Made by a program: the position numbers and the translations under genes. DNA of 64,000 bases from Microcella alkaliphila (GTDB lineage: Bacteria; Actinomycetota; Actinomycetes; Actinomycetales; Microbacteriaceae), in assembly GCF_002355395.1 (NCBI RefSeq), contig NZ_AP017315.1:2356001-2420000 (forward strand). Direction: 5' to 3'. Positions within the stretch are counted from its first letter, which is position 1. Every line of letters begins with the position of its first letter. Shown here one piece after another: positions 1 through 64,000 of the stretch. The notes under the pieces are model-generated. The model did not search any database. It was not told the DNA's origin and was given only the letters and a program-made list of their open reading frames with translations.

Positions 1-24
1 TCGGCCCGGCGAAGACCCCACGGG

Positions 25-1092
25 GTGGCACGCAGTGCTGCGGCGGGCAGATTACCGGACGGTGCAGCCGCGCGAGGCGTGGCCCGTGTTGAGCGGCGCG
101 TGAGCGCGGACGAGGAGGTCGGCGCGGCTCACGCAGTTACTGCCGCGGACGGAAGCGTGGGCGGCAGTGGGGGTGATGCCGGCAGGCCGATCTCGGTCGT
201 GCTGTTCGACCTCGACGACACGCTGATGGCGCACAGCGCGGCAGTCGACCACGCCATCGATCAGGCACAGCGCGGTGCCGGGGCGCTGGCGGCATCGGGT
301 GCGGCGGGCGCCGACGCCGGTGGCTTCGTCGCGTTCGCGGCCGACGACCCGAGCGCCGTTCGAGCCCGGTGGCGCGAACTCGAAGATCACCACTACGCGC
401 GGTACCTGAGCGGGGAGCTCGACTTCCTTGGCCAGCGCATCTGGCGGGCGCGCGAGCTGCTCAGCCCGTACGGCGTCACCCTCGACGATGAGGCGGCGCT
501 GCGCTGGTTTGCCGAGTATGTGCGCGGCTACGAGGACGGCTGGGCCCTCTACGACGACGCGTTGCCCGCACTCGACGCCATTGAGCGCGCCGTTCCCGGC
601 GTGCGGTTCGGCATCATCACGAACGGCGACCTCACCATCCAGACCGGCAAACTGCACCGCATCGCCCTGTGGGACCGACTCGACCTCACACCGCTGCGCG
701 CCGACGGCTCCATCGATGAGCCCGAACGCTCGGGGCGCCTCGTCACCTCGGGAGAGCTCGGCGTCGCGAAGCCCGACCCAGCCATCTTTGTGGCGGCAGC
801 CGCCGCGTTCGGGGTGAGCGCAGCATCCTGCCTGTACGTCGGCGATCGACTCGCGACCGACGCGATCGGCGCGCAGAACGCCGGGATGCGCGGGGTGTGG
901 CTCGCACGCCCCGACCGCAACCTGACGTCGGCCGCCGCTGACTCCCTCGTCGCCGGTGCGCTCAGCGTCGGGGCCGACCCGCACGCTGCGCGCGCGACGC
1001 CGCCAGGTACTGCGGTGCCGAATGACGCCACCGTTCCCGCGGGAGTGACCCGCATCGCTTCGCTCGCCGAGCTACCCGCCCTGCTCGCCTGA
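25..1092 (+). CDS. HAD-superfamily hydrolase (YjjG-like)
   Basis: Predicted phosphatase of the haloacid dehalogenase superfamily, cytosolic, acting on a small phosphorylated metabolite (nucleotide or sugar phosphate; the substrate cannot be read from the sequence). All four HAD motifs are visible: DLDDT with the nucleophile Asp at about residue 62, ITNGD (motif II Thr), the motif III Lys in AKPDPAIF, and GDRLATD (motif IV acids). A helical cap domain of about 120 residues sits between motifs I and II. The first 55 residues look non-conserved and Ala/Gly-rich, so the true start may be one of the in-frame GTG codons at 100 or 157, or may lie left of the window, since the frame is open to base 1. 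No Shine-Dalgarno sequence decides this. The family call is firm; the start is not. Confidence 0.8.
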   Translation: MARSAAAGRLPDGAAARGVARVERRVSADEEVGAAHAVTAADGSVGGSGGDAGRPISVVLFDLDDTLMAHSAAVDHAIDQAQRGAGALAASGAAGADAGGFVAFAADDPSAVRARWRELEDHHYARYLSGELDFLGQRIWRARELLSPYGVTLDDEAALRWFAEYVRGYEDGWALYDDALPALDAIERAVPGVRFGIITNGDLTIQTGKLHRIALWDRLDLTPLRADGSIDEPERSGRLVTSGELGVAKPDPAIFVAAAAAFGVSAASCLYVGDRLATDAIGAQNAGMRGVWLARPDRNLTSAAADSLVAGALSVGADPHAARATPPGTAVPNDATVPAGVTRIASLAELPALLA

Positions 1093-1139
1093 CCAAGGGG
1101 GGCCGCGGCGCGACCCCCGTCGAGCCGGGTTGCGCAGAT

Positions 1140-1260
1140 CGTGCGGGTTTGCGCACGCACGAACTGCGCGAACCCGCACGAGTTCAAACAGAAACCGCAC
1201 GAGTTGAGGGAGAACCCGCACGAGTTCGCGCAGAACCCGCACGAGTTCGGGCAGAAACGG
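1140..1260. repeat. Intergenic inverted repeat followed by four 21-bp tandem repeats
   Basis: Bases 1140-1155 (CGTGCGGGTTTGCGCA) pair with 1165-1180 (TGCGCGAACCCGCACG), a 16-bp stem with one wobble position and a 9-base loop. Then CGCACGAGTT recurs at 1175, 1196, 1217 and 1238, exactly 21 bp apart. The 20-mer GGGTTGCGCAGATCGTGCGG at 1127-1146 occurs again at 52206-52225. All reading frames through it encode only repeat-derived peptides, so I treat it as non-coding, lying between the convergent HAD and glpK genes. Confidence 0.85.
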
Positions 1261-1325
1261 CAGCGGGCGAGGTGCCGAAGCACCCCGCCCGCCGGGCCTC
1301 GCAGCTACCACCACTGCGAGGGGAT

Positions 1326-1343
1326 GTGACGTGCCAGCGTCAC
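1326..1343 (-). terminator. Weak hairpin downstream of glpK
   Basis: GTGACG and CGTCAC form a 6-bp stem with a 6-base loop just past the glpK stop codon. There is no T-run, so it may only mark the mRNA 3' end. Confidence 0.3.
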
Positions 1344-1352
1344 GTGTGACGA

Positions 1353-2867
1353 CTAGTTGACGTCGTCGTCGACCCAGTCGAAGGTCTTGGTCACGGCCTT
1401 CTTCCAGTTGCGCAACTGGCGGTCGCGCTCGGCGTCGTCCATGTTGGGCGTCCAGCGCGAGTCCTCCTGCCAGTTCTGGCGCAGCTCGTCGAGCGAACCC
1501 CAGACGCCGGTGGCGAGTCCGGCAGCGTATGCCGCACCGAGCGCGGTCGTCTCGGCGACGACGGGACGCACGACGGGAACGCCGAGGATGTCGGCCTGGA
1601 ACTGCATGAGCGTGTTGTTCGCGATCATGCCTCCGTCGACCTTCAGCTCGGTGAGGTCGACGCCGGAGTCGGCGTTGACCGCGTCGAGCACCTCGCGGGT
1701 TTGGAAGGCCGTGGCCTCGAGCACCGCGCGAGCGATGTGACCCTTGTTGACGTAGCGCGTGAGGCCGACGAGGGCACCGCGCGCATCCGACCGCCAGTAG
1801 GGGGCGAACAGACCCGAGAACGCCGGCACGAAGTACGCGCCGCCGTTGTCGTCGACCGTCTTGGCGAGCTCCTCGATCTCGGGAGCGTCCTTGATGATCC
1901 CCAGGTTGTCGCGCACCCACTGCACGAGCGAACCGGTCACCGCGATGGCTCCTTCCAGCGCGTAGTGCGGCTTCTCGTCGCCGAGCTTGTAGCCGAGGGT
2001 GGTGAGCAGCCCGTTCTTCGAGTGGACGATCTCCTCGCCCGTGTTGAAGATCAGGAAGTTACCCGTGCCGTAGGTGTTCTTCGACTCGCCCGGATCGAAC
2101 GCCGCCTGACCGAAGGTGGCCGCCTGCTGGTCGCCGAGGATGCCCGCGACGGGAACCTCGCGCAGGAGCGACGACGAGTGCACGTGGCCGTACACCTCGG
2201 ACGAGGACCGGATCTCGGGCAGCATCGACGCCGGAACGTCGAATGCCTCGAGGATCGAGTGGTCCCACGAGAGCGTCTCGAGGTCCATGAACATGGTGCG
2301 CGACGCGTTGGTGACATCCGTCGCGTGCACGCCACCGTCGGTGCCACCGGTCAGGTTCCAGAGCACCCAGGTGTCGGTCGTGCCGAACATCAGGTCGCCG
2401 GCGTCGGCCTTCGCGCGGGCGCCATCGACGTTCTCGAGGATCCAGACGATCTTCGTACCCGAGAAGTAGGTCGCGAGCGGCAGGCCCACGGACTTCTTGA
2501 AGCGCTCGACGCCGCCGTCGGCTGCCAGGCGGTCGACGATCGGCTGCGTGCGGGTGTCCTGCCACACGATCGCGTTGTAGACGGGCTCACCGGTGTTGCG
2601 GTCCCACACGACAGCGGTCTCGCGCTGGTTGGTGATGCCGACCGCGGCGATCTCGTGACGGGTCAGGTTCGCCTTCGACAGCGCCGACCCGATGACCTCA
2701 CGGGTGTTGTTCCAGATTTCTTTCGGGTCGTGCTCGACCCAACCGGCCTTCGGGAAGATCTGCTCGTGCTCCATCTGGCCGACCGAGACGATCGAGCCCT
2801 TCTTGTCGAAGATGATGGCGCGAGTCGACGTGGTTCCCTGGTCGATTGCGAGTACGTACTCAGCCAT
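1353..2867 (-). CDS. glpK: Glycerol kinase
   Basis: Phosphorylates glycerol with ATP to sn-glycerol 3-phosphate in the cytosol, trapping glycerol that enters through GlpF. The 504-residue product has the usual length for the family. It starts [18 protein letters not shown] with the ATP-site DQGTT at residues 9-13, and carries the FGGY-family C-terminal glycine-rich region ([14 protein letters not shown], then [12 protein letters not shown]). The start ATG is preceded by an AGGAGTG-type ribosome site. It is the last gene of a glpD-glpF-glpK run on the minus strand, 109 bp after glpF; two hairpins lie in that gap and could set differential expression. The divergent SorC-type regulator at the head of the run probably controls it. 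Confidence 0.97.
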
Positions 2868-2906
2868 AACTGTTCACTCCTTTGTTGACGTTCTTCATGG
2901 CGGGTG

Positions 2907-2923
2907 ACCGACGACGCGTCGGT
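2907..2923. repeat. Small hairpin in the glpF-glpK gap
   Basis: ACCGACG and CGTCGGT enclose a 3-base loop. It lies between the larger 2936-2970 hairpin and the glpK start, so it is probably an mRNA structure rather than a terminator. Confidence 0.4.
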
Positions 2924-2935
2924 CCGATGGGGGAC

Positions 2936-2970
2936 GGGCGCGCATCCCCCTGGCGGTCGGATGCGCGCCC
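2936..2970 (-). terminator. Strong hairpin between glpF and glpK
   Basis: GGGCGCGCATCC and GGATGCGCGCCC form a perfect 12-bp stem with an 11-base loop, 7 bases past the glpF stop. No T-run follows on the minus strand. It may end some transcripts or stabilise the upstream glpDF message. Confidence 0.55.
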
Positions 2971-2976
2971 TGGCTG

Positions 2977-3732
2977 TTACAGGACGGGCAGCAGCGCCGT
3001 CGCGGCGACACCGGCGATGGCGCCACCGATGAGCGGGCCGACGACCGGCACCCACGAGTAGCTCCAGTCGCTCGACCCCTTGCCCTTGATGGGCAAGAGC
3101 GCGTGGGCGATGCGGGGGCCGAGGTCACGTGCTGGGTTGATGGCGTATCCCGTGGGACCACCGAGGGACGCACCGATACCGACAACGAGCAGGGCGACGG
3201 GTAGGGCGCCGAGCGCGGCGAGGCCTGCCGGGTCACCGGCACGGCCGAAGCCGAGCACCACAAACACCAGGACAAAGGTGCCGACGATCTCGGTGAAGGT
3301 GTTCCAGCCGTAGCTGCGGATCGCCGGGCCGGTCGAGAACACGGCGAGCTTGGTTCCCGCGTCGGGCTCCTCGTCGAAGTGCTTCTTGTAGGCAAGGAAG
3401 ACGAGCACGGCGCCGACAAAAGCACCGATCAATTGGCCTGCCCAGTAGAGCAGAACGGACCCGATCGTCACCGGAACTCCGAGCGCGAACTCGGTGGCAC
3501 CGCTGGTCACGATTCCCAGGGTCACCGCCGGGTTGATGTGCGCACCCGAGACAAGTGAGACTGTCACACCGGCGAAGACCGCGAGGCCCCAGCCGAAGTT
3601 GATCATCAGGAAGCCGCCGCCGAAGCCTTTGTTCTTGGCGAGTACGACGTTCGCGACGACACCACCACCGAGTAGCAGCAGCATTGCCGTACCGATGATC
3701 TCTGACACGAAAATTGTTAAGAGATTGTCCAC
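2977..3732 (-). CDS. glpF: Glycerol uptake facilitator (aquaglyceroporin)
   Basis: Membrane channel of the MIP family that lets glycerol diffuse into the cell. It has 251 residues with six hydrophobic segments and the two pore half-helices. The first NPA motif is at residues 67-69 (GAHINPAVTLG). The second is NPARD at about 199-203; the Asp after the second NPA is typical of glycerol-conducting GlpF rather than water-only aquaporins. It sits between glpD and glpK in a glycerol regulon on the minus strand. The gap to glpD (172 bp) and to glpK (109 bp) both contain perfect hairpins, which suggests segmental mRNA processing or attenuation. The call is secure. Confidence 0.95.
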   Translation of the reverse strand: MDNLLTIFVSEIIGTAMLLLLGGGVVANVVLAKNKGFGGGFLMINFGWGLAVFAGVTVSLVSGAHINPAVTLGIVTSGATEFALGVPVTIGSVLLYWAGQLIGAFVGAVLVFLAYKKHFDEEPDAGTKLAVFSTGPAIRSYGWNTFTEIVGTFVLVFVVLGFGRAGDPAGLAALGALPVALLVVGIGASLGGPTGYAINPARDLGPRIAHALLPIKGKGSSDWSYSWVPVVGPLIGGAIAGVAATALLPVL

Positions 3733-3861
3733 GTTGACCTGTCCTCATCGTGTGTTGGGGGTGAACCTCTCCAGACCCTGTCCGTCTGGCGAGGGTGCGG
3801 GTGTCAGTTCCTCCTGACGCACCGCCCCGCTGCTGCGCCGGCGCAGCCTCGGGAGATCGGG

Positions 3862-3889
3862 GGATGCTCGCGACGCTTCGCGAGCATCC
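3862..3889 (-). terminator. Hairpin between glpD and glpF
   Basis: GGATGCTCGCG and CGCGAGCATCC form a perfect 11-bp stem with a 6-base loop, 16 bases after the glpD stop. No T-run follows. The rest of the 172-bp gap shows nothing else clear. Confidence 0.5.
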
Positions 3890-3904
3890 GGTTGCGGAAT
3901 GCGC

Positions 3905-5620
3905 TCATGTCGTGCTCGCCGTCTCGACCGACGTGTGCACTCCGTGCACGTCGGCGAGGTAGTCAGCGGCGGACGCGATCTGATCGCGCCGCTCGTCGGC
4001 ACTCCAGCCGAGCACCTCGCCCGCGATGTCGGCGAGCTCTTCGAGTACCTCACCGGTGACCGCTCCGACGAACGCCATCGACGTGCGGCGCAGGACGATG
4101 TCGGTGAGCCGCACGACCTGCTCGGTCTCGACGAGGTGGGCGATCTCGGCGCGGGTGTACTCGGGGGCCGAGGCGAGCGGGGTGTCGTCGGCGGTCGCGA
4201 AGCTCGCGATCATCGCCTCGGCGCTCGTGCCGTAGCGGTCGAGCAGCGTTGCCGCACGCTCACGACCGATGACCGCGCCGTGCTGGGCAAGCCACGCCTC
4301 ACGTTCGTCGTCGGTGGTTGGGTAGCCGACGGCACCCCCGATGAGCCGACCGTCGGTCGACACGACCCTGTCAACGCCGAGCACGTCGAGCACCTGGTTC
4401 GAGAGCTGCTCGCCGAGCGCGCGGAACGTGGTCCACTTGCCGCCGACGAGACTCAGCACCGGGGTTCCGTGGAGCTCGCCTTTTTCGACGCGGTAGTCGC
4501 GCGAGATCTGTCCGGTCGAGTCGGCGTCCTGGCGGGGAAGGGGGCGCACGCCCGAAAAACGGAAGACGATCTGTGAGCGGTCGACGTCGATGGTGGGGAA
4601 CACGTGGTTCACGAGGTCGAAGAAGTAGTCGACTTCCTCTTCCGTGCAGCGAATCGGCTCATTCATGTCGTGCGCGAGGTCGGTGGTACCAAGCAGTACA
4701 CGGCCCTTGAGCGGATAGATCAAGACGATGCGACCATCGGTGAATTCGAAGAAAATCTCGCGGCCGTTGCAGGCCTCCAGCAGCTCGGGGTGGTCGAGCA
4801 CGATGTGCGAGCCCTTTGTTCCGCCCATGTACGCGCTGTCGTTGCCGAGCGCCTTGTTCGTGAGGTCCGTCCACGGCCCCGAGGCGTTGACGACGAGGGT
4901 CGCCTTCAGGTCGAACTCGTCGCCGGTCGCGACGTCGCGCAGGCGAACGCCGTCGCCCGTCATGGCCACAGCCTCGACGTAGTTGGCGGCGCGAGCGTTG
5001 TCGCCTGCTGCGAGGCCGTCGTTGAGCACGTCGAGGGCGAGCCGCTCGGGGTCGTGCATGGACGCGTCGTAGTAGGTGGCCGTGTACTTGACGTCGTCGC
5101 GCAACTTCGGCAGCAACTCTTTCGACGCCTTCGCTCCGCGGAACTGGTGGCGCGGCACGCGCCCGCCGTCGCGGGAGAACGTGTCGTATATCGTGAGGCC
5201 CGCCTTGATGAGAACGGCGCCGCGCTCCTTCTTGGCCCCGCCCTTCCAGCCGAGGAACCGGAACGGCGCAGACAGCACGCCCGAGAAGGTCGAGAAGATC
5301 GGAATCGTCGTGGGAAGTGGACGCACGTAGTGCGGTGCGAGCCGCAACAGCGCGTTGCGCTCATGCACCGACTCTTGAACGAGGCGGAACTCGCCGTTCT
5401 CGAGATAGCGGATACCGCCGTGGATCATGTGCGAGGAAGCAGCAGAGGCGCCCGATACGTAGTCATCCCGCTCGACGAGCACCACATTGATCCCCTGCAA
5501 CGCCAGGTCGCGGAAGGTCGCGATTCCGTTGATCCCTCCCCCAATGATGAGGACATCGGCGCTGGGCTGCTCGCGCAGGGCGGCAACTGCTGCTCGGGGG
5601 GACGACGACGGCGTCGGCAT
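3905..5620 (-). CDS. glpD: Glycerol-3-phosphate dehydrogenase, FAD-dependent
   Basis: Oxidises sn-glycerol 3-phosphate to dihydroxyacetone phosphate and passes electrons to the quinone pool; peripheral membrane flavoprotein. The N-terminal Rossmann motif (DVLIIGGGINGIATFRDLA) binds FAD, followed by the DAO-type core and the alpha-helical C-terminal domain typical of GlpD. I place the start at the ATG at 5620, giving 571 residues, because GAGG lies 9 bases before it; the frame is open further upstream (to 5677) but that extension is not conserved-looking. It is the first gene of the glpD-glpF-glpK group and is transcribed away from the SorC-type regulator, so the two share the 5621-5742 control region. 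Confidence 0.94.
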   Translation of the reverse strand: MPTPSSSPRAAVAALREQPSADVLIIGGGINGIATFRDLALQGINVVLVERDDYVSGASAASSHMIHGGIRYLENGEFRLVQESVHERNALLRLAPHYVRPLPTTIPIFSTFSGVLSAPFRFLGWKGGAKKERGAVLIKAGLTIYDTFSRDGGRVPRHQFRGAKASKELLPKLRDDVKYTATYYDASMHDPERLALDVLNDGLAAGDNARAANYVEAVAMTGDGVRLRDVATGDEFDLKATLVVNASGPWTDLTNKALGNDSAYMGGTKGSHIVLDHPELLEACNGREIFFEFTDGRIVLIYPLKGRVLLGTTDLAHDMNEPIRCTEEEVDYFFDLVNHVFPTIDVDRSQIVFRFSGVRPLPRQDADSTGQISRDYRVEKGELHGTPVLSLVGGKWTTFRALGEQLSNQVLDVLGVDRVVSTDGRLIGGAVGYPTTDDEREAWLAQHGAVIGRERAATLLDRYGTSAEAMIASFATADDTPLASAPEYTRAEIAHLVETEQVVRLTDIVLRRTSMAFVGAVTGEVLEELADIAGEVLGWSADERRDQIASAADYLADVHGVHTSVETASTT

Positions 5621-5712
5621 GCGGATCGACCTCGAATCTGCGTTTGTGGCGGCGGTGGGGCACGCGCCTTGCATCAATCGTCACGAGAGCACAGACTCGA
5701 TACCAACCCATC

Positions 5713-5726
5713 TGCACAAACGTGCA
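5713..5726. promoter_or_regulatory. Candidate operator in the glpD/SorC-regulator gap
   Basis: TGCAC-AAAC-GTGCA is a perfect 5-bp-arm palindrome, 17 bases before the regulator's GTG start and between two divergent genes. It is a reasonable autoregulatory site for that SorC-type protein. Function is inferred. Confidence 0.45.
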
Positions 5727-5742
5727 ACTGAGAGGTAACTGA

Positions 5743-6738
5743 GTGAACACCACCATGGGGCCGAGCGCACGGGCACGTGCCGCCGTGCGGGCCGCTCACC
5801 TGTACTACCTGCAGGACTGGACGATGGATGCCATCGCAATCGATCTGGGCACCTCACGATCGTCGGTTTCCCGCCTACTTTCGTATGCGCGGGAGGTGGG
5901 ACTCGTCGACATTCGCGTCCGCTCGCTCGCCGAAGTAACCGCTCGCGACGAGGATCAACTCGGTAGACGGTTCGGTGTCACTGCACGCGTCGTGTCGATG
6001 CCGTCTAGTGTCACTGGCGCTGACCGTCAAGAGACGGTTGCCGCCTACGCTGCACGTTTTCTCAGCACGGTTTTCGACTCCAACATGGCCCTGGGGGTCG
6101 CGTGGGGGTCCACGATGGGTGCCATCAGCCGTCACATCGTGCCGAAAGAGACCCACAACAGCGACATCGTGCAGCTGAACGGGGCCGGGAATCCGCACAC
6201 GACGGGCATCGACTACGCGAGCGAAATCCTGCGTCGATTCTCGGAGGCGTACTCGGCCAGGCTTCAGCAGTTTCCCGTTCCGGCCTTCTTCGATTCGGCG
6301 GCAACGCGGGAGGCGTTGTGGCGCGAGCGCTCGACCAAACGGGTGCTCGAGATGCAGTCTCACCTCGACATTGCCCTATTCGGTATCGGCTCGCCATTCG
6401 CCAACATCCCCAGCCACGTCTACATCGGCGGATACCTCGATGAGGCGGACTACCGACTGCTCGAGAAGCAGGGTGTCATCGGCGACGTCGCGACGGTGTT
6501 CTTTCGGCCAGACGGCTCGTCGGACAACATCGACCTCAATCGCCGTGCGACCGGGCCCGACTTCGACACTCTGCGACGCGTGCCCCGGCGCATCTGCGTG
6601 ATCGCTGACGCCTCCAAGCTGCCGGCCCTGCACGGCGCGCTGCGGGCGGGGCTGATCACCGACCTCATTGTCGACGACGGGAGCGCGAAAGAACTGCTCG
6701 AGAGGCCCGACGAGTTCCCAGCCACCGTCCGGGAATAA
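5743..6738 (+). CDS. SorC/DeoR-type sugar-binding transcriptional regulator
   Basis: DNA-binding regulator of 331 residues. Residues about 10-55 form a sigma-like helix-turn-helix (YYLQDWTMDAIAIDLG, then SSVSRLLSYAREVGLV) as in SorC-family proteins. The remainder is a sugar-phosphate-binding domain with the ligand-binding-like stretches LGVAWGSTM and LNGAGNPHTTGIDYASEI. GTG start preceded by GAGAGG. It is divergent from glpD, so it most probably controls the glycerol genes with glycerol 3-phosphate or dihydroxyacetone phosphate as effector; that role is inferred from position. Classical GlpR repressors belong to the DeoR family with a different N-terminal domain, so this is a non-orthologous solution. 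Confidence 0.88.
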   Translation: MNTTMGPSARARAAVRAAHLYYLQDWTMDAIAIDLGTSRSSVSRLLSYAREVGLVDIRVRSLAEVTARDEDQLGRRFGVTARVVSMPSSVTGADRQETVAAYAARFLSTVFDSNMALGVAWGSTMGAISRHIVPKETHNSDIVQLNGAGNPHTTGIDYASEILRRFSEAYSARLQQFPVPAFFDSAATREALWRERSTKRVLEMQSHLDIALFGIGSPFANIPSHVYIGGYLDEADYRLLEKQGVIGDVATVFFRPDGSSDNIDLNRRATGPDFDTLRRVPRRICVIADASKLPALHGALRAGLITDLIVDDGSAKELLERPDEFPATVRE

Positions 6739-6778
6739 CCCAGGGCTAACGCTGTTGACTAGGCTGATACGTAAGAAC

Positions 6779-6918
6779 GTGCTCCGGGGTAGGTGTAATT
6801 CCTAGCCGGCGGTGAGAGTCCGCGACCCGGCACCGCGCATCCATTTGGGCGTGAGGTGGCGGTTGAGCCGGTGAAATTCCGGCACCGACGGTGACAGTCC
6901 GGATGGGAGGAGCGCGCG
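6779..6918 (+). ncRNA. FMN riboswitch (RFN element)
   Basis: The conserved RFN segments are in the right order: AGCCGGCGGTGAGAGTCCGC near 6804, GAGCCGGTGAAATTCCGG near 6864, and CCGACGGTGACAGTCCGGAT near 6884. It ends about 65 bases before the ribD start. Known RFN elements bind FMN and switch off riboflavin genes by termination or by hiding the ribosome site. I see no T-run terminator between it and ribD, so translational control or Rho is more likely here (inference). Confidence 0.93.
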
Positions 6919-6981
6919 TGCAGCAGGCGAGCCTGCCTGCGCTCGCGACCCCGGACGCGCCCGACACACGAAGGCCCCGGG

Positions 6982-8019
6982 ATGACCGACACCGCGCACC
7001 GCGCCAGCGACACCGCCATCGAGGCGGCAATGCGACGCGCGCTCGCGATTGCGGCCCACGGCCCCGCCGTCGGCGTCAACCCTCAGGTCGGCTGCGTTCT
7101 GCTGGATGCACGCGGCGAGCAGGTCGCGGAAGGTTGGCATCGCGGCGCGGGCACCCCGCACGCCGAGGTCGACGCCCTCTCGCGCGTCACCGACGCGACG
7201 GGCCTCACCGCCGTCGTGACGCTGGAGCCGTGCAATCACACGGGCCGCACCGGACCGTGCGCCCAGGCGCTCATCGATGCCGGCGTCGCCCGGGTCGTGT
7301 ACGCGATCGCCGACCCCGGTGAGGTGGCGGGCGGCGGCGCCGAGCGCCTCCGCGCGGCCGGCGTCGACGTGACGGGCGGCGTACTGGCCGACGAGGCCGA
7401 AGAGTTCTTGCGCCCCTGGCTCACGAGCGTTCGGCTGGGTCGCCCGTTCGTTACCGTGAAGTGGGGCTCGACCCTCGACGGTCGCGCCGCCGCCGCCGAC
7501 GGCACCAGCCAGTGGATCACCGGCGCCGCCTCCCGCCAGCGCGTGCACGAGCAGCGCGCCGCCCACGACGCGATCGCGGTCGGCACCGGCACGGTGCTCG
7601 CCGACGACCCGAGCCTCACTGCCCGCGGCGACGGCGGAGAGCTCCTGCCCGCACAGCCGATCCCGGTTGTGTTCGGCGAGCGCCCCGTACCCGAAGGCGC
7701 ACGCCTGCGGACGCATCCGGCCGGGCTCATCGAGCTAGGCCACCGCGACCTTCCTCGGGCTCTCGACGAACTGCAGGCGCGCGGCATCCGCCGCCTGTAC
7801 GTCGAGGGCGGCCCGACGCTCGCGAGCGCCTTCATCCAGGCAGGGCTCGCCGACGAGTACCTCGTGTACCTCGCACCGATGCTGCTCGGCGGGCCGAAGA
7901 CGGCGATCGGCGACCTCGGAATCGGGACGATCCGCGACGCGCGCCACCTGAGCATCCACCGAATCGAGACCCTGGGCGACGACATCCTCGTTGTGGCCCG
8001 CCCCGCGAAGGAGCAGTAA
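6982..8019 (+). CDS. ribD: Riboflavin biosynthesis deaminase/reductase
   Basis: Bifunctional enzyme for the second and third steps of riboflavin synthesis: deamination of the pyrimidine from GTP cyclohydrolase II, then NADPH-dependent reduction of its ribosyl chain. The N-terminal half is a cytidine-deaminase fold with zinc ligands in HAEVDAL and PCNHTGRTGPC. The C-terminal half (from about residue 150) is the RibD reductase domain, with VKWGSTLDGRAA and the late YVEGGPTLASAFI. 345 residues, normal for the family. It is the first gene of the ribD-ribE-ribBA-ribH operon, directly under the FMN riboswitch, and ends 3 bases before ribE. Start ATG chosen as the first in-frame one after the riboswitch. 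Confidence 0.96.
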   Translation: MTDTAHRASDTAIEAAMRRALAIAAHGPAVGVNPQVGCVLLDARGEQVAEGWHRGAGTPHAEVDALSRVTDATGLTAVVTLEPCNHTGRTGPCAQALIDAGVARVVYAIADPGEVAGGGAERLRAAGVDVTGGVLADEAEEFLRPWLTSVRLGRPFVTVKWGSTLDGRAAAADGTSQWITGAASRQRVHEQRAAHDAIAVGTGTVLADDPSLTARGDGGELLPAQPIPVVFGERPVPEGARLRTHPAGLIELGHRDLPRALDELQARGIRRLYVEGGPTLASAFIQAGLADEYLVYLAPMLLGGPKTAIGDLGIGTIRDARHLSIHRIETLGDDILVVARPAKEQ

Positions 8020-8022
8020 CCC

Positions 8023-8667
8023 ATGTTCACGGGAATCATCGAAGAACTGGGCGAGATCGTCGCGCTCACCCACGGCGACGACGGCTCGGCCCGCATCACC
8101 GTGCGCGGCCCGCTGGCCGTCAGCGACGCGAAGAGCGGCGACTCGATCAGCGTGTCGGGCGTGTGCCTCACCGCCGTCGAGCTCGACCCCGAACACTTCA
8201 GCGCCGACGTCATGGGCCAGACGCTCGCGATGTCGAACCCCGACCAGTGGGCCGTCGGCCGCACCGTCAACCTCGAGCGCGCCGCCGCCGTCGGCGACCG
8301 CCTCGGCGGACACATCGTGCAGGGTCACATCGACGGCACGAGTCGCGTCATCGACGTGCGCGACGAGGGCAGCTGGCGGGTGCTGCACTTCAGCCTTGAC
8401 GCCGCCCACGCCCCCCTCGTCGTCGACAAGGGGTCGATTGCGATCGACGGCATCTCGCTCACCGTGAGCGCCGCCGGCGACGACTGGTTCGAGGTCTCGC
8501 TGATTCCCGAGACCCTGACGCGCACCACTCTCGGGGCTCGCCAGGTCGGCGACCTCGTGAACATCGAAACGGACATCCTCGCCCGGCACGTCGCGCGTCT
8601 CGCGCGGTTCGGGTTAGGCGAGAGCGTCGGCGACCGCGCCAGCGTGAACGGAAGGAGCGGCGCATGA
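8023..8667 (+). CDS. ribE: Riboflavin synthase, alpha chain
   Basis: Catalyses dismutation of two 6,7-dimethyl-8-ribityllumazine molecules to riboflavin, the last step of the pathway. The 214-residue product shows the internal duplication of lumazine-binding domains: the first starts MFTGIIEELGEI with GVCLTAV, the second with GHIVQGHIDG and GISLTV. It begins 3 bases after ribD and overlaps the ribBA start by 4 bases (ATGA), which points to translational coupling. Expression should follow FMN through the upstream riboswitch. Confidence 0.96.
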   Translation: MFTGIIEELGEIVALTHGDDGSARITVRGPLAVSDAKSGDSISVSGVCLTAVELDPEHFSADVMGQTLAMSNPDQWAVGRTVNLERAAAVGDRLGGHIVQGHIDGTSRVIDVRDEGSWRVLHFSLDAAHAPLVVDKGSIAIDGISLTVSAAGDDWFEVSLIPETLTRTTLGARQVGDLVNIETDILARHVARLARFGLGESVGDRASVNGRSGA

Positions 8668-9947
8668 GCATCGCGAGCATCCCCCAGGCCCTTGCCGAGC
8701 TGCGCGCGGGGCGCCCCGTCCTCGTCGCCGACGACGAGAGTCGCGAAAACGAGGGCGACGTCATCATCTCGGCCGAGCTCGCGACGCCCGAGTGGATCGC
8801 GTGGACGATTCGGAACACCAGCGGCTTCCTGTGCGCCCCGATGACCAACGCGATCGCCGACCGACTCGAGCTGCCGCTCATGGTCGAGCGCAACGAAGAC
8901 TCGCTGCGCACCGCGTACACCGTCACGGTGGATGCGGCGAGCGGCATCACGACCGGCATTAGCGCGCGCGACCGCGCCCACACGCTGCGCGTTCTCGCGA
9001 ACGCGGAGGCGACGCCGGCCAGCGTGATTCGCCCCGGGCACATCCTGCCGCTGCGCGCCGTCGACGGCGGCGTTCGTCAGCGCCCCGGACACACCGAAGC
9101 GGCCGTTGAACTGATGCGCCTGGCCGGCCTCAGCGAGGTCGCCGCGATCGGCGAGCTCGTCAGCGACGACGGCGACATGATGCGCCTTCCCGAGATGATC
9201 GCGTTCGGCCGGGCCGAGGGCGTCGTCGTCATCACCATCGCCGACCTCATCGACTACCTCAATTCGGGCGCCACCGGCGACGACGTCGAGGACGTCACGC
9301 CGATCGACGAGGGCAGCTCCGTGCGGTTCGAGGTCGCGACGACCGTGCCCACCAACCACGGTCCGTTCTCGATGCGCGCCTACCGCGACCGGAAAACCGG
9401 CGCCGACCACGTCGCCATCGTCTCCGGCATGCCCCGCGACGACATGGTCGTGCGCGTGCACTCGGAGTGCCTCACCGGCGAAGCCTTCGGCTCGCTGAAG
9501 TGCGAGTGCGGCCCCCAGCTCGACGCCGCGCTGGATGTCATCCACCGCCAAGGCGGCGCCGTGTTGTACATGCGCGGCCACGAGGGGCGCGGCATCGGCC
9601 TCATCAACAAGCTGAAGGCGTACCGCCTGCAGGAAGACGGCTACGACACCCTCGACGCCAACCTCGCCCTCGGCCTGCCCGCCGACGCCCGCGACTACCA
9701 GGCGGCCAGCGACATGCTGCGCGACCTCGGCGTGACGAAGGTGCGGCTGCTGTCGAACAACCCCGAGAAGATGCGCCAGCTCACCCAGTACGGCATCGAG
9801 GTCACCGGCCTTGTGCCGCTCGTCGTCGGCGTCGGCACCGACAACGAGGGCTACCTCAACGCCAAGCGCGACCGCATGGGCCACCAGCTGCCCGACTCGA
9901 TCACCTCCGCCCCCGTTTTCACCACCCTGGAAGGACGCACCGCATGA
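8664..9947 (+). CDS. ribBA: Bifunctional DHBP synthase / GTP cyclohydrolase II
   Basis: Makes both precursors of riboflavin: 3,4-dihydroxy-2-butanone 4-phosphate from ribulose 5-phosphate (N-terminal RibB domain) and the pyrimidine from GTP (C-terminal RibA domain). RibB signatures are [12 protein letters not shown] near residue 25 and [15 protein letters not shown] near 145. The RibA zinc site is visible as [17 protein letters not shown], followed by [15 protein letters not shown]. 427 residues, the usual length of the fusion. ATGA overlaps link it to ribE before and ribH after. Confidence 0.96.
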
Positions 9948-10414
9948 GCGGCCACGGAAGCCCTACCCTCTCCATCGACGGCACCGGCCTTACGGTCGCG
10001 ATCGTCGCCGGCCTCTGGCACACCGAGATCAGCGACGGTCTGATCGCCGGCGCGCGCCGCGCCCTGGAGGCGTCGGGCGCGACGATTGTCGAGTACCGGG
10101 TTCCCGGCTCGTTCGAGCTGCCGGTCGCCGCGAAGGCGGCACTTGACGCGGGCGCGGATGCTGTGGTCGCCCTCGGCGTGATCGTTCGCGGTGGTACTCC
10201 CCACTTCGAGTACGTGTCGGCCGCCGCGACCGATGGGCTCACGCGGGTCGCGCTCGACACCGGCAAGCCGGTCGGATTCGGCGTGCTGACCCTCGACAAC
10301 GAAGAGCAGGGCATCGACCGCGCCGGACTTCCCGGCTCGAAGGAAGACAAGGGCGCAGAGGCGGCCGAAGCCGCCCTCGCGACGGCCCGGCTGCTGCACG
10401 GCATCCGCGCATAA
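9944..10414 (+). CDS. ribH: 6,7-dimethyl-8-ribityllumazine synthase
   Basis: Condenses the butanone phosphate and the ribitylaminopyrimidine to lumazine, and in most bacteria forms a 60-subunit shell or a decamer. 156 residues. Recognisable parts are [12 protein letters not shown] at the N-terminus, [15 protein letters not shown], the substrate-site stretch [13 protein letters not shown] and the C-terminal LTLDNEEQ with the Gly/Lys-rich tail [11 protein letters not shown]. The start ATG at 9944 overlaps the ribBA stop. It is the last gene of the operon and is followed by a GC-rich palindrome at 10416-10431. Confidence 0.95.
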
Positions 10415-10415
10415 C

Positions 10416-10431
10416 CCGCCCACGGGCGGGA
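10416..10431 (+). terminator. Possible terminator of the rib operon
   Basis: CCCGCC and GGCGGG-type arms (CCCGCCCACGGGCGGG) sit immediately after the ribH stop, between convergent genes. The stem is GC-only and no T-run follows. Confidence 0.35.
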
Positions 10432-10443
10432 TGCGCGCCCCGG

Positions 10444-11244
10444 CTACTTCAGGAACAGGGCGCGAAGGCGGCGGGTCGTCACGAGGATCCCGATGCCGAT
10501 CATGAGGCCGAAGTAGCCGAGGTGCACCCACACCATGGCGTCGAGCGACCCCGTGGTGAATCCGCGGATCAGCTCAACGCCGTGCCAGAGCGGCAGCGCC
10601 TGGATGATCCACTGGATCGCCTGGGGGTAGACGCTGATCGGGTAGAACGTCGCCGAGAACAGGAACATCGGTAGCATCACAAAGTTGACCCAGTCCATCT
10701 GCTGGAAGGTCTTCAGGTAGCTCGTGATCGCCATGCCGAGGCTCGCGAAGCCAAACGCGATGATCAACACGGCGGGCAAGGCGAGGATCGCCGTCCACGA
10801 GAGGTTCAGCCCGAGCACCTGCATGATGATCATGAAGCCGGAGGCGTAGAGGGCTCCGCGCAGAAGCGCGAGCATGATCTCGCCGAGCGCGACATCGAGC
10901 GGCCCGAGCGTCGTGGTGAGCATGCCCTGGTAGAGCTTCGCGTAGTGCAACTTGAAGAAGACGTTCCACGTGGAGTCGTACACGGCGCCGTTCATGGCCG
11001 AGACGGCCAGCAGGGCCGGCGCGATGAACGCGGCGTACGGAACCTCGGCACCCGTCGAGGTCTGAACCGTGCCGACGATCGCTCCGAAGCCGATGCCGAG
11101 AGACAGCAGGTAGAACACGGGCTCGAAGAAACCCGAGACGATGATGAGCCAGTTGTTGCTCTTGGTCGCCAAGAGCCCGCGCGCGACGACGGCACGGGTG
11201 TTGCCCGCGTAGAGCCCGCGGGTGCGGCCTGCGAGTGCGGTCAT
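10444..11244 (-). CDS. ABC-2 type transporter permease (second of pair)
   Basis: Integral membrane subunit of a DrrAB-like exporter. 266 residues with about six hydrophobic helices and the ABC-2 pattern: an N-terminal cytosolic lead (TRAVVARGLLATKSNNW), then YAAFIAPALLAVSAMNG and MLPMFLFSATFYPISVYP before the last helices. I start it at the ATG at 11244, which overlaps the preceding permease stop as ATGA; the open frame upstream of this lies inside that gene. It ends the three-gene ATPase-permease-permease operon. Substrate unknown; drugs or lipids are usual for this family. Confidence 0.88.
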   Translation of the reverse strand: MTALAGRTRGLYAGNTRAVVARGLLATKSNNWLIIVSGFFEPVFYLLSLGIGFGAIVGTVQTSTGAEVPYAAFIAPALLAVSAMNGAVYDSTWNVFFKLHYAKLYQGMLTTTLGPLDVALGEIMLALLRGALYASGFMIIMQVLGLNLSWTAILALPAVLIIAFGFASLGMAITSYLKTFQQMDWVNFVMLPMFLFSATFYPISVYPQAIQWIIQALPLWHGVELIRGFTTGSLDAMVWVHLGYFGLMIGIGILVTTRRLRALFLK

Positions 11245-12095
11245 CCGGCGAGCCTCCTCGTCACCGTGCGGCTGGTCGACCAGAGCCCGATCACGACGAT
11301 CGAGACGAGGTAGCCGATGTGCACGGCGATCAGCCACGGCGCGATGTCGTGGCCGTAGGCGGCGAGACGACCCAGCTCGACTCCGTGCCAGAGCGGCGAC
11401 ACCCAACCGATCGGCTGCAGGTAGATCGGCAGCTGCTCGAGCGGAAAGAAGGTGCCAGAGAAGAGGAACATCGGGGTGAACCCGAAGCGCATGACCATCG
11501 CGAGTTGTCCGCGTTCATCCTTCAGCGTCGCCGAGTACGACGAGATCAGCAGGCCGATCGCCATGCCAGTGAGCACGGCGATGGGGACGGTGAGAATGCC
11601 CCACACGCTCGGAACCGCCCCGAAGGCGAGGATGACCGCGTAGTACACCGCGACGGCGAACGTCATGCGCAGCGCGATGAAGAGCATGATGCCCTGCACG
11701 ATCTGGTTTCCCTGAATCGGAGAGGCGTTCATCCCGTGGAAGATGGGGTTCCACTTGAAGCCGGCGACGATCGGGTACGTCGTCTCGTTCGCGGCCACCG
11801 TCATGGCGGCGGCGCAGAGCAGCGCGGGGGCGACGAACTCGAGGTAGCTGACGCCACCGATGCCCTCCGGCACCAGGCTCGCGAGCCCCACCCCGAGCGC
11901 GAACAGGTAGACGATCGGGTTGCCGAGGCTCGTCAGGATCGCCGAGCTCGCGTACCCGCGCAACGCCCGGATGCGGTGCTCGACGATGTACAGGGCGCCG
12001 TATTTTCGGGGCGCAACGCCCGCGGCGAGCGCGCGCCGTGCATCCTCATTGTCCGGCCCGGATGCACGGGCCGATTCGGGAACGGTCGCCGTCAT
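11241..12095 (-). CDS. ABC-2 type transporter permease (first of pair)
   Basis: Integral membrane partner of the permease at 10444-11244. 284 residues: an N-terminal cytosolic segment of about 40 residues, then about six helices. The ABC-2 signature region is visible as VSYLEFVAPALLCAAAM and FGFTPMFLFSGTFFPLEQLP, closely parallel to its partner, so the two arose by duplication and probably form a heterodimer. It is coupled to the ATPase gene and to the next permease by ATGA overlaps. Likely role: export of a hydrophobic compound, as in daunorubicin-resistance systems (family-level inference). Confidence 0.9.
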   Translation of the reverse strand: MTATVPESARASGPDNEDARRALAAGVAPRKYGALYIVEHRIRALRGYASSAILTSLGNPIVYLFALGVGLASLVPEGIGGVSYLEFVAPALLCAAAMTVAANETTYPIVAGFKWNPIFHGMNASPIQGNQIVQGIMLFIALRMTFAVAVYYAVILAFGAVPSVWGILTVPIAVLTGMAIGLLISSYSATLKDERGQLAMVMRFGFTPMFLFSGTFFPLEQLPIYLQPIGWVSPLWHGVELGRLAAYGHDIAPWLIAVHIGYLVSIVVIGLWSTSRTVTRRLAG

Positions 12096-13018
12096 TCGAT
12101 GAGGCTCCGCCCGGTGAGGCGCAGGAAGACATCCTCCAGCGAGGACCGGCGCACGAGCGACGTGATGGGGTGCAGCCCGAGCTTGGTGATCTTCTCGAGC
12201 TCGGCCTCGCCGTTGTCGCTGTAGATCAGCAGTCGATCGGGCAGCACCTCGATGCGCTCGCCGATGCCGGCGACCCGCTCGGCGGCCTCGGAGTTCTTGT
12301 CGCTGCCGAACCGCACCTCGAGCACTTCGCGGCTCGAGTACTCGCGGATCAGCGATGCCGGCGAGCCTTCGGCCATGATCTGACCCTTGTCGACGACGAC
12401 GAGGCGGTCGCAGAGCTGCTCGGCCTCGTCCATGTAGTGGGTGGTGAGCACGAGAGTCGTGCCGCGCTCTTTCAGCCGGAACAGCCGGTCCCAGAGGATG
12501 TGCCTCGCCTGCGGATCGAGGCCGGTCGTGGGCTCGTCGAGCAGCAGGATGCGCGGGTCGTTGATGAGGGCACGGGCGATCGTGAGGCGCCGCTTCATAC
12601 CGCCGGACAGCTCGTCCACCTTCGCCGCCTTGCGATCGGAGAGCTGTGCGAACTCGAGCAGCTCGTCGGCGCGCTCGGCGATCTGCGTGCGGGGCAGGCC
12701 GAAGTAGCGGCCGTAGACGAGGAGGTTGTCACGCACGCGCAGGTCAAGGTCAAGGTTGTCCTGCTGGGGCACGACGCCGAGCTGCGATCGGATGTCGGGG
12801 CCGTGGAGGTTCGGGTCGAGGCCCAGGATCGACAGCTCACCGGAGGTGCGCGTCGACACCGCACCGATCATGCGCATCGTCGTCGACTTGCCGGCACCGT
12901 TCGGGCCCAGGAGCCCGAACGACTCACCGGGCGCAACGTCGAAGTCGATGCCGGCGACGGCGGTGAAGTCGTCGTACTTCTTGACGAGTGACGAGGCGGT
13001 GATGACGGGCGCTGGCAC
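12092..13018 (-). CDS. ABC transporter ATP-binding protein (DrrA-like)
   Basis: ATPase subunit for the two downstream permeases. 308 residues with Walker A (GPNGAGKST near residue 40), signature LSGGMKRRLTIARAL and Walker B (ILLLDEPTTGLDPQ), followed by the H-loop (TTHYMDEAEQLCDR). The C-terminal 70 residues match the DrrA-type extension. GTG start at 13018, which faces the divergent fused ABC exporter at 13096 with only 77 bases between the two starts. Arrangement ATPase-permease-permease is that of heteromeric drug or lipid exporters. Confidence 0.92.
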   Translation of the reverse strand: MPAPVITASSLVKKYDDFTAVAGIDFDVAPGESFGLLGPNGAGKSTTMRMIGAVSTRTSGELSILGLDPNLHGPDIRSQLGVVPQQDNLDLDLRVRDNLLVYGRYFGLPRTQIAERADELLEFAQLSDRKAAKVDELSGGMKRRLTIARALINDPRILLLDEPTTGLDPQARHILWDRLFRLKERGTTLVLTTHYMDEAEQLCDRLVVVDKGQIMAEGSPASLIREYSSREVLEVRFGSDKNSEAAERVAGIGERIEVLPDRLLIYSDNGEAELEKITKLGLHPITSLVRRSSLEDVFLRLTGRSLIE

Positions 13019-13095
13019 GAGAGTTGAGCATAGACCTGTTCGGCCGTGAACGACCTCCGGCCGGCCCCAAGCCGCCCTCGGGCAGGATGGGGGGC

Positions 13096-14964
13096 ATGAG
13101 CACCGCCTCCCCCGCCCGCGCGCGCCGCGGATTCGGCCGTCCGGCAGACGACGGGCCCCGCGCCAGCTTCCGACAGCTGCTGCCCTACCTCCTCGAGCAC
13201 CGGAAGGTGCTCGCGTGGGTCATCGTCATCTCCGTGCTCGGCGCCGCCGCATCGCTCGCGCAGCCGCTGCTCGTCAGCCAGGTGATCACCCGAGTCGAGG
13301 CGGCGGAGCCTCTCGGCAGCCTCGTTATTGTGCTCGTCGCGCTGGTCGTGGCGAGCGGGCTGCTGAGCGGCTTCGGTCACTACCTGTTGCAACGCACGGG
13401 TGAGGGCGTCGTGCTGTCGAGCCGGAGGGCGCTCGTGCGCCGCATGCTGCACCTGCCCATCAGCGAGTTCGATCAGCGCCGCACGGGTGACCTCGTCAGC
13501 CGGGTCGGCAGCGACACGACCCTGTTGCGCGCCGTGCTGACGCAGGGTCTTGTCGAGGCGATCGGCGGCAGCCTCGTCTTCGTGGGCGCCCTCATCGCGA
13601 TGCTCGTCATCGACCCGCTGCTGCTCGGGCTGACCCTGCTCGTCATCACCATCTCAGTGGTCACCGTCGTCATGTTGTCCCTGCGCATCCGTGTGGCGAG
13701 CCGCAAGGCGCAAGAGAAGGTCGGAGACCTGACCGCCGCCGTCGAACGGGCCATCTCATCGGTGCGCACCGTTCGCGCTGCCAACGCGACCGACCGTGAG
13801 ATCGCGGCCGTCGACGAGGATGCTCGGGGCGCCTGGCGTCAAGGAATCACCGTCGCGAAGATCTCGGCTCTCGTCGTGCCGATCTCATCCATCGCGCTGC
13901 AGATCTCGTTCCTCGTCGTTCTGGGGGTGGGCGGATTCCGCGTGGCATCGGGGGCGATCGGGATCGCGGACCTGGTCGCGTTCATCCTGTTCCTGTTCCT
14001 GATGATCGGGCCGCTCGGCCAGGCCTTCGGTGCCGTGACGAGTGTGAACAGTGCGCTCGGCGCTCTCGGCCGCATTCAGGAGATCATCGCGCTGCCGAGC
14101 GAGGAGGAAGCCGATGCGGGGCTCACGCCCGCCGCAGCGTCAGACGACCGCGCCGCGATCACGTTCGAGGGCGTGCACTTCCGCTACCCCGAGGCCGCCC
14201 ACAAGACCGAGGCCGAGAAGGCGATCGCCGAGGTGGTCGGGGGGCACGAAACGCGCGACACGACGGTCCTGCGTGGGGTGTCGTTCGCGGTGCCGCAGGG
14301 GTCGCGCACCGCGCTCGTCGGCCCGAGTGGCGCCGGCAAGTCCACCGTGCTGGCGCTCATCGAGCGGTTCTACGACCCCACCGAGGGTGTCATTCGGATG
14401 GCCGGCGTCGACATTCGGGCGCTCGACCGCACCGAGCTGCGCAGCCGCATCGGCTACGTCGAGCAAGACGCCCCCGTGCTCGCCGGCACCCTGCGGGACA
14501 ACCTGCTGCTTGGCACGCCCGGCGCGAGCGACGAGCAGTGCATCGAGGTGCTGCGGCGAGTCAATTTGAGCGCGGTGCTCGACCGCACCGAGGCCGGGCT
14601 CGATGCGCAGGTCGGCGAAGACGGCGTCATGCTGTCGGGCGGCGAGCGTCAGCGCCTCGCGATCGCCCGGGCGCTTCTGGCGGCTCCCCCGATCCTGCTG
14701 CTGGACGAGTCGACGTCATCGCTCGACGGGGTCAACGAGCAACTCATGCGCGATGCGATCGACGCCGTCGCGCACAACCGAACCCTCATCGTGATCGCCC
14801 ACCGGCTGTCCACCGTGATCGACAGCGATCAGATCGTCGTGCTCGAACACGGCCAGGTCATCGGCACCGGAACCCACACCGAACTCGTGCGTGACGTGCC
14901 GTTGTACCGCGACCTGGCGCAGCATCAGCTGCTCGTGCCGAAAGACGAGGCGACCGACGACTGA
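13096..14964 (+). CDS. ABC exporter, fused membrane and ATPase domains
   Basis: Half-size multidrug/lipid exporter of the MdlB/LmrA type that works as a dimer in the cytoplasmic membrane. 622 residues: an N-terminal domain of six helices (about 30-320) and a C-terminal ATPase with Walker A (GPSGAGKST), signature LSGGERQRLAIARAL and Walker B (ILLLDESTSSLDG). The frame is open to a TTG at 13024, but I start at the ATG at 13096: the -10-like CAGGAT lies 7 bases before it, as expected for a leaderless mRNA. Divergent from the DrrA-like operon, convergent with pncA. Confidence 0.9.
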   Translation: MSTASPARARRGFGRPADDGPRASFRQLLPYLLEHRKVLAWVIVISVLGAAASLAQPLLVSQVITRVEAAEPLGSLVIVLVALVVASGLLSGFGHYLLQRTGEGVVLSSRRALVRRMLHLPISEFDQRRTGDLVSRVGSDTTLLRAVLTQGLVEAIGGSLVFVGALIAMLVIDPLLLGLTLLVITISVVTVVMLSLRIRVASRKAQEKVGDLTAAVERAISSVRTVRAANATDREIAAVDEDARGAWRQGITVAKISALVVPISSIALQISFLVVLGVGGFRVASGAIGIADLVAFILFLFLMIGPLGQAFGAVTSVNSALGALGRIQEIIALPSEEEADAGLTPAAASDDRAAITFEGVHFRYPEAAHKTEAEKAIAEVVGGHETRDTTVLRGVSFAVPQGSRTALVGPSGAGKSTVLALIERFYDPTEGVIRMAGVDIRALDRTELRSRIGYVEQDAPVLAGTLRDNLLLGTPGASDEQCIEVLRRVNLSAVLDRTEAGLDAQVGEDGVMLSGGERQRLAIARALLAAPPILLLDESTSSLDGVNEQLMRDAIDAVAHNRTLIVIAHRLSTVIDSDQIVVLEHGQVIGTGTHTELVRDVPLYRDLAQHQLLVPKDEATDD

Positions 14965-14971
14965 GGGCTCG

Positions 14972-15562
14972 CTACGAGCGCCCGGCGACCTCGACACGGC
15001 CGCCCGCCTGCGCGATCTCGTGCAGCGCGGCCTCGCTCGACTCGGCGGCGACGCCGGCGACCAAGTCGCGCAGCACCCGAACCTCCCGCCCGGAGCCGAG
15101 CGCGTCGAGCGCTGAGGCCCGAACGCAGTAGTCGGTCGCGATACCGACCACGTCGACCTCGGTCACGCCGAGGGCATCGAGCGCCGCCGGGAGGGGTCTG
15201 CCGTCATCCGTCGTCCCCTCGAAGATCGAGTAGGCGGGAACCCCCTGACCCTTGCGCACGTGAATGTCAATGAGGCCCGTGTCGATGGCCGGGTGGTACT
15301 CGGCGCCGTCGGTGCCGGCCACGCAGTGCGGCGGCCAGGTGGCGACGAAATCGGGTTCAGCATCCGGCTTCGCGAAGTGGCCCCCGTTGTCGTTGTCCTC
15401 GTCATGCCAGTCGCGGGATGCGATGACGACGTCGTACAGGTCGGGATGCGATCGCAGGTGGCGGGTGATCGCGGCGGCAACGGCGGCACCGCCGTCGACG
15501 CCGAGCGCACCGCCCTCCGTGAAGTCGTTCTGAACGTCGATGATGAGCAGTGCGCGGGACAT
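14972..15562 (-). CDS. pncA: Nicotinamidase
   Basis: Hydrolyses nicotinamide to nicotinate and ammonia for NAD salvage; the same enzyme activates pyrazinamide in mycobacteria. 196 residues of the isochorismatase-like fold. Catalytic Asp in LLIIDVQNDF (residue 10), metal site D-x-H near SRDWHDEDN and HF, and the nucleophile Cys in GIATDYCVRASALDA near residue 145, with the preceding Lys in HVRKGQG. ATG start at 15562 with GGAGGCGTC before it. Convergent with the ABC exporter (7-base gap) and downstream of dacB on the same strand. Confidence 0.93.
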   Translation of the reverse strand: MSRALLIIDVQNDFTEGGALGVDGGAAVAAAITRHLRSHPDLYDVVIASRDWHDEDNDNGGHFAKPDAEPDFVATWPPHCVAGTDGAEYHPAIDTGLIDIHVRKGQGVPAYSIFEGTTDDGRPLPAALDALGVTEVDVVGIATDYCVRASALDALGSGREVRVLRDLVAGVAAESSEAALHEIAQAGGRVEVAGRS

Positions 15563-15584
15563 GACGCCTCCGGGACGGTGGGGA

Positions 15585-17081
15585 TCAGATGTTGGCGAGG
15601 TTGTCGCCGCAGCCGTGGATGGCGGTGGTGACGGTATCGAGAGCCTCTCGGGCGCTGAAGTTCACAGGGCCGAGGGCGTAGAGGCTGAAGGCTATACGAG
15701 AGCCGTCAGACGCGGTCATGAGACCGGACAGGGTGAAGACGTTGTCGATCCAACCCGTCTTGGCGGTGACGTGGCCGGCGGCAGAAGAATTGGCCCCGCC
15801 AAACCGGGTACGCAGGGTGCCCGACTGCCCGGCGACCGGCAGCGATCGGGTGATGACCTGGAGCTCGGGGCTTCGCTCGATCACCGTGAAAAGGTGCGCG
15901 AGGTAGACCGGCGGGATCTGGTTCAGGTTCGACAGGCCTGACGCGTCGCGCACGACGATACCGTCGGTGGGAATGCCGTAGACGCGGAGTGCCTGCACGA
16001 ATGCCGGTGTGAGGCTCGCCGCGGTGCCGCCGAGCCCGTAGTGGCGAGAGATGACCCGGCCGATCGAGTCGGCGAGCGAGTTGTCGCTGTCAAGCACCAT
16101 CCGCTCCATCAGCTGCGCCATCGGCTGAGACCGCACGGCTGCGAGCTGGCCCCCGCCGCCTGCCGCACCACGCTCAAAGGCGGGAGCACCCCCTGGGTTG
16201 CCGGCCCCAGCGAGCGCCTGCGCGAACGCCTGTCCCGCTCTGCCCACCGGGTCAGTGCTACGCGGGCTCTCTTGCGCGCGCGGGTTCGCGCGGTCGGCAT
16301 CGACCTGAAGGGCCGTCACCTCGGAGGCGTAGCCGATGGTCTGCAGGCTGCGGTTCCAACTGGAATCCCAGCGGTCCTCGTCGAGGAAGTACGACGTGTC
16401 GAGCAGCACCCGCGTGATGGCCGGTTCGTCGGGGTTGGCGGCGGCGTACGCCGCAACGGTCTGCGCGGCGAGGTCGGCGAGCTTCGGCGCACCGGGGTAG
16501 AAGCTTTCCTCCCCGGGCGGCAGCGCGCTCAGCGTGACGTCGCCGCCGCCGATGAGGACGACCGTTCCTGGTTCGTCGCCAGCGACGACCCGCGTCGTCA
16601 GGCGGTAGTCGGGCCCGAGCGCCGCGAGCGCGGCGGCCGCGGTCAGCACCTTCATGTTGCTTGCCGCGGGCTGCGCCACGTCGCCGTTCCGGTCGAACAG
16701 CGTGTCGCCGGTGGCGATGTCGATGACGTGCGCCTGGAACTGGCCGAGCCGGGGGTCGGCCGCTTGGCTCGCGATCGTGCAGGTGCGCAGCGGGCTCGGC
16801 GGGACGAGTTCGTCGGGAACGGGGCGCGGGTCGGGTTCGGCCTCCGGCTCGGGTTCGGGCTCCGCCTCCGGCTCGACCTCCTGCTCAAGGGCGACAGCGG
16901 CGGACGCCCGCTCTTCACCGACCGCGACGCCGACGACGATGGCACCGGTCGCGAGCAGCGCGAAGACGAGCGACAGCCCGGTGGCCGTCACGGCCACGGT
17001 GTGGCGACGCACCCAGACGGCGAAACCGTCACGCTCGGGGCGGGCCGCCCGTCGCGTTCGAGGCTGCTCCCGGTCAGTCAC
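15585..17081 (-). CDS. dacB: D-alanyl-D-alanine carboxypeptidase (PBP4, S13 family)
   Basis: Cell-wall enzyme that trims or cleaves peptidoglycan cross-links outside the membrane. 498 residues: a basic cytosolic start, one transmembrane anchor (about 28-55), a Pro/Glu-rich linker (repeated EPEPEPEA-type residues, about 66-88), then the S13 domain. The three catalytic motifs are present: SNMK (SxxK) near residue 145, SDN (SxN) near 335, and KTG near 440. GTG start; the -10-like TATCAT lies 6 bases before it, so the transcript is probably leaderless. The Gfo/Idh gene ends 4 bases upstream. Confidence 0.92.
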   Translation of the reverse strand: MTDREQPRTRRAARPERDGFAVWVRRHTVAVTATGLSLVFALLATGAIVVGVAVGEERASAAVALEQEVEPEAEPEPEPEAEPDPRPVPDELVPPSPLRTCTIASQAADPRLGQFQAHVIDIATGDTLFDRNGDVAQPAASNMKVLTAAAALAALGPDYRLTTRVVAGDEPGTVVLIGGGDVTLSALPPGEESFYPGAPKLADLAAQTVAAYAAANPDEPAITRVLLDTSYFLDEDRWDSSWNRSLQTIGYASEVTALQVDADRANPRAQESPRSTDPVGRAGQAFAQALAGAGNPGGAPAFERGAAGGGGQLAAVRSQPMAQLMERMVLDSDNSLADSIGRVISRHYGLGGTAASLTPAFVQALRVYGIPTDGIVVRDASGLSNLNQIPPVYLAHLFTVIERSPELQVITRSLPVAGQSGTLRTRFGGANSSAAGHVTAKTGWIDNVFTLSGLMTASDGSRIAFSLYALGPVNFSAREALDTVTTAIHGCGDNLANI

Positions 17082-17085
17082 CCGG

Positions 17086-18090
17086 TCATGATACCGAGCC
17101 AGTCTGCGCGGCCTCGGCCGGGTAGACGAGCCCGATCTGCGATCTCACCTCGTCGAGTAGACCCATGATGGCGACCGACTCGTCGAACGGCAGCTCGGTC
17201 GGTGCGGCGCCCGCGACCCGCGATTCCAACTCAGCGGCCTGGAAGTGCATCCCGCGCGTCGCCACAGGCTGCTCGAAGCGCTCGACGACCGACCACGAGC
17301 GGTCGTAATGCGTGAAAGACGTGGGCGTGTAGAACACGCGGTCGATCTCGATTGTGCCCTCCGTCCCGATGATCGCCGCCCGGTTGGGGCCGGCCGTGTC
17401 GAGCGCGGTGTGCAGCACCGCCTGGCGACCGTCGGCGTAGTCGAAGATCATCGCGGTCTGGCGGTCGACGCCGGTCGCGGTCATCGAGGCGTGTGCGCGA
17501 ATACCCTGCGGCAGGCCGAGTACGTCGACGGCAAACGAGACGGGGTAGATGCCGAGGTCGAGCAGCGCGCCACCCCCGAGGTCGGGGTTCTGCAGTCGAT
17601 GCTCGGGATTCGTCGGCAACGCCTGGGTGTGGTCGGCGAGGACCGTGCGCACCTCGCCGAGCACGCCGCTCGCGAGCAGTTCGCGAACGCGCACCATGTG
17701 CGGCAGGAACCGCGTCCACATCGCCTCCATGACGACGACACCGCGCTCGGATGCACGATCCGCGATGCGCTGCGCATCGCGCGCATTCAGCGTGACCGGC
17801 TTCTCGATGAGCACGTGCTTGCCGGCGTCGATCGCGAGCAGCGCGTTTTCGACGTGCATCGGGTGCGGGGTGGCCACGTAGACCACGTCGACGCTGTCGT
17901 CGGCGACGAGCGCCTCGTAGCTGGCGTGAGCGTTCGGGATGCCGAATTCCGTCGCGAACGCGCGCGCAGCATCCTCTCGCCGTGATCCGACCGCCGCGAT
18001 GCGGAAACCCTCGCGGGTGAGGTCGGATGCGAACGCGTGGGCGATGCCGCCCGTCGCGAGAATGCCCCAGCCGAGGTGGGTGTGCGCCAT
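17086..18090 (-). CDS. Gfo/Idh/MocA-family oxidoreductase
   Basis: NAD(P)-dependent dehydrogenase of a sugar, polyol or related compound; substrate not readable. 334 residues. N-terminal Rossmann fold with GWGILATGGIAHAFASDL, the conserved EKPVTLNARDAQRI (catalytic-site Lys of the EKP motif near residue 95), and the C-terminal alpha/beta domain with GGGALLDLGIYPVSFA. I start at the ATG at 18090 because GGAGG precedes it at 5 bases; eight residues upstream in frame are left out. A strong hairpin (18121-18158) separates it from the CAP-like gene, so it has its own promoter. Confidence 0.87.
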   Translation of the reverse strand: MAHTHLGWGILATGGIAHAFASDLTREGFRIAAVGSRREDAARAFATEFGIPNAHASYEALVADDSVDVVYVATPHPMHVENALLAIDAGKHVLIEKPVTLNARDAQRIADRASERGVVVMEAMWTRFLPHMVRVRELLASGVLGEVRTVLADHTQALPTNPEHRLQNPDLGGGALLDLGIYPVSFAVDVLGLPQGIRAHASMTATGVDRQTAMIFDYADGRQAVLHTALDTAGPNRAAIIGTEGTIEIDRVFYTPTSFTHYDRSWSVVERFEQPVATRGMHFQAAELESRVAGAAPTELPFDESVAIMGLLDEVRSQIGLVYPAEAAQTGSVS

Positions 18091-18120
18091 TGCTGCCTCC
18101 ATTTCGCGGGGCAAACGACA

Positions 18121-18158
18121 AACGACCCGCGCGCCCAGCCTAGGGCGCGCGGGTCGTT
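18121..18158 (-). terminator. Terminator after the CAP-like gene
   Basis: AACGACCCGCGCGCCC pairs perfectly with GGGCGCGCGGGTCGTT (16 bp) around a 6-base loop, 13 bases past the stop of the CAP-like gene. A T-containing stretch (TGTCGTTT) follows on the minus strand. Confidence 0.75.
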
Positions 18159-18171
18159 CGGTGTCAGTCGA

Positions 18172-19149
18172 CTAGCAGTTCACCCAGCGGGCGGCGGCGC
18201 GCGTGAAGCTGTACGGCTCGTTCGGCACACCACCGTGGCTCATCGCGAACAGGATGCACACCCCCTGCACGCTCGTACCCGGCTTGTACAGGGAGGCGCG
18301 GTGACCGCCCGAATCCCACCAACGCTGGGCGGCAGCGGCGCCCGTGACACCGGAGCCGCCGGCGAGGTTGCCGTCGCAGCCCGTGTCGGGCACGCCGTCG
18401 CTGCGCGTCGCCTGACCCTTGTGCCCCCACGCGCTCATGGGGTCGGGGCTCGGGTCTTCGGCCATCCAGAACAGGCGGTCCTCCATGCAGGAGTCGTAGC
18501 GGATGTTCGACGGCGGCACCGGCGGCAAGCAGTTCGCAACGCGGATCGCGTTGAAGCGCTGCGCGAAGTCGTTCAGGTCGGCGCTCGTCGTGCCACCCAC
18601 GCCCTGCGCGGACGTGCGCCCGGGCGCACCCGGAGTCGACCCACCGATCGGGCCGGGGCACGGCGGCGGGGTCGGAGCGGGCGGCGGAGCAGGTGCGGGC
18701 GGAGCGGGCGCTGGGGCCGGCGCTGCCGGAGCGGGAGCGGCCGCACCACCGCCGGAACCGGCGTTCGAGGCACCGGAGGCGCTGGAGCCGCCGGAGCTGT
18801 TCGCACTGCCTGCGTCGTTCGGCGCGGGCGAGCCGGAGGCGGGCGATTCAGCCTCGGCCCCGTCAGCAGCAGACTCGTCCGATTTAGTGTCGTCGACATC
18901 GGCAGCGGCTTCGTCCTCGGCGACGTCGGAGCGGTCAGCATCGCTTCCGAGTCGACGCTCTGCGAGGTCACTGATTGACATGCGCGACACGTCGTCGGGA
19001 TCGACCGTAGCGGTCGAGATGACGGGTACCGGCGCTTCCCCCGAAGCGCCAGCCAGTGCCGGTGAATCGCTCGGCGGAGCGCCGACGAACTGCATCACTA
19101 CCAATATGACGGTCGCAAGCGCCGTCCCCGCGAAAAAGGATCGCAACAT
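18172..19149 (-). CDS. Secreted or anchored CAP/SCP-like domain protein
   Basis: Exported protein of 325 residues and unknown function. The start at 19149 gives a clean N-terminal signal or anchor (MLRSFFAGTALATVILVVMQ) with GGGGGAG as ribosome site; the 28 upstream in-frame residues are unlikely. Next comes an acidic Asp/Ala/Ser-rich stretch, then a Pro/Ala linker (about 150-190), then a C-terminal domain of about 120 residues that resembles CAP/SCP: FNAIRVANCLPPV, an AWGH histidine and WWDSGGHRASLY. The glutamate usual before the Asn-Leu/Ile-Ala motif is missing (CDGNLAGG). Six Cys in this domain could form disulphides. A promoter is visible at 19205-19233. Confidence 0.7.
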   Translation of the reverse strand: MLRSFFAGTALATVILVVMQFVGAPPSDSPALAGASGEAPVPVISTATVDPDDVSRMSISDLAERRLGSDADRSDVAEDEAAADVDDTKSDESAADGAEAESPASGSPAPNDAGSANSSGGSSASGASNAGSGGGAAAPAPAAPAPAPAPPAPAPPPAPTPPPCPGPIGGSTPGAPGRTSAQGVGGTTSADLNDFAQRFNAIRVANCLPPVPPSNIRYDSCMEDRLFWMAEDPSPDPMSAWGHKGQATRSDGVPDTGCDGNLAGGSGVTGAAAAQRWWDSGGHRASLYKPGTSVQGVCILFAMSHGGVPNEPYSFTRAAARWVNC

Positions 19150-19204
19150 AAAAGGCTCCCCCCAGAACCTGTGTGTGTCCGATCCCCCCGACCGGACATT
19201 CATC

Positions 19205-19233
19205 ACGCTAGAGAGCCTTCTGGGTTCTGCCAA
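19205..19233 (-). promoter_or_regulatory. Promoter of the CAP-like gene
   Basis: On the minus strand TTGGCA (19233-19228) and TAGCGT (19210-19205) are 17 bases apart, a good sigma-A type pair, about 55 bases before the ATG at 19149. Confidence 0.6.
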
Positions 19234-19261
19234 GTGCGCGTAGTCGAAATTCGAACAGAAC

Positions 19262-19311
19262 CCCCCTTTATTGGGGGCGTGTCGCGAAGTTCTTCACCCC
19301 CTCTTGGGGGT
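19262..19311 (-). terminator. Two C5/G5 hairpins downstream of tRNA-Thr
   Basis: CCCCC-TTTATT-GGGGG at 19262-19277 and ACCCCC-TCTT-GGGGGT at 19296-19311. They lie between the tRNA and the CAP-like promoter; on the minus strand the second is followed by TTCTGTTC. Probably the tRNA terminator region. Nothing else is recognisable in 19234-19372. Confidence 0.5.
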
Positions 19312-19372
19312 ATTGCCTATTCGACGCGCGTCAGCAGGGGGTTTGGTGCACGCGAGATGCAGGTGTGCTGAG

Positions 19373-19445
19373 AGCCGACTGCGGGACTCGAACCCGCAAC
19401 CGCCCGATTACAAGTCGGGTGCGCTACCAATTGCGCCAAGCCGGC
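19373..19445 (-). tRNA. tRNA-Thr (anticodon TGT)
   Basis: 73-base cloverleaf on the minus strand. The acceptor GCCGGCT pairs with AGTCGGC (one G-T pair), discriminator T. The anticodon stem CCCGA/TCGGG encloses the loop CTTGTAA, giving anticodon TGT for threonine codon ACA. The T-arm GCGGG-TTCGAGT-CCCGC is standard. CCA is not encoded. No integrase or att-like duplication is seen beside it. Confidence 0.95.
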
Positions 19446-19516
19446 CAGGCACCCGAAGGTGCCGTTTTCAGGGTACCGCCGCCCGAGCATCCCATGGGGC
19501 GGCGATGAGGCGATGA

Positions 19517-20443
19517 CTACTCGTCGCCCTCTTCACCCCCGCCGCCGTCGGCACCCTCCGCGGGCGCGGGCGTCGGGTTGAGGGTGAAGTCTTCGCCGGC
19601 GGCCTGCAGCACGAACTGCTGGAACTCGGTCGAATCACCGATGTTCGCCGGCAGGTACTGGTCACCGTTCACGAGCACGGTCGGCGTGCCCTGCACCGAT
19701 TCCAGATCGGTGCCCTCGAGAGGCAGCGGGCCGGCGAGCGCGCGGTTGGTCGCGGCGGTCACCCACGACGAGAACTCGCCCGAGGTGATGCACTCGGCGA
19801 CGGCGGACGATCCGGCCCCGACGCTCGCCGCGAAGTCGACGAGCTGCTCGTCACTCCAGCCGGTGCCGTCGCCCGGCTGACTCGTGAGCAGCAGTTCGTT
19901 GTAGTCGAAGAAACTGTTCGGGGATCGGTCGGCGACGCACGCGGCGGCATTCGCGGCGCGTTGGCTCGCACCCTGGTTGCTGAGAATCGCGATGGGGTGG
20001 ATCGTGACGGTCGCCGTGCCGGTGTCGATGAGCGCGCGCAGCGTCTCCGCATTCGCCTGCTCGAAGGCTCCGCACGCCGGGCAGAGGTAGTCCACCCAAA
20101 TGTTGACGGCCACGGTTCCGGGCTCGTTAGCGGGCAGCGGTTCGGGGGTCTCCTCGGGCTCGAGGCCCGGGGTGCTGACGGCGATGTAGTCGGCCCCGAT
20201 CGTGATTCCGTCACTCGCCATGTTGCGCGGGCCCGCAGCGGCCGGTTGCGTGGAGTTCAGGATGAGCGCAACCACGACACCGATCACAGCAATCACGCCC
20301 AGCGCGATACCGCCCTGCAGCAGCAGCGTGTTGCGCTTCTCCTTTTTGCGCTGCTCTTCGCGCAGCTGGCGCGCCTTCTCGCGGGCTTCCGCGCGGCGCG
20401 CGTTCTTGGTCTGACGCTCGTCGGCGCCGTCAGCCTTCGGCAT
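19517..20443 (-). CDS. Membrane-anchored DsbA-like thioredoxin-fold protein
   Basis: Thiol-disulphide oxidoreductase that probably works outside the membrane on secreted proteins. 308 residues: a strongly charged cytosolic N-terminus (about 1-42), one transmembrane helix (about 43-66, GGIALGVIAVIGVVVALIL), then a DSBA-type domain with the active site CPAC near residue 123 (WVDYLCPACGAFEQ), a helical insert and the cis-Pro region near TPTVLVNGDQYLP. The acidic tail is Gly/Glu-rich. ATG start at 20443 with AAGGAG 11 bases before. It is divergent from the MsiK-type ATPase gene; the 221-bp gap contains a small CGGGCG/CGCCCG hairpin and no clear promoter pair. Confidence 0.88.
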   Translation of the reverse strand: MPKADGADERQTKNARRAEAREKARQLREEQRKKEKRNTLLLQGGIALGVIAVIGVVVALILNSTQPAAAGPRNMASDGITIGADYIAVSTPGLEPEETPEPLPANEPGTVAVNIWVDYLCPACGAFEQANAETLRALIDTGTATVTIHPIAILSNQGASQRAANAAACVADRSPNSFFDYNELLLTSQPGDGTGWSDEQLVDFAASVGAGSSAVAECITSGEFSSWVTAATNRALAGPLPLEGTDLESVQGTPTVLVNGDQYLPANIGDSTEFQQFVLQAAGEDFTLNPTPAPAEGADGGGGEEGDE

Positions 20444-20664
20444 GGATGCTCGTGCTCCTTATATTCCGCGGCGCACCGCGGCGGGTCGTCGGCGCCCGTA
20501 GCGCCCCACCGATGGTACGACCGGAGGCCTCGCCCGCGCCAACTGACGAGAGGTGGCATACTGTCCCGAACGGGCGACGGCGCCCGTGGGCTCGTTCGCG
20601 CGGGCCCCATCCATTCACTACGGATCGTCCGGCACGTACCTGCCGGTGAAGGAGAAAAGCAGTC

Positions 20665-21759
<1,095 letters not shown>

Positions 21760-21776
21760 CGGCTCACTGCTCCACG

Positions 21777-21824
21777 GCGGGGGCGTTCGTGTCACGTGCG
21801 ACACGGACGCCCCCGCTTTTCTTT
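21777..21824 (+). terminator. Intrinsic terminator after the MsiK-type gene
   Basis: GCGGGGGCGT-TCGTGTC pairs with GACACGG-ACGCCCCCGC around a 6-base loop (one internal mismatch), followed by TTTTCTTT. This is the clearest Rho-independent terminator in the window. Confidence 0.92.
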
Positions 21825-21841
21825 AGACCAGGATGGACACC

Positions 21842-23161
21842 GTGAGCGCTTCGTTGAACATCACCTCCGCCGTCGTCGATCCGGCGCTGCTCGACCTGCC
21901 GTGGAACCTGCCGCTTGACACGTGGCCCGACGACGCGATCGCATCCCTGCCGAAGGGCATCTCCCGCCACCTCGTGCGTTTCGTGCATTTGAGCGGCTAC
22001 GTCGTGGCCATCAAGGAGACGACGGAAGAGATGGCACGGCGCGAGTACGACATGCTGCGCACGCTGCAGCGTCTCGACGTGCCCTGTGTCGAACCGGTCG
22101 CCGTCATCACCGGCCGCGAGTCCGACGACGGCGACCCGCTCATGCCCGTGCTCGTCACGAGGCACCTGCGCTTCTCGTTGCCGTACCGCGCGCTCTACTC
22201 GCAGACACTGCGCCCCTCCACCGCGACCCGCCTCGTCGATGCTCTCGCCGTTCTGCTCGTGCGGCTGCACCTCGCCGGCTTCTTCTGGGGCGACGTGTCG
22301 CTGTCGAACACGCTGTTCCGCCGTGACGCCGGAGCTTTCGCCGCCTACCTCGTCGACGCCGAGACCGGGCAACTCTACGAGGGGGGTCTGTCGAACGGGC
22401 AGCGCGAGAACGACCTTGAGATCGGCCGAGTCAACATCGCGGGCGAGCTGCTCGACCTGGAGGCAGGCGGCCGCCTCGACGAGAACATCGACGCGATCGA
22501 CGTGTCGAACGGCATCGTCGATGCCTACCGCTCGCTGTGGAGCGAACTGACCGGCTGGGAGGCCTTTGACAAGACCGAGCGCTGGCGCATTACCCAGCGC
22601 GTCGAGCGCCTCAACGACCTCGGCTTCGACATCGAAGAACTCGCCATCACGACGGCGGGTGACTCCACGCAGGTGCGCATCAAGCCCAAGGTCGTGGATG
22701 CGGGCCACCATTCCCGCCGGCTGCTTCGCCTCACCGGCATCGACGCCGGCGAAAACCAGGCGCGTCGCCTGTTGAACGACCTCGACTCGTACTCGGCCGC
22801 AACCTACCCCGGCGCCGATGTCGACGAGGAGCAGGTCGCCCACGAGTGGCTGAGCCGCGTCTTCGAGCCGGTGATCCGTGCGATCCCCCGCGACCTGCGC
22901 GGCAAGCTCGAAGAGCCCGAGGTCTTCCACCAGCTGCTCGAGCACCGCTGGTTCCTGTCGCAGAACGAGTCGCGCGCCATCTCGCTCGCCGAAGCACTCA
23001 GCTCGTACATCGACACCGTGCTCCGCCACCGGCGCGACGAGGCGACGGTCATCGCGCCGACCACCGAGTCGATCGGCGTGCCCACGCTCGACACGGCCGC
23101 GATGCCCGTCATCGAGGATGCGGACGCCGGGGCGCCCGGAAGCTGGCGCGACAAGGTCTAG
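21842..23161 (+). CDS. DUF4032 protein, kinase-like fold
   Basis: Conserved actinobacterial protein of about 439 residues whose function is not established. The N-terminal 250 residues resemble lipopolysaccharide-kinase/Ser-Thr kinase folds: a Lys-containing strand (VVAIKETTEEMARREYDML) and a catalytic-loop-like FFWGDVSLSNTLFRRD followed by an Asp (VDAETGQL) in the place of the DFG acid. The C-terminal part matches the DUF4032 domain. I start at GTG 21842, since the -10-like CAGGAT lies 7 bases before it; the ATG at 21833 is the alternative. It follows the MsiK-type gene after a terminator. Confidence 0.82.
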   Translation: MSASLNITSAVVDPALLDLPWNLPLDTWPDDAIASLPKGISRHLVRFVHLSGYVVAIKETTEEMARREYDMLRTLQRLDVPCVEPVAVITGRESDDGDPLMPVLVTRHLRFSLPYRALYSQTLRPSTATRLVDALAVLLVRLHLAGFFWGDVSLSNTLFRRDAGAFAAYLVDAETGQLYEGGLSNGQRENDLEIGRVNIAGELLDLEAGGRLDENIDAIDVSNGIVDAYRSLWSELTGWEAFDKTERWRITQRVERLNDLGFDIEELAITTAGDSTQVRIKPKVVDAGHHSRRLLRLTGIDAGENQARRLLNDLDSYSAATYPGADVDEEQVAHEWLSRVFEPVIRAIPRDLRGKLEEPEVFHQLLEHRWFLSQNESRAISLAEALSSYIDTVLRHRRDEATVIAPTTESIGVPTLDTAAMPVIEDADAGAPGSWRDKV

Positions 23162-23558
23162 CCAGCCCCGGGCATCCCGTGTCGTGGCGGGCGCTGCGTT
23201 GCGGTGTGCGGCGTTCGAGAGACCGGTTCGCGTGCGCAACAGTGCGTGACGAGTCGCCCGTGGCGACGTCGCGCCAGGCTGCGGGAAGTCGGCTGTCACG
23301 CGGTGTCCGCGAGGTCAGCTCGGAGGGTCGACACGCCGCAACGCCGGGCGAGAACACGGCGCGCCGGGAGATGCGGCTGACCTGGCGGACACTCTCGGCG
23401 GCGCGGGGCGGGATCCGACGAGGCGCGCGGGCGGGGCGCGCCCGTGCACGACACGGAGCGAACGGTCGCGCGTGGCTACGTCGCGCAGCACAACCGACCA
23501 CCCGCGTCCGTTCACGGGTGAGAACGCACGTGTTGGGGGCGACCGCCGCCGCGGCGCG
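23162..23558. repeat. 397-bp non-coding gap with a degenerate inverted repeat
   Basis: GTGTCCGCGAGGTCAGC (23303-23319) and GCTGACCTGGCGGACAC (23376-23392) are reverse complements with one mismatch. Outside them, GACCGGTTCGC near 23221 matches the complement of GCGAACGGTCGC near 23459, and GTGGCGACGTCGCGC recurs as GTGGCTACGTCGCGC, so the palindrome extends in decayed form over about 250 bp. No plausible gene lies in it. Confidence 0.7.
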
Positions 23559-24965
23559 TTACAGGTTCTTGACGGCGCCGAGCACCTTGGTGAGCGACTC
23601 TTTGGCGTCGCCGAACAGCAGCGTCGTCTTCGGGTCGAACAGCAGGTCGTTCTCGATGCCGGCGAACCCCGGACGCATGGAACGCTTCAGGAAGACCACC
23701 TGTCGCGCGTCCTGCACGTCGAGGATCGGCATGCCGTAGATCGGCGAGCCGGGCGTCGTCTTCGCGGCCGGGTTCACGACATCGTTGGCCCCGACGACGA
23801 GGGCGACGTCGGCGGTCTTGAACTGCGGGTTCACCTCGTCCATCTCGGCGAGCGCCTCGTACGGCACGTTCGCTTCGGCCAAGAGCACGTTCATGTGCCC
23901 CGGCATGCGGCCGGCGACGGGGTGGATGCCGAACACGACGTCGATGCCCTTCGCTTCGAGCGTCGACGCGAGTTCGGCCATCGTGTGCTGAGCCTGCGCG
24001 ACCGCGAGCCCGTACCCGGGCACCACGACCACCCGGTTGGCGTAGCCGAGCAGGATCGCGACGTCGTCGGCGCTGGAAGAACGCACCGGCCGGTCGCTGG
24101 TCGCGGTCGACCCGGCGCTGGAGGCGCCGCGGAACGCCCCGAACAGGATGCCCGTGACGCTTCTGCCCATCGCCTTCGCCATCTCGCGGGTCAGGATCGA
24201 CCCGGAGGCACCGACCAGGGTGCCTGCGACGAGCAGCAGTGTGTTGTTCAGCACAAGACCGGACGCCGCGACCGCGAGCCCGGTGCCGGCGTTCAGCAGC
24301 GAGATGACGATCGGCACGTCGGCGCCACCGACCGGGAGGACGAGCAGGATGCCGAGCACCGAGCCGACGGCGAGGCCGGCGACGGCGGCGGTCCACGTCA
24401 GCCCGCCGAGCCCGACGCTGGCAAGCCAGGCCTCGGGCAGCACGATGATCGCCGCAGCGGCGAGGCCGACGACCGCGAGCGCGACGATGACGGCGGCGTG
24501 ACCGGCAAACACGATCGGGCGGGTCGGCATCAGCTCTTGCAGCTTCAGGAAGGTGATGACCGAGCCCGAGAACGCGATCGAGCCGACGAGCACCGTGAAG
24601 GCGACGGCGAGGTACGCGCCGAACGAGACAGAGTGCTCGAGCTCGAGCAGCGCGACGAGAGCGGCAGCGCCACCGCCGACGCCGTTGAACAGGGCGACGA
24701 GCTGCGGCATCTGCGTCATCTTGACCATGCGCGAGGCGGGCACGGCGATGATCGTGCCGACCGCGATCACGCCGAGGATCAGCGCGAGGTTGTCGAGCTC
24801 GGTCGAGAGAAACACGACGACCATGGCGATGACGGCGCCGAGCGCGCCGATGAGGTTGCCGCGGCGGGCCGTGCGGGGCCTACCAAGACCCTTGAGCGCC
24901 AGGATGAAGCAGACCGCGGCGACCAGGTAGAGAAAGGCCGTCCATTCGGGGGTGAGCACGGCCAT
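23559..24965 (-). CDS. pntB: NAD(P) transhydrogenase, beta subunit
   Basis: Membrane and NADP(H)-binding subunit of the proton-translocating transhydrogenase, which uses the proton gradient to make NADPH from NADH. 468 residues: about nine hydrophobic helices in the first 290 residues, then the soluble domain III with the NADP-binding VVVPGYGLAVAQAQH, GIHPVAGRMPGHMNVLLAEA and VALVVGANDVVNPAAK. It shares one base (TGATG) with the pntAb stop, so the three pnt genes form one translationally coupled unit. GC-rich 397-bp space follows its stop. Confidence 0.95.
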   Translation of the reverse strand: MAVLTPEWTAFLYLVAAVCFILALKGLGRPRTARRGNLIGALGAVIAMVVVFLSTELDNLALILGVIAVGTIIAVPASRMVKMTQMPQLVALFNGVGGGAAALVALLELEHSVSFGAYLAVAFTVLVGSIAFSGSVITFLKLQELMPTRPIVFAGHAAVIVALAVVGLAAAAIIVLPEAWLASVGLGGLTWTAAVAGLAVGSVLGILLVLPVGGADVPIVISLLNAGTGLAVAASGLVLNNTLLLVAGTLVGASGSILTREMAKAMGRSVTGILFGAFRGASSAGSTATSDRPVRSSSADDVAILLGYANRVVVVPGYGLAVAQAQHTMAELASTLEAKGIDVVFGIHPVAGRMPGHMNVLLAEANVPYEALAEMDEVNPQFKTADVALVVGANDVVNPAAKTTPGSPIYGMPILDVQDARQVVFLKRSMRPGFAGIENDLLFDPKTTLLFGDAKESLTKVLGAVKNL

Positions 24966-25276
24966 CAGGCGTCGCTCCCCTCGCGAGCGGCCGGGGCGGA
25001 GCCGGGGCCGCGGAACATTTCGAGCATCCGGTCGGTGACGACGAAGCCACCGACCAGGTTGATCGTCGCCATGAGCACGGCGATCAGCGCGATGACGAGA
25101 GTGAGCGGGTCATCGGCGGCGCCCGCGACGATGACCGCGCCGACGAGGATGATGCCGTGGATCGCGTTCGCGCCCGACATCAGCGGCGTGTGCAGGGTGC
25201 TCGACACCTTCGACACGACCTCGAAGCCGATGAATACGGCGAGGACGAAGAAGGTGAGCAGGGTGATGGCCTCCAT
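24965..25276 (-). CDS. pntAb: NAD(P) transhydrogenase, small membrane alpha subunit
   Basis: Membrane part of the split alpha subunit. 103 residues with three or four hydrophobic helices (ITLLTFFVLAVFIGFEVV, ANAIHGIILVGAVIVA, VIALIAVLMATINLVGGF) and the conserved TDRML near the C-terminus. The start at 25276 (MEAITLL) overlaps the pntAa stop by one base; the open frame further upstream belongs to pntAa territory. Separation of this domain from pntAa is the arrangement seen in Rhodospirillum rubrum and many actinobacteria, unlike E. coli where the two are fused. Confidence 0.93.
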   Translation of the reverse strand: MEAITLLTFFVLAVFIGFEVVSKVSSTLHTPLMSGANAIHGIILVGAVIVAGAADDPLTLVIALIAVLMATINLVGGFVVTDRMLEMFRGPGSAPAAREGSDA

Positions 25277-26427
25277 CAGCGGGCTCCGTTCCGCTCGGCG
25301 ACCGCCTGCGCGGTCGGCTCGTGACGAACCACGCCGTCGTGGGTGAGGCACGCTCCGGCGACGACCTCGTCGTCGAAGTCAGGCGTGAGGGCACCGTCGA
25401 CCGTCATCAGGCCGATCAGCTGGGCGATGTTTTGGGCGAGCAGGCGGGAGGCGTCGAACGCCATGGTCGACGCCGCGTCCTTCATGCCGACGAGGGTGAT
25501 CGCGCCGCCGTCGACGGCGATCGCCGTGTCGACGCCGGCGATCGAACCCTCGACGTTGCCGCCCGACTCGGCGGCGAGGTCGACGATGACGCTGCCGGGC
25601 GTCATGCCGGTGAGCATGTCGGCGGTGATGAGGCGCGGTGCGGGCCGGCCGGGGGTCGCCGCCGTCGTGATGATGATGTCGGCCGCCTGCACGTGCGGGC
25701 TCAGCAGTTCGCGCTGGCGGGCCGCGCGGTCGGCGGCGAGTTCCTTCGCATAGCCGCCGGCCGCATCCGCGTTCTCGTCGAGGTCGAGGTGGATGAACGT
25801 GCCGCCCATCGAGCGCACCTCATCGGCGGATGCGCTGCGCACGTCGTATGCCGACACCTTCGCCCCGAGGCGCTTCGCCGTCGCGATGGCCTGCAAACCC
25901 GCGACTCCGGCACCCAGTACGAGCACCTTTGCCGGGGGGATCGTGCCGGCCGCTGTCATGTAGAGCGGCAGGAAGCGCGGGAAGCGCGTGGCGGCCTCGA
26001 GCACGCAGCGGTAGCCGGCGATGAGCGCCTGCGAGGTGAGCGCATCCATCGACTGGGCGCGAGAGATGCGCGGCACGAGCTCGAGCGCGAACGCCGTCAC
26101 GCCGCGGTCGGCGAGCGCCGCGACAGCCTCCAGCTCGCCGGCGGGCGCCGCGAAACCGACCGCCACCGCGCCGGGCGTCAGCGCGGCAATGGTGGCGGGG
26201 TCGAGGGGCCGCACGTGGGCGAGCACGTCGGCCGCGCCGAGGTCGACCGCGTCAGCGAGGGTCGCGCCGGCGGCGGCGTACGCCTGGTCGGGGTAGCCGG
26301 ACGCGGCACCCGCGTCTCGCTCGACGACGACCTGGTACCCCTCCCGCACGTAGGTCGCGACGGTCGCGGGGGTCGCGGCGACGCGCCGCTCCCCCTCGAT
26401 CGGCTCGCGCCGGATGGCAATCTGCAT
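25276..26427 (-). CDS. pntAa: NAD(P) transhydrogenase, soluble alpha subunit
   Basis: NAD(H)-binding domain I of the transhydrogenase, cytosolic and docked to the membrane subunits. 383 residues, similar in fold to alanine dehydrogenase: N-terminal REPIEGERRVAATPATV, the central Rossmann motif VLVLGAGVAGLQAIATAKRLGA near residue 172, and the mobile-loop region with ITVIVDLAAESGGN-type sequence (GSVIVDLAAESGGNVEG). ATG start preceded by GGTGAG. First gene of the pntAa-pntAb-pntB operon; a strong hairpin at 26500-26540 separates it from the dehydrogenase operon upstream. Confidence 0.94.
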   Translation of the reverse strand: MQIAIRREPIEGERRVAATPATVATYVREGYQVVVERDAGAASGYPDQAYAAAGATLADAVDLGAADVLAHVRPLDPATIAALTPGAVAVGFAAPAGELEAVAALADRGVTAFALELVPRISRAQSMDALTSQALIAGYRCVLEAATRFPRFLPLYMTAAGTIPPAKVLVLGAGVAGLQAIATAKRLGAKVSAYDVRSASADEVRSMGGTFIHLDLDENADAAGGYAKELAADRAARQRELLSPHVQAADIIITTAATPGRPAPRLITADMLTGMTPGSVIVDLAAESGGNVEGSIAGVDTAIAVDGGAITLVGMKDAASTMAFDASRLLAQNIAQLIGLMTVDGALTPDFDDEVVAGACLTHDGVVRHEPTAQAVAERNGAR

Positions 26428-26499
26428 GGGTCACCACTCACCTTTGAGTCGACGAACACGGCACCGGGTCAGTGCGAATCTACCGCGGCATACGGAGGC

Positions 26500-26540
26500 G
26501 ATCGGGGACCGCCGCTACCACCCAGCGGCGGACCCCGATC
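26500..26540 (-). terminator. Terminator after the E1-E2 operon
   Basis: GATCGGGG-A-CCGCCGCT pairs with AGCGGCGG-A-CCCCGATC around a 7-base loop, leaving only one A-A mismatch in a 17-position stem. It follows the E2 stop by 18 bases. No T-run. Confidence 0.7.
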
Positions 26541-26558
26541 GGATCTGGCGTGACGCTC

Positions 26559-27830
26559 CTACGCGAGGATCGTCAGCGGGTTCTCAATACGCGCGACGAA
26601 GGCGGCGAGCCAGCGTGCGGCGAGCGCCCCATCCCAGGCGCGGTGGTCGGCCGACAGGGTGACCGCCATCACGGTGCCCAACTCGAGCGCACCGTCGACG
26701 ACGACCGGCGCCTGCCGGGCCGCCCCCACCGCGAGAATTCCCGCCTGCGGCGGGTTGATGATCGCGCTGAACGACTGCGTGCCGAACATGCCGAGGTTCG
26801 ACACCGAGAAGCTGCCGCCCTGCATCTCGTCGGGCTTCAGGCCACCCCCACGCGCGCGCGTGGCGAGGTCGGCGATCGACCGGCCGAGCGCGCTGACGCT
26901 GAGTGCCTCGGCCCCGCGCACGACCGGCACGACGAGCCCGTCATCGAGCGACACCGCGATGCCGACGTCGACCGTGGCGTGCCGCACCATTCCCTCGTCG
27001 CTCCAGGTGCGGTTCGCCTCGGGAACGTCGAGGAACGCACCGGCGACCGCCTTCACGACGAGGTCGTTGACGCTGATCTTCGAGGCGGCGCCCTCGTTCA
27101 GACGCTTACGCAGGTCGAGCAGCGCGTCGACCCGGCACTCGGCCTCGAGGTAGAAGTGCGGCACCTGGTTCTTGCTCTCCGTGAGCCGCCGCGCGATCGT
27201 CGCCCGCATGCGGCTGTGCGGAACCAGCTCGGCGCCCTCGGGCAGCGCGGCGGCCGCGCCACTCGCGGTCGAAGCAGACGAGGCGGGCGCGGATGCGCGG
27301 GGCGCGTCGCCCGCACCCGTCGCGACGGCACTCTGGCCGCCTCCGCTGGCGATGAGCGCCTCGAGGTCTTTACGCACGATGCGGCCGTCGGGGCCGGAAC
27401 CCTGAACGCCGTCGAGGCTGATGCCCTTCTCTCGGGCGAGCCGCCGCACGAGGGGGCTGACGAACTGGCGTCCCCCGCTGGAGGCTGGGGCCGGGGCACT
27501 CGGCGCCTCCACGGGGGCGCTCGGAGCATCCGAGGTCGCGGGCGCGCTCGCGGCAGACGCCGCGGGGGCCTCCTCGACAGTCGGGGTTTCGCCCGCCTCG
27601 CCGACGACCGCGATCGGTGCACCGACGTCGACCGAGTCGCCCTCAGCGACAACGAGTTCCAGCACGGTGCCCGCTGTCTCGGCCGTGTACTCGACGACGG
27701 CCTTCTCGGTCTCGATCTCGGCGAACGGCTGGCCCACCTCGATGGTGTCGCCGGGGGCGACGAGCCACTTCTGCACGGCGGCCTCGGTGACGTTCGCGAG
27801 CACCTCCGGCATGCGAATGGTGGTCGACAT
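26559..27830 (-). CDS. Dihydrolipoamide acyltransferase (E2) of a 2-oxoacid dehydrogenase
   Basis: Core acyltransferase of a pyruvate-, acetoin- or branched-chain-type dehydrogenase complex. 423 residues in three parts: a lipoyl domain (about 1-80, lipoyl Lys in EIETEKAVVEY), an Ala/Pro-rich linker, a peripheral-subunit-binding domain (about 125-160, SPLVRRLAREKGISLDGVQG), a second linker, and the catalytic domain ending with SADHRAWDGALAARWL, whose HxxxDG supplies His and Asp. It shares one base with the E1 stop (TGATG). No lipoamide dehydrogenase (E3) gene is in the window, so E3 must come from elsewhere. The acyl specificity cannot be read with confidence. Confidence 0.92.
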   Translation of the reverse strand: MSTTIRMPEVLANVTEAAVQKWLVAPGDTIEVGQPFAEIETEKAVVEYTAETAGTVLELVVAEGDSVDVGAPIAVVGEAGETPTVEEAPAASAASAPATSDAPSAPVEAPSAPAPASSGGRQFVSPLVRRLAREKGISLDGVQGSGPDGRIVRKDLEALIASGGGQSAVATGAGDAPRASAPASSASTASGAAAALPEGAELVPHSRMRATIARRLTESKNQVPHFYLEAECRVDALLDLRKRLNEGAASKISVNDLVVKAVAGAFLDVPEANRTWSDEGMVRHATVDVGIAVSLDDGLVVPVVRGAEALSVSALGRSIADLATRARGGGLKPDEMQGGSFSVSNLGMFGTQSFSAIINPPQAGILAVGAARQAPVVVDGALELGTVMAVTLSADHRAWDGALAARWLAAFVARIENPLTILA

Positions 27831-30019
27831 CAGCGCGCTCCCCCCGCGTGGCGGCGCACGGTCTCGAGGCCGGTGACGACCTCTTCCGTGCGCGCGATGG
27901 CGGCCCGCTCGAGCACCTTCGAGATGGACGGCGACGACTCCGCGCCGGTGACGCGCTGCACGGGCTGGTCGAGCCAGTCGAACAGGCGCCGCTGGATCTC
28001 GTCGGCGAGCCAGCCGCCGTACGACGTGCCGACCGCACCCTGCTCGACGATGAGCACCGCGTTGGTCTTCTTGACGCTGGTCTCGATGGTCTCCCAGTCG
28101 ATGGATGCGCGATCAAGCCAGCGCAGATCGATCAACTCGCCGTCGACACCGGTTTGCTCGATCGCCTCGAGGCTGTGCTTCACCATCGACAGGTAGCTGA
28201 TGACGGTGACCTCGCTGCCCTCGCGGCGCACGGCCGCCTTCCCCGGCGGGATGATGTAGTCCATGTCTCCGTCGATGACGGTGTCTTTTTCTCCGTACAG
28301 GTCGACGTGTTCGATGACGAGCACAGGGTCCTGCAGGGCGAGCGCGGCGTTCATCAGGCCGACGTAGTCTTCGGCGCACGACGGGGCGACGATGCGCCAG
28401 CCGGGGCTCGTCGCAAAGATGCCGGCCGGGTCCATGAGGTGCTGCGAGCCGTAGCCCGAGCCCATGGCGACCTTGGTGCGCAGAACGAGGGGCACGGGGT
28501 TATCGCCGCCGAACATGTGGCGCGCCTTGCCGATCTGGTTGAACACCTGGTCGGCGGCGACCCACATGAAGTCGGGGTACATGAACTCGATGACGGGGCG
28601 GTAGCGTCCGTCGAGCGCGAGGCCGCCCCCGAGTCCGGCGAACGCGTTCTCGCTGATCGGGGTGCCGAGCGTGCGGTCGGGAAATGCCGTCGACAGGCCC
28701 TTCGTGGCTCCGTTGGTGCCGCCCTTCAGGCGGTGGATGTCTTCACCGAGCACGATGATCCGCTCGTCGGCACCCATGCGGTGCTCCATGACGCCGGCGA
28801 CGGCATCGACGAATTTGACGTCCTTGCGCGGCCGCGAGTCACTGGTCGGTTCGAGCGCGGTGAGCGCGTCGAGCTCGCTGCCGTCGCCGCGCACGCCGAC
28901 GTTGACGAACGCGGGGTCGGGCCAGAGCTCGGGGCGGATGCGGCGGCGACCCTCCTTCTCGGCGTCGGCCTCCAGCAGTTCGGCGGTGGCCGCATCCATC
29001 GCCGCGATGGCCTGCTGGCGCACCTGCTCGACGCCGGCCTCGTCGATGAGGCCGAGCTTCTGCATCTCGTCGGCGACCTTGATCAGCGGGTCGCGCTTCT
29101 TCCACTCCTCCTCTTCCTCTTTCGTGCGGTAGCCGAAGGCGCTGCCCGGGTACGGCCCGTTCTGGTGGAAGAAGCGATAGACCTCGGCCTCGATGACGAC
29201 GGGGCCGTTGCCGGCCCGCATGTGGGCGGCGGCCTCCTCCATCGCGAGGTGCACGGCGAGCGGGTCCATGCCGTCGACGCGCCACGAGGGGATGCCGAAG
29301 CCCTGGCCGCGCACCGACAGTCGGGTGTCGGCGACCGACTCCTCGATGTGCGTGGCGACCGCGTAGAGGTTGTTCTCGACGAAGAACGCGACGGGCAGCT
29401 TCCACGCCGCGGCGAGGTTCATCGACTCGAGTACCGAGCCGATCTGGGCCGCGCCGTCGCCGAAGTAGTTGATCGTGAGGTCGTCGGTGCCCGAGCGCTT
29501 CTGCGCCCACGCGTTACCGGTCGCCATGGGCGCGCCGCCGCCGACGATGGCGTTCGTGCCGAGGGCGCCGGCTTCGAACCACTGCAGGTGCATCGAGCCG
29601 CCGCGACCGCGACAGTAACCCTGGGCGAGCCCGAGAATCTCGGCCAGAGTCTTTTGCAGAACCTCCTGGATGCGCGGGGTCACCAATTCGGACGGGTTCA
29701 GCCCGTCGGGCGTGACGTGGGTGAGCGCCTTGGCGAGGAATTGGTGGTGGCCTCGGTGCGAACCGTTGACGGCATCGGTCGAGCGTAGGCCGACGATGGA
29801 GCCGACCGCGCCACCCTCCTGGCCAATCGAGGAGTGCGCGGGGCCGTGCACCAGGCCTTCACCGGCGAGCTCAAGCACCCGCTCTTCGAAGGCGCGGATG
29901 AGGTACAGCTGCCCGAGCATCGTCTGCAGAAGCCCCGGGTCGGCCTTCTTCCAGTCGGCGGCGGTCGTTGACAGCTCGACCCAGTCAACCCCGGTTTCCA
30001 GACGTCGGCGCTTCGGCAT
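27830..30019 (-). CDS. Fused alpha-beta E1 of a 2-oxoacid dehydrogenase
   Basis: Thiamine-diphosphate decarboxylase of the same complex. 729 residues with the alpha and beta chains joined. The alpha part (about 1-370) has the ThDP motif GDGAAQIGSVLESMNLA ending in VENNLYAV. The beta part (from about 400) has EDIHRLKGGTNGATKGL, the MYPDFMWVAADQVFNQIGK stretch and a C-terminal transketolase domain. I start at the ATG at 30019, with GGAGGA 8 bases before; the in-frame extension to 30100 crosses the promoter. It is divergent from the VOC gene and has a promoter with an embedded palindrome at 30072-30100, so it is probably under the neighbouring GntR regulator. Confidence 0.92.
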   Translation of the reverse strand: MPKRRRLETGVDWVELSTTAADWKKADPGLLQTMLGQLYLIRAFEERVLELAGEGLVHGPAHSSIGQEGGAVGSIVGLRSTDAVNGSHRGHHQFLAKALTHVTPDGLNPSELVTPRIQEVLQKTLAEILGLAQGYCRGRGGSMHLQWFEAGALGTNAIVGGGAPMATGNAWAQKRSGTDDLTINYFGDGAAQIGSVLESMNLAAAWKLPVAFFVENNLYAVATHIEESVADTRLSVRGQGFGIPSWRVDGMDPLAVHLAMEEAAAHMRAGNGPVVIEAEVYRFFHQNGPYPGSAFGYRTKEEEEEWKKRDPLIKVADEMQKLGLIDEAGVEQVRQQAIAAMDAATAELLEADAEKEGRRRIRPELWPDPAFVNVGVRGDGSELDALTALEPTSDSRPRKDVKFVDAVAGVMEHRMGADERIIVLGEDIHRLKGGTNGATKGLSTAFPDRTLGTPISENAFAGLGGGLALDGRYRPVIEFMYPDFMWVAADQVFNQIGKARHMFGGDNPVPLVLRTKVAMGSGYGSQHLMDPAGIFATSPGWRIVAPSCAEDYVGLMNAALALQDPVLVIEHVDLYGEKDTVIDGDMDYIIPPGKAAVRREGSEVTVISYLSMVKHSLEAIEQTGVDGELIDLRWLDRASIDWETIETSVKKTNAVLIVEQGAVGTSYGGWLADEIQRRLFDWLDQPVQRVTGAESSPSISKVLERAAIARTEEVVTGLETVRRHAGGAR

Positions 30020-30071
30020 CGTTGCGGTCCTCCTCGTGCGGGGCTCGCGACGTCGCGGCCCGATGCGCGCA

Positions 30072-30100
30072 ACTGTAGCAGCGATTGCATCCAATGTCAC
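30072..30100 (-). promoter_or_regulatory. E1-E2 promoter with embedded GntR-type operator
   Basis: On the minus strand GTGACA (30100-30095) and TACAGT (30077-30072) are 17 bases apart. The palindrome ATTG-CATC-CAAT at 30084-30095 lies between them. It differs in one base from ATTGGATCCAAT, the type of site described for the FCD-class regulator VanR, so repression of E1-E2 by the GntR protein at 30706 is plausible. Confidence 0.6.
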
Positions 30101-30142
30101 CGGTATAGCCCCTGATCCTCACCCATACGCTCGATTTCGCGC

Positions 30143-30155
30143 TATATTGCATCCA
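30143..30155 (+). promoter_or_regulatory. Second operator copy over the VOC-operon -10
   Basis: TATATT (30143-30148) is the best -10 for the VOC-GntR operon. It overlaps ATTGCATCCA (30146-30155), an exact 10-base copy of the E1 operator core. No good -35 is visible. Confidence 0.5.
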
Positions 30156-30178
30156 CGCGGTCGATCGAAGGAGAGACG

Positions 30179-30709
30179 ATGACGCACGGCATTCCGGGCC
30201 TCCGCGGTACCGAGCACATCGGCTTCACCGTGCCCGACCTCGATGCGGCCGAAGACTTCTTCGTCACCGTGATCGGCTGCGAGCGCATATATTCGCTCGG
30301 CCCATACGTGCGCGATGACGACTGGATGAGCGAGCACCTCAACGTGCACCCGCGCACCGTGATCCGCGAGCTGCGGTTCTTCCGGTGCAAGCACGGGCCG
30401 AACTTCGAGATCTTCGAGTACGAGTCGGCCGATGGACAGAACCCGCAACCGCGTAACAGCGACATCGGCGGCCACCACCTGGCCTTCTACGTGGATGACA
30501 TGGATGTAGCGGTCGCTTACTTGCGGAGCAATGGAGTGCGCGTGCTCGGTGAGCCGACGGCGAGCACAGCCGCCTCGGAGGGGCAACGCTGGGTGTACTT
30601 CCTCGCGCCGTGGGGCATGCAGCTCGAACTTGTGAGCTTCCCGAACGGTAAAGCGTACGAAGCAACGAGTGACGTGCGGCTCTGGGACCCGCGGAACCCG
30701 AGCGCATGA
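30179..30709 (+). CDS. VOC-fold (glyoxalase/dioxygenase superfamily) protein
   Basis: 176-residue metalloenzyme-like protein with two beta-alpha-beta-beta-beta repeats. Candidate metal ligands are His in GTEHIGFTVPDLDAA (near residue 14), His in GGHHLAFYVDDMDVA (near 103) and Glu in MQLELVSFP (near 152). The reaction is unknown: glyoxalase, epimerase, lyase and extradiol dioxygenase all occur in this fold. It opens an operon with the GntR regulator (ATGA overlap) and the beta-hydroxyacid dehydrogenase, facing E1-E2. ATG start with AAGGAGAG 5 bases upstream. Its place in the catabolic island suggests that it acts on a pathway intermediate. Confidence 0.85.
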   Translation: MTHGIPGLRGTEHIGFTVPDLDAAEDFFVTVIGCERIYSLGPYVRDDDWMSEHLNVHPRTVIRELRFFRCKHGPNFEIFEYESADGQNPQPRNSDIGGHHLAFYVDDMDVAVAYLRSNGVRVLGEPTASTAASEGQRWVYFLAPWGMQLELVSFPNGKAYEATSDVRLWDPRNPSA

Positions 30710-31428
30710 GCGCGCTTGATCAGCCCGCGCGAGGCCCGTCCCGCGACGGCAACGCGAGCGCGCGAGTCGCGGACGCTCTGCGCGACGCCATCAGCGCCGG
30801 CACCTATCCTCCGGGGTCACGGTTGCGCCAGGAAGAGATCGCCGCACGCTTTGGCGCGAGCCGCGTGCCCGTTCGCGAAGCGCTCAAGATTCTGGAGTCG
30901 GACGGTCTCGTCACGCTCGTGGCCAACACGGGCGCCTGGGTGTCGCGCCTCACCCTGGCGGAATGCGAAGAGGTGTACCAGACGCGTGAGCGAGTGGAAC
31001 CCCTCCTGCTTCGCCTCTCGGCCCCGGGCCTCACCCCGGTCGACATTGATCGACTCGAGCAATTCGCCGAGCGCATGGCTCAGACGAGCGACGTCGAAGA
31101 GTTCTTGCGACTCGACCGAGACTTCCATGCCGCCACCTACGCCGGCGCTGACACGCTGGTGCTCGGTGACCTGGTGCGTCGTCTCTGGAACACCACGCAG
31201 CCCTACCGCCGGGCGTACACGCTGCTCATCGACGCCCACAGCCAGCGCATCGTGCACGATGAACACCACATGATCGTCACGGCGTTGCGCGACGGAGACT
31301 TGGACACCGCCGAGCGGGTCATCGAGGGTCACATCCGACGCACCCGTCGGCTGCTCGCGCAGCACCCCGAAGTGTTCTCGCCCAGCGAGACCACCGACCA
31401 TCCGGCGCCCGCGCGCGTCGACGAATGA
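30706..31428 (+). CDS. GntR-family regulator, FCD (FadR/VanR) class
   Basis: DNA-binding repressor of 240 residues. The winged helix (about 20-90) contains PPGSRLRQEEIAARFGASRVPVREALKILESDG. The C-terminal FCD domain (about 100-225) has the metal/ligand residues Asp and His in LDRDFHAATYAG and His in VIEGHIRRTRRLL. FCD proteins usually sense small carboxylic acids. Start overlaps the VOC gene stop (ATGA). Two copies of ATTGCATCCA in the 30020-30178 control region are likely operators, so it probably controls both the E1-E2 operon and its own operon. Confidence 0.93.
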   Translation: MSALDQPARGPSRDGNASARVADALRDAISAGTYPPGSRLRQEEIAARFGASRVPVREALKILESDGLVTLVANTGAWVSRLTLAECEEVYQTRERVEPLLLRLSAPGLTPVDIDRLEQFAERMAQTSDVEEFLRLDRDFHAATYAGADTLVLGDLVRRLWNTTQPYRRAYTLLIDAHSQRIVHDEHHMIVTALRDGDLDTAERVIEGHIRRTRRLLAQHPEVFSPSETTDHPAPARVDE

Positions 31429-31438
31429 AAGGCACAGT

Positions 31439-32305
31439 ATGACCACGCTGGGGTTCTTGGGGCTCGGCAACATGGGCCAGGCCATCGCCGGTCGGCTTGT
31501 CGCCGCCGGCTACAACGTCATCGTGTGGAACCGTAGTCCCGGCGCGGCTGACGAGCTCGTCGCCGCCGGCGCGCGGCTCGCCACGGATGCTCGCGAGGCG
31601 CTCGCCGCGCCCGTCTCGTTCTCGATGCTGGCCGACGACGCAGCGGCGGAAGCCGTGCTGTCGGAACAGAACCTTGCCAGCGACGGTGAGGGGCGCATCC
31701 ACGTGAACATGGCGTCGATCAGCGCGGCGGCGGCCGACCGCATCCAGGCGGTCGCCGAGGCCGTAGGCGTCGGCTACGTGTCGTGCCCCGTGCTCGGACG
31801 CCCGAACGTCGCCGCGGAAGGCAAGCTCAACCTGCTTGTCGCCGGCGCCCCCGAGCTGTGCGACGCGGTCGCCCCCTACCTCGAGCACTGCGGCGTGAAG
31901 CAGTGGCGTTTCGGCGACACCCCCCGCCAGGCGAACGCCGTCAAGGTGGCGATGAACTTCACGATTCTGCACGCGCTGCAGGCGATGGCGGAGTCGATCA
32001 CCCTCGTCGAGGCGCACGGCGTCGACGCGAGCGACTTCATCGAACTGATGTCGAACAGCCTGTTCGCCGGCCCCGTGTACGCCGGCTACGGGTCGATGAT
32101 CGCCGAGCGGCGCTACAGCCCTGCCGGCTTCCGCATGCCCCTCGGGCTCAAAGACCTGGGCCTCGCCGAAGACCTCGCGTCGGAGAAGGCCGTCGAGTTG
32201 CCGACCGCCCCGATCCTGCGTGACCGATTCGAGCGCGCGCTCGCCGACGCGGAGCTCGCCGAGCTCGACTGGTCGGCGGTCGCCGAAGTGACCCGTCGGC
32301 GCTAG
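31439..32305 (+). CDS. NAD(P)-dependent beta-hydroxyacid dehydrogenase
   Basis: 288-residue oxidoreductase of the 3-hydroxyisobutyrate / tartronate-semialdehyde reductase family. N-terminal GFLGLGNMGQAIAGRLVAAGY is the dinucleotide-binding motif; the substrate-site Gly/Ser region is only partly standard (CPVLGRPNVAAEGKLNLLVAG); the catalytic Lys is in NAVKVAMNFTILHALQ near residue 170. It ends the VOC-GntR operon. Its stop codon shares CTAG with the stop of the convergent XRE-cupin gene. It may reduce or oxidise a 3-hydroxy acid or semialdehyde arising in the island's pathway (inference). Confidence 0.88.
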   Translation: MTTLGFLGLGNMGQAIAGRLVAAGYNVIVWNRSPGAADELVAAGARLATDAREALAAPVSFSMLADDAAAEAVLSEQNLASDGEGRIHVNMASISAAAADRIQAVAEAVGVGYVSCPVLGRPNVAAEGKLNLLVAGAPELCDAVAPYLEHCGVKQWRFGDTPRQANAVKVAMNFTILHALQAMAESITLVEAHGVDASDFIELMSNSLFAGPVYAGYGSMIAERRYSPAGFRMPLGLKDLGLAEDLASEKAVELPTAPILRDRFERALADAELAELDWSAVAEVTRRR

Positions 32306-33048
32306 GAGCGGTCGCCGCGCAGGCCGCGCATGACCTGGAGCACGTCGACGGCCGACGCCGGGGCCTTCATCTGCTCCGCGGCGTCGCCGGCATGGTCGTG
32401 ATCGTGGTCGAGCTCGTCGAGGGATTCGATCGTGACGTCTTTGCGGGCGATCACGAACCAGATTCCTCGCGCCGGGACGTCCCCCTCGTTCACGTACATG
32501 TGGGGCTTGATCGCGTCGAAGCAGAACGAGTCGCCGGGTTCGAGCTCGTAGCGGTCGAACTCGATGCGCAAGGTGAGCTTGCCCTCGAGCAGCACGCCGT
32601 ACTCGGTCGCAGCGTGGCGCATCATCTTGCCCTCGACCGACGAGGAGCCCTGCGGCTGGTACGTCACGATAAGGGGGTCGGCGATGGCCGACTCTCCCAC
32701 GGACAACCGCTCCCAGGTCACCCCGTTCTCCATCTCGATGACGGGGTTGTCTTCGCGCCGCTGGACGACATGATCACTACGTCGTGACGGATCGCGGGGC
32801 TGGTCATCGTCGGCAGAGCCCAAGCCGAACGGCGCACTCGTCGCGGGGCCATGGCCCATCAGACTGTCGAGCGAAATGCCCAAGAAGTTCACGAGCGCAT
32901 ATAACGTCGACACCGACGGTTGCGTCTTGCCGGTCTCCACCTGCGACAGCAGGCTGGCCGATACACCTACGGCGCTCGCCACCGCTCGCAAACTGAGCTT
33001 GCGGGCTTCTCGAACCTTACGTAGTTCTGATCCCAGGTCGAACTGCAC
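32302..33048 (-). CDS. XRE-family regulator with C-terminal cupin
   Basis: Transcription factor of 248 residues. Helix-turn-helix of the Cro/CI type at about 8-65 (LRKVREARKLSLRAVASAVG, SASLLSQVETGKTQPSVSTL). A cupin sensor domain at about 125-205 (RHAATEYGVLLEGKLTLRI, GDSFCFDAIKPHMYVNEGD). An unusual DHDHDHAGD stretch near the C-terminus could bind metal. GTG start preceded by AGAGG. Proteins of this type often control amine and amino-acid catabolism. It is a candidate reader of the TGTTyA-N7-TrAACA palindromes at 34592 and 42208 (inference). Confidence 0.9.
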   Translation of the reverse strand: MQFDLGSELRKVREARKLSLRAVASAVGVSASLLSQVETGKTQPSVSTLYALVNFLGISLDSLMGHGPATSAPFGLGSADDDQPRDPSRRSDHVVQRREDNPVIEMENGVTWERLSVGESAIADPLIVTYQPQGSSSVEGKMMRHAATEYGVLLEGKLTLRIEFDRYELEPGDSFCFDAIKPHMYVNEGDVPARGIWFVIARKDVTIESLDELDHDHDHAGDAAEQMKAPASAVDVLQVMRGLRGDRS

Positions 33049-33161
33049 CGTTGCACCTCTCCCCGCTTCGCCGCAACTACCGGCGTCTCTGTGGTGAGCA
33101 GTCCAAGTGAACGCTCATCGTGCGTCCATGCTAACCGTCGTTCCGTGCATCCACGGATCTA

Positions 33162-34544
33162 TCAGCGTCCGCCGCGGCCGTCGACCGTGTTGAGGTGCGA
33201 CTGGCTGTCACGCAGCGTCGAGAGCTCGCCGCCCACCGAGTAGTAGCGCTTGCCCGCAACCAGTAGCTCCTCGGCCGGGAACTTCGTGATGACCTCGCAG
33301 CCGTCCTTCGTGACGACGACCTCTTCCTCAATGCGCGCCGCGCCCCACCCGTCGGCCGCCGGCCAGTAGGTCTCGAGGGCGAACACCATGCCCTCCTCGA
33401 GCACCTCAGGGTGGTCGAAGGAGGTCAGGCGCGAGAAGATCGGCTTCTCCCAAATCGAGAGCCCCACGCCGTGCCCATACTGCAGCGCGAAGGCGGCCTC
33501 CTCGTTCGGGAAGCCGAACTCTTCGGCCTTCGGCCACACGGCGACGACGTCGGCCGTCGTGGCGCCGGGCTTCACGAGAGCGATGGCGCGGTCCATGTAC
33601 TCGCGCGCCCGGGTGTAAGCATCCTTCTGCGCCTGGCTCGCCGAGCCAACCGCAAACGTGCGGTAGTAGCAGGTGCGGTAGCCGTTGTAGCTGTGCAGGA
33701 TGTCGAAGAACGCCGGGTCGCCGGGGCGAATCAGGCGGTCGCTGAAGACGTGCGGGTGCGGCGAGCAGCGCTCACCCGAAATCGCGTTGACACCCTCGAC
33801 GTACTCGGAGCCGAGGTCGTACAGCGTCTTCGCCACGAGCCCGACGGTCTCGTTCTCGCGGACGCCGGGGCGCAAAAACTCGTAGAGGTTCTCGTAGGCC
33901 GCGTCGACCATCGAAGCGGCCTGAGTGAGCAGGCGGATCTCGTCGTGCGTCTTGATGCGGCGGGCCTCGAGGAAGATCTGCTGGCCATCGACGACCTGGA
34001 TGCCCTCGGCTTGAAGCGCGAACAGAATCGGCAACTCGATGACATCGACGCCGAGCGGCTCGTTCGCCAGCCCGAACTTTTCGAGCTCACGCTTGACCTT
34101 CCGTGCAACTTCCTGAGCGATGCCGGCGTCCGGCGGGAACGCGCCGCGCAGGGTGGAGATGCCGGCCCGTGACCCCGACTCGAGGCGAGGACGGGTTGCG
34201 CCATGGTGCGGCGCGTGCGGGTCGGCGTCGGCCTCCGAGTGCGTGTGGTCGAGCCACGGGTTATAGAGCGAGTGGTGCTTGGCGGCCGAACCGAAATCCC
34301 ACACGATGGGGTCGGTCTTTCTCGTCAGCAGTGCGAACCGAATGAGCTTGTCCATCGCCCACGTGCCGATGTGGGTTGCCGACATGTAGCGGATGTTCGA
34401 GAAGTCGAAGGCGAGGACGGCACCGACGTCGGACTGGTCGAGCTGCGCTTTCAGTCGCATGAGCCGCTCGGTGCGCAGACGGTCGAAGTCGACGCGTGCC
34501 TCCCAATCGACGGCGTTCATGCCTGTAGTGCCGGTGCTCTTCAT
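33162..34544 (-). CDS. M24-family (creatinase / aminopeptidase P-like) hydrolase
   Basis: 460-residue pita-bread-fold hydrolase of C-N bonds. N-terminal creatinase-type domain (about 1-195) with a His-rich loop at about 100-114, then the catalytic domain. His358 (YGHGVGLSIWEKP), Glu391 (FALETYW) and Glu406/407 (ARIEEEVVV) match the family. Asp281 is kept, but the second Asp of the dimetal site is Cys292 (GYRTCYYRTF, where GYxSDxTRTF is usual). This pattern fits a creatinase-like, perhaps metal-free, amidinohydrolase or amidase better than a true aminopeptidase. Start at ATG 34544 with GGAGG 5 bases before. Divergent from the sugar-type importer. Confidence 0.85.
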   Translation of the reverse strand: MKSTGTTGMNAVDWEARVDFDRLRTERLMRLKAQLDQSDVGAVLAFDFSNIRYMSATHIGTWAMDKLIRFALLTRKTDPIVWDFGSAAKHHSLYNPWLDHTHSEADADPHAPHHGATRPRLESGSRAGISTLRGAFPPDAGIAQEVARKVKRELEKFGLANEPLGVDVIELPILFALQAEGIQVVDGQQIFLEARRIKTHDEIRLLTQAASMVDAAYENLYEFLRPGVRENETVGLVAKTLYDLGSEYVEGVNAISGERCSPHPHVFSDRLIRPGDPAFFDILHSYNGYRTCYYRTFAVGSASQAQKDAYTRAREYMDRAIALVKPGATTADVVAVWPKAEEFGFPNEEAAFALQYGHGVGLSIWEKPIFSRLTSFDHPEVLEEGMVFALETYWPAADGWGAARIEEEVVVTKDGCEVITKFPAEELLVAGKRYYSVGGELSTLRDSQSHLNTVDGRGGR

Positions 34545-34591
34545 CGAGTCCTCCAGATCGGTGCGCGTGACGCGGTGACGCATGTGCGTCA

Positions 34592-34610
34592 TGTTTACCA
34601 CAGATAAACA
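34592..34610. promoter_or_regulatory. Palindromic operator candidate before the M24 gene
   Basis: TGTTTA-CCACAGA-TAAACA, perfect 6-bp arms, in the gap between the M24 gene and the ABC importer. It matches the 42208 site as TGTTyA-N7-TrAACA. Confidence 0.55.
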
Positions 34611-34676
34611 CCGTCCAGCCAGGACTGTCAATCTCCCCACAGCATTCGCTCCGCCGAACATTTTTTGGGCCAGGAC

Positions 34677-34705
34677 TTCACTCTCAGCGCACGCAGATGT
34701 ATAGG
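34677..34705 (+). promoter_or_regulatory. Candidate promoter of the ABC importer operon
   Basis: TTCACT (34677-34682) and TATAGG (34700-34705) lie 17 bases apart, about 70 bases before the binding-protein start. Each matches four of six consensus bases. Confidence 0.4.
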
Positions 34706-34775
34706 CACGCTGAATAGCACCACCCGGACGGTCACCGTAGATCTCCGGTACCCACGATTTCAAGGGAGAAATCAG

Positions 34776-35831
34776 ATGAGGCGTTCACCCATCGCACGCC
34801 GCGGGCGCTTGTCGTTCGTGGCACTGGCCGCCGCGGCGGCCCTCACCCTCGGTGCCTGTGCCAGCGATGCTGGCGAGACCCCGACTCCGGGCGACGACAC
34901 CACCGCCGCCCTCACGGAAGAGACCCTGCAGGTCGCCTTCATCTCCTTCGCCGTCGCGAACACCTACGACGAGCCGATGCTCGCCGAGATTCAGCGCGTC
35001 GCCGCCGAGAATAACATCGAGATCACCGTCTTCGACGGCAACCTCGACCCGAACCTCCAGGTCACGCTGATCCAAGACGTCATCGCGTCGGGACAGTACG
35101 ACGGGCTCATCACACAGCCGGTGTTCGGCCCCGCACTCGTCGACGTCGTGCAGCAGGCGCTCGACGCGGGACTCACGGTCGTCAACGTCGACCAGATTCT
35201 GGGTGACGACTTCACGACGGGAGCAACGCAGGTCGACGGTCTCGCCGCGAACGTCGTGTTCGTCCCCTCAGAGATCGGCATCAAGTTCGGCGAGCAAGCC
35301 GTCGCGGCGTGCGCCTCGGCGAACCTCGACCCGTGCAACGTCGCGTTCCTGCACGACGTCAAGGCCTCGGCCATCGGTGTCGCACTCTATGACGGCTTCA
35401 ACTCCGTCATCGAGGGCACCCCGGTGCAGATCGTTGCCGAGGGTGAGACCTTCTACAACCCCGCTGCCGCGCAGGGAGCCGTTGCGGACATCCTCTCGGC
35501 GAACCCCGACATCGACCTCATCGCCACCTCTGACCAGGGTCTGCAGGGCGCGGTGCTGGCCATCGAGGCCGCGGGGCGCTCCCTCAGCGAGTTCCTGATG
35601 ATCGGCTACGGCGGCTCCGCCTGGGGCAAGGAGCGGGTGTCCGAGGGCGTCGTGTTCTCGAACGTCGTGCAGGCGCCGGCCACCGAAGGCCGCCTCGCGA
35701 TGGAGGCCATGGTCGACGCGCTGCGCAACGGCGTCAACCAGGGAGACATCGACCCGTTCGCGGACTTCCCGAACAACGGCGTGATGACGCGCGACAACGC
35801 CGACCAGTTCGCGGGCGAGTGGGCCGGATAG
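34776..35831 (+). CDS. Substrate-binding lipoprotein of a sugar-type ABC importer
   Basis: Periplasmic-type binding protein of the RbsB/Peripla_BP_4 group, tethered outside the membrane. 351 residues. The lipobox is LGAC (MRRSPIARRGRLSFVALAAA then LTLGAC), followed by an acidic Thr/Pro linker and two alpha/beta lobes (VAFISFAVANTYDEPMLAEI, VVNVDQILGDDF). Start at ATG 34776, with GGGAG 8 bases before; the in-frame upstream extension crosses the promoter. First gene of the importer operon. The cargo is not known; its setting among amidohydrolase and creatinase-like genes hints at a non-sugar ligand. Confidence 0.9.
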   Translation: MRRSPIARRGRLSFVALAAAAALTLGACASDAGETPTPGDDTTAALTEETLQVAFISFAVANTYDEPMLAEIQRVAAENNIEITVFDGNLDPNLQVTLIQDVIASGQYDGLITQPVFGPALVDVVQQALDAGLTVVNVDQILGDDFTTGATQVDGLAANVVFVPSEIGIKFGEQAVAACASANLDPCNVAFLHDVKASAIGVALYDGFNSVIEGTPVQIVAEGETFYNPAAAQGAVADILSANPDIDLIATSDQGLQGAVLAIEAAGRSLSEFLMIGYGGSAWGKERVSEGVVFSNVVQAPATEGRLAMEAMVDALRNGVNQGDIDPFADFPNNGVMTRDNADQFAGEWAG

Positions 35832-35834
35832 TCC

Positions 35835-37277
35835 ATGCCTGACACGGCAACCGCTGGCACCCCGCAGCTCCTCGTCGAGCTGCGGGGTGTCGGCAAGTCC
35901 TTCGGCGGCACCCCGGTGCTGCGTGACATCGACCTGACCCTCACGCCCGGGAGCGTGCACGCCCTCGTCGGCGAGAACGGCGCGGGAAAGTCGACCCTGT
36001 CGAAGATCATCTCGGGCATCTACACCGCCGACGCCGGGCAACTATTCGTCGACGGAAACCCCGCGCACTTCACCTCCCCGCGCGAGGCCCTCGACCGCGG
36101 CATCGCAACGATTGCCCAAGAGCTGGCACTCGTGCCCGAGCTCACCGTCGCAGAGAACGTCTTCCTCGGACGCGAGCCGCGCACCGCAGGCTGGATCGAC
36201 CGCAAGAAGCTGCGCGCCGAGTTCGTGGCCGTCGCGGAGCGTACAGGCTTCGACCTCGACCCCGACGCCGTCGTGGGCGGCATGCGCACGGCCGACCAGC
36301 AGAAGGTCGAGATCCTTCGCGCTCTCGCCCGGGGTGCCTCGCTCATCATCATGGACGAGCCCACCGCCGCGCTGTCGAACCACGACGCTGAACTGTTGCA
36401 CGGCGTCGTTCGCCAGCTCGCGAACTCCGGGCACACCGTGCTGCTGATCTCGCACTTCCTCACCGAGGTGCTCGAGCTGGCCGACACCGTCACGATCCTG
36501 CGTGACGGACGGCACATCCAAACTTCCAAGGCAGCGGACGAGACGGAATCGAGCCTCATCGAGGGGATGCTCGGCCGCAGTCTAGGCTCCGTCTTCCCCG
36601 ACAAGCCCCCCGTCGACCCCGAGGCCCCCGAGGTGCTGCGCGTCACCGACCTCGTCGCCCCCGGCGTCAACGGCGTCTCACTCAGCGTGCGCGCCGGCGA
36701 GATCGTCGGCCTGGCCGGCCTCGTCGGGGCCGGGCGCAGCGAGATTGCGCACGCGATCTATGGGTCGGCGCCCCGCGCATCCGGCGTGGTCGAAATCGAC
36801 GGTATTACCTGCCCCGCCGACATTCCGCGCGCGCTGAAGAGGGGCATCTTCCTGATCGGGGAGTCGCGCAAAGAGCAGGGCCTCGTGCTCGGCCGACCCA
36901 TTCGTGACAACGTCACCCTGTCGAACATGGCGCAGGTGGCGCCCGGCGGCTGGGTGCGCACCGGCGACGAGCGACGAGCGTCGCGCGGCCTGCTCGAGCG
37001 CGTGACCGTCGCCGGCGACGACCGGCGCGCCGTCTCGGCGCTCTCGGGCGGCAATCAGCAGAAGGTGTTGTTCGGCCGGGCGTTGCAGAAGGCCCGTCGC
37101 CTGCTCATCGCCGACGAGCCGACGCGCGGCGTCGACGTCGAGGAGGTGCTCGGCCTCGCGCACCGCGTGCTCGTCGTGCGGGCCGGACGCGTCGTTGCTG
37201 AACTCACCGGCGACGAGATGACCGAGGAAAACATCATCACGGCGGCGTTCGCCGATCCGACCCCCGTTGGGAGCTGA
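35835..37277 (+). CDS. Sugar-type ABC importer ATPase (RbsA-like, two domains)
   Basis: 480-residue ATPase with two nucleotide-binding domains in one chain. Domain 1: Walker A GENGAGKST (near residue 42), Walker B LIIMDEPTAALS; its signature is degenerate (RTADQQKVEI). Domain 2: Walker A is replaced by GLVGAGRSE as usual in this family, with a clear LSGGNQQKVLFGRAL signature and LLIADEPTRGVDV. It begins 3 bases after the binding-protein stop and ends 5 bases before the permease, so the three genes are one operon. Confidence 0.93.
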   Translation: MPDTATAGTPQLLVELRGVGKSFGGTPVLRDIDLTLTPGSVHALVGENGAGKSTLSKIISGIYTADAGQLFVDGNPAHFTSPREALDRGIATIAQELALVPELTVAENVFLGREPRTAGWIDRKKLRAEFVAVAERTGFDLDPDAVVGGMRTADQQKVEILRALARGASLIIMDEPTAALSNHDAELLHGVVRQLANSGHTVLLISHFLTEVLELADTVTILRDGRHIQTSKAADETESSLIEGMLGRSLGSVFPDKPPVDPEAPEVLRVTDLVAPGVNGVSLSVRAGEIVGLAGLVGAGRSEIAHAIYGSAPRASGVVEIDGITCPADIPRALKRGIFLIGESRKEQGLVLGRPIRDNVTLSNMAQVAPGGWVRTGDERRASRGLLERVTVAGDDRRAVSALSGGNQQKVLFGRALQKARRLLIADEPTRGVDVEEVLGLAHRVLVVRAGRVVAELTGDEMTEENIITAAFADPTPVGS

Positions 37278-37282
37278 CCACC

Positions 37283-38344
37283 ATGAGCATCGACGCCCCC
37301 GAGAAGACGGCACCCGCCGCACCCCCGCCCGCTTCGCGCGGCGGATCGTTCGGCGACAACGCGGATGCTGTGCAGCGGTTCCTGAGGAACGTCCCGTGGC
37401 GCTCGGTCGCGATCGTCGTGCCGTTCCTCCTCGTGTTCATCGCACTGTCGATCGGGAGCCCGGCCTTCCTGTCGGCGCAGAACATCGGCAACGTGTTGGA
37501 CCGGCAGGCCGGAATCCTGATCATTGCCGCGGCCGCCACCCTCGTCCTCATCGCGGGAGGTATCGACCTCTCGGTCGGCGCCACCTACATGTTCACCGCG
37601 GTGGTCTGCGGCACGATCATCGTCCGGGTGGGCGGCGAAACGGGAGCGGCGCTGGGAATCGCCGTGGGCATCCTCGCCGGCCTCGCCATCGGGCTCATCA
37701 ACGGGATCATCAGTACGTATCTGAGGATCAACCCCCTGATCGCCACCCTCGCGATGAGCTTCATCATCCTGGGCGCGACGAAGCTCGTGTCGCAGTTCGG
37801 CAAGGAGGGCGTCGGCCAGATCCGTGTCGACGTGCCCGAGTTCCGGTGGCTCGCGCTGCTTCGCCCCCTCGGGGTGAGCCTGCCCACCTGGATCGCCGCC
37901 GTCGTGCTCATCGTGCTCGGCGTCGTGCTGTGGCGCACCACCTTCGGGCGGTACGTCTACGCCGCTGGCGGTAACGCCGAGGCGGCCAGGCTGGCGGGTA
38001 TTCGCATCAACGTGGTGCGCATCGCGACGTTCGCGCTGGCGGGGACTGCCGCGGGCCTCGCCGGAGTCATCGACCTGGCGCGGACCCCCTCGGTGCCCGA
38101 GAACGATGCGATCGCGACAACGCTGACCTTCACGGTGCTCGCCGGCATCGTCGTCGGTGGCACCTCGATCCTCGGCGGCGCGGGCGCCGTCTGGCGCACC
38201 GTGCTCGGCATCCTGTTCATCGCCATGCTCTACAACGGGTTCACCCTGCTGCGTATTGACCCGCTGTTCCAGGGCATCGCGCTCGGGGTCATCATCCTCG
38301 TGGCTGTCGGCTTCGACGCCTGGTCGAGGACCCGCAGGAGGTAA
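37283..38344 (+). CDS. Sugar-type ABC importer permease (RbsC-like)
   Basis: 353-residue integral membrane protein with a cytosolic N-terminus (about 50 residues) and eight to ten helices. Family marks: AGGIDLSVGATYMFTA, NPLIATLAMSFIILGATKLV, GRYVYAAGGNAEAARLAGI and GGTSILGGAGAVWRTVLG, the last being the coupling region. It completes the binding protein-ATPase-permease operon. Two strong hairpins directly after the stop end the transcript. A single permease gene implies a homodimer. Confidence 0.92.
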   Translation: MSIDAPEKTAPAAPPPASRGGSFGDNADAVQRFLRNVPWRSVAIVVPFLLVFIALSIGSPAFLSAQNIGNVLDRQAGILIIAAAATLVLIAGGIDLSVGATYMFTAVVCGTIIVRVGGETGAALGIAVGILAGLAIGLINGIISTYLRINPLIATLAMSFIILGATKLVSQFGKEGVGQIRVDVPEFRWLALLRPLGVSLPTWIAAVVLIVLGVVLWRTTFGRYVYAAGGNAEAARLAGIRINVVRIATFALAGTAAGLAGVIDLARTPSVPENDAIATTLTFTVLAGIVVGGTSILGGAGAVWRTVLGILFIAMLYNGFTLLRIDPLFQGIALGVIILVAVGFDAWSRTRRR

Positions 38345-38349
38345 AGACC

Positions 38350-38376
38350 CCGGCCCCGCGGGTGGTGCGGGGCCGG
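38350..38376 (+). terminator. Terminator 1 of the importer operon
   Basis: CCGGCCCCGC and GCGGGGCCGG form a perfect 10-bp stem around the loop GGGTGGT, 5 bases after the permease stop. Confidence 0.75.
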
Positions 38377-38384
38377 ACCGAGTT

Positions 38385-38417
38385 ACGGGGTCGGCGCGGG
38401 TGGTGCGCCGACCCCGT
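38385..38417 (+). terminator. Terminator 2 of the importer operon
   Basis: ACGGGGTCGGCGC and GCGCCGACCCCGT form a perfect 13-bp stem around the same loop GGGTGGT, followed by TTTC. Two successive hairpins with identical loops are unusual. Confidence 0.8.
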
Positions 38418-38439
38418 TTCTGCGTGTGCGCGGGGAGTG

Positions 38440-38822
38440 CCGGATGCGCGGCCCCGCCGCCGAGGCCCGTCAGGGATGCGCGGCCCTGCTGCCGAGGCGC
38501 GTCGGGCGCGCCAGCCTGCCGCCGAGGCACGTCGTGTCGCGTCGCCCCGGTTCACCGACCGCCACGCCGCAGCGCGAACGGCGTGTCCGCCGCGTCAGCG
38601 GGACTTCGCGACACGCGGGTCGGAGGGCGCAGCACCCGGCGCGCCGCCTCGCTGCGCCAACCTCGCGGACATCCGGTGGCGTCGAATGCGCGGGATGCGC
38701 AGACCAGCTCCAGGGATGCGCGGGATGCGCAGGCCAGCTCCAGGGATTCACGGCCCTGCCGCCAAGGCGCGTCGGGCGCGCGCCACGCCAGCCGCCCACG
38801 CCGCGCACGGCGCCGGGACACG
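38440..38822. repeat. Repeat-rich non-coding gap
   Basis: Holds two 30-bp tandem copies (38684-38713 and 38714-38743) that differ in two bases, with GGATGCGC repeated inside each. A second unit, GGCCCTGCCGCCGAGGCGCG with variants, occurs at about 38460, 38482, 38515 and 38752. GTGTCCGC...GTCAGC at 38583 resembles the palindrome arm at 23303. Open frames here are compositional only. Confidence 0.75.
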
Positions 38823-38826
38823 CGAA

Positions 38827-38859
38827 ACGGCGGGTGGCCCCCAGGGGACCACCCGCCGT
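38827..38859 (-). terminator. Terminator after the amidohydrolase
   Basis: ACGGCGGGTGG and CCACCCGCCGT form a perfect 11-bp stem with CCCC/GGGG pairing possible inside the loop, 25 bases past the stop. On the minus strand TTCG follows. Confidence 0.7.
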
Positions 38860-38884
38860 CAGCAGCGGTTGAAGCTGGCGAGCC

Positions 38885-40324
38885 CTACTTCTCCTCGTCG
38901 AGGTACATGTATGGGTTCGCGATCGGCTCGTCTTCGGGCAGGGCAGGGTTCATCCACTCGGCCCAGGCCTCTTCGCCCAGCTCGCCGCGCACGTGCTCGA
39001 CCGAGGCGGCGACGCGGTCGGCGACCGGCTTGAGCGGCAGTCCGATGCGCTCACCGTCGAACTTGACGACCTTGCCGTCAACGACCACGGTGTGCACGTC
39101 GGCGGTTCCCGCCTGGTACACGACGTGGGCGTACGGGTTGAGGATCGGCGTCATCGCGGGCGACTCGTCGTTCTTCAGCAGCACGAGGTCGGCTTTCTTG
39201 CCCACGGTGATCGAGCCGAGCTTGTCGGCCATGCCGAGGGTGTGCGCGCCGCCCATGGTGGCCTGCCAGACGGCGTCTTCCGCTTTCATGCGGTTGACGT
39301 TGACCGTCTCGCCGGCATTGTGCGCCTCGAGGTGGTCACGCGAGCGGAACGACGACAGCGTCGAGCGCATGGCCGAGAAGAAGTCGGCGCTCCACCAGAC
39401 GCTGGTGTCCATCGACAGCGACGCGGTGATGCCGTACTTCTTGGCGACCCACGCCGAGGGGTAACCCTGCCCGGCGCTCTGCTCGCTCTCGGTGGCGACC
39501 GAGATCGTTCCGCCCGTGGCGGCGATCTTGTGATAGCTGTCTGGGCCGAGCGACGACGCGTGTACGTACGTGATCTGGTCCGTCATGAACCCGTGGTCGT
39601 ACATGTACTCGATGTTCGGGTCGCCGTTGACGCCCCACACACCGGCGTGCGTGGTGACGCGCAGACCGAGGTCGCGCGCCGCCTCGAAGGCTCCCTTCTC
39701 GTGGAAGTCGGGGCCCGAGTTGACGTCGAAGGCCACCTGCAGGCCCATCATGTCGGAGGTCGTGAAGTTCTTGACCCAGTTCTGGAAGCCGGGGTCGTTC
39801 ATCCACTCCCACGGCGCACCGAGATAGTTGCCGTAGGCGAGCACGAAGCGCCCGGGGATGCTCTGCAGCGCCTCGACGGCGGCGTCGGCGTAGTCGGGGG
39901 TGCGCAGCGCGTGCGACCAGTCGACCGTGGTGGTGACACCCTGGTCGACCGACTCGAGGGCGCTGAGCTGGTTGCCGGCCGCAATGTCTTCGGCGCGGAA
40001 TACGTGGCCCCAGGTCAGGTAGTAGAAGACGAAGTACTGGCTGAGCGCCCAGTCGCCGCCGTAGCCGCGCAATGCGGTCTGCCACATGTGGCGGTGGGTG
40101 TCGATCATGCCGGGCATCAGGATTCCGCCCTTGGCGTCGATCTCCAGCGTGCCCGCCGGTACCTCGAGGTTGTGTCCAACGCCAGCGATCGTGTCGTCGG
40201 TGATGAGTACGTCGGCGTTTTCGAGTACGCCTGCCGAGTCGACCGTAATCACCGTGGCGTTGCGGAAGACGACGGGTCGTCCGGGCGCGAAGTCGTCGGC
40301 GCGGGGTGCGACGGCATCGGTCAT
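38885..40324 (-). CDS. COG0402-type amidohydrolase / deaminase-like
   Basis: 479-residue TIM-barrel metal hydrolase related to cytosine and triazine deaminases. Beta-sandwich flank (about 15-65, RNATVITVDSAGVLENADVL), metal HxH at His77/His79 (MIDTHRHMWQ), further ligands His226 (THAGVW), His255 (YVHASSLG) and Asp306 (SMDTSVWW). The glutamate that follows the third His in classical deaminases (HxxE) is missing here (HAGV). The C-terminus completes the sandwich (ITVGKKADLVLL). Start at ATG 40324 with GGAGGA before it. Downstream of the bicupin-SDR pair on the same strand, 244 bp away, with its own palindrome upstream. Substrate unknown; C-N hydrolysis or deamination is inferred. Confidence 0.87.
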   Translation of the reverse strand: MTDAVAPRADDFAPGRPVVFRNATVITVDSAGVLENADVLITDDTIAGVGHNLEVPAGTLEIDAKGGILMPGMIDTHRHMWQTALRGYGGDWALSQYFVFYYLTWGHVFRAEDIAAGNQLSALESVDQGVTTTVDWSHALRTPDYADAAVEALQSIPGRFVLAYGNYLGAPWEWMNDPGFQNWVKNFTTSDMMGLQVAFDVNSGPDFHEKGAFEAARDLGLRVTTHAGVWGVNGDPNIEYMYDHGFMTDQITYVHASSLGPDSYHKIAATGGTISVATESEQSAGQGYPSAWVAKKYGITASLSMDTSVWWSADFFSAMRSTLSSFRSRDHLEAHNAGETVNVNRMKAEDAVWQATMGGAHTLGMADKLGSITVGKKADLVLLKNDESPAMTPILNPYAHVVYQAGTADVHTVVVDGKVVKFDGERIGLPLKPVADRVAASVEHVRGELGEEAWAEWMNPALPEDEPIANPYMYLDEEK

Positions 40325-40356
40325 GAGTTCCTCCTCGTTGAGCAATTCAATAAAGG

Positions 40357-40372
40357 TGTACGACTGTGTACA
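40357..40372. promoter_or_regulatory. Palindrome upstream of the amidohydrolase
   Basis: TGTAC-GACTGT-GTACA, 33 bases before the start codon. A candidate operator, different from the TGTTyA-type sites. The rest of the SDR-amidohydrolase gap holds only the 40489 hairpin. Confidence 0.4.
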
Positions 40373-40488
40373 GCCAGAGTGAAATACTAACGCCGTCGCG
40401 ACCGATATATCCAGTCGTATCGACTTTTCTCCGCCGAGAGGATGCCCAGAATGCGGCGGCGCGCGCTCCGGTCGCCGCCTTAACGGCC

Positions 40489-40525
40489 GCATCCCTCGCC
40501 GTGGTGGCTCACAGACGAGGGATGC
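40489..40525 (-). terminator. Hairpin after the SDR gene
   Basis: GCATCCCTCG and CGAGGGATGC form a perfect 10-bp stem with a 17-base loop, 44 bases past the SDR stop. No T-run. Confidence 0.5.
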
Positions 40526-40568
40526 TGGGCTCGCGTCCCAGCCGAACGGTTGCGGGGAGCGCGAACGG

Positions 40569-41273
40569 CTAGGTGAGGCGCCAGCCGCGGTCGACGTAGA
40601 GGCTGGTGCCCGAGACGCCGCGATTGTTCAACAGGAACATGGTCGCGTCGACGATGTCGGCCGTGGTGGCGAGCTTGCCGCCGGGCGTGCGCGACTCGTA
40701 GGCCTCGATGACGCCGGCGGGCTTGTCTGCCCAGAACGGGGTGTCGCCGATGATGCCGGGGTGCAGGGCGTTGACGCGCATCGGGGCGAGTTCGAGGGCC
40801 ATCGAGTGCACGAGGCCTTCGACGCCGCCATTGATGGTGGCGACGGTCGTCGAGCCGGGGTACGGCGCGTCTTTCGCGCGACCGCCGAAGAGAACGATGC
40901 CGGTGTCGACGGTCGGCTCGAGCCGGTCGAGAAGCGTGTGCACGACCTCGGTGTAGCCCACGAGCTTCAGGGTGACGAGGCGCCGGGCGCGGGCGATGTT
41001 GTACTCGCGCACGCTGTTCGCGTCGCGCTCGATGGCCGCGAGGACGAGTCCGTGGATCTGACCGCAGGGCTTCAGCGCCTCGACGATCGTCTCGGGCTCG
41101 GAGATGTCGAGGGCAAGGCCCGTCGCGTTCGGGCCGATGGATGCGGCGATCTCGGTCGTGCGCTCAACGTCACGGCCCGTAAGCAACACATTGTCACCGC
41201 GGGCGACGACGGTCTTGGCGATCTCGAGGCCGATGCCGGAGGTGCCTCCGATGACGGCGATCGTGCGGGTCAT
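40569..41273 (-). CDS. SDR-fold protein without the catalytic Tyr-Lys
   Basis: 234-residue Rossmann-fold protein of the short-chain dehydrogenase family. The cofactor motif is intact (IAVIGGTSGIGLEIAK, residues 5-20) and GRD follows strand 2, which suggests NADP. The active site is not standard: where YxxxK is expected the sequence reads TVATINGGVEGL (residues 143-154), so Tyr is replaced by Val and Lys by Asn, and the NxAG motif is VLAAIERD. It may bind a nucleotide as a regulator or use other residues. Its start overlaps the bicupin stop (ATGA), so the two are made together. Confidence 0.82.
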   Translation of the reverse strand: MTRTIAVIGGTSGIGLEIAKTVVARGDNVLLTGRDVERTTEIAASIGPNATGLALDISEPETIVEALKPCGQIHGLVLAAIERDANSVREYNIARARRLVTLKLVGYTEVVHTLLDRLEPTVDTGIVLFGGRAKDAPYPGSTTVATINGGVEGLVHSMALELAPMRVNALHPGIIGDTPFWADKPAGVIEAYESRTPGGKLATTADIVDATMFLLNNRGVSGTSLYVDRGWRLT

Positions 41274-42166
41274 TGCTCCTCCTTGAGCTTGTCGGCGAGG
41301 TACTCCCAGTCGCGAGAGAACCGGTAGGCGTGGCGGGCGGGCATCTGCGGCGCCTGCGTTTCGAGCCAGCGCACTTCGGCACCGACGGCCTCGAACGAGT
41401 GCACGCAGCCGACGCCGGCCCAGGCGATGTCGCCGGGCACCAGGCGGTAGTGGTCGCCGTCAAAGGTGGCGTCGACTTCGCCGTCGAGGATCAGGTAGAC
41501 CTCCTCCAGCGGGTGGTCGTGCGGGCCGGCCTTGCCGGTCGGCTCGTACTGCACCATGAACATCGACCCGCTCGTGGCCCCGAGGTCGGAGTCGACCATC
41601 ATCTTGAGGGTGATGCCGCTGTAGACGAGCAGGGCGGTGCGCATGCTGGCCGACACCGCGAGCAGCTCTTGCGACTGCTTGCCCGGGTTCATGTGCTCTT
41701 CCTGGATGTTGCCGAACGAGCGGGTGCGCGGGTCGCGGGCGTCGACCGTGATGGGGTCGACGACGGGTAGGTCGGCGACGCGGTAGGTGTCGAAGCCGTA
41801 CTTCTCGCGCGCTGGCGGCGTGAAGAGGTCGGCCCACACGGCGTCGGTGTCGCCGACTGAGCGCCACGCGTGGGGCACGCCGATCGGCACGACGCCATAG
41901 TCGCCGGCGACGAGGTGCACGGTCGCCTCGGGGGTCGCGATGATGACCTCGCCCTCAAGAACGTGGAACTGCTCTTCGAACGAGTGCACGTGGGTGGGAA
42001 TCTCGCCGCCGGGTGCGAGCTTCGAGACGCCGAAGTCGCTGTGTACGGCGCCGTCGGCGTAGCCGACACCGAGCCACCGGGTGTAGCCGGTCGAGCCGGG
42101 GGCGATGGGGCCGGGGTCGCGGTAGTCCGCGTCAGCGGCCCGACGAACGACGTAGCGTGCGCTCAT
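41270..42166 (-). CDS. Bicupin protein
   Basis: 298-residue protein with two cupin barrels. Cupin 1 (about 40-115) has THVHSFEEQFHVLEGEVII and the second motif VAGDYGVVPIGVPHAW. Cupin 2 (about 200-275) has GPHDHPLEEVYLILDGEVD and VPGDIAWAGVGCVHSFEA. Both keep the HxH...E metal ligands. Length and layout recall ureidoglycine aminohydrolase and related bicupins, but that assignment is not secure; a dioxygenase or isomerase is also possible. It heads the bicupin-SDR unit and is preceded by a perfect 19-bp palindrome at 42208-42226. Confidence 0.82.
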   Translation of the reverse strand: MSARYVVRRAADADYRDPGPIAPGSTGYTRWLGVGYADGAVHSDFGVSKLAPGGEIPTHVHSFEEQFHVLEGEVIIATPEATVHLVAGDYGVVPIGVPHAWRSVGDTDAVWADLFTPPAREKYGFDTYRVADLPVVDPITVDARDPRTRSFGNIQEEHMNPGKQSQELLAVSASMRTALLVYSGITLKMMVDSDLGATSGSMFMVQYEPTGKAGPHDHPLEEVYLILDGEVDATFDGDHYRLVPGDIAWAGVGCVHSFEAVGAEVRWLETQAPQMPARHAYRFSRDWEYLADKLKEEQ

Positions 42167-42207
42167 GGAGCTTCCTCACTCGATGGGCGACGCAGGACCG
42201 CCGCCAT

Positions 42208-42235
42208 TGTTCAGCCTTGCTGAACACAGTGAACA
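42208..42235. promoter_or_regulatory. Palindromic operator candidate before the bicupin gene
   Basis: TGTTCAG-CCTTG-CTGAACA (42208-42226) is a perfect 7-bp-arm palindrome; a further half site TGAACA lies at 42230-42235. It matches the 34592 site as TGTTyA-N7-TrAACA. Confidence 0.6.
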
Positions 42236-42252
42236 GCCGGAGCGGCCACTTG

Positions 42253-43248
42253 TCAAGCCGTGGCGCGCCGCCTCGCCACCTCGTAAAGCGTCACGCTCGC
42301 CGCGATGCCCGCGTTCAGCGACTCGGTCGCCTCTGAGATCGGGATCGAGACAATCGCGTCGCACGTCTCCGCGACCAGTCGCGACAATCCCTTCCCCTCG
42401 CTGCCCACCACGATCACGAGCGGCTGATCGGCAAGCTCAAGCCCTGGAAGCGACACATCGCCGTCGCCGTCGAGGCCCAAGACGAACACGCCCTGCTGCT
42501 TCAGCGCCTTCAGCGTCTGCGTCAGGTTCGCCGCCATCGCCACCGGGGTGCGGGCCGCGGCGCCGGCCGAGGTCTTCCACGCCGATGCGGTCACGCCGAC
42601 GCTGCGACGCTGCGGCACGATCACGCCGTGCCCGCCGAATGCCGCCGTCGAGCGGATGATCGCACCGAGGTTGCGCGGGTCGGTGATGCCGTCGAGCGCG
42701 ATGATCAGTGCCGGCTCGTCGCGGTCGGCAGCGCGCTCAAGCAGATCGTCGGGGTGTGCGTACTCGTACGGCGGCACGCTCAACGCGATGCCCTGGTGCA
42801 CCGAGTCGCCGGTCATGCGGTCGATCTCGGGCCGGGTGACCTCGAGAATCGGCACGCCACGCTTGGTGGCGAGCGAGAGCGCCTCCTTGACCCGGTCATC
42901 CATGTCGATGCGCACCGCGATCGTGAGCGCGGTCGCCGGGATGCGCGCCCGCAGCGCCTCGAGGACGGAATTGCGCCCCGACACCACCTCGGTGTCGCCG
43001 CTCTTCTTCGCCGAGCGGGGACCGCCGCTCGTGCTGGTCGCGGCGTTCGGCTTGCGGCCGCCCGTGCGCGACTTCGCCGCCTCGAGCCGCTCCTTGGCGG
43101 CCTTGCGCTTGCCGGCCGGGTGCCAGCTGCGATCTTCGGCCTTCGGCGTGGGGCCGCGACCCTCGAGCTTCTGGCGACCCTGACCGCCCGAGCCGACGGT
43201 GGCGCCCTTCTTACTCTTGCGGGCGTTGGGGTGTCCGTGCTTAGCCAT
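42253..43248 (-). CDS. rlmB: 23S rRNA (guanosine-2'-O-)-methyltransferase
   Basis: SpoU-family (TrmH) methyltransferase that modifies G2251 of 23S rRNA (E. coli numbering). 331 residues. The first 95 residues form a basic, disordered lead rich in Lys, Gly and Arg, common in actinobacterial homologues. Then the substrate-binding domain ([18 protein letters not shown]) and the SPOUT knot with [31 protein letters not shown] and [21 protein letters not shown]. Start at ATG 43248, inside the last codons of cysS (8-base overlap), with GGAG before it. Confidence 0.93.
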
Positions 43249-44668
43249 CGAGTCTCCACTCGGTTGAGGTCGCCGTGTCGTCGAGCTGGATGCCGGCGGC
43301 GGAAAGTTCATCGCGAATGCGGTCGGATTCGGCGAAGTCGCGTCTCTCACGAGCAGCGCGGCGCTCCGCGATGCGCGCCGCCACGAGGGCGTCGAGCGCG
43401 CGCTCCGCGGCGCCGCCCGCACGAGACCCGGGATGCTCACCCGCCTCCTCGAATCCCAGCACCGTGACCATCGCGCGGGTCGCGTCGCGGTGGCCGCGCG
43501 CGGTGTCGAGTTCGCCCGCGTCGAGGGCCGTGTTACCGGCGCGGACGGTGTCGTGCAGAACGGCGAGCGCCTGAGGGACGCCGAGGTCGTCGTCGAGGGC
43601 GGCGGCGAAGCGCCCCGGCACGCGGTCGGCGAGAGGGGCGGCGGCCGCGGCGTCGGTGACCGTGTCGCCGAGCGCGGCATCGGCACGCGAGAGAAATGAG
43701 GTGATGCGCTCGCGGGCGGCCTTCGCCTCGTCGAGCGAGGTCGGCGTGTAGTCGATGGTCGAGCGGTAGTGCGCGGAACCCAGCCAGTACCGCACGTCGG
43801 CGGGGTCGTGCTCGGAGAGCAGTTCCGCGGCGAACACCGAGTTGCCGAGCGACTTCGACATCTTCTGTCCGCCGACGCTCACGAGCCCGTTGTGCACCCA
43901 GTGTTGCGCGAACGGGTGACCCGCCGCGCTCGACTGGGCGAGCTCGTTCTCGTGGTGGGGGAAGCGCAGGTCGAGCCCGCCGCCGTGAATGTCGAAGGCC
44001 TCGCCGAGGTACCGGGCGGCCATCGCCGAGCACTCGATGTGCCAGCCGGGGCGACCCCGGCCCCACGGTGACTCCCAGTGGGCACTCGCAGGCTCGTCGG
44101 GCTTGGCGCCCTTCCACAGGGCGAAGTCCCGCGGGTCGCGCTTCGCGCGCGCCGGGGCGTCCGTCGCGTCCTCCATGTCGTCGGGCGACTGTCGGGTCAA
44201 AGCCCCGTAGGTGGGCCAGCTGCGCACGTCGAAGTACACGTCGCCCGAGCCGTCGTGAGCGGGGTACGCGTGCCCACGCGCGATGAGCGCCTCGATGAGG
44301 GCGTGCATCCGGTCGATGGATGCGGTGGCGCGTGGCTCGTACGTCGGCGCGAGAATTCCGAGCGCTCGGTACGCGGCGGTGAACTCGAGTTCGACCCGGT
44401 AGGCCAGAGCCCACCAGCTCTCGGCGTCGTTCGCGTTCGCGAGGATCTTGTCGTCAATGTCGGTCACATTGCGGATGAACGTGACGGTGAGCCCGCGGGC
44501 CACGAACCAGCGGCGCCAGAGGTCGTAGACGAGGGCGCTGCGCAGGTGCCCGATGTGCGGGGCGGACTGCACGGTGGGTCCGCAGACGTACATGCCGACG
44601 CGGCCGGGCTCGCGCGGCGTGAAGTCGACGACGGCCTGCTGGAGGCTGTCGTAGAGGCGGATACTCAC
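43241..44668 (-). CDS. cysS: Cysteinyl-tRNA synthetase
   Basis: Charges tRNA-Cys. 475 residues, class I fold. Zinc-site Cys and HIGH motif lie together in [20 protein letters not shown] (near 28-45), the KMSKS loop is [11 protein letters not shown] (near 265), and the C-terminal helical domain follows. GTG start at 44668; on the minus strand the -10-like TAGGCT lies 6 bases before it, so a leaderless mRNA is likely even though ispDF ends only 9 bases upstream. The order ispDF-cysS-rlmB is common in actinobacteria. Confidence 0.95.
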
Positions 44669-44677
44669 CGCGCCAGC

Positions 44678-45919
44678 CTACCGGCGGGGGTTGTCGGCCG
44701 AAGGGTCAGCTGCGGTGCGCGAGACGAGCGCCGTCGCGATCGCGGTGACCCCTTCGGCGCGGCCCGTGAAGCCGAGGCCGTCGCTCGTCGTCGCGGCGAC
44801 GCTGACGGGGGCGCCGAGAATCCCGGTGAGGTGCTGCTCGACCTCGATGCGGCGCGGGGCGAAGCGGGGGCGGGCGGCGACGAGCTGCACGGCGACGTTC
44901 TCGACCCGGTAGCCCGCATCGGCGAGCAACGCGAGGGTGGCGGTGAGGAACACCTCGCCGCGCGCGTCGGTGAAGCGCGGGTCGTCGACCCCGAAGCGCG
45001 AGCCGATGTCACCGAGGCCGGCGGCCGACAGGAGCGCGTCGCAGATCGCGTGACTCACGGCGTCGCCGTCGCTGTGGCCCGCAAGCCCTGGCTCGTTCGG
45101 CCAGAAAAGTCCGCCGAGCCAGCACTCCGCTGTCTCATCGTACGCGTGAACGTCGACGCCGACGCCGGTGCGCAGGGCAGGGCCGGCGGTTACTGACGCG
45201 TCGCGGCCACCCGCGTCGGGCGCGGGCCCGAGCGCGCGCCCGTCCGCGATGAGCTCCGCGCGCCGCAGATCCCACGGCGTCGTGATCTTCAGCGCCGCCT
45301 CGTCGCCGGCAACCGTCACCACCGGATGCCCGGCGGCGGCGAACACCGAGGTGTCGTCGGTGTTCCCCGCCTCAGCCGCGGCGATCGCCTCACGGTAGGC
45401 CGCGAACGGGAAGCCCTGCGGCGTTTGCAGCACGGCAAGCCGCGACCGGTCGGCGACGCCGGTGACCGCGTCACCCCCGTCGGTCGTGGCGACCGTGTCG
45501 ACCATCGGCAGCGCGGGAATCACCCCGGCCGACGTCTCGCGCACCGTCGCCGCCACGCGCGCGAACACCGCGGTCGGGGTCAGGGCGCGCGCGGCGTCGT
45601 GAATCAGCACGGTGTCGATCGGCTCGCCCGACTCAGCGAGCGCGGCGATGCCGGCCGCGACCGAGTCTTGGCGCTCGGTACCGCCGGGCACGACGGAGCC
45701 GTAACCCGGTGCGAGAACGCGGTCGACGATGTCGCGGGCCGCATCCAGCCGGATGCTCGGGGCCACGACCACGACGCGCGCCTCCTCCTCGAGGCGCGCG
45801 ATCGCGGTCAACGCGTGCTCGAGCAGCGTCACGCCGCGCAAGGAGACGAACGCTTTGGGCTCGAAAGCCCCGAGCCGGGTGCCGCTACCTGCGGCAACGA
45901 CGACGATGCCGAGCCGCAC
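44678..45919 (-). CDS. ispDF: Bifunctional IspD-IspF of isoprenoid synthesis
   Basis: Fusion of two enzymes of the MEP pathway: CDP-ME synthase (IspD, about 1-225) and MECDP synthase (IspF, about 255-413). IspD shows VVAAGSGTRLGAFEPKAF and VLIHDAARALTP. IspF shows GVGVDVHAYDE with Asp and His metal ligands, and GLAGHSDGDAVSHAICDALL. The linker between is Ala/Gly-rich. The fusion skips the IspE step in between, as in other known IspDF proteins. GTG start; it follows carD by 8 bases, so the pair is probably co-transcribed. Confidence 0.93.
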   Translation of the reverse strand: MRLGIVVVAAGSGTRLGAFEPKAFVSLRGVTLLEHALTAIARLEEEARVVVVAPSIRLDAARDIVDRVLAPGYGSVVPGGTERQDSVAAGIAALAESGEPIDTVLIHDAARALTPTAVFARVAATVRETSAGVIPALPMVDTVATTDGGDAVTGVADRSRLAVLQTPQGFPFAAYREAIAAAEAGNTDDTSVFAAAGHPVVTVAGDEAALKITTPWDLRRAELIADGRALGPAPDAGGRDASVTAGPALRTGVGVDVHAYDETAECWLGGLFWPNEPGLAGHSDGDAVSHAICDALLSAAGLGDIGSRFGVDDPRFTDARGEVFLTATLALLADAGYRVENVAVQLVAARPRFAPRRIEVEQHLTGILGAPVSVAATTSDGLGFTGRAEGVTAIATALVSRTAADPSADNPRR

Positions 45920-45927
45920 GGTTGCGT

Positions 45928-46410
45928 TCAGGAGGCGAGAACCTCGTCGAGCACGCTCGACGCCTTCTCTTCGTCGGTCTTCTCGGCGAGCGCGAGCTCG
46001 GAGATCAGAATCTGACGAGCCTTGGCAAGCATGCGCTTCTCGCCGGCGCTCAGGCCGCGATCTTGGTCGCGACGCCAGAGGTCGCGCACGACCTCCGACA
46101 CCTTGATGACGTCACCCGAGGCGAGCTTCTCCAGGTTCGCCTTGTAGCGACGCGACCAGTTGGTCGGCTCTTCGGTGAACGGTGCGCGGAGCACCTCGAA
46201 CACCTTGTCGAGCCCCTCCTGGCCGATCACGTCACGAACGCCCACGAGATCGACGTTGTCCGCGGGAACCTCAATGGTGAGGTCGCCCTGCGTGACGTTG
46301 AGCTTGAGGTAGGTCTTCTCTTCGCCCTTGATGACTCGGGTCTTGACTTCGGTGATGGTCGCCGCACCGTGGTGCGGGTAAACGACCGTTTCTCCGACAA
46401 CGAATTGCAT
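45928..46410 (-). CDS. carD: CarD-family RNA polymerase-binding regulator
   Basis: Global transcription factor that binds the RNA polymerase beta subunit and stabilises open promoter complexes, notably at rRNA genes. 160 residues: N-terminal Tudor-like RNAP-interaction domain ([20 protein letters not shown], about 1-60) and a helical DNA-binding domain (about 75-160) with the Trp in [16 protein letters not shown]. Typical length for the family (about 160). ATG start at 46410 with AAGGA about 10 bases before, and an extended -10 promoter at 46438-46443. Confidence 0.95.
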
Positions 46411-46437
46411 GGGTGGTGGTCCTTCCGCAGAACTCCT

Positions 46438-46447
46438 ATTCTACCAC
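46438..46447 (-). promoter_or_regulatory. Extended -10 promoter of carD
   Basis: On the minus strand TGTGG-TAGAAT includes TGG directly before TAGAAT, an extended -10. The -35 is weak, as is usual with extended -10 promoters. Confidence 0.6.
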
Positions 46448-46610
46448 AGGAATTTCTCAGCAAGCCGCCCCGTCTGTCGGGCGTTCGCCGGGGCAGCGCG
46501 CGCCCGCGAAGCGTCGCCACGCCCGCTAGACTGGTCGAGGTCGCGCCCACGCAGGCGGGCTATGCCCGGCCAGCGACCGCCGAATAGACGACGGGCACTG
46601 GAGGCATTTC

Positions 46611-47096
46611 GTGAAAACTCGCATGGCGGCAACCCTCGCGCTCGCCGCCGCGGTCATGGTCGGTGTGAGCGGTTGCACCTTCTCGGCGAACATCGCCACG
46701 CAGAAGGAGTATGACCCGTCAGACGGTGTCGGCACCACCATCGAACGGGTCTCCGTGCGCAACGTGATGCTGATCGGCGAGTCGAACGACGAGCTCAACC
46801 TCGTCATGACGGTTGCGAACAACTCCGACGAGCAGCAGACGCTCTCGGTGCAGTGGGAGGCCGGCGGCACCCGCGAGACCGAGACGGTCACCCTCGAGCC
46901 GCTCGGCCTGACGCGCGTCGGCGGCCCCGACGACGAGCAGTCGATCATCGTGACCGGCACCGGTGCGACGATGGGCGGCCTGTACCCGATCTTCTTCACC
47001 TACGGCGACGCCGAGGGCAGCGAGATCCTCGTGCCGGTGCTCGACGGCACGCTGCCCGAGTACGAGCTCTTCGTTCCCTCCGCGATCGAGCGCTAA
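46611..47096 (+). CDS. Small predicted lipoprotein
   Basis: 161-residue exported protein of unknown function. A short signal (MKTRMAATLALAAAVMVGV) ends in the lipobox VSGC near residue 21, so it is probably lipid-anchored. The remainder is a single beta-rich domain (VSVRNVMLIGESNDELNLVM, NNSDEQQTLSVQWEAGG) that resembles copper-chaperone-like or DUF4352-type beta sandwiches, but I do not recognise a family. GTG start with GGAGG 6 bases before. Divergent from carD. Its stop codon overlaps that of the convergent response regulator gene. Confidence 0.75.
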   Translation: MKTRMAATLALAAAVMVGVSGCTFSANIATQKEYDPSDGVGTTIERVSVRNVMLIGESNDELNLVMTVANNSDEQQTLSVQWEAGGTRETETVTLEPLGLTRVGGPDDEQSIIVTGTGATMGGLYPIFFTYGDAEGSEILVPVLDGTLPEYELFVPSAIER

Positions 47097-47773
47097 GCCT
47101 CGAAGCGATAGCCGAGGCCGCGAACGGTCACGAGCATCCGCGGGTTTGACGGGTCGGGTTCGATCTTCGACCGGATTCGCTTGACGTGCACGTCGAGCGT
47201 CTTCGTGTCACCGAAATAGTCGGCACCCCACACCCGGTCGATCAACTGACCGCGCGTGAGCACGCGCCCGGCGTTGCGCAGCAGCAGCTCGAGCAGCTCG
47301 AATTCCTTGAGCGGCATGGCCACCTCGCGGCCGTCGACCATGACCTGGTGCCGGTCGACGTCCATGCGCACGCTGCCGGCCTCCAGCACGCTGTCGTCGA
47401 GGTCGTCTTCGTCGACCCGGCGACGCAGAACGGCACGGATGCGCGCCAACAGTTCGCGCGTCGAATACGGCTTCGTGACGTAGTCGTCGGCCCCCAACTC
47501 AAGCCCCACGACGATGTCGACCTCACTGTCCTTCGCCGTCAGCATGATGATCGGCACGCTGGAGCGCTGACGAAGTTCGCGGCACACCTCGGTGCCGGGA
47601 ATGCCGGGCAGCATGAGGTCGAGCAGCACGAGGTCGGCACCGGCGCGGTCGAACTCGATGAGCGCCTCGACGCCATCGGCGGCGACCTGCGTTTCGTAGC
47701 CCTCGCGAGTCAGCAGGTACGACAGAGGCTCGGAGAGCGACGCTTCGTCTTCGACGATGAGGATGCGGGTCAT
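47093..47773 (-). CDS. regX3: OmpR-type response regulator RegX3
   Basis: Phosphate-responsive transcription factor. 226 residues: receiver domain (about 1-120) with the phospho-acceptor Asp in DLVLLDLMLPG (near 52) and the switch Lys in YVTKPYS; winged-helix domain (about 130-226) with VLTRGQLIDRVWG and TLDVHVKRIRSKIE. It overlaps the upstream sensor kinase gene as ATGA, and phoU is next to the pair, the arrangement of SenX3-RegX3. PHO-box-like repeats at 49006 and 60807 are its probable targets. Confidence 0.9.
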   Translation of the reverse strand: MTRILIVEDEASLSEPLSYLLTREGYETQVAADGVEALIEFDRAGADLVLLDLMLPGIPGTEVCRELRQRSSVPIIMLTAKDSEVDIVVGLELGADDYVTKPYSTRELLARIRAVLRRRVDEDDLDDSVLEAGSVRMDVDRHQVMVDGREVAMPLKEFELLELLLRNAGRVLTRGQLIDRVWGADYFGDTKTLDVHVKRIRSKIEPDPSNPRMLVTVRGLGYRFEA

Positions 47774-48933
47774 GAACGCACTTTCTGCTTCGGGGTGGAT
47801 GCTCGCGCCGAGCCGACGGCGCGCGGAAGGCGGATGGTGAAGGTCGAGCCGTAGCCGGCCTGCGACCAGACGCGCACGTCGCCGCCGTGGTTCTGCACGA
47901 CGTGCTTGACGATGCTGAGGCCGAGGCCGGTGCCGCCCGTCGCGCGGGAACGGGCCTGGTCGATGCGGAAGAAGCGCTCGAACACGCGGTCGAGTTCTTC
48001 CTCGGGGATTCCGACGCCCTGGTCGGTGACGGCGATCTCGACGATGTCGTCGGTCATCGACACCCCGATTCCGACCCGGGAGGGCTTCGCGGAGTATTGG
48101 ATCGCGTTCGCGACCAGATTGTGGACCGCGGTCACGAGCATCCCCTCGTCACCCATGACGCGCGCCTTCTTCGCGCCGCCGCTGACAATCTGGATGCCCG
48201 CTGCCTCCGCCGCGACCCGGTTCTTGTCGATCGCGGCCGAAATGACGGCGTCGACGTCGACCTCCGTCGGGTCGGAGAGCGCGTCTGCGGCCTGCAGGCG
48301 CGACAGCTCGATGATCTCCTGCGTCATCGCCGCGAGCCTCGCCGACTCGGTCTTCATGCGGTCGGCGAAGCGGCGCACCTGGTCGGGGTCGTCGGAGGCG
48401 TGCTCGAGGGCCTCGGCGAGGAGCCCCACCGCCCCGATCGGGGTCTTCAGTTCGTGGCTGATGTTCGCCACGAAGTCGCGGCGCACCGCCTCGAGTCGGT
48501 GCGCCTCGGTGCGGTCGTCGGCGATGAGCAGCATGTAGCGGGTGCCGAGCGGCGCGACCCGCACGCTCAGCCGCAACTGCGCGTCGCCGAGCGGTCCACG
48601 GGTGAGCTCGAGGTCCTCCGTGACCGGCTCGCCGTAGCGGCGAACGCGGTCGACGAGCTCGGTCAGGCGCGCGTGGACGAGGGTGCGATGCCAGACGAGG
48701 CCGAGGGCGTGCGCGCCGGGAGATGTCTTGATGACGGTGTTCGACGCATCCAGCACGACCGCCGCCGACTCGAGCGCGTCGATGACCTGGTCGACGCCGT
48801 CGGGAACGGTGGCCGTCGCGACCTGCGCGGCACGATGCCCACGCCTGGCCGCCGCGATGATGATCGCAACGGCGCCGCCCCCCAGGAACGCTCCGAGCAG
48901 GAGCGCGAGGGGAACCAGCAGTGCCGACTCCAT
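47770..48933 (-). CDS. senX3: Sensor histidine kinase SenX3
   Basis: Membrane sensor partner of RegX3. About 387 residues from the start chosen here: one transmembrane helix (LLVPLALLLGAFLGGGAVAI), a PAS-like domain (about 60-145), the dimerisation domain with phospho-His in RRDFVANISHELKTPIGAV, and the ATPase domain with N-box (HNLVANAIQYS), G1 (VTDQGVGIP) and G2 (GGTGLGLSIVKHV). The frame is open to ATG 49011, giving 413 residues. I prefer ATG 48933, because the -10-like TACGCT lies 7 bases before it and the codons in between lack the strong third-position bias. Confidence 0.88.
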   Translation of the reverse strand: MESALLVPLALLLGAFLGGGAVAIIIAAARRGHRAAQVATATVPDGVDQVIDALESAAVVLDASNTVIKTSPGAHALGLVWHRTLVHARLTELVDRVRRYGEPVTEDLELTRGPLGDAQLRLSVRVAPLGTRYMLLIADDRTEAHRLEAVRRDFVANISHELKTPIGAVGLLAEALEHASDDPDQVRRFADRMKTESARLAAMTQEIIELSRLQAADALSDPTEVDVDAVISAAIDKNRVAAEAAGIQIVSGGAKKARVMGDEGMLVTAVHNLVANAIQYSAKPSRVGIGVSMTDDIVEIAVTDQGVGIPEEELDRVFERFFRIDQARSRATGGTGLGLSIVKHVVQNHGGDVRVWSQAGYGSTFTIRLPRAVGSARASTPKQKVRS

Positions 48934-49005
48934 GGTGATCAGCGTACTGACCGTCGAAGCGACACCCGCGCCCGAGCCCGGCTGGACGCCGCCACTGGGA
49001 GTAGA

Positions 49006-49034
49006 GTTCATCGCTCAGACACCTGACGTTTACC
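49006..49034. promoter_or_regulatory. PHO-box-like repeats between senX3 and phoU
   Basis: GTTCATC (49006), AGACACC (49017) and GTTTACC (49028) are 11 bases apart, the spacing of actinobacterial PHO boxes (GTTCACC units). The middle unit is weak. Confidence 0.45.
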
Positions 49035-49092
49035 GGAGCAAGACACGGTAGGCACGTCTGAAGAGGGCCCGACGAGACGAGGACGAACCCCC

Positions 49093-49746
49093 ATGCGCGA
49101 AGTTTTCCAGCAAGAGTTGGCCGAGGTGCAGGAACGCCTCGTCGAGATCGCCACGCTGGTCGCCGAGTCGATCGACAACGCCACCCGCGCGTTCAACGAG
49201 GTCAACGTCGCACTCGCCGAGCAGGTCATCGAAGATGACGACCGCATCGATGCCGCCGCCGCCGAACTCGACGAACTCGCCATCAACATCCTCGCCCGGC
49301 AGCAGCCGGTCGCCCGCGACCTGCGCATCGTCGTCAGCGCCCTGCGCATCAGCGCGTCACTCGAGCGCATGGGTGACATGGCCGAGCACATCGCCCAGCT
49401 GTCGCGCTACCGCTTCCCCGACAAGGTCGTGCCGAAGAGCCTGCGCCCCACCTTCGTCGAGATGGGCGCCGTCGACGTGTCGATCGCCCGCAAGCTCGTC
49501 GAGCTGCTGCGCACCGAAGACACGGCGATCGCCGAAGAGATTCGCAACGACGACGACAAGGTCGACGCCCTGCACCTCAGCGTGTTCGACAAGGTTCTCG
49601 GCGAGACGTGGAAGGGCGAGGCCATCGACACGGTCGACGCAACCCTCGCCTCGCGCTACCACGAGCGCTTCGCCGACCACGCGGTGTCGATCGCCAAGAA
49701 GGTGCAGTACCTCGCGACCGGCGACTGGGTTCCGGCCGACGACTAG
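49093..49746 (+). CDS. phoU: Phosphate-system regulator PhoU
   Basis: Negative regulator that links the Pst phosphate importer to the SenX3-RegX3 system. 217 residues, all helical, with two repeats of the PhoU three-helix bundle; the acidic metal-binding motifs are visible as EDDDRIDAAAAELDELA in the first repeat and RNDDDKVDALHLSVFDKV in the second. ATG start at 49093. Divergent from senX3 over a gap with PHO-box-like repeats. Its stop shares the bases CTAG with the stop of the convergent LigT-like gene. Confidence 0.95.
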   Translation: MREVFQQELAEVQERLVEIATLVAESIDNATRAFNEVNVALAEQVIEDDDRIDAAAAELDELAINILARQQPVARDLRIVVSALRISASLERMGDMAEHIAQLSRYRFPDKVVPKSLRPTFVEMGAVDVSIARKLVELLRTEDTAIAEEIRNDDDKVDALHLSVFDKVLGETWKGEAIDTVDATLASRYHERFADHAVSIAKKVQYLATGDWVPADD

Positions 49747-50207
49747 ATCAGGGGAAACTGCTCGGCGACGGTAGCGGTCTCACCGGCAAGCTCGAGCACG
49801 GCGACACTGCGCAGTTCGAGGCGCTCACCGCGGTCGACGCGGTCATAAGTCTCCGGCACGGGCACGTGCGGCTGGTATCCGCCACCCGCAAGCGTCGGGT
49901 CGGCGACTCGCACGCCCAGCTCGCGCAAGCCCAGCACCAGGGTGCGGTGCGCGACCGTCAGCGAGCCGTCGTCGTCGAGCAGCGTGGTGGGGCGAGCATC
50001 CTGACCGAGCTCGTCGTCGTCGCCGCCCACGGCCACGAAGGGGCCGTGGCTGGCGTACGCGAGCTCCACCGCGGCGGTCACCTGGCCGAGGTCGGCCTCG
50101 GTGGCGGCGCGGTCGAGTAGCACGACGTGCGGGGGCAGGTCGTCGAGCGGCAGCTCGTCGCCGAGGGCGACCTCGTCGAGGAAGGCGACGACCGCGAAGT
50201 GCAGCAC
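49743..50207 (-). CDS. Conserved protein, possible 2H-phosphoesterase (LigT-like) fold
   Basis: 154-residue protein I do not recognise with certainty. It has two PH-V type motifs, PPHVVLLDRA near residue 25 and YQPHVPV near 112, spaced as the two HxT/S motifs of LigT/2'-5' RNA ligase-like phosphoesterases. In both, the Thr/Ser after His is changed (HVV, HVP), so it may be inactive or bind without catalysis. GTG start. It lies 28 bases after gpmA on the same strand and may be co-transcribed. Its end is locked to phoU by shared stop bases. Confidence 0.6.
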   Translation of the reverse strand: MLHFAVVAFLDEVALGDELPLDDLPPHVVLLDRAATEADLGQVTAAVELAYASHGPFVAVGGDDDELGQDARPTTLLDDDGSLTVAHRTLVLGLRELGVRVADPTLAGGGYQPHVPVPETYDRVDRGERLELRSVAVLELAGETATVAEQFPLI

Positions 50208-50235
50208 GGCAGTGGGAGGGCGCCTTGGCCGACCG

Positions 50236-50979
50236 CTACTTCTTGCCCTGACTGGCGACGGCGGCGGCTCCGGCGGCGGCGGCCTCGGGGTCGAGGTACT
50301 CGGCCGGCTTCACGGGCATGAAGTCGTCGCCCAGCTCGTAGACGAGCGGGATGCCCGTCGGGATGTTGAGGCCCGCGATGTCGTCGTCGCTGATGCCGTC
50401 GAGGTGCTTCACGAGCGCGCGCAGCGAGTTGCCGTGAGCGGTGATGAGCACCGTGTTGCCCGCGGCCAGGTCTTTCGTGATGTCGCTCTGCCAGTAGGGC
50501 AGCATGCGGTCGATGACGAGCTTGAGGCTCTCGGTGCGGGGCACCTCGCCGTCGATGTCGACGTAGCGCGGGTCGTGCACCTGGCTGTACTCGGCGTCGT
50601 CGTCGAGCGGCGGCGGGGGCGTGTCGAAGCTGCGGCGCCACGTCATGAAGAGCTCTTCGCCGTGCTGCTCGAGCGTCTCGGCCTTGTTGAGGCCCTGCAG
50701 GGCGCCGTAGTGGCGCTCGTTGAGGCGCCAGCTGCGCTTGACGGGAAGCCAGTCGAGGTCGGCGACCTCGAGGGCGATGTTCGCCGTGTGGATGGCGCGC
50801 TTCAGCAGGCTCGTGTAGAGCACGCGGGGTTCGAGACCCGAGTCCTTGATCAGCTGACCGGCGCGGCGGCCCTCTTCGCGGCCCTGCTCGGTCAGTTCGA
50901 CGTCGACCCACCCGGTGAAGATGTTCTTCTCGTTCCAGACGGAGTGGCCATGGCGAAGCAGGATCAGCGTGTGCGTCAT
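50236..50979 (-). CDS. gpmA: 2,3-bisphosphoglycerate-dependent phosphoglycerate mutase
   Basis: Interconverts 3- and 2-phosphoglycerate in glycolysis, through a phospho-His intermediate. 247 residues. The catalytic His is in [20 protein letters not shown] (near 10), with the second active-site His in [16 protein letters not shown] (near 182) and the Glu in [21 protein letters not shown] ERHYGALQ (near 88). ATG start; the -10-like TAGGCT is 7 bases before it on the minus strand with no ribosome site, so a leaderless mRNA is likely. Short poly-Ala tail at the C-terminus. Confidence 0.95.
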
Positions 50980-51062
50980 GGGGTCAAGCCTAGCGAGGGC
51001 CGGGCGGTGGTCGCTGGGTGGTAGTCGCTGGGCGCTGGGCGCTGGGCGCGAGAATGGTGCGC

Positions 51063-51914
51063 ATGGTTGAGGGTCGGGTGACGCGCGGCACGACCGGCGT
51101 GAACCGCCTGCGCCGAATGGACCGCTATATTGCCGCGCATCCCGCGTGGAGGGCGGCGGCCGTGCCGCTCGCCGTCGACCTCGGCTACGGGGCCTCGTGG
51201 TGGACGGCCCGCGAACTGCTTCTTCGGCTGCGCTCCGTTCGGCCGGATGCTCGGGTCACCGGCATCGAGATCGACCCGGCTCGGGTGCGCCACGCGCACG
51301 AGCAGGCCGAGGCCGCGCGGGCGGCCGGCGAGTCGGGGCTCGACGGGCTGCGGTTCGTCGTCGGAGGATTCGAGGTGCCCCTCCCGGGCGGGGAGCGCCC
51401 TGCGGTGATCCGGGCGGCGAACGTGCTGCGGCAATACGACGAGGGTGAGGTCGCTGCCGCCTGGGAGTTGATGCTGAAACGCCTCGCCCCGGGGGGCCTG
51501 CTGGTGGAGGGTACCTCGAACGAGGTGGGGCGCGTGGCGAGCTGGGTGTCGCTGCGCCCCGAGGTGGGGCCGGAGACGTTCACGATCGCCCTGCACCTCG
51601 ACGCGCTGCGCACAGGCGACGTGACCGGACGCGGCGGCGTGGCGACCGCCGAGGCGCTGCCGAGTGTCGTCGCGGAGCGCTTGCCGAAGGTGCTGATCCA
51701 CCGCAACGTCTCGGGCGAGGGCGTGCACGAGCTGCTGCGGGCGCTCGACGACCAGTGGATGCGGGCCGCACCGCTCGGGGCGTTCTCGGCCCGTCAGCGG
51801 TGGATCGCCGCGGTGCAGGGCCTGCGCGACGCGGGATGGCCGGTTCGCGACGGGGTCTCCCGCTGGAGGCTCGGCGAGCTCACCGTCGACTGGAGCGCCG
51901 TCGCCCCACGCTGA
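51063..51914 (+). CDS. Class I SAM-dependent methyltransferase-like protein
   Basis: 283-residue Rossmann-fold protein. Motif I is [18 protein letters not shown] with the following acidic strand end [11 protein letters not shown]; post-motif sequences [23 protein letters not shown] and [19 protein letters not shown] fit an SAM-binding methyltransferase. The target is unknown. I start at ATG 51063, since GAGAAT lies 7 bases before it (leaderless pattern); in-frame starts at 51018 and 51054 are alternatives. Divergent from gpmA. A long non-coding, repeat-bearing space follows. Confidence 0.78.
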
Positions 51915-52563
51915 CCCGGGGCGACGAGAGTCACCGAGCGCGAGGGCCCGAGACGACGGGCGCCGGGGTCGCGGAGCGCGCCGGGGGTGCACGGAGCGAG
52001 CGGAGGGCGCGGAGCGCGCCGGGGCGGGACACGGGCACCGGAAGCCGGGCACCAGACGCCGGGCACCGCGGGGTGCACACTCACCCCCTCCCGCGACTTC
52101 CACAACAGCGGAAGGGTGACGCGGCCTCACAACTCCGCCGTTGTGTGTGCGGTGGGAGAGAGAGAGCGAGAGAGAGGGGGGGTGGGTGCGCTCTCTGCTC
52201 GTGCGGGGTTGCGCAGATCGTGCGGAGGAAAACCCGCACGGAGTGCGCAAACCGGCACGGAGTCAGTACGCGAGACACGGGTTTGCGCCGAAACAAGCCC
52301 CGAGCGGCCATTGGTTCGGCGCAAACCCTTGTTTCGGCGGCGAACGTGGGCGCCGGGCGGAACGGCACCACGCGGAACGACGCCGGGCGGAACGGCACCG
52401 CGAACTCAGGGGTGGGCGCGGCGGTCGCACCCACAGGGGCGGGAGCGCCTGGCGGCGAGCGCGCGCCTACAAGGGCGGGAGCGCCTGGCGGCGGGCGCAC
52501 CTGGAGCGGCGGGCGCGGCGGGCGCGCCTAGAGCGGCGGCCGCGGCGGGCGCGCCTGGCGCGC
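51915..52563. repeat. 650-bp non-coding gap with palindromes and simple repeats
   Basis: Contains a GA-rich tract (52156-52180), a long interrupted hairpin (52206-52253: GGGTTGCGCA and CGTGCGG pairing with CCGCACG and TGCGCAAACC), a perfect 14-bp inverted repeat (GGGTTTGCGCCGAA 52279-52292, TTCGGCGCAAACCC 52315-52328), an overlapping one (CCGAAACAAG / CTTGTTTCGG), direct copies of CGCCGGGCGGAACGGCACC near 52350 and 52381, and GGGCGGGAGCGCCTGGCGGC at about 52437 and 52474. Open frames here look compositional. Confidence 0.8.
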
Positions 52564-53670
52564 CTACAGGGGCGGGAGCGACTGTCGCGCCTCGGCGCGG
52601 GTGAGGCCGCAGACGATCAGGGTGTCGAAGACCAGCGAGCGCAGCAGCACCACGACCACCTGGTCGGGTACCCGCACGGCTCCCGGAACCGTGTCGGGCG
52701 AGAGCTCCCCGCTCATGGCGAGACCCAGCACCCGGGCGCGGTCGCGCTCGCTGGCATCGTCCACGGACCGCCCCAGGGCTTCGACGATCACCGCCGCCTC
52801 GTCGAGCAGGTGGGCGAGTCCCGGCCGCTCGAGTCCGTCGCGCACGAGGATCTCGACCCGGCGCGCGATCGACCGCACGTGCCGCGTCACCAGGTCGGCC
52901 GAGCCGAGCAGCTCGGCCTCCGCCGCGAGCCGCGCACGCCCGCGGCGCAACCACGGAGAGTAGGCGGCGACGGCGCGCGCCGACTCGAGGGACGTCGCCC
53001 ACTCGTCGATCAGTGGCTGCGTGCGACGACTGCGCGACAGGGCGAGCTCGGCGGCGGCCGTGTCGCCACGCCGGAGCGCCTCGGCGACGCCCTTCAGCGA
53101 CTCGACGAGCAGCGAGAACAGCGCGCGCGACTCGCCGCGGGTGCGCAGCACGTCAAGGCGCGGGATGAGCGCGGTAACGAGCAGCGCGACGACTCCCCCG
53201 ACGAGCCCGTCGACGGCGCGCTCGAACACTCCCCCCTCGGGGTCGGGCAGCACGGCGACCAGCATCGACTGCACCGCCGCCGCCACGGCGAAGCCGGTCG
53301 ACGCCGACACGAGCCGGGCCACGATCAACGCCACCGCCAAAATGAGCGCCAGCTGCCACACCCCGCGCCCAACGGCGAGCACGATGAGCGCCGCGACGAC
53401 GATTCCCACCAGGATGCCCACGACCGTTTCGAGCACCCGTCGCGGTCGCGCGTCGCGCGCGAACCCGAGCGCGCTGATCGTCACCGTGACGGCAACGATC
53501 GGCAGCTCGTGGTCGAGCACGTAGCGGGCAAACGCGTAGGCCATGACCACGCCGGCGACGATCTGGGCAATCGCGGGCAGCGACCGGGCGAGCCTGCGCA
53601 GAGCGCGTCGAGCATCCAGCCGGAGACTGATGCGGCGTTCGAGCCGGCGAAGCGGATCGGCGCCGCGCAC
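52564..53670 (-). CDS. FUSC-type membrane protein (aromatic acid exporter-like)
   Basis: 368-residue membrane protein. A basic N-terminal stretch (about 1-25) precedes six or seven helices (LPAIAQIVAGVVMAYAFARY, LIVLAVGRGVWQLALILAVA, VDGLVGGVVALLVTALIP), then a cytosolic helical domain of about 180 residues. This is the layout of FUSC/YccS-like proteins related to efflux of aromatic carboxylic acids; the substrate is unknown. GTG start, 13 bases after the ygfZ stop, so it closes the operon that starts at 55824. Its 3' end borders the repeat-rich gap. Confidence 0.8.
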   Translation of the reverse strand: MRGADPLRRLERRISLRLDARRALRRLARSLPAIAQIVAGVVMAYAFARYVLDHELPIVAVTVTISALGFARDARPRRVLETVVGILVGIVVAALIVLAVGRGVWQLALILAVALIVARLVSASTGFAVAAAVQSMLVAVLPDPEGGVFERAVDGLVGGVVALLVTALIPRLDVLRTRGESRALFSLLVESLKGVAEALRRGDTAAAELALSRSRRTQPLIDEWATSLESARAVAAYSPWLRRGRARLAAEAELLGSADLVTRHVRSIARRVEILVRDGLERPGLAHLLDEAAVIVEALGRSVDDASERDRARVLGLAMSGELSPDTVPGAVRVPDQVVVVLLRSLVFDTLIVCGLTRAEARQSLPPL

Positions 53671-53683
53671 GACGGGCCCTGCC

Positions 53684-54823
53684 CTACCGGCGCTGGGCGC
53701 CGAGGCGCGGCAGGCGGGGAACGGCGGCGGCCTGGCCGGCCTCCGGCGGCACGATCACCTCTTGCGCGGCGGCCACGTCGACCCCGTCGACGGGCACGAC
53801 GAGCGGTGCGGCGACGTCGAGCGAGCGCTTCACGACGGCCAGCGCGATCGGCCCGAGTTCGTGGTGGCGGGCCACCGAGGTGATGCGCCCGACGTCCGCG
53901 CGGTCGGCGTCGGCCGCGTGCACGGGCGACCCGGGGGCCGGCAGCAAGGCGTCGGACCCGTCGAGGTGCAGCATGACGATGCGCCGCGGCGGCCGGCCCA
54001 GGTTGTGCACCTTCGCGACCGTCTCTTGGCCGCGATAGCAGCCCTTCGCGAGGTGCACGGCAGAGCGCAGCCAGTCGACCTCGTGCGGGATCGACTTCTC
54101 GTCGACCTCGGCCGCGAAGCGCGGGCGCCAGGCGGCGACCCGCAAGGCCTCCCAGGCGAGCGACCCGGCGAACCGCACGCCCCCGGCGCGGGCGAGCCCC
54201 GCCAGCTCGGCGAGGAACGCACGCTCGACGATCAGCTCGCGTGCCGGGTAGTCGCAACCGGGGTGCTCGGCCTCGGGCGCGTACTGCCAACCGCCGGCCT
54301 GCACGGCGCTCCACGGGTCGCTCCAGACGAGCGGCGCGCCGTGCGGCGACGCGGCCGGGATGCTCGGCTCGGCCCCCGCAGGACTCATCGCGCCGATCAC
54401 GGCCCACTCGCCGCTCGCGTCGGCGACCTCGACCTGCATCATGAAGCGCATGCGGTCGAGCCAGGCGGCGAGCGCCTCGGCCTCATCGCCCTCGACGATC
54501 AACCAGGTCGTCACGCCGTCGTCGATGACGTGCATGGCGTGCTCGATGCGGCCGTTCGGGTCGAGCAGCAGCGTCTCGGCCGAGCCGCCGGGCGTGAGGC
54601 CGGCGAGCGCCTGCGAGGTGAGCGAGTCGAGCCAGCGCAGCCGGTCGGGGCCGGTGACCGTCACGACCCCGCGGTCGCTCAGGTCGACGACGGCGCGACC
54701 GGCGACGAGGGCGCGTTGCTCGGCGACGGGGTCGCCGTAGTGCTCGGCGGTCGGCGCACCGACAGCGCCGGGAAGCGCGGCAAGCGGCGATGCGGCAGAG
54801 TCGGCAGACGACACGGCGCTCAC
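53684..54823 (-). CDS. ygfZ: YgfZ/GcvT-like folate-binding protein
   Basis: Tetrahydrofolate-dependent factor for repair or synthesis of iron-sulphur clusters in some enzymes. 379 residues related to the glycine-cleavage T-protein. The YgfZ signature K-G-C-Y-x-G-Q-E is present (LAKGCYRGQETVAKVHN near residue 250). N-terminal folate-site stretches are VVDLSDRGVVTVTGPDRLRWL and EALLLDPNGRIEHAM-like LLLDPNGRIEHAM. I start at the GTG at 54823, which overlaps the previous stop as GTGA; the open frame runs on to 54895 inside the neighbouring gene. Confidence 0.88.
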   Translation of the reverse strand: MSAVSSADSAASPLAALPGAVGAPTAEHYGDPVAEQRALVAGRAVVDLSDRGVVTVTGPDRLRWLDSLTSQALAGLTPGGSAETLLLDPNGRIEHAMHVIDDGVTTWLIVEGDEAEALAAWLDRMRFMMQVEVADASGEWAVIGAMSPAGAEPSIPAASPHGAPLVWSDPWSAVQAGGWQYAPEAEHPGCDYPARELIVERAFLAELAGLARAGGVRFAGSLAWEALRVAAWRPRFAAEVDEKSIPHEVDWLRSAVHLAKGCYRGQETVAKVHNLGRPPRRIVMLHLDGSDALLPAPGSPVHAADADRADVGRITSVARHHELGPIALAVVKRSLDVAAPLVVPVDGVDVAAAQEVIVPPEAGQAAAVPRLPRLGAQRR

Positions 54824-55416
54824 TCCGCCCGACTCAGGGTGCCCGAGGCGTGCGTGCGCAAGTCGTTGCCGAGGGCGGCGATGTCCCACGCCCACAGCAG
54901 CTTGCCCTCAACGAGGCCGTACATGCGGGTGGCGGCCGAGTACTCCTTCGACGAGGCCGACCGCATCACGGCGTCGGTCTGCAGGTCGATGCGCGGGCCC
55001 TTCACGCGGCCGAGGTACAGCTCGCTGATGCCGCTCGGGTGAATGAGCGCCACCTCGATCTCGAAGTCGTCGCGACTCGTGCGCAACTGCTCGACCGACT
55101 CTGCGGTCGGGAAGGGACGGTCGCCCACACCGGGGAGCATGCCGGGGCCGGGGTCACCGGCCTGCGAGGGGCGGTGCAGGCGCCAGTAGCCCGCTTCGGC
55201 GTTGAGGGGGGTCTGCTCGCCGTCGAGCAGCCACGTCGACGATGAGTAGTTCAGGTAGTGCAGCCCGTCGTGGCTGAAGCTGACGCGCTGGCCAAACTCG
55301 TGTTCGCGCACGGTCTCGCCGTCGACGTAGTGCACGGCGCCGGAGCCCTCCCACACGCCGAGCAGCCACGACAGCGGCGCCAGCTCGGCGGGGACGTTCG
55401 CGTCGAGGGTGAACAC
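54820..55416 (-). CDS. Nitrobindin-like heme/fatty-acid-binding beta-barrel protein
   Basis: 198-residue member of the THAP4/nitrobindin (DUF1794) group, a ten-stranded barrel that in homologues binds ferric heme and nitric oxide species. The hallmark GxWxGxG is LGVWEGSGAVHY near residues 19-26, followed by FGQRVSFSHDG, YLNYSSSTWLLDGE and the late RTHASG. In mycobacteria a homologue is close to glnR, as here, so the neighbourhood is conserved. Coupled to ygfZ by GTGA. The 36-codon membrane gene ends 17 bases upstream. Confidence 0.85.
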   Translation of the reverse strand: MFTLDANVPAELAPLSWLLGVWEGSGAVHYVDGETVREHEFGQRVSFSHDGLHYLNYSSSTWLLDGEQTPLNAEAGYWRLHRPSQAGDPGPGMLPGVGDRPFPTAESVEQLRTSRDDFEIEVALIHPSGISELYLGRVKGPRIDLQTDAVMRSASSKEYSAATRMYGLVEGKLLWAWDIAALGNDLRTHASGTLSRAE

Positions 55417-55433
55417 TGCCCTGCCGCCGCGCG

Positions 55434-55544
55434 TCAGCGCTGGCCGCGATACAGGTTGACGAGCACGACGACCGAGACGAACCCGATGGCGAGCGACGCC
55501 AGGCCCAACAGGCCGAGGAAGAAGATCTCTAGCGCGAGCAGCAT
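55434..55544 (-). CDS. 36-residue single-helix membrane protein
   Basis: Short reading frame on the minus strand: starts MLLALEIFFLGLLGLAS, continues as one hydrophobic helix of about 27 residues and ends NLYRGQR. Support: it fits exactly between its neighbours (4 bases after the upstream stop, 17 before the nitrobindin-like gene), has the codon bias of a real gene, and TACAAT lies 6 bases before the ATG as in a leaderless transcript. The charged tail after the helix suggests an N-out, C-in orientation. Function unknown. Confidence 0.65.
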   Translation of the reverse strand: MLLALEIFFLGLLGLASLAIGFVSVVVLVNLYRGQR

Positions 55545-55548
55545 GCGC

Positions 55549-55824
55549 TCATTGTAGACCGGCGAGGATGAGCATCAGCCCCGAGGCGAGGGCGGCGACA
55601 ATCACGATTCCGACAACACTCGCGAGCAACCGTCGCACCACCCCGTCGGTGCGCTGGAACGCCACCTGCACGATGAAAGCGAGCAGCACCGCCGACGCGG
55701 CGACGACGCCGGTAGCCCCGATCCAGTTCTCGCTCGGAAGCGCGACGATGACGATCACGAGCGCCGTGATGGTGGCCCCCCAGACGGGTATCGCGGTCGC
55801 AAGCGTGCGGGACATGTCCTCCAT
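55549..55824 (-). CDS. Small hypothetical membrane protein
   Basis: Up to 91 residues with three hydrophobic helices: about 10-27 (AIPVWGATITALVIVIVA), 33-53 (IGATGVVAASAVLLAFIVQVA) and 65-88 (LLASVVGIVIVAALASGLML). No family recognised. ATG 55824 (MEDMSRT) and ATG 55815 (MSRTLAT) are both possible; GGAGG lies just before the second, rather close. It heads the minus-strand group ending with the FUSC gene, and is divergent from glnR across 45 bp. Confidence 0.68.
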   Translation of the reverse strand: MEDMSRTLATAIPVWGATITALVIVIVALPSENWIGATGVVAASAVLLAFIVQVAFQRTDGVVRRLLASVVGIVIVAALASGLMLILAGLQ

Positions 55825-55869
55825 GCTAGGCGGCCCGCATAGACTGGGCACTGACACCACGGAGGACGC

Positions 55870-56565
55870 ATGGCGGATCTGCTCATCCTGACCTCGCGGG
55901 TGGACGCCGATGTTCTTCCGTCGCTGGGGCTGCTGAGCCATCGCGTGCGCCGTGTGCCCGCCCAGCCCGCAGCCCTCGTGGGGGCCCCGAACGCCGACGC
56001 GATTCTGGTCGATGCGCGCACCGACCTGGCGGCGGCGAAAACGCTGTGCAAGATCTTGCAGACGACCGGCGCCGGCTGCCCCGTGCTGGTCGTACTCACC
56101 GAGGGCGGCCTGACCGCGGTGAACGCCGAGTGGGGCGTCGACGACGTTCTGCTCGAGTCAGCGGGCCCCGCTGAGATCGACGCGCGGCTGCGGCTCGCGA
56201 TCGGCCGCCAGTCGCAGGGCGATGGCGAGTCGCAGTTGATCAAGGCCTCGGGCGTCGTGATCGACGAGGCGAGCTACTCGGCGAAAGTCAACGGCCGCAC
56301 GCTCGATCTCACCTTCAAGGAGTTCGAACTGTTGCGCTTCCTCGCCACGCACCCGAGCCGGGTCTTCACCCGCGAACAGCTGTTGAGCGAGGTGTGGGGT
56401 TACGACTACTTCGGCGGAACCCGCACGGTGGACGTTCACGTGCGGCGCCTTCGCGCAAAGCTCGGCGACATGGATGCTCTCATCGGCACCGTGCGGAATG
56501 TCGGCTACCGCTTCACCCTCCACGAGGACGGCGCTCTGCCGAGCGCTCAAAACGTCGACGCCTAA
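55870..56565 (+). CDS. glnR: Orphan OmpR-type regulator GlnR
   Basis: Global nitrogen-assimilation regulator of actinobacteria. 231 residues: an atypical receiver domain (about 1-112) and a winged-helix domain (about 130-222). It matches the GlnR pattern closely: [37 protein letters not shown] with the conserved Asp near residue 47, [23 protein letters not shown], and the DNA-binding [20 protein letters not shown] and [17 protein letters not shown]. No histidine kinase accompanies it; GlnR works without phosphorylation. ATG start with GGAGG 5 bases before. It sits beside polyphosphate and phosphate-uptake genes. Confidence 0.92.
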
Positions 56566-56604
56566 GATCCTTTTTCCGCCGCCTCGCGGTGACACAATGC
56601 CGCC

Positions 56605-57522
56605 ATGAGCGTCATGAGCGCGCGGCGGGTGCAGGGCACCTTCGACGTGCTGACCTTCGGCAACACGATCGCGGCGTCGTTCATCTGGGGCATCAACACC
56701 CTCTTCCTGCTCGACGCGGGCCTCAGCAACCTGGAGGCGTTCGCGGCGAACGCGTTCTTCACGCTCGGCATGGTGATCTTCGAGATTCCGACCGGTGTTG
56801 TCGCCGACACGTGGGGTCGACGCGCGTCGTACCTGCTCGGCACGATCACCCTCGGCGTGCCGTTCCTCGTGCGGGTGGGTGTCCTCCTCGCCATGGTCGT
56901 CGTCGCAGGCTCCCTGATGCGCGACCTCGGGTTCACGCCCGTGCGGGGCGCCGGGCCGGTGACGGCCGTACGCACGGTGATGCGGGCATCCATCGATCAC
57001 GGTTTTCGGCGCCCCGCGATCCGGTGGGTGATGGTCGCGACGCCGTTCACGGCGGGGGTCGGCATCTACGCCTTCTACGCCCTGCAGCCCTACCTGCTCG
57101 AGGTGGCGGGCGACAGCACGGCCTACGCGCTCGCGGGTATCGCCGCCGCGATCTTCGCCGGGTCGTCGATCATCGGGGGCGCGCTCGCGCCGGTGGTGCG
57201 ACGGGCCGTGCGGCGTCGCACCACCGTGCTGATCGCCTCAGTCGCCGTGTCGTCGGCCGTTCTCGTGGCCTTCTCCTTCGTCAACCAGCTGTGGCTTGCC
57301 ATCGTGCTGCTCGCCGCCTGGGGGCTCACGACGTCGGTCGCCCAGCCCGCGCAGCGCTCGTACCTGAACGACATGATCCCGTCAGCGCAACGCGCAACCG
57401 TGCTGTCGTTCCACTCGCTGCTCGGCGGCGTCATTTCGGCCTGCGCACTGCCCTTCCTCGCCCTCAGCCGAGCACAGCGCGACCCGGCCGACGAGGCCAC
57501 GACGCTCGTCGCCACCGAGTAG
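56605..57522 (+). CDS. MFS transporter, shortened by apparent in-frame deletions
   Basis: 305 residues, against about 400-430 for a complete 12-helix major facilitator. Helices 1 and 2 are clear and the loop motif [16 protein letters not shown] between helices 2 and 3 is standard. Then helix 3 runs straight into [20 protein letters not shown], which looks like helix 6, so helices 4-5 seem to be missing. Near the C-terminus [21 protein letters not shown] joins what look like helix 11 and helix 12 ends. The frame is intact throughout. It may be a non-functional relic or a reduced transporter. Start ATG 56605, with CACAAT 6 bases before (leaderless pattern). Substrate unknown. Confidence 0.65.
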
Positions 57523-57559
57523 CAACCTTCTCGACACCCACGGGTGCCAGAATGTGCGG

Positions 57560-59755
<2,196 letters not shown>

Positions 59756-59824
59756 TCGCGAAATGGTGCCCGTTTCTCGGTAGCCTGACGGAATCCGCCG
59801 CCCCTCAGACGGGAAGACGACCGC

Positions 59825-60775
59825 ATGACCTCCACCCCTCAGGCCCCCGTGCGGGCGGCCGGCGCCGTGCTGTGGAAGATCGTGGACGGCAAGGTGCGCG
59901 TCCTCGTCGTGCACCGCACCCAGCACAAGGACGTCTCGCTGCCGAAGGGCAAGGTTGACCCCGGGGAGACCCTGCCCCATACGGCGGTGCGGGAAATCGC
60001 GGAGGAGACCGGATTCGACGTCGTCCTCGGCGCCCCGCTCGGCACCGTTGAGTATCGACTGCCCGGCGGGCGGCCGAAGACCGTCCACTACTGGTCGGCC
60101 GAGGTCGACCCGGGCGCCGCTGAACGGCACACCTATGGGGCGAACGGTGAGATCCTCGCCCTCGAGTGGGTGCCGCTCGCGAAGGCCGAGAAGAAGCTCA
60201 GCTACGAGCACGACGTGGATGTGCTCGAGCGCTTCGCCGCCCAGGCCGAAGCCGGGCGCGCCCGCACCTTCCCACTCGTCGTGCTGCGGCACGGCAAGGC
60301 AATGCCGCCCGAGCAGTGGGACGGCCCCGACGCCACGCGCCCGCTGCTGCACCGCGGCCTCGAACAGTCGGCGTCCGTCGCCGGCGGAATCGCCGCCTAC
60401 GGTCCCGAAGTGCTCGTGACGTCGGTCGCCGCGCGCTGCGTCGCCACGATCGCGCCGACCGCCGCCGCGACGGGCGCCCCCGTCAAGGAGGTGCGCAGCA
60501 TCAGCCAGGACGCCTACCGCGCCGACGGCGGGCGCGTACGCGCCCAGGTGGTGAAGCGCCTCCAACGTCGGCTCGGCACGGTGCTGTGCAGCCACGGGCC
60601 CGTGATTCCGCAGATCATCGAGGCGGCGGCCGAGTTCGGCGGAGCCCACCTCACGCCCGAGCTGCGGCGCAGCGCGGCCCTCTCGACGGGCGACTTCACG
60701 GTGCTGCACTTCTCGCGCGAGACGGAGCGCCCGTGGCTCGTCGCCGTCGAATCGCACCGCCCCGCCGTCGACTGA
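59825..60775 (+). CDS. mutT1: MutT1-type Nudix hydrolase with histidine-phosphatase domain
   Basis: Two-domain protein of 316 residues. The Nudix box spans about residues 41-63 (GKVDPGETLPHTAVREIAEE, then TGF), with all metal-binding Glu. The C-terminal half is a histidine phosphatase: catalytic RHG in LVVLRHGKAMP (near 157) and a later His in LCSHGPVIPQI (near 258). The same domain pair in mycobacterial MutT1 removes 8-oxo-dGTP and related nucleotides. It follows ppk by 69 bases and precedes pstS, so it may share the phosphate-starvation response. Confidence 0.88.
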   Translation: MTSTPQAPVRAAGAVLWKIVDGKVRVLVVHRTQHKDVSLPKGKVDPGETLPHTAVREIAEETGFDVVLGAPLGTVEYRLPGGRPKTVHYWSAEVDPGAAERHTYGANGEILALEWVPLAKAEKKLSYEHDVDVLERFAAQAEAGRARTFPLVVLRHGKAMPPEQWDGPDATRPLLHRGLEQSASVAGGIAAYGPEVLVTSVAARCVATIAPTAAATGAPVKEVRSISQDAYRADGGRVRAQVVKRLQRRLGTVLCSHGPVIPQIIEAAAEFGGAHLTPELRRSAALSTGDFTVLHFSRETERPWLVAVESHRPAVD

Positions 60776-60786
60776 CCGCGATTCGT

Positions 60787-60805
60787 GGATGCCCTCCGAG
60801 CATCC
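60787..60805. repeat. GGATGC hairpin after mutT1
   Basis: GGATGC and GCATCC enclose a 7-base loop 11 bases past the mutT1 stop. It belongs to the set of GGATGC-armed hairpins in gene gaps. Confidence 0.45.
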
Positions 60806-60806
60806 C

Positions 60807-60835
60807 GTTAACCTTCCGTTTACCTTTGGTTGCGA
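60807..60835 (+). promoter_or_regulatory. PHO box upstream of pstS
   Basis: Three direct repeats 11 bases apart: GTTAACC (60807), GTTTACC (60818), GTTGCGA (60829). The first two fit the actinobacterial PHO-box unit GTTCACC well. Expected binding site of RegX3 (or PhoP) for induction at low phosphate. Confidence 0.78.
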
Positions 60836-60847
60836 TTGTGCTTGACT

Positions 60848-60881
60848 GCGGGACGACGCCGACGCAGCGTCTCCCGCTTTT
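60848..60881 (+). terminator. Hairpin with T-run between the PHO box and pstS
   Basis: GCGGGA-C-GACGC pairs with GCGTCTCCCGC (one bulged C) around a 7-base loop, followed by TTTT. It lies 28 bases before the pstS start, so it is either the terminator of the ppk-mutT1 transcript or an attenuator in the pst leader. Confidence 0.7.
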
Positions 60882-60908
60882 CTGTGCGCTCCCCACGAAA
60901 GGACCCGG

Positions 60909-61985
60909 GTGGATACTCCGCGCCGACTCATCAGCGCGCTGGCCATCACCGCCGTCCTCGCCACCAGCGGGTGCGCGGTCAATGAGCTGAACCGTGGCGA
61001 CAGCAGCGGGACCCTCGACGGCACCCTCGACGGCGCCGGGTCGTCGGCGCAGGCATCCGCCCAAGCCGTCTGGATCGCCGAAATCCAGAACGCCAACGGC
61101 CGCCTCACCGTGAACTACGAGCCCTCCGGGTCGGGCGCCGGGCGCGAAGCGTTCCTCGCCGGCGGCCTCGACTTCGCCGGCAGCGACTCGGCCCTCACCG
61201 CGGCCGAGGCAGAGAACGGGCTCGGCGCGTGCGTTCCCGGCACGGGCGCGATCAACCTACCGCTCTACATCTCGCCCCTCGTCATCATCGTGAACATCGA
61301 GGGCGTGGATGCACTGAACCTGGATGCCGCGACGGCCGCGTTGATCTTCCGCGGTGAGATTCGGCAGTGGGACGACCCGCGCATCCAAGAGCTGAACCCG
61401 AACGCCGCGCTGCCGAGCGCCACCATCACGGCCGTGCACCGGTCGGACGCGTCGGGCACCACCAAGAACTTCACCGACTACCTGGCCCAGGCGGCGCCGG
61501 ACGAGTGGCAGGCCGATGCGGCTGACTCGTTCCCATACGGCGGCGAGTCGGCGCAGGGCAACTCGGGTGTCGTGAACGCCGTCACGAACGGCCGCAACAC
61601 GATTGGCTACGTCGATGCGTCCCGCGCGGGTGATCTCACCATCGCCGCCCTCAAGGTGGGTGACGAGTTCGTGGCCTACACGAGGGAGGCCGCGGCACGC
61701 GTGGTGGAAGCATCCCCCCTCGAGGAGGGACGTGCCGACGACGACCTCGCCATCGCCATCGACCGCACCACGACCGAGCCCGGGGCCTACCCGCTCGTCC
61801 TCGTGAGCTACCTCATCGCCTGCCGCGAATACCCGAACCCGGCGGACGCCGAGCTCGTGCGCGGCTACCTCAGCTGGGTGGCGAGCCCCGAGGCGCAGGA
61901 ACTCGCCGCTGAGTTCGCCGGCTCCGCGCCACTGTCGGAGGGCTTCACCGACCGCGTGCTCGACGCCATTGAGGGGATCCGATGA
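60909..61985 (+). CDS. pstS: Phosphate-binding lipoprotein PstS
   Basis: Extracellular high-affinity phosphate receptor of the Pst importer. 358 residues. The signal (MDTPRRLISALAITAVLAT) ends in the lipobox TSGC, then a Ser/Gly-rich spacer. Phosphate-site sequences include YEPSGSGAGREAFLAG, FAGSDSALTAAE and VHRSDASGTTKNFTDYL. GTG start with AAAGGA 6 bases upstream. First gene of pstS-pstC-pstA; overlaps pstC as ATGA. The PHO box at 60807 implies induction under phosphate limitation. Confidence 0.94.
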   Translation: MDTPRRLISALAITAVLATSGCAVNELNRGDSSGTLDGTLDGAGSSAQASAQAVWIAEIQNANGRLTVNYEPSGSGAGREAFLAGGLDFAGSDSALTAAEAENGLGACVPGTGAINLPLYISPLVIIVNIEGVDALNLDAATAALIFRGEIRQWDDPRIQELNPNAALPSATITAVHRSDASGTTKNFTDYLAQAAPDEWQADAADSFPYGGESAQGNSGVVNAVTNGRNTIGYVDASRAGDLTIAALKVGDEFVAYTREAAARVVEASPLEEGRADDDLAIAIDRTTTEPGAYPLVLVSYLIACREYPNPADAELVRGYLSWVASPEAQELAAEFAGSAPLSEGFTDRVLDAIEGIR

Positions 61986-62947
61986 CCGCACCCACCCCCG
62001 AGCAGGCGCCAGCCGCGCCGACCGGTCAGATCGACGCCGTTGAGCGCCGCGGAGACCGGGTGTTCAGCCGCGTCGCGGTCGGAGCCGGCACCGCGATCCT
62101 CGTCGCGCTCGCCGCCGTCGCCGTCTTTCTCATCGCCCAGTCGCTGCCCGCGCTCTGGGCCCCGGAAGGCTCATTCCGCGGCACCGACGGAAACTTCTGG
62201 GACTACGTCGCCCCCCTCGCGTTCGGAACGGTCTGGGCCGCCGCACTCGCCCTCCTCATGGCCGTGCCGCTCGCCGTCGGAATCGCGCTGTTCATCTCGC
62301 ACTACGCGCCCCGCCGCCTCGCGCAGCCGCTCGGCTACATCATCGACCTGCTCGCCGCCGTGCCGAGCGTCGTCTACGGCCTGTGGGGCATCACGGTGCT
62401 CGCGCCGGCCACCGTGCCGCTGTACGAGTGGCTCGCCGAGAATGCCGGATGGTTCCCACTGTTCGCGGGGCCCGCATCCGGAACCGGGCGCACCGTCTTG
62501 ACGGTCGCGATCGTGCTGGCCGTCATGGTGCTGCCCATCATCACGGCTCTGTGCCGCGAAGTGTTCGTGCAGACGCCCACCCTCCACCAGGAGGCCGCCT
62601 ACGCCCTCGGCGCCACGTGGTGGGAGATGGTGCGGATGACCGTCTTCCCATACGCGCGCTCGGGCATCATTTCGGCGTCGATGCTCGGCCTCGGGCGCGC
62701 GCTCGGCGAGACCATGGCGGTCGCCATGGTGCTGTCGCCGTCGGCCATCATCAGCTTCGCGGTGATTCAGAGCGAAAACCCCTCGACCATCGCCGCAAAC
62801 ATCGCGCTGAACTTCCCCGAGTCGGCCGGCATTCAGGTGAACGCCCTGATCGCGACCGGCCTCGTGCTGTTCGTCATCACCCTCGTCGTCAACTCGGTGG
62901 CCCGCTGGATCGTGAGCCGCCACGAGCGATCGCTGGAGTCGCGATGA
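61982..62947 (+). CDS. pstC: Phosphate ABC importer permease PstC
   Basis: Integral membrane subunit of the Pst system. 321 residues with about seven hydrophobic segments (TAILVALAAVAVFLIAQSLP, IIDLLAAVPSVVYGLWGITV, VTLPIITALCRE-like MVLPIITALCREVF). The EAA coupling loop is EAAYALGATWWEMVRMTVFP near residue 205, followed by GLGRALGETMAVAMVL. Overlaps pstS and pstA stops/starts as ATGA, indicating tight co-translation. Confidence 0.94.
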   Translation: MTAPTPEQAPAAPTGQIDAVERRGDRVFSRVAVGAGTAILVALAAVAVFLIAQSLPALWAPEGSFRGTDGNFWDYVAPLAFGTVWAAALALLMAVPLAVGIALFISHYAPRRLAQPLGYIIDLLAAVPSVVYGLWGITVLAPATVPLYEWLAENAGWFPLFAGPASGTGRTVLTVAIVLAVMVLPIITALCREVFVQTPTLHQEAAYALGATWWEMVRMTVFPYARSGIISASMLGLGRALGETMAVAMVLSPSAIISFAVIQSENPSTIAANIALNFPESAGIQVNALIATGLVLFVITLVVNSVARWIVSRHERSLESR

Positions 62948-64000
62948 CCCAGACCGCCCCCCGCCCCACGGTGCCCAGCCGCTCGGCCGGCGCCCCCATC
63001 GACGCGGCCAACGCCTACGTGTCGGGCCGCCTGCCCCGGTGGGCCGCTCCTGGGCTGACCGCCGCGTGCCTCGGCGGCGCGATCACCGTCATGGCTCTCC
63101 TCGCCGCGGCGGGCGCGATCGCCGAGTTCTCACTCGTGCTCGCCATCGCGATCGGAACCATCGCGTCGATCGTGCTCGTCACCGCCATCTCGCTCATGGC
63201 CGAAGGTCGCCGCGCCGCCACCAACCGGTTCATGATCGCGCTCGTCATCTCGGCGTTCGTGCTGGCGCTGCTGCCGCTCGTCTCGGTTCTGTCGACGGTG
63301 CTCGTCAACGGCTCTGCGCGCTTCGACCTCGAATTCTTCACCTGGTCGATGCGGTCCGTCATCGGCGAGGGTGGAGGCGCGCTGCACGCCATCGTCGGCA
63401 CCCTGCAGATCACCGCGTGGGCCACCCTCATCTCGGTGCCCATCGGCCTGTTCGCCGCGATCTACCTCGTCGAATACGGCCGCGGGCCCCTCGCCCGAGC
63501 GATCACGTTCTTCGTCGACGTCATGACGGGCATCCCGTCGATCGTGGCCGGACTGTTCGCCTACGCGCTGTTCGTGCTCATCTTCGGTGAGGGTGTGCGC
63601 ATGGGCTTCGCGGGCTCGGTCGCGCTGAGCGTGCTGATGATCCCGGTCGTCGTGCGCTCGAGCGAAGAGATGCTGAAGCTCGTGCCCGACGAGTTGCGCG
63701 AGGCGGCGTACGCGCTCGGCGTGCCGAAGTGGCTCACGATCGCCAAGGTCGTCCTGCCGACGGCGGCCGCCGGCATCATCACCGGCATCACGTTGGCCAT
63801 CGCCCGCGTCATCGGCGAGACGGCGCCGTTGCTCATCGTCGCCGGCTTCACCTCGAGCATGAACTACACCGTGTTCAGCGAGCGCATGCAGTCGCTGCCG
63901 GTGTTCGTGTACACGCAGTACGCCAACCCCGGAAGCGACGTCGAGTTCTACCTCGAACGGGCCTGGGCCGGCGCGCTCACCCTCATCATCATCGTCATGG
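62944..64000 (+). CDS. pstA: Phosphate ABC importer permease PstA (partial, runs off the window)
   Basis: Second membrane subunit of Pst. The 352 codons visible have no stop before the window ends, so the 3' end is outside. After a cytosolic N-terminus come several helices; the EAA loop is LREAAYALGVPKWLTIAKVVLP near residue 255, followed by GITLAIARVIGETAPLLIVAG. The first 120 residues contain two extra helices (CLGGAITVMALLAAAGAIA, FSLVLAIAIGTIASIVLV), so it is longer than E. coli PstA, as in other actinobacteria. Start ATG overlaps the pstC stop. pstB is expected next. Confidence 0.93.
   Translation, partial: MTQTAPRPTVPSRSAGAPIDAANAYVSGRLPRWAAPGLTAACLGGAITVMALLAAAGAIAEFSLVLAIAIGTIASIVLVTAISLMAEGRRAATNRFMIALVISAFVLALLPLVSVLSTVLVNGSARFDLEFFTWSMRSVIGEGGGALHAIVGTLQITAWATLISVPIGLFAAIYLVEYGRGPLARAITFFVDVMTGIPSIVAGLFAYALFVLIFGEGVRMGFAGSVALSVLMIPVVVRSSEEMLKLVPDELREAAYALGVPKWLTIAKVVLPTAAAGIITGITLAIARVIGETAPLLIVAGFTSSMNYTVFSERMQSLPVFVYTQYANPGSDVEFYLERAWAGALTLIIIVM

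Follow-up and report, generated by a model that had tools for sequence, protein, structure and literature searches.

A conserved, probably catabolic gene cluster of Microcella alkaliphila with a possibly new type of creatinase-fold enzyme

Gene content and protein families of the locus

Between pntAB (23559–26427) and rlmB–cysS, the 2.70-Mb, single-contig genome of Microcella alkaliphila carries a run of regulators, importer genes and enzyme genes that raises the question of whether these are chance neighbours or one catabolic system and, in the latter case, what kind of compound the system consumes. We examined this run within a stretch of 64,000 nucleotides (the window). The interval holds thirteen genes rather than the twelve counted in the original prediction, but all genes named there were recovered at their positions and in their families. 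On the minus strand lie genes for a dihydrolipoamide acyltransferase (E2, 26559–27830) and a fused E1 alpha-beta subunit of the TPP-dependent 2-oxoacid or acetoin dehydrogenase type (27830–30019; the frame opens with a GTG at 30100, but 30019 may be the better start). These are followed on the plus strand by a VOC-superfamily protein (30179–30709), a GntR/FCD regulator (30706–31428) and a beta-hydroxyacid dehydrogenase of the 3-hydroxyisobutyrate/tartronate-semialdehyde reductase superfamily (31439–32305). An XRE-cupin regulator with HTH_3 and Cupin_2 domains (32302–33048) and a creatinase-fold M24 protein (33162–34544, the start being placed at a conserved MKSTGTT) come next on the minus strand. 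The importer genes on the plus strand encode a CUT2-like substrate-binding protein of the Peripla_BP_4 family (34776–35831), a sugar-type ABC ATPase (35835–37277) and a BPD_transp_2 permease (37283–38344). The cluster ends on the minus strand with a COG0402/PRK08204-like amidohydrolase (AMH, 38885–40345), an SDR-fold protein (40569–41273) and a bicupin (41270–42166). The nearest named relative, Microcella alkalica (Microbacteriaceae), has an M24 protein 98% identical to that of the window, and its bicupin and SDR genes likewise adjoin rlmB–cysS.

The M24 protein passes Pfam PF00557 with 138.6 bits (gathering score 23) and belongs to a very common family, with at least 8,000 candidates at E ≤ 1e-20. 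Its Cys292 aligns with the second metal-ligand aspartate of catalytic M24 metallopeptidases (the SDITRT element of prolidase), and the same replacement of Asp by Cys is present in all 40 clade sequences examined, including a haloarchaeal member of ~34% identity. Such proteins are routinely annotated as Xaa-Pro peptidases, which is probably the wrong name for the Cys292 clade. The best NCBIfam model, that of the DMSP lyase DddP (NF043017, cut-off 600), gives 115.9 bits, and two models of the ectoine hydrolase DoeA score 57.2 against 613 (TIGR02993) and 65.1 against 575 (NF038259). The AlphaFold model of the M24 protein is poor (pLDDT 61.8), so only fold-level neighbours were used; these appear to include DddP, DoeA and creatinase. 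A defence role was considered, but PADLOC returned no match for the M24 protein, the bicupin or AMH.

The SDR-fold protein is also altered. The YxxxK pair that is catalytic in classical SDR oxidoreductases is missing from the stretch where it is expected, PYPGSTTVATINGGVEG, in an alignment of 39 sequences. The original prediction had ascribed altered active sites to several members of the cluster; this description fits the M24 and SDR proteins, but AMH conserves in alignments the residues that we take to bind metal, the C-terminal metal site of the bicupin (HDHPxEE..H) is invariant in 23 of 23 sequences, and the motifs of E1 and E2 are intact (for E2, the lipoyl lysine in ETEKA and HxxxDG in the form HRAWDG). 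By family models, AMH falls below the cut-off for the PRK08204 subfamily (NF006056, 345.1 against 391), a threshold exceeded by a related amidohydrolase, AMH21 of locus L016 (537.6). The bicupin scores 25.8 against a cut-off of 200 for (S)-ureidoglycine aminohydrolase (TIGR03214), and a fold search did not tell dioxygenase from aminohydrolase; a family missing from its hits is not thereby excluded.

The fused E1 reaches the E1_dh Pfam threshold and lies below the cut-off for the alpha subunit of pyruvate dehydrogenase E1 (TIGR03182, 242.8 against 393.85). The genome has four E1_dh matches including this one, and the cluster's E2 is additional to four other E2 matches, one of which shares a single frame of 1265 codons with one of the other E1_dh matches. 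Because the genome has these three further E1_dh and four further E2 copies, we rejected a housekeeping role for the E1/E2 pair of the cluster.

Co-occurrence and architecture across genomes

In a sample of 199 genomes of the family, the M24 protein (threshold E ≤ 1e-20) occurs in 47, often at 80–86% identity, and some of these genomes carry a second M24 protein at ~58%. The fused E1 family is present in 23 of 41 stretches around M24 (40 fetched from this sample, plus the window). We also scanned named genomes with the M24 alignment and kept the best 80 of 567 relatives; gene calling gave no M24 in three (L086, L090 and L094), which were excluded to leave 77 loci. Among these 77 of the best 80, the bicupin occurs in 33, always with the SDR alongside (33/33) and nearly always with an amidohydrolase (31/33). 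The SDR is found in 39 and any E1 in 48, and 20 of the 77 have M24, amidohydrolase, SDR, bicupin and E1 all together. Fused E1 is present in 23 of these 77 loci and unfused E1 in 25, with an overlap of zero, so it looks as if one form had replaced the other. Within the same loci from the best 80 relatives, VOC accompanies the fused E1 in 21 of 23 cases and E2 in 17 of 23, and a GntR gene is often present as well.

Since the best 80 named loci are the closest relatives, we used a separate sample of 396 genomes of the phylum that had not been chosen for the cluster. The bicupin (E ≤ 1e-25) occurs in 17 of them and M24 (E ≤ 1e-60) in 35, and all 17 bicupin genomes have M24 (hypergeometric 1.6e-20, a value that treats genomes as independent, which they are not). 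In 16 of the 17 the two genes share a contig and lie within ~14 kb; in the other (G572) they are on different, short contigs. One bicupin (G474) has only 37% identity. A looser search found the amidohydrolase in 31 of the 396 genomes, including 14 of the 17 with the bicupin. The check proposed at the outset, whether M24, the COG0402 amidohydrolase, the variant SDR and the bicupin also occur together in other actinobacteria, thus gave a positive answer, with M24 in every bicupin genome of the phylum sample.

For the surroundings of M24 in the phylum we used 34 stretches from the 35 genomes, one per genome and with the window excluded; that of G368 is not the contig that bears its bicupin. Near these 34 genes we found E1-alpha in 24, E1-beta in 23, beta-hydroxyacid dehydrogenase in 15, bicupin in 14, SDR in 13, amidohydrolase in 12, XRE-cupin in 10 and the permease in 5, with E1 present at 13 of the 14 bicupin loci. 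The control genes PntB, RlmB and CysS were each near none of the 34. Fused E1 and VOC were also near none, and unfused E1 was in their place in 24. Across the 396 genomes, fused E1 above 60% identity occurs in three (12 at E ≤ 1e-100), and the fused form is not phylum-wide. Among the 31 phylum loci with an M24 protein at least 53% identical, E1 was not seen in seven, four of them on stretches of at most 13 kb and three on full 20-kb stretches. Given these three full stretches, and since four of the seven come from one family (f9), a real E1-less lineage of M24 is likely. The thirteen genes form a conserved system and are not grouped by chance.

The clusters around M24 are built from units of three kinds: a trunk, front ends and importers. 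The trunk consists of M24 and E1, the latter usually fused in Microbacteriaceae. Streptomyces, Nocardioides, Micromonosporaceae and others have unfused E1-alpha and E1-beta, typically in the order XRE–M24–E1a–E1b–amidohydrolase–bicupin–SDR, and no member of the E2 family is in view at these loci. One front end is AMH–SDR–bicupin, as in the window. A second comprises Zn-alcohol dehydrogenases, a PRISE-like reductase, a second VOC protein and a PanE-like reductase, and a third a second M24, an Amidohydro_3 protein, RidA and a branched-chain-type ABC importer. Importers differ between related clusters but are mostly CUT2-like. On Roseobacter plasmids the trunk takes the form SDR–M24–E1a–E1b–E2–aldehyde dehydrogenase, accompanied by a CUT2 importer. 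The M24 gene of Haloferax mediterranei (34% identity) adjoins E1b–E1a, and upstream lie genes for an oxidoreductase and a TPP-binding protein. E1 was not seen in two of three haloarchaeal M24 stretches; one of these two has genes for a TPP-binding protein, EthD, GMC, VOC and amidase, and the other for EthD, LLM, SDR and cupin proteins.

A palindrome upstream of cluster genes

When up to two mismatches are allowed in the arms, the 64 kb contains two palindromes of the type TGTT-N11-AACA, one before M24 (TGTTTACCACAGATAAACA, 34592–34610, ~48 bp upstream) and one before the bicupin–SDR pair (TGTTCAGCCTTGCTGAACA, 42208–42226, ~42 bp upstream), and 20 shuffles gave one in total. This form is present in 3 of 17 related loci checked (L016, L054 and L056), always upstream of M24, and the nearest relatives lack it. 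The palindrome emerged only with the tighter form and comparison across loci. Within the window, the 17 16-mers shared by intergenic regions are inside the shuffled range of 10–37.

We scanned all loci for the consensus TGTTCAGTNNNACTGAACA at 12 or more of 16 positions within 220 bp upstream of genes. Matches precede M24 in 36 of 125 cases, XRE-cupin in 30 of 70, bicupin in 10 of 34, AMH in 6 of 21 and the binding protein in 5 of 11, that is roughly 30–45% against a background of 53 among 1105 other genes (5%), an enrichment overstated to an uncertain degree because the consensus was drawn partly from the sites counted and orthologous promoters (several from Streptomyces) are not independent. 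PanE-like (11/38) and PRISE-like (8/21) genes also have it, and block-shuffled upstream regions match at 0–1.5%. The beta-hydroxyacid dehydrogenase has it in 5 of 40 cases. Counts are low before AMH21 (4/30) and SDR (3/43), and the motif is absent before the ATPase (0/12) and permease (0/12); some low-count genes sit inside operons. None was found upstream of GntR (0/44), E2 (0/36), unfused E1-alpha (0/25), RlmB (0/9) or CysS (0/6). Automatic calling misplaced two gene starts in the window, making XRE-cupin too short and M24 too long; further starts may be wrong in the same way, and such errors shift some of the upstream regions scanned. In the window itself the bicupin site, at 14 of 16 consensus positions, is the only strong match; relaxing the threshold to 11 or more of 16 gives eight matches, against a shuffled range of 1–11.

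The distribution of the motif suggests that the XRE-cupin protein is its reader and probably controls M24, the bicupin, the amidohydrolase and the importer through it. The position of the GntR gene suggests that its product probably controls E1/E2 and VOC, although the palindrome is above background before E1 (7/46) and VOC (7/45).

A candidate pathway, its alternatives and known systems

From these genes and their co-inheritance we infer an order of steps, a substrate and a set of reactions. We lean slightly towards reading the thirteen genes as a system devoted to the catabolism of a small polar compound, with a nitrogenous one favoured. The importer, CUT2-like by family, would take this compound up. 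AMH, the bicupin and the SDR-fold protein (probably non-redox), which are co-inherited as one unit, may act upstream by hydrolysis or deamination combined with a rearrangement. The Cys292 M24 enzyme would cleave their product, either by hydrolysing a C–N or C–C bond or by elimination, and the released 2-oxo acid or alpha-hydroxyketone would pass to the dedicated TPP-dependent E1/E2 and leave as acyl-CoA. For E1, a 2-oxo acid is an assumed substrate, and an alpha-hydroxyketone is just as possible. The beta-hydroxyacid dehydrogenase might handle a semialdehyde or hydroxyacid by-product, reducing or oxidising it. The genes do look like what was proposed earlier, a dedicated system for catabolism that includes an importer of its own.

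A broader reading, which we put forward tentatively and with some doubt, is that the Cys292 M24 clade may be a new type of enzyme: hydrolases or lyases of creatinase fold whose metal site carries a Cys substitution and which supply TPP enzymes in bacteria and in some haloarchaea. In this reading, AMH–SDR–bicupin may be one of several interchangeable front ends bringing different nutrients to an M24–E1 trunk. If the catabolic reading is right, a nutrient of many soil, freshwater and marine microbes, together with its breakdown route, would be undescribed.

The nature of the compound is where the evidence divides. We attempted to identify a ligand from the binding proteins, but the matches are not decisive: that of the window is weakly like ribose/allose types and that of locus L069 weakly like YtfQ, and the nearest CUT2-type structures for that of a Phaeobacter cluster are 2ioy, 5hko and 4rs3. 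We take 5hko, 4rs3 and 4rsm to be polyol-binding structures. We favour the nitrogen-containing compound of the original prediction, since genes for RidA, an amidase or an amidohydrolase turn up repeatedly by M24 in other genomes. Polyol-type dehydrogenases and CUT2-type binding proteins recur there too, however, and no nitrogen step is evident where relatives of M24 lie among SDRs of polyol type, IolM-like dehydrogenases and a polyol-type CUT2 binding protein. The substrates might instead be polyols, cyclitols or related sugars without nitrogen, with M24 hydrolytically opening a cyclic diketone or lactone, an acetoin-type E1/E2 cleaving an alpha-hydroxyketone and AMH serving as a ring hydrolase rather than a deaminase. 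We consider this unlikely, though it has real points in its favour. Two Zn-alcohol dehydrogenases of M24 clusters have IolM (scyllo-inosose 3-dehydrogenase) as their best NCBIfam model, two SDRs of such clusters have acetoin reductase, and the SDR–M24–E1–E2–aldehyde dehydrogenase cluster of Phaeobacter comes with the CUT2 importer whose binding protein is described above. However, the two IolM scores (190 and 173 bits) stay below the cut-off of 450, the RidA and amidases of other M24 clusters are hard to explain without nitrogen, and a Zn-alcohol dehydrogenase is missing from the window cluster, whose SDR is atypical.

Whether all the genes serve one pathway, as originally proposed, is a separate matter. 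The co-occurrence of M24, AMH, SDR and bicupin agrees with that proposal, but the fused E1 unit is found with no M24 in view on plasmids of Phaeobacter, Pseudomonas, Caballeronia, Rhodovulum, Paracoccus and Salipiger and of the actinobacterium Citricoccus (on some proteobacterial plasmids with VOC adjoining it), and fused E1 and VOC are missing near all 34 phylum M24 genes. An amidohydrolase–SDR–bicupin–M24–importer pathway might thus stand beside an unrelated E1/E2–VOC–GntR unit, an arrangement with which the missing operator motif before GntR and E2, the solitary fused E1 unit in Proteobacteria and the seven E1-less loci among 31 are all consistent. We nevertheless judge two independent neighbours improbable, given E1-alpha near 24 of 34 phylum M24 genes where controls were near none, and the placing of M24 next to E1 in Roseobacters and close to it in Haloferax.

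The catabolic reading also assumes growth on the compound. The genes might instead serve to detoxify or remove a compound from the environment or one resembling an antibiotic. This is brought to mind by an M24 gene that a plasmid of Paenarthrobacter sp. R1 carries ~2 kb away from sulR, a flavin reductase gene, and by another in 'Candidatus Leucobacter sulfamidivorax', but dedicated E1/E2 and importers suit nutrition, and the family is also present in genomes of 1.1–2 Mb, so that we hold this role to be very improbable. A link to sulfonamides was considered and rejected; in the sulfonamide papers PMC10873849 and PMC12285269 the term Xaa-Pro did not turn up in the main text, the former alone having been searched for M24 as well. 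It is hardly credible that the genes form a known pathway, be it for the lysis of DMSP (DddP), the hydrolysis of ectoine (DoeA), the breakdown of creatine or the metabolism of ureidoglycine, despite the best-model rank of DddP and the apparent fold neighbours in the poor M24 model, as the scores are far below the respective cut-offs and DddP, according to PMC4108388, retains the metal ligands of M24 metalloproteinases, a conserved set that the Cys292 clade lacks.

Text searches of open-licence PubMed Central found no paper describing the gene set, which is weak evidence of absence because most searches required several terms at once. Judged by their listings, the papers returned deal with the degradation of sulfonamides or contaminants, with DddP and with wheat M24.

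Among known systems, DddP resembles the M24 protein of the window as a creatinase-fold, non-peptidase member of M24, but differs in that the window protein has Cys for a metal Asp and has E1 and amidohydrolase genes as partners. DoeA/EutD and creatinase use the M24 fold to hydrolyse a C–N bond of a small nitrogenous solute and appear as neighbours at the level of fold; among the thirteen genes we recognised none for ectoine or creatine. Bicupins of the (S)-ureidoglycine aminohydrolase and quercetinase types offer a comparison for that of the window, which is far below the ureidoglycine model cut-off. Acetoin/2,3-butanediol catabolism has a counterpart in the diol-type dehydrogenases, TPP-dependent E1/E2 and aldehyde dehydrogenase grouped in related M24 clusters, but the cluster adds the hydrolases M24 and AMH, a bicupin and an importer. 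In the Thermotoga inositol pathway (IolG–IolM–IolN), IolN opens a cyclic diketone or lactone by hydrolysis. Related M24 clusters likewise have IolM-like dehydrogenases beside a hydrolase, but these IolM-like genes are below the cut-off and absent from the window cluster, and IolN presumably belongs to a hydrolase family other than M24.

Genomic position and internal repeats

In the window, the pntAB transhydrogenase genes (23559-26427) lie on the same strand as the E2 gene and just past it, and in the close relative L011 they are likewise found beside E1/E2. Differing forms of the cluster have rlmB (and cysS) adjoining or near them, both in the window (rlmB-cysS side, 42253-44668) and in stretches L051, L053, L056, L067, L077 and L078 from several relatives, and the vicinity of these genes may be a preferred landing site of the cluster. 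Inside the 540 bp gap between the permease and amidohydrolase genes are imperfect, GC-rich tandem repeats with a unit of 30-32 bp (38442-38534 and 38686-38747).

M24 neighborhoods in other genomes

L067, L075, L077, L078 and L080 carry a separate unit that ends in a second gene for the creatinase-fold protein M24 and contains a branched-chain-type ABC importer; in most of them Amidohydro_3, RidA and a beta-hydroxyacid dehydrogenase are also members. The M24 neighborhoods of L077, L103 and L105, which are titled Planococcus or Bifidobacterium breve (MAG), resemble those of Microbacteriaceae and other actinobacteria, with rlmB-cysS present in that of L077, and these titles look doubtful.

M24 relatives also occur on plasmids. 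In Paenarthrobacter sp. R1 (L131:13211-17383) the RidA and M24 genes overlap, and sulR, a flavin reductase gene of sulfonamide breakdown, is ~2 kb from M24. On a Haloferax mediterranei plasmid (L160:8968-12558), genes for E1-alpha and E1-beta adjoin an M24 relative (34%) that shares the Cys motif of the window protein.

VOC homolog and possible product

In Rhizobium sophoriradicis (L140:9562-14531), a VOC homolog (54%) directly follows bhcABCD, the genes of the beta-hydroxyaspartate cycle, with glycolate oxidase genes upstream. This setting could be a hint of glycolate or glyoxylate as a product.
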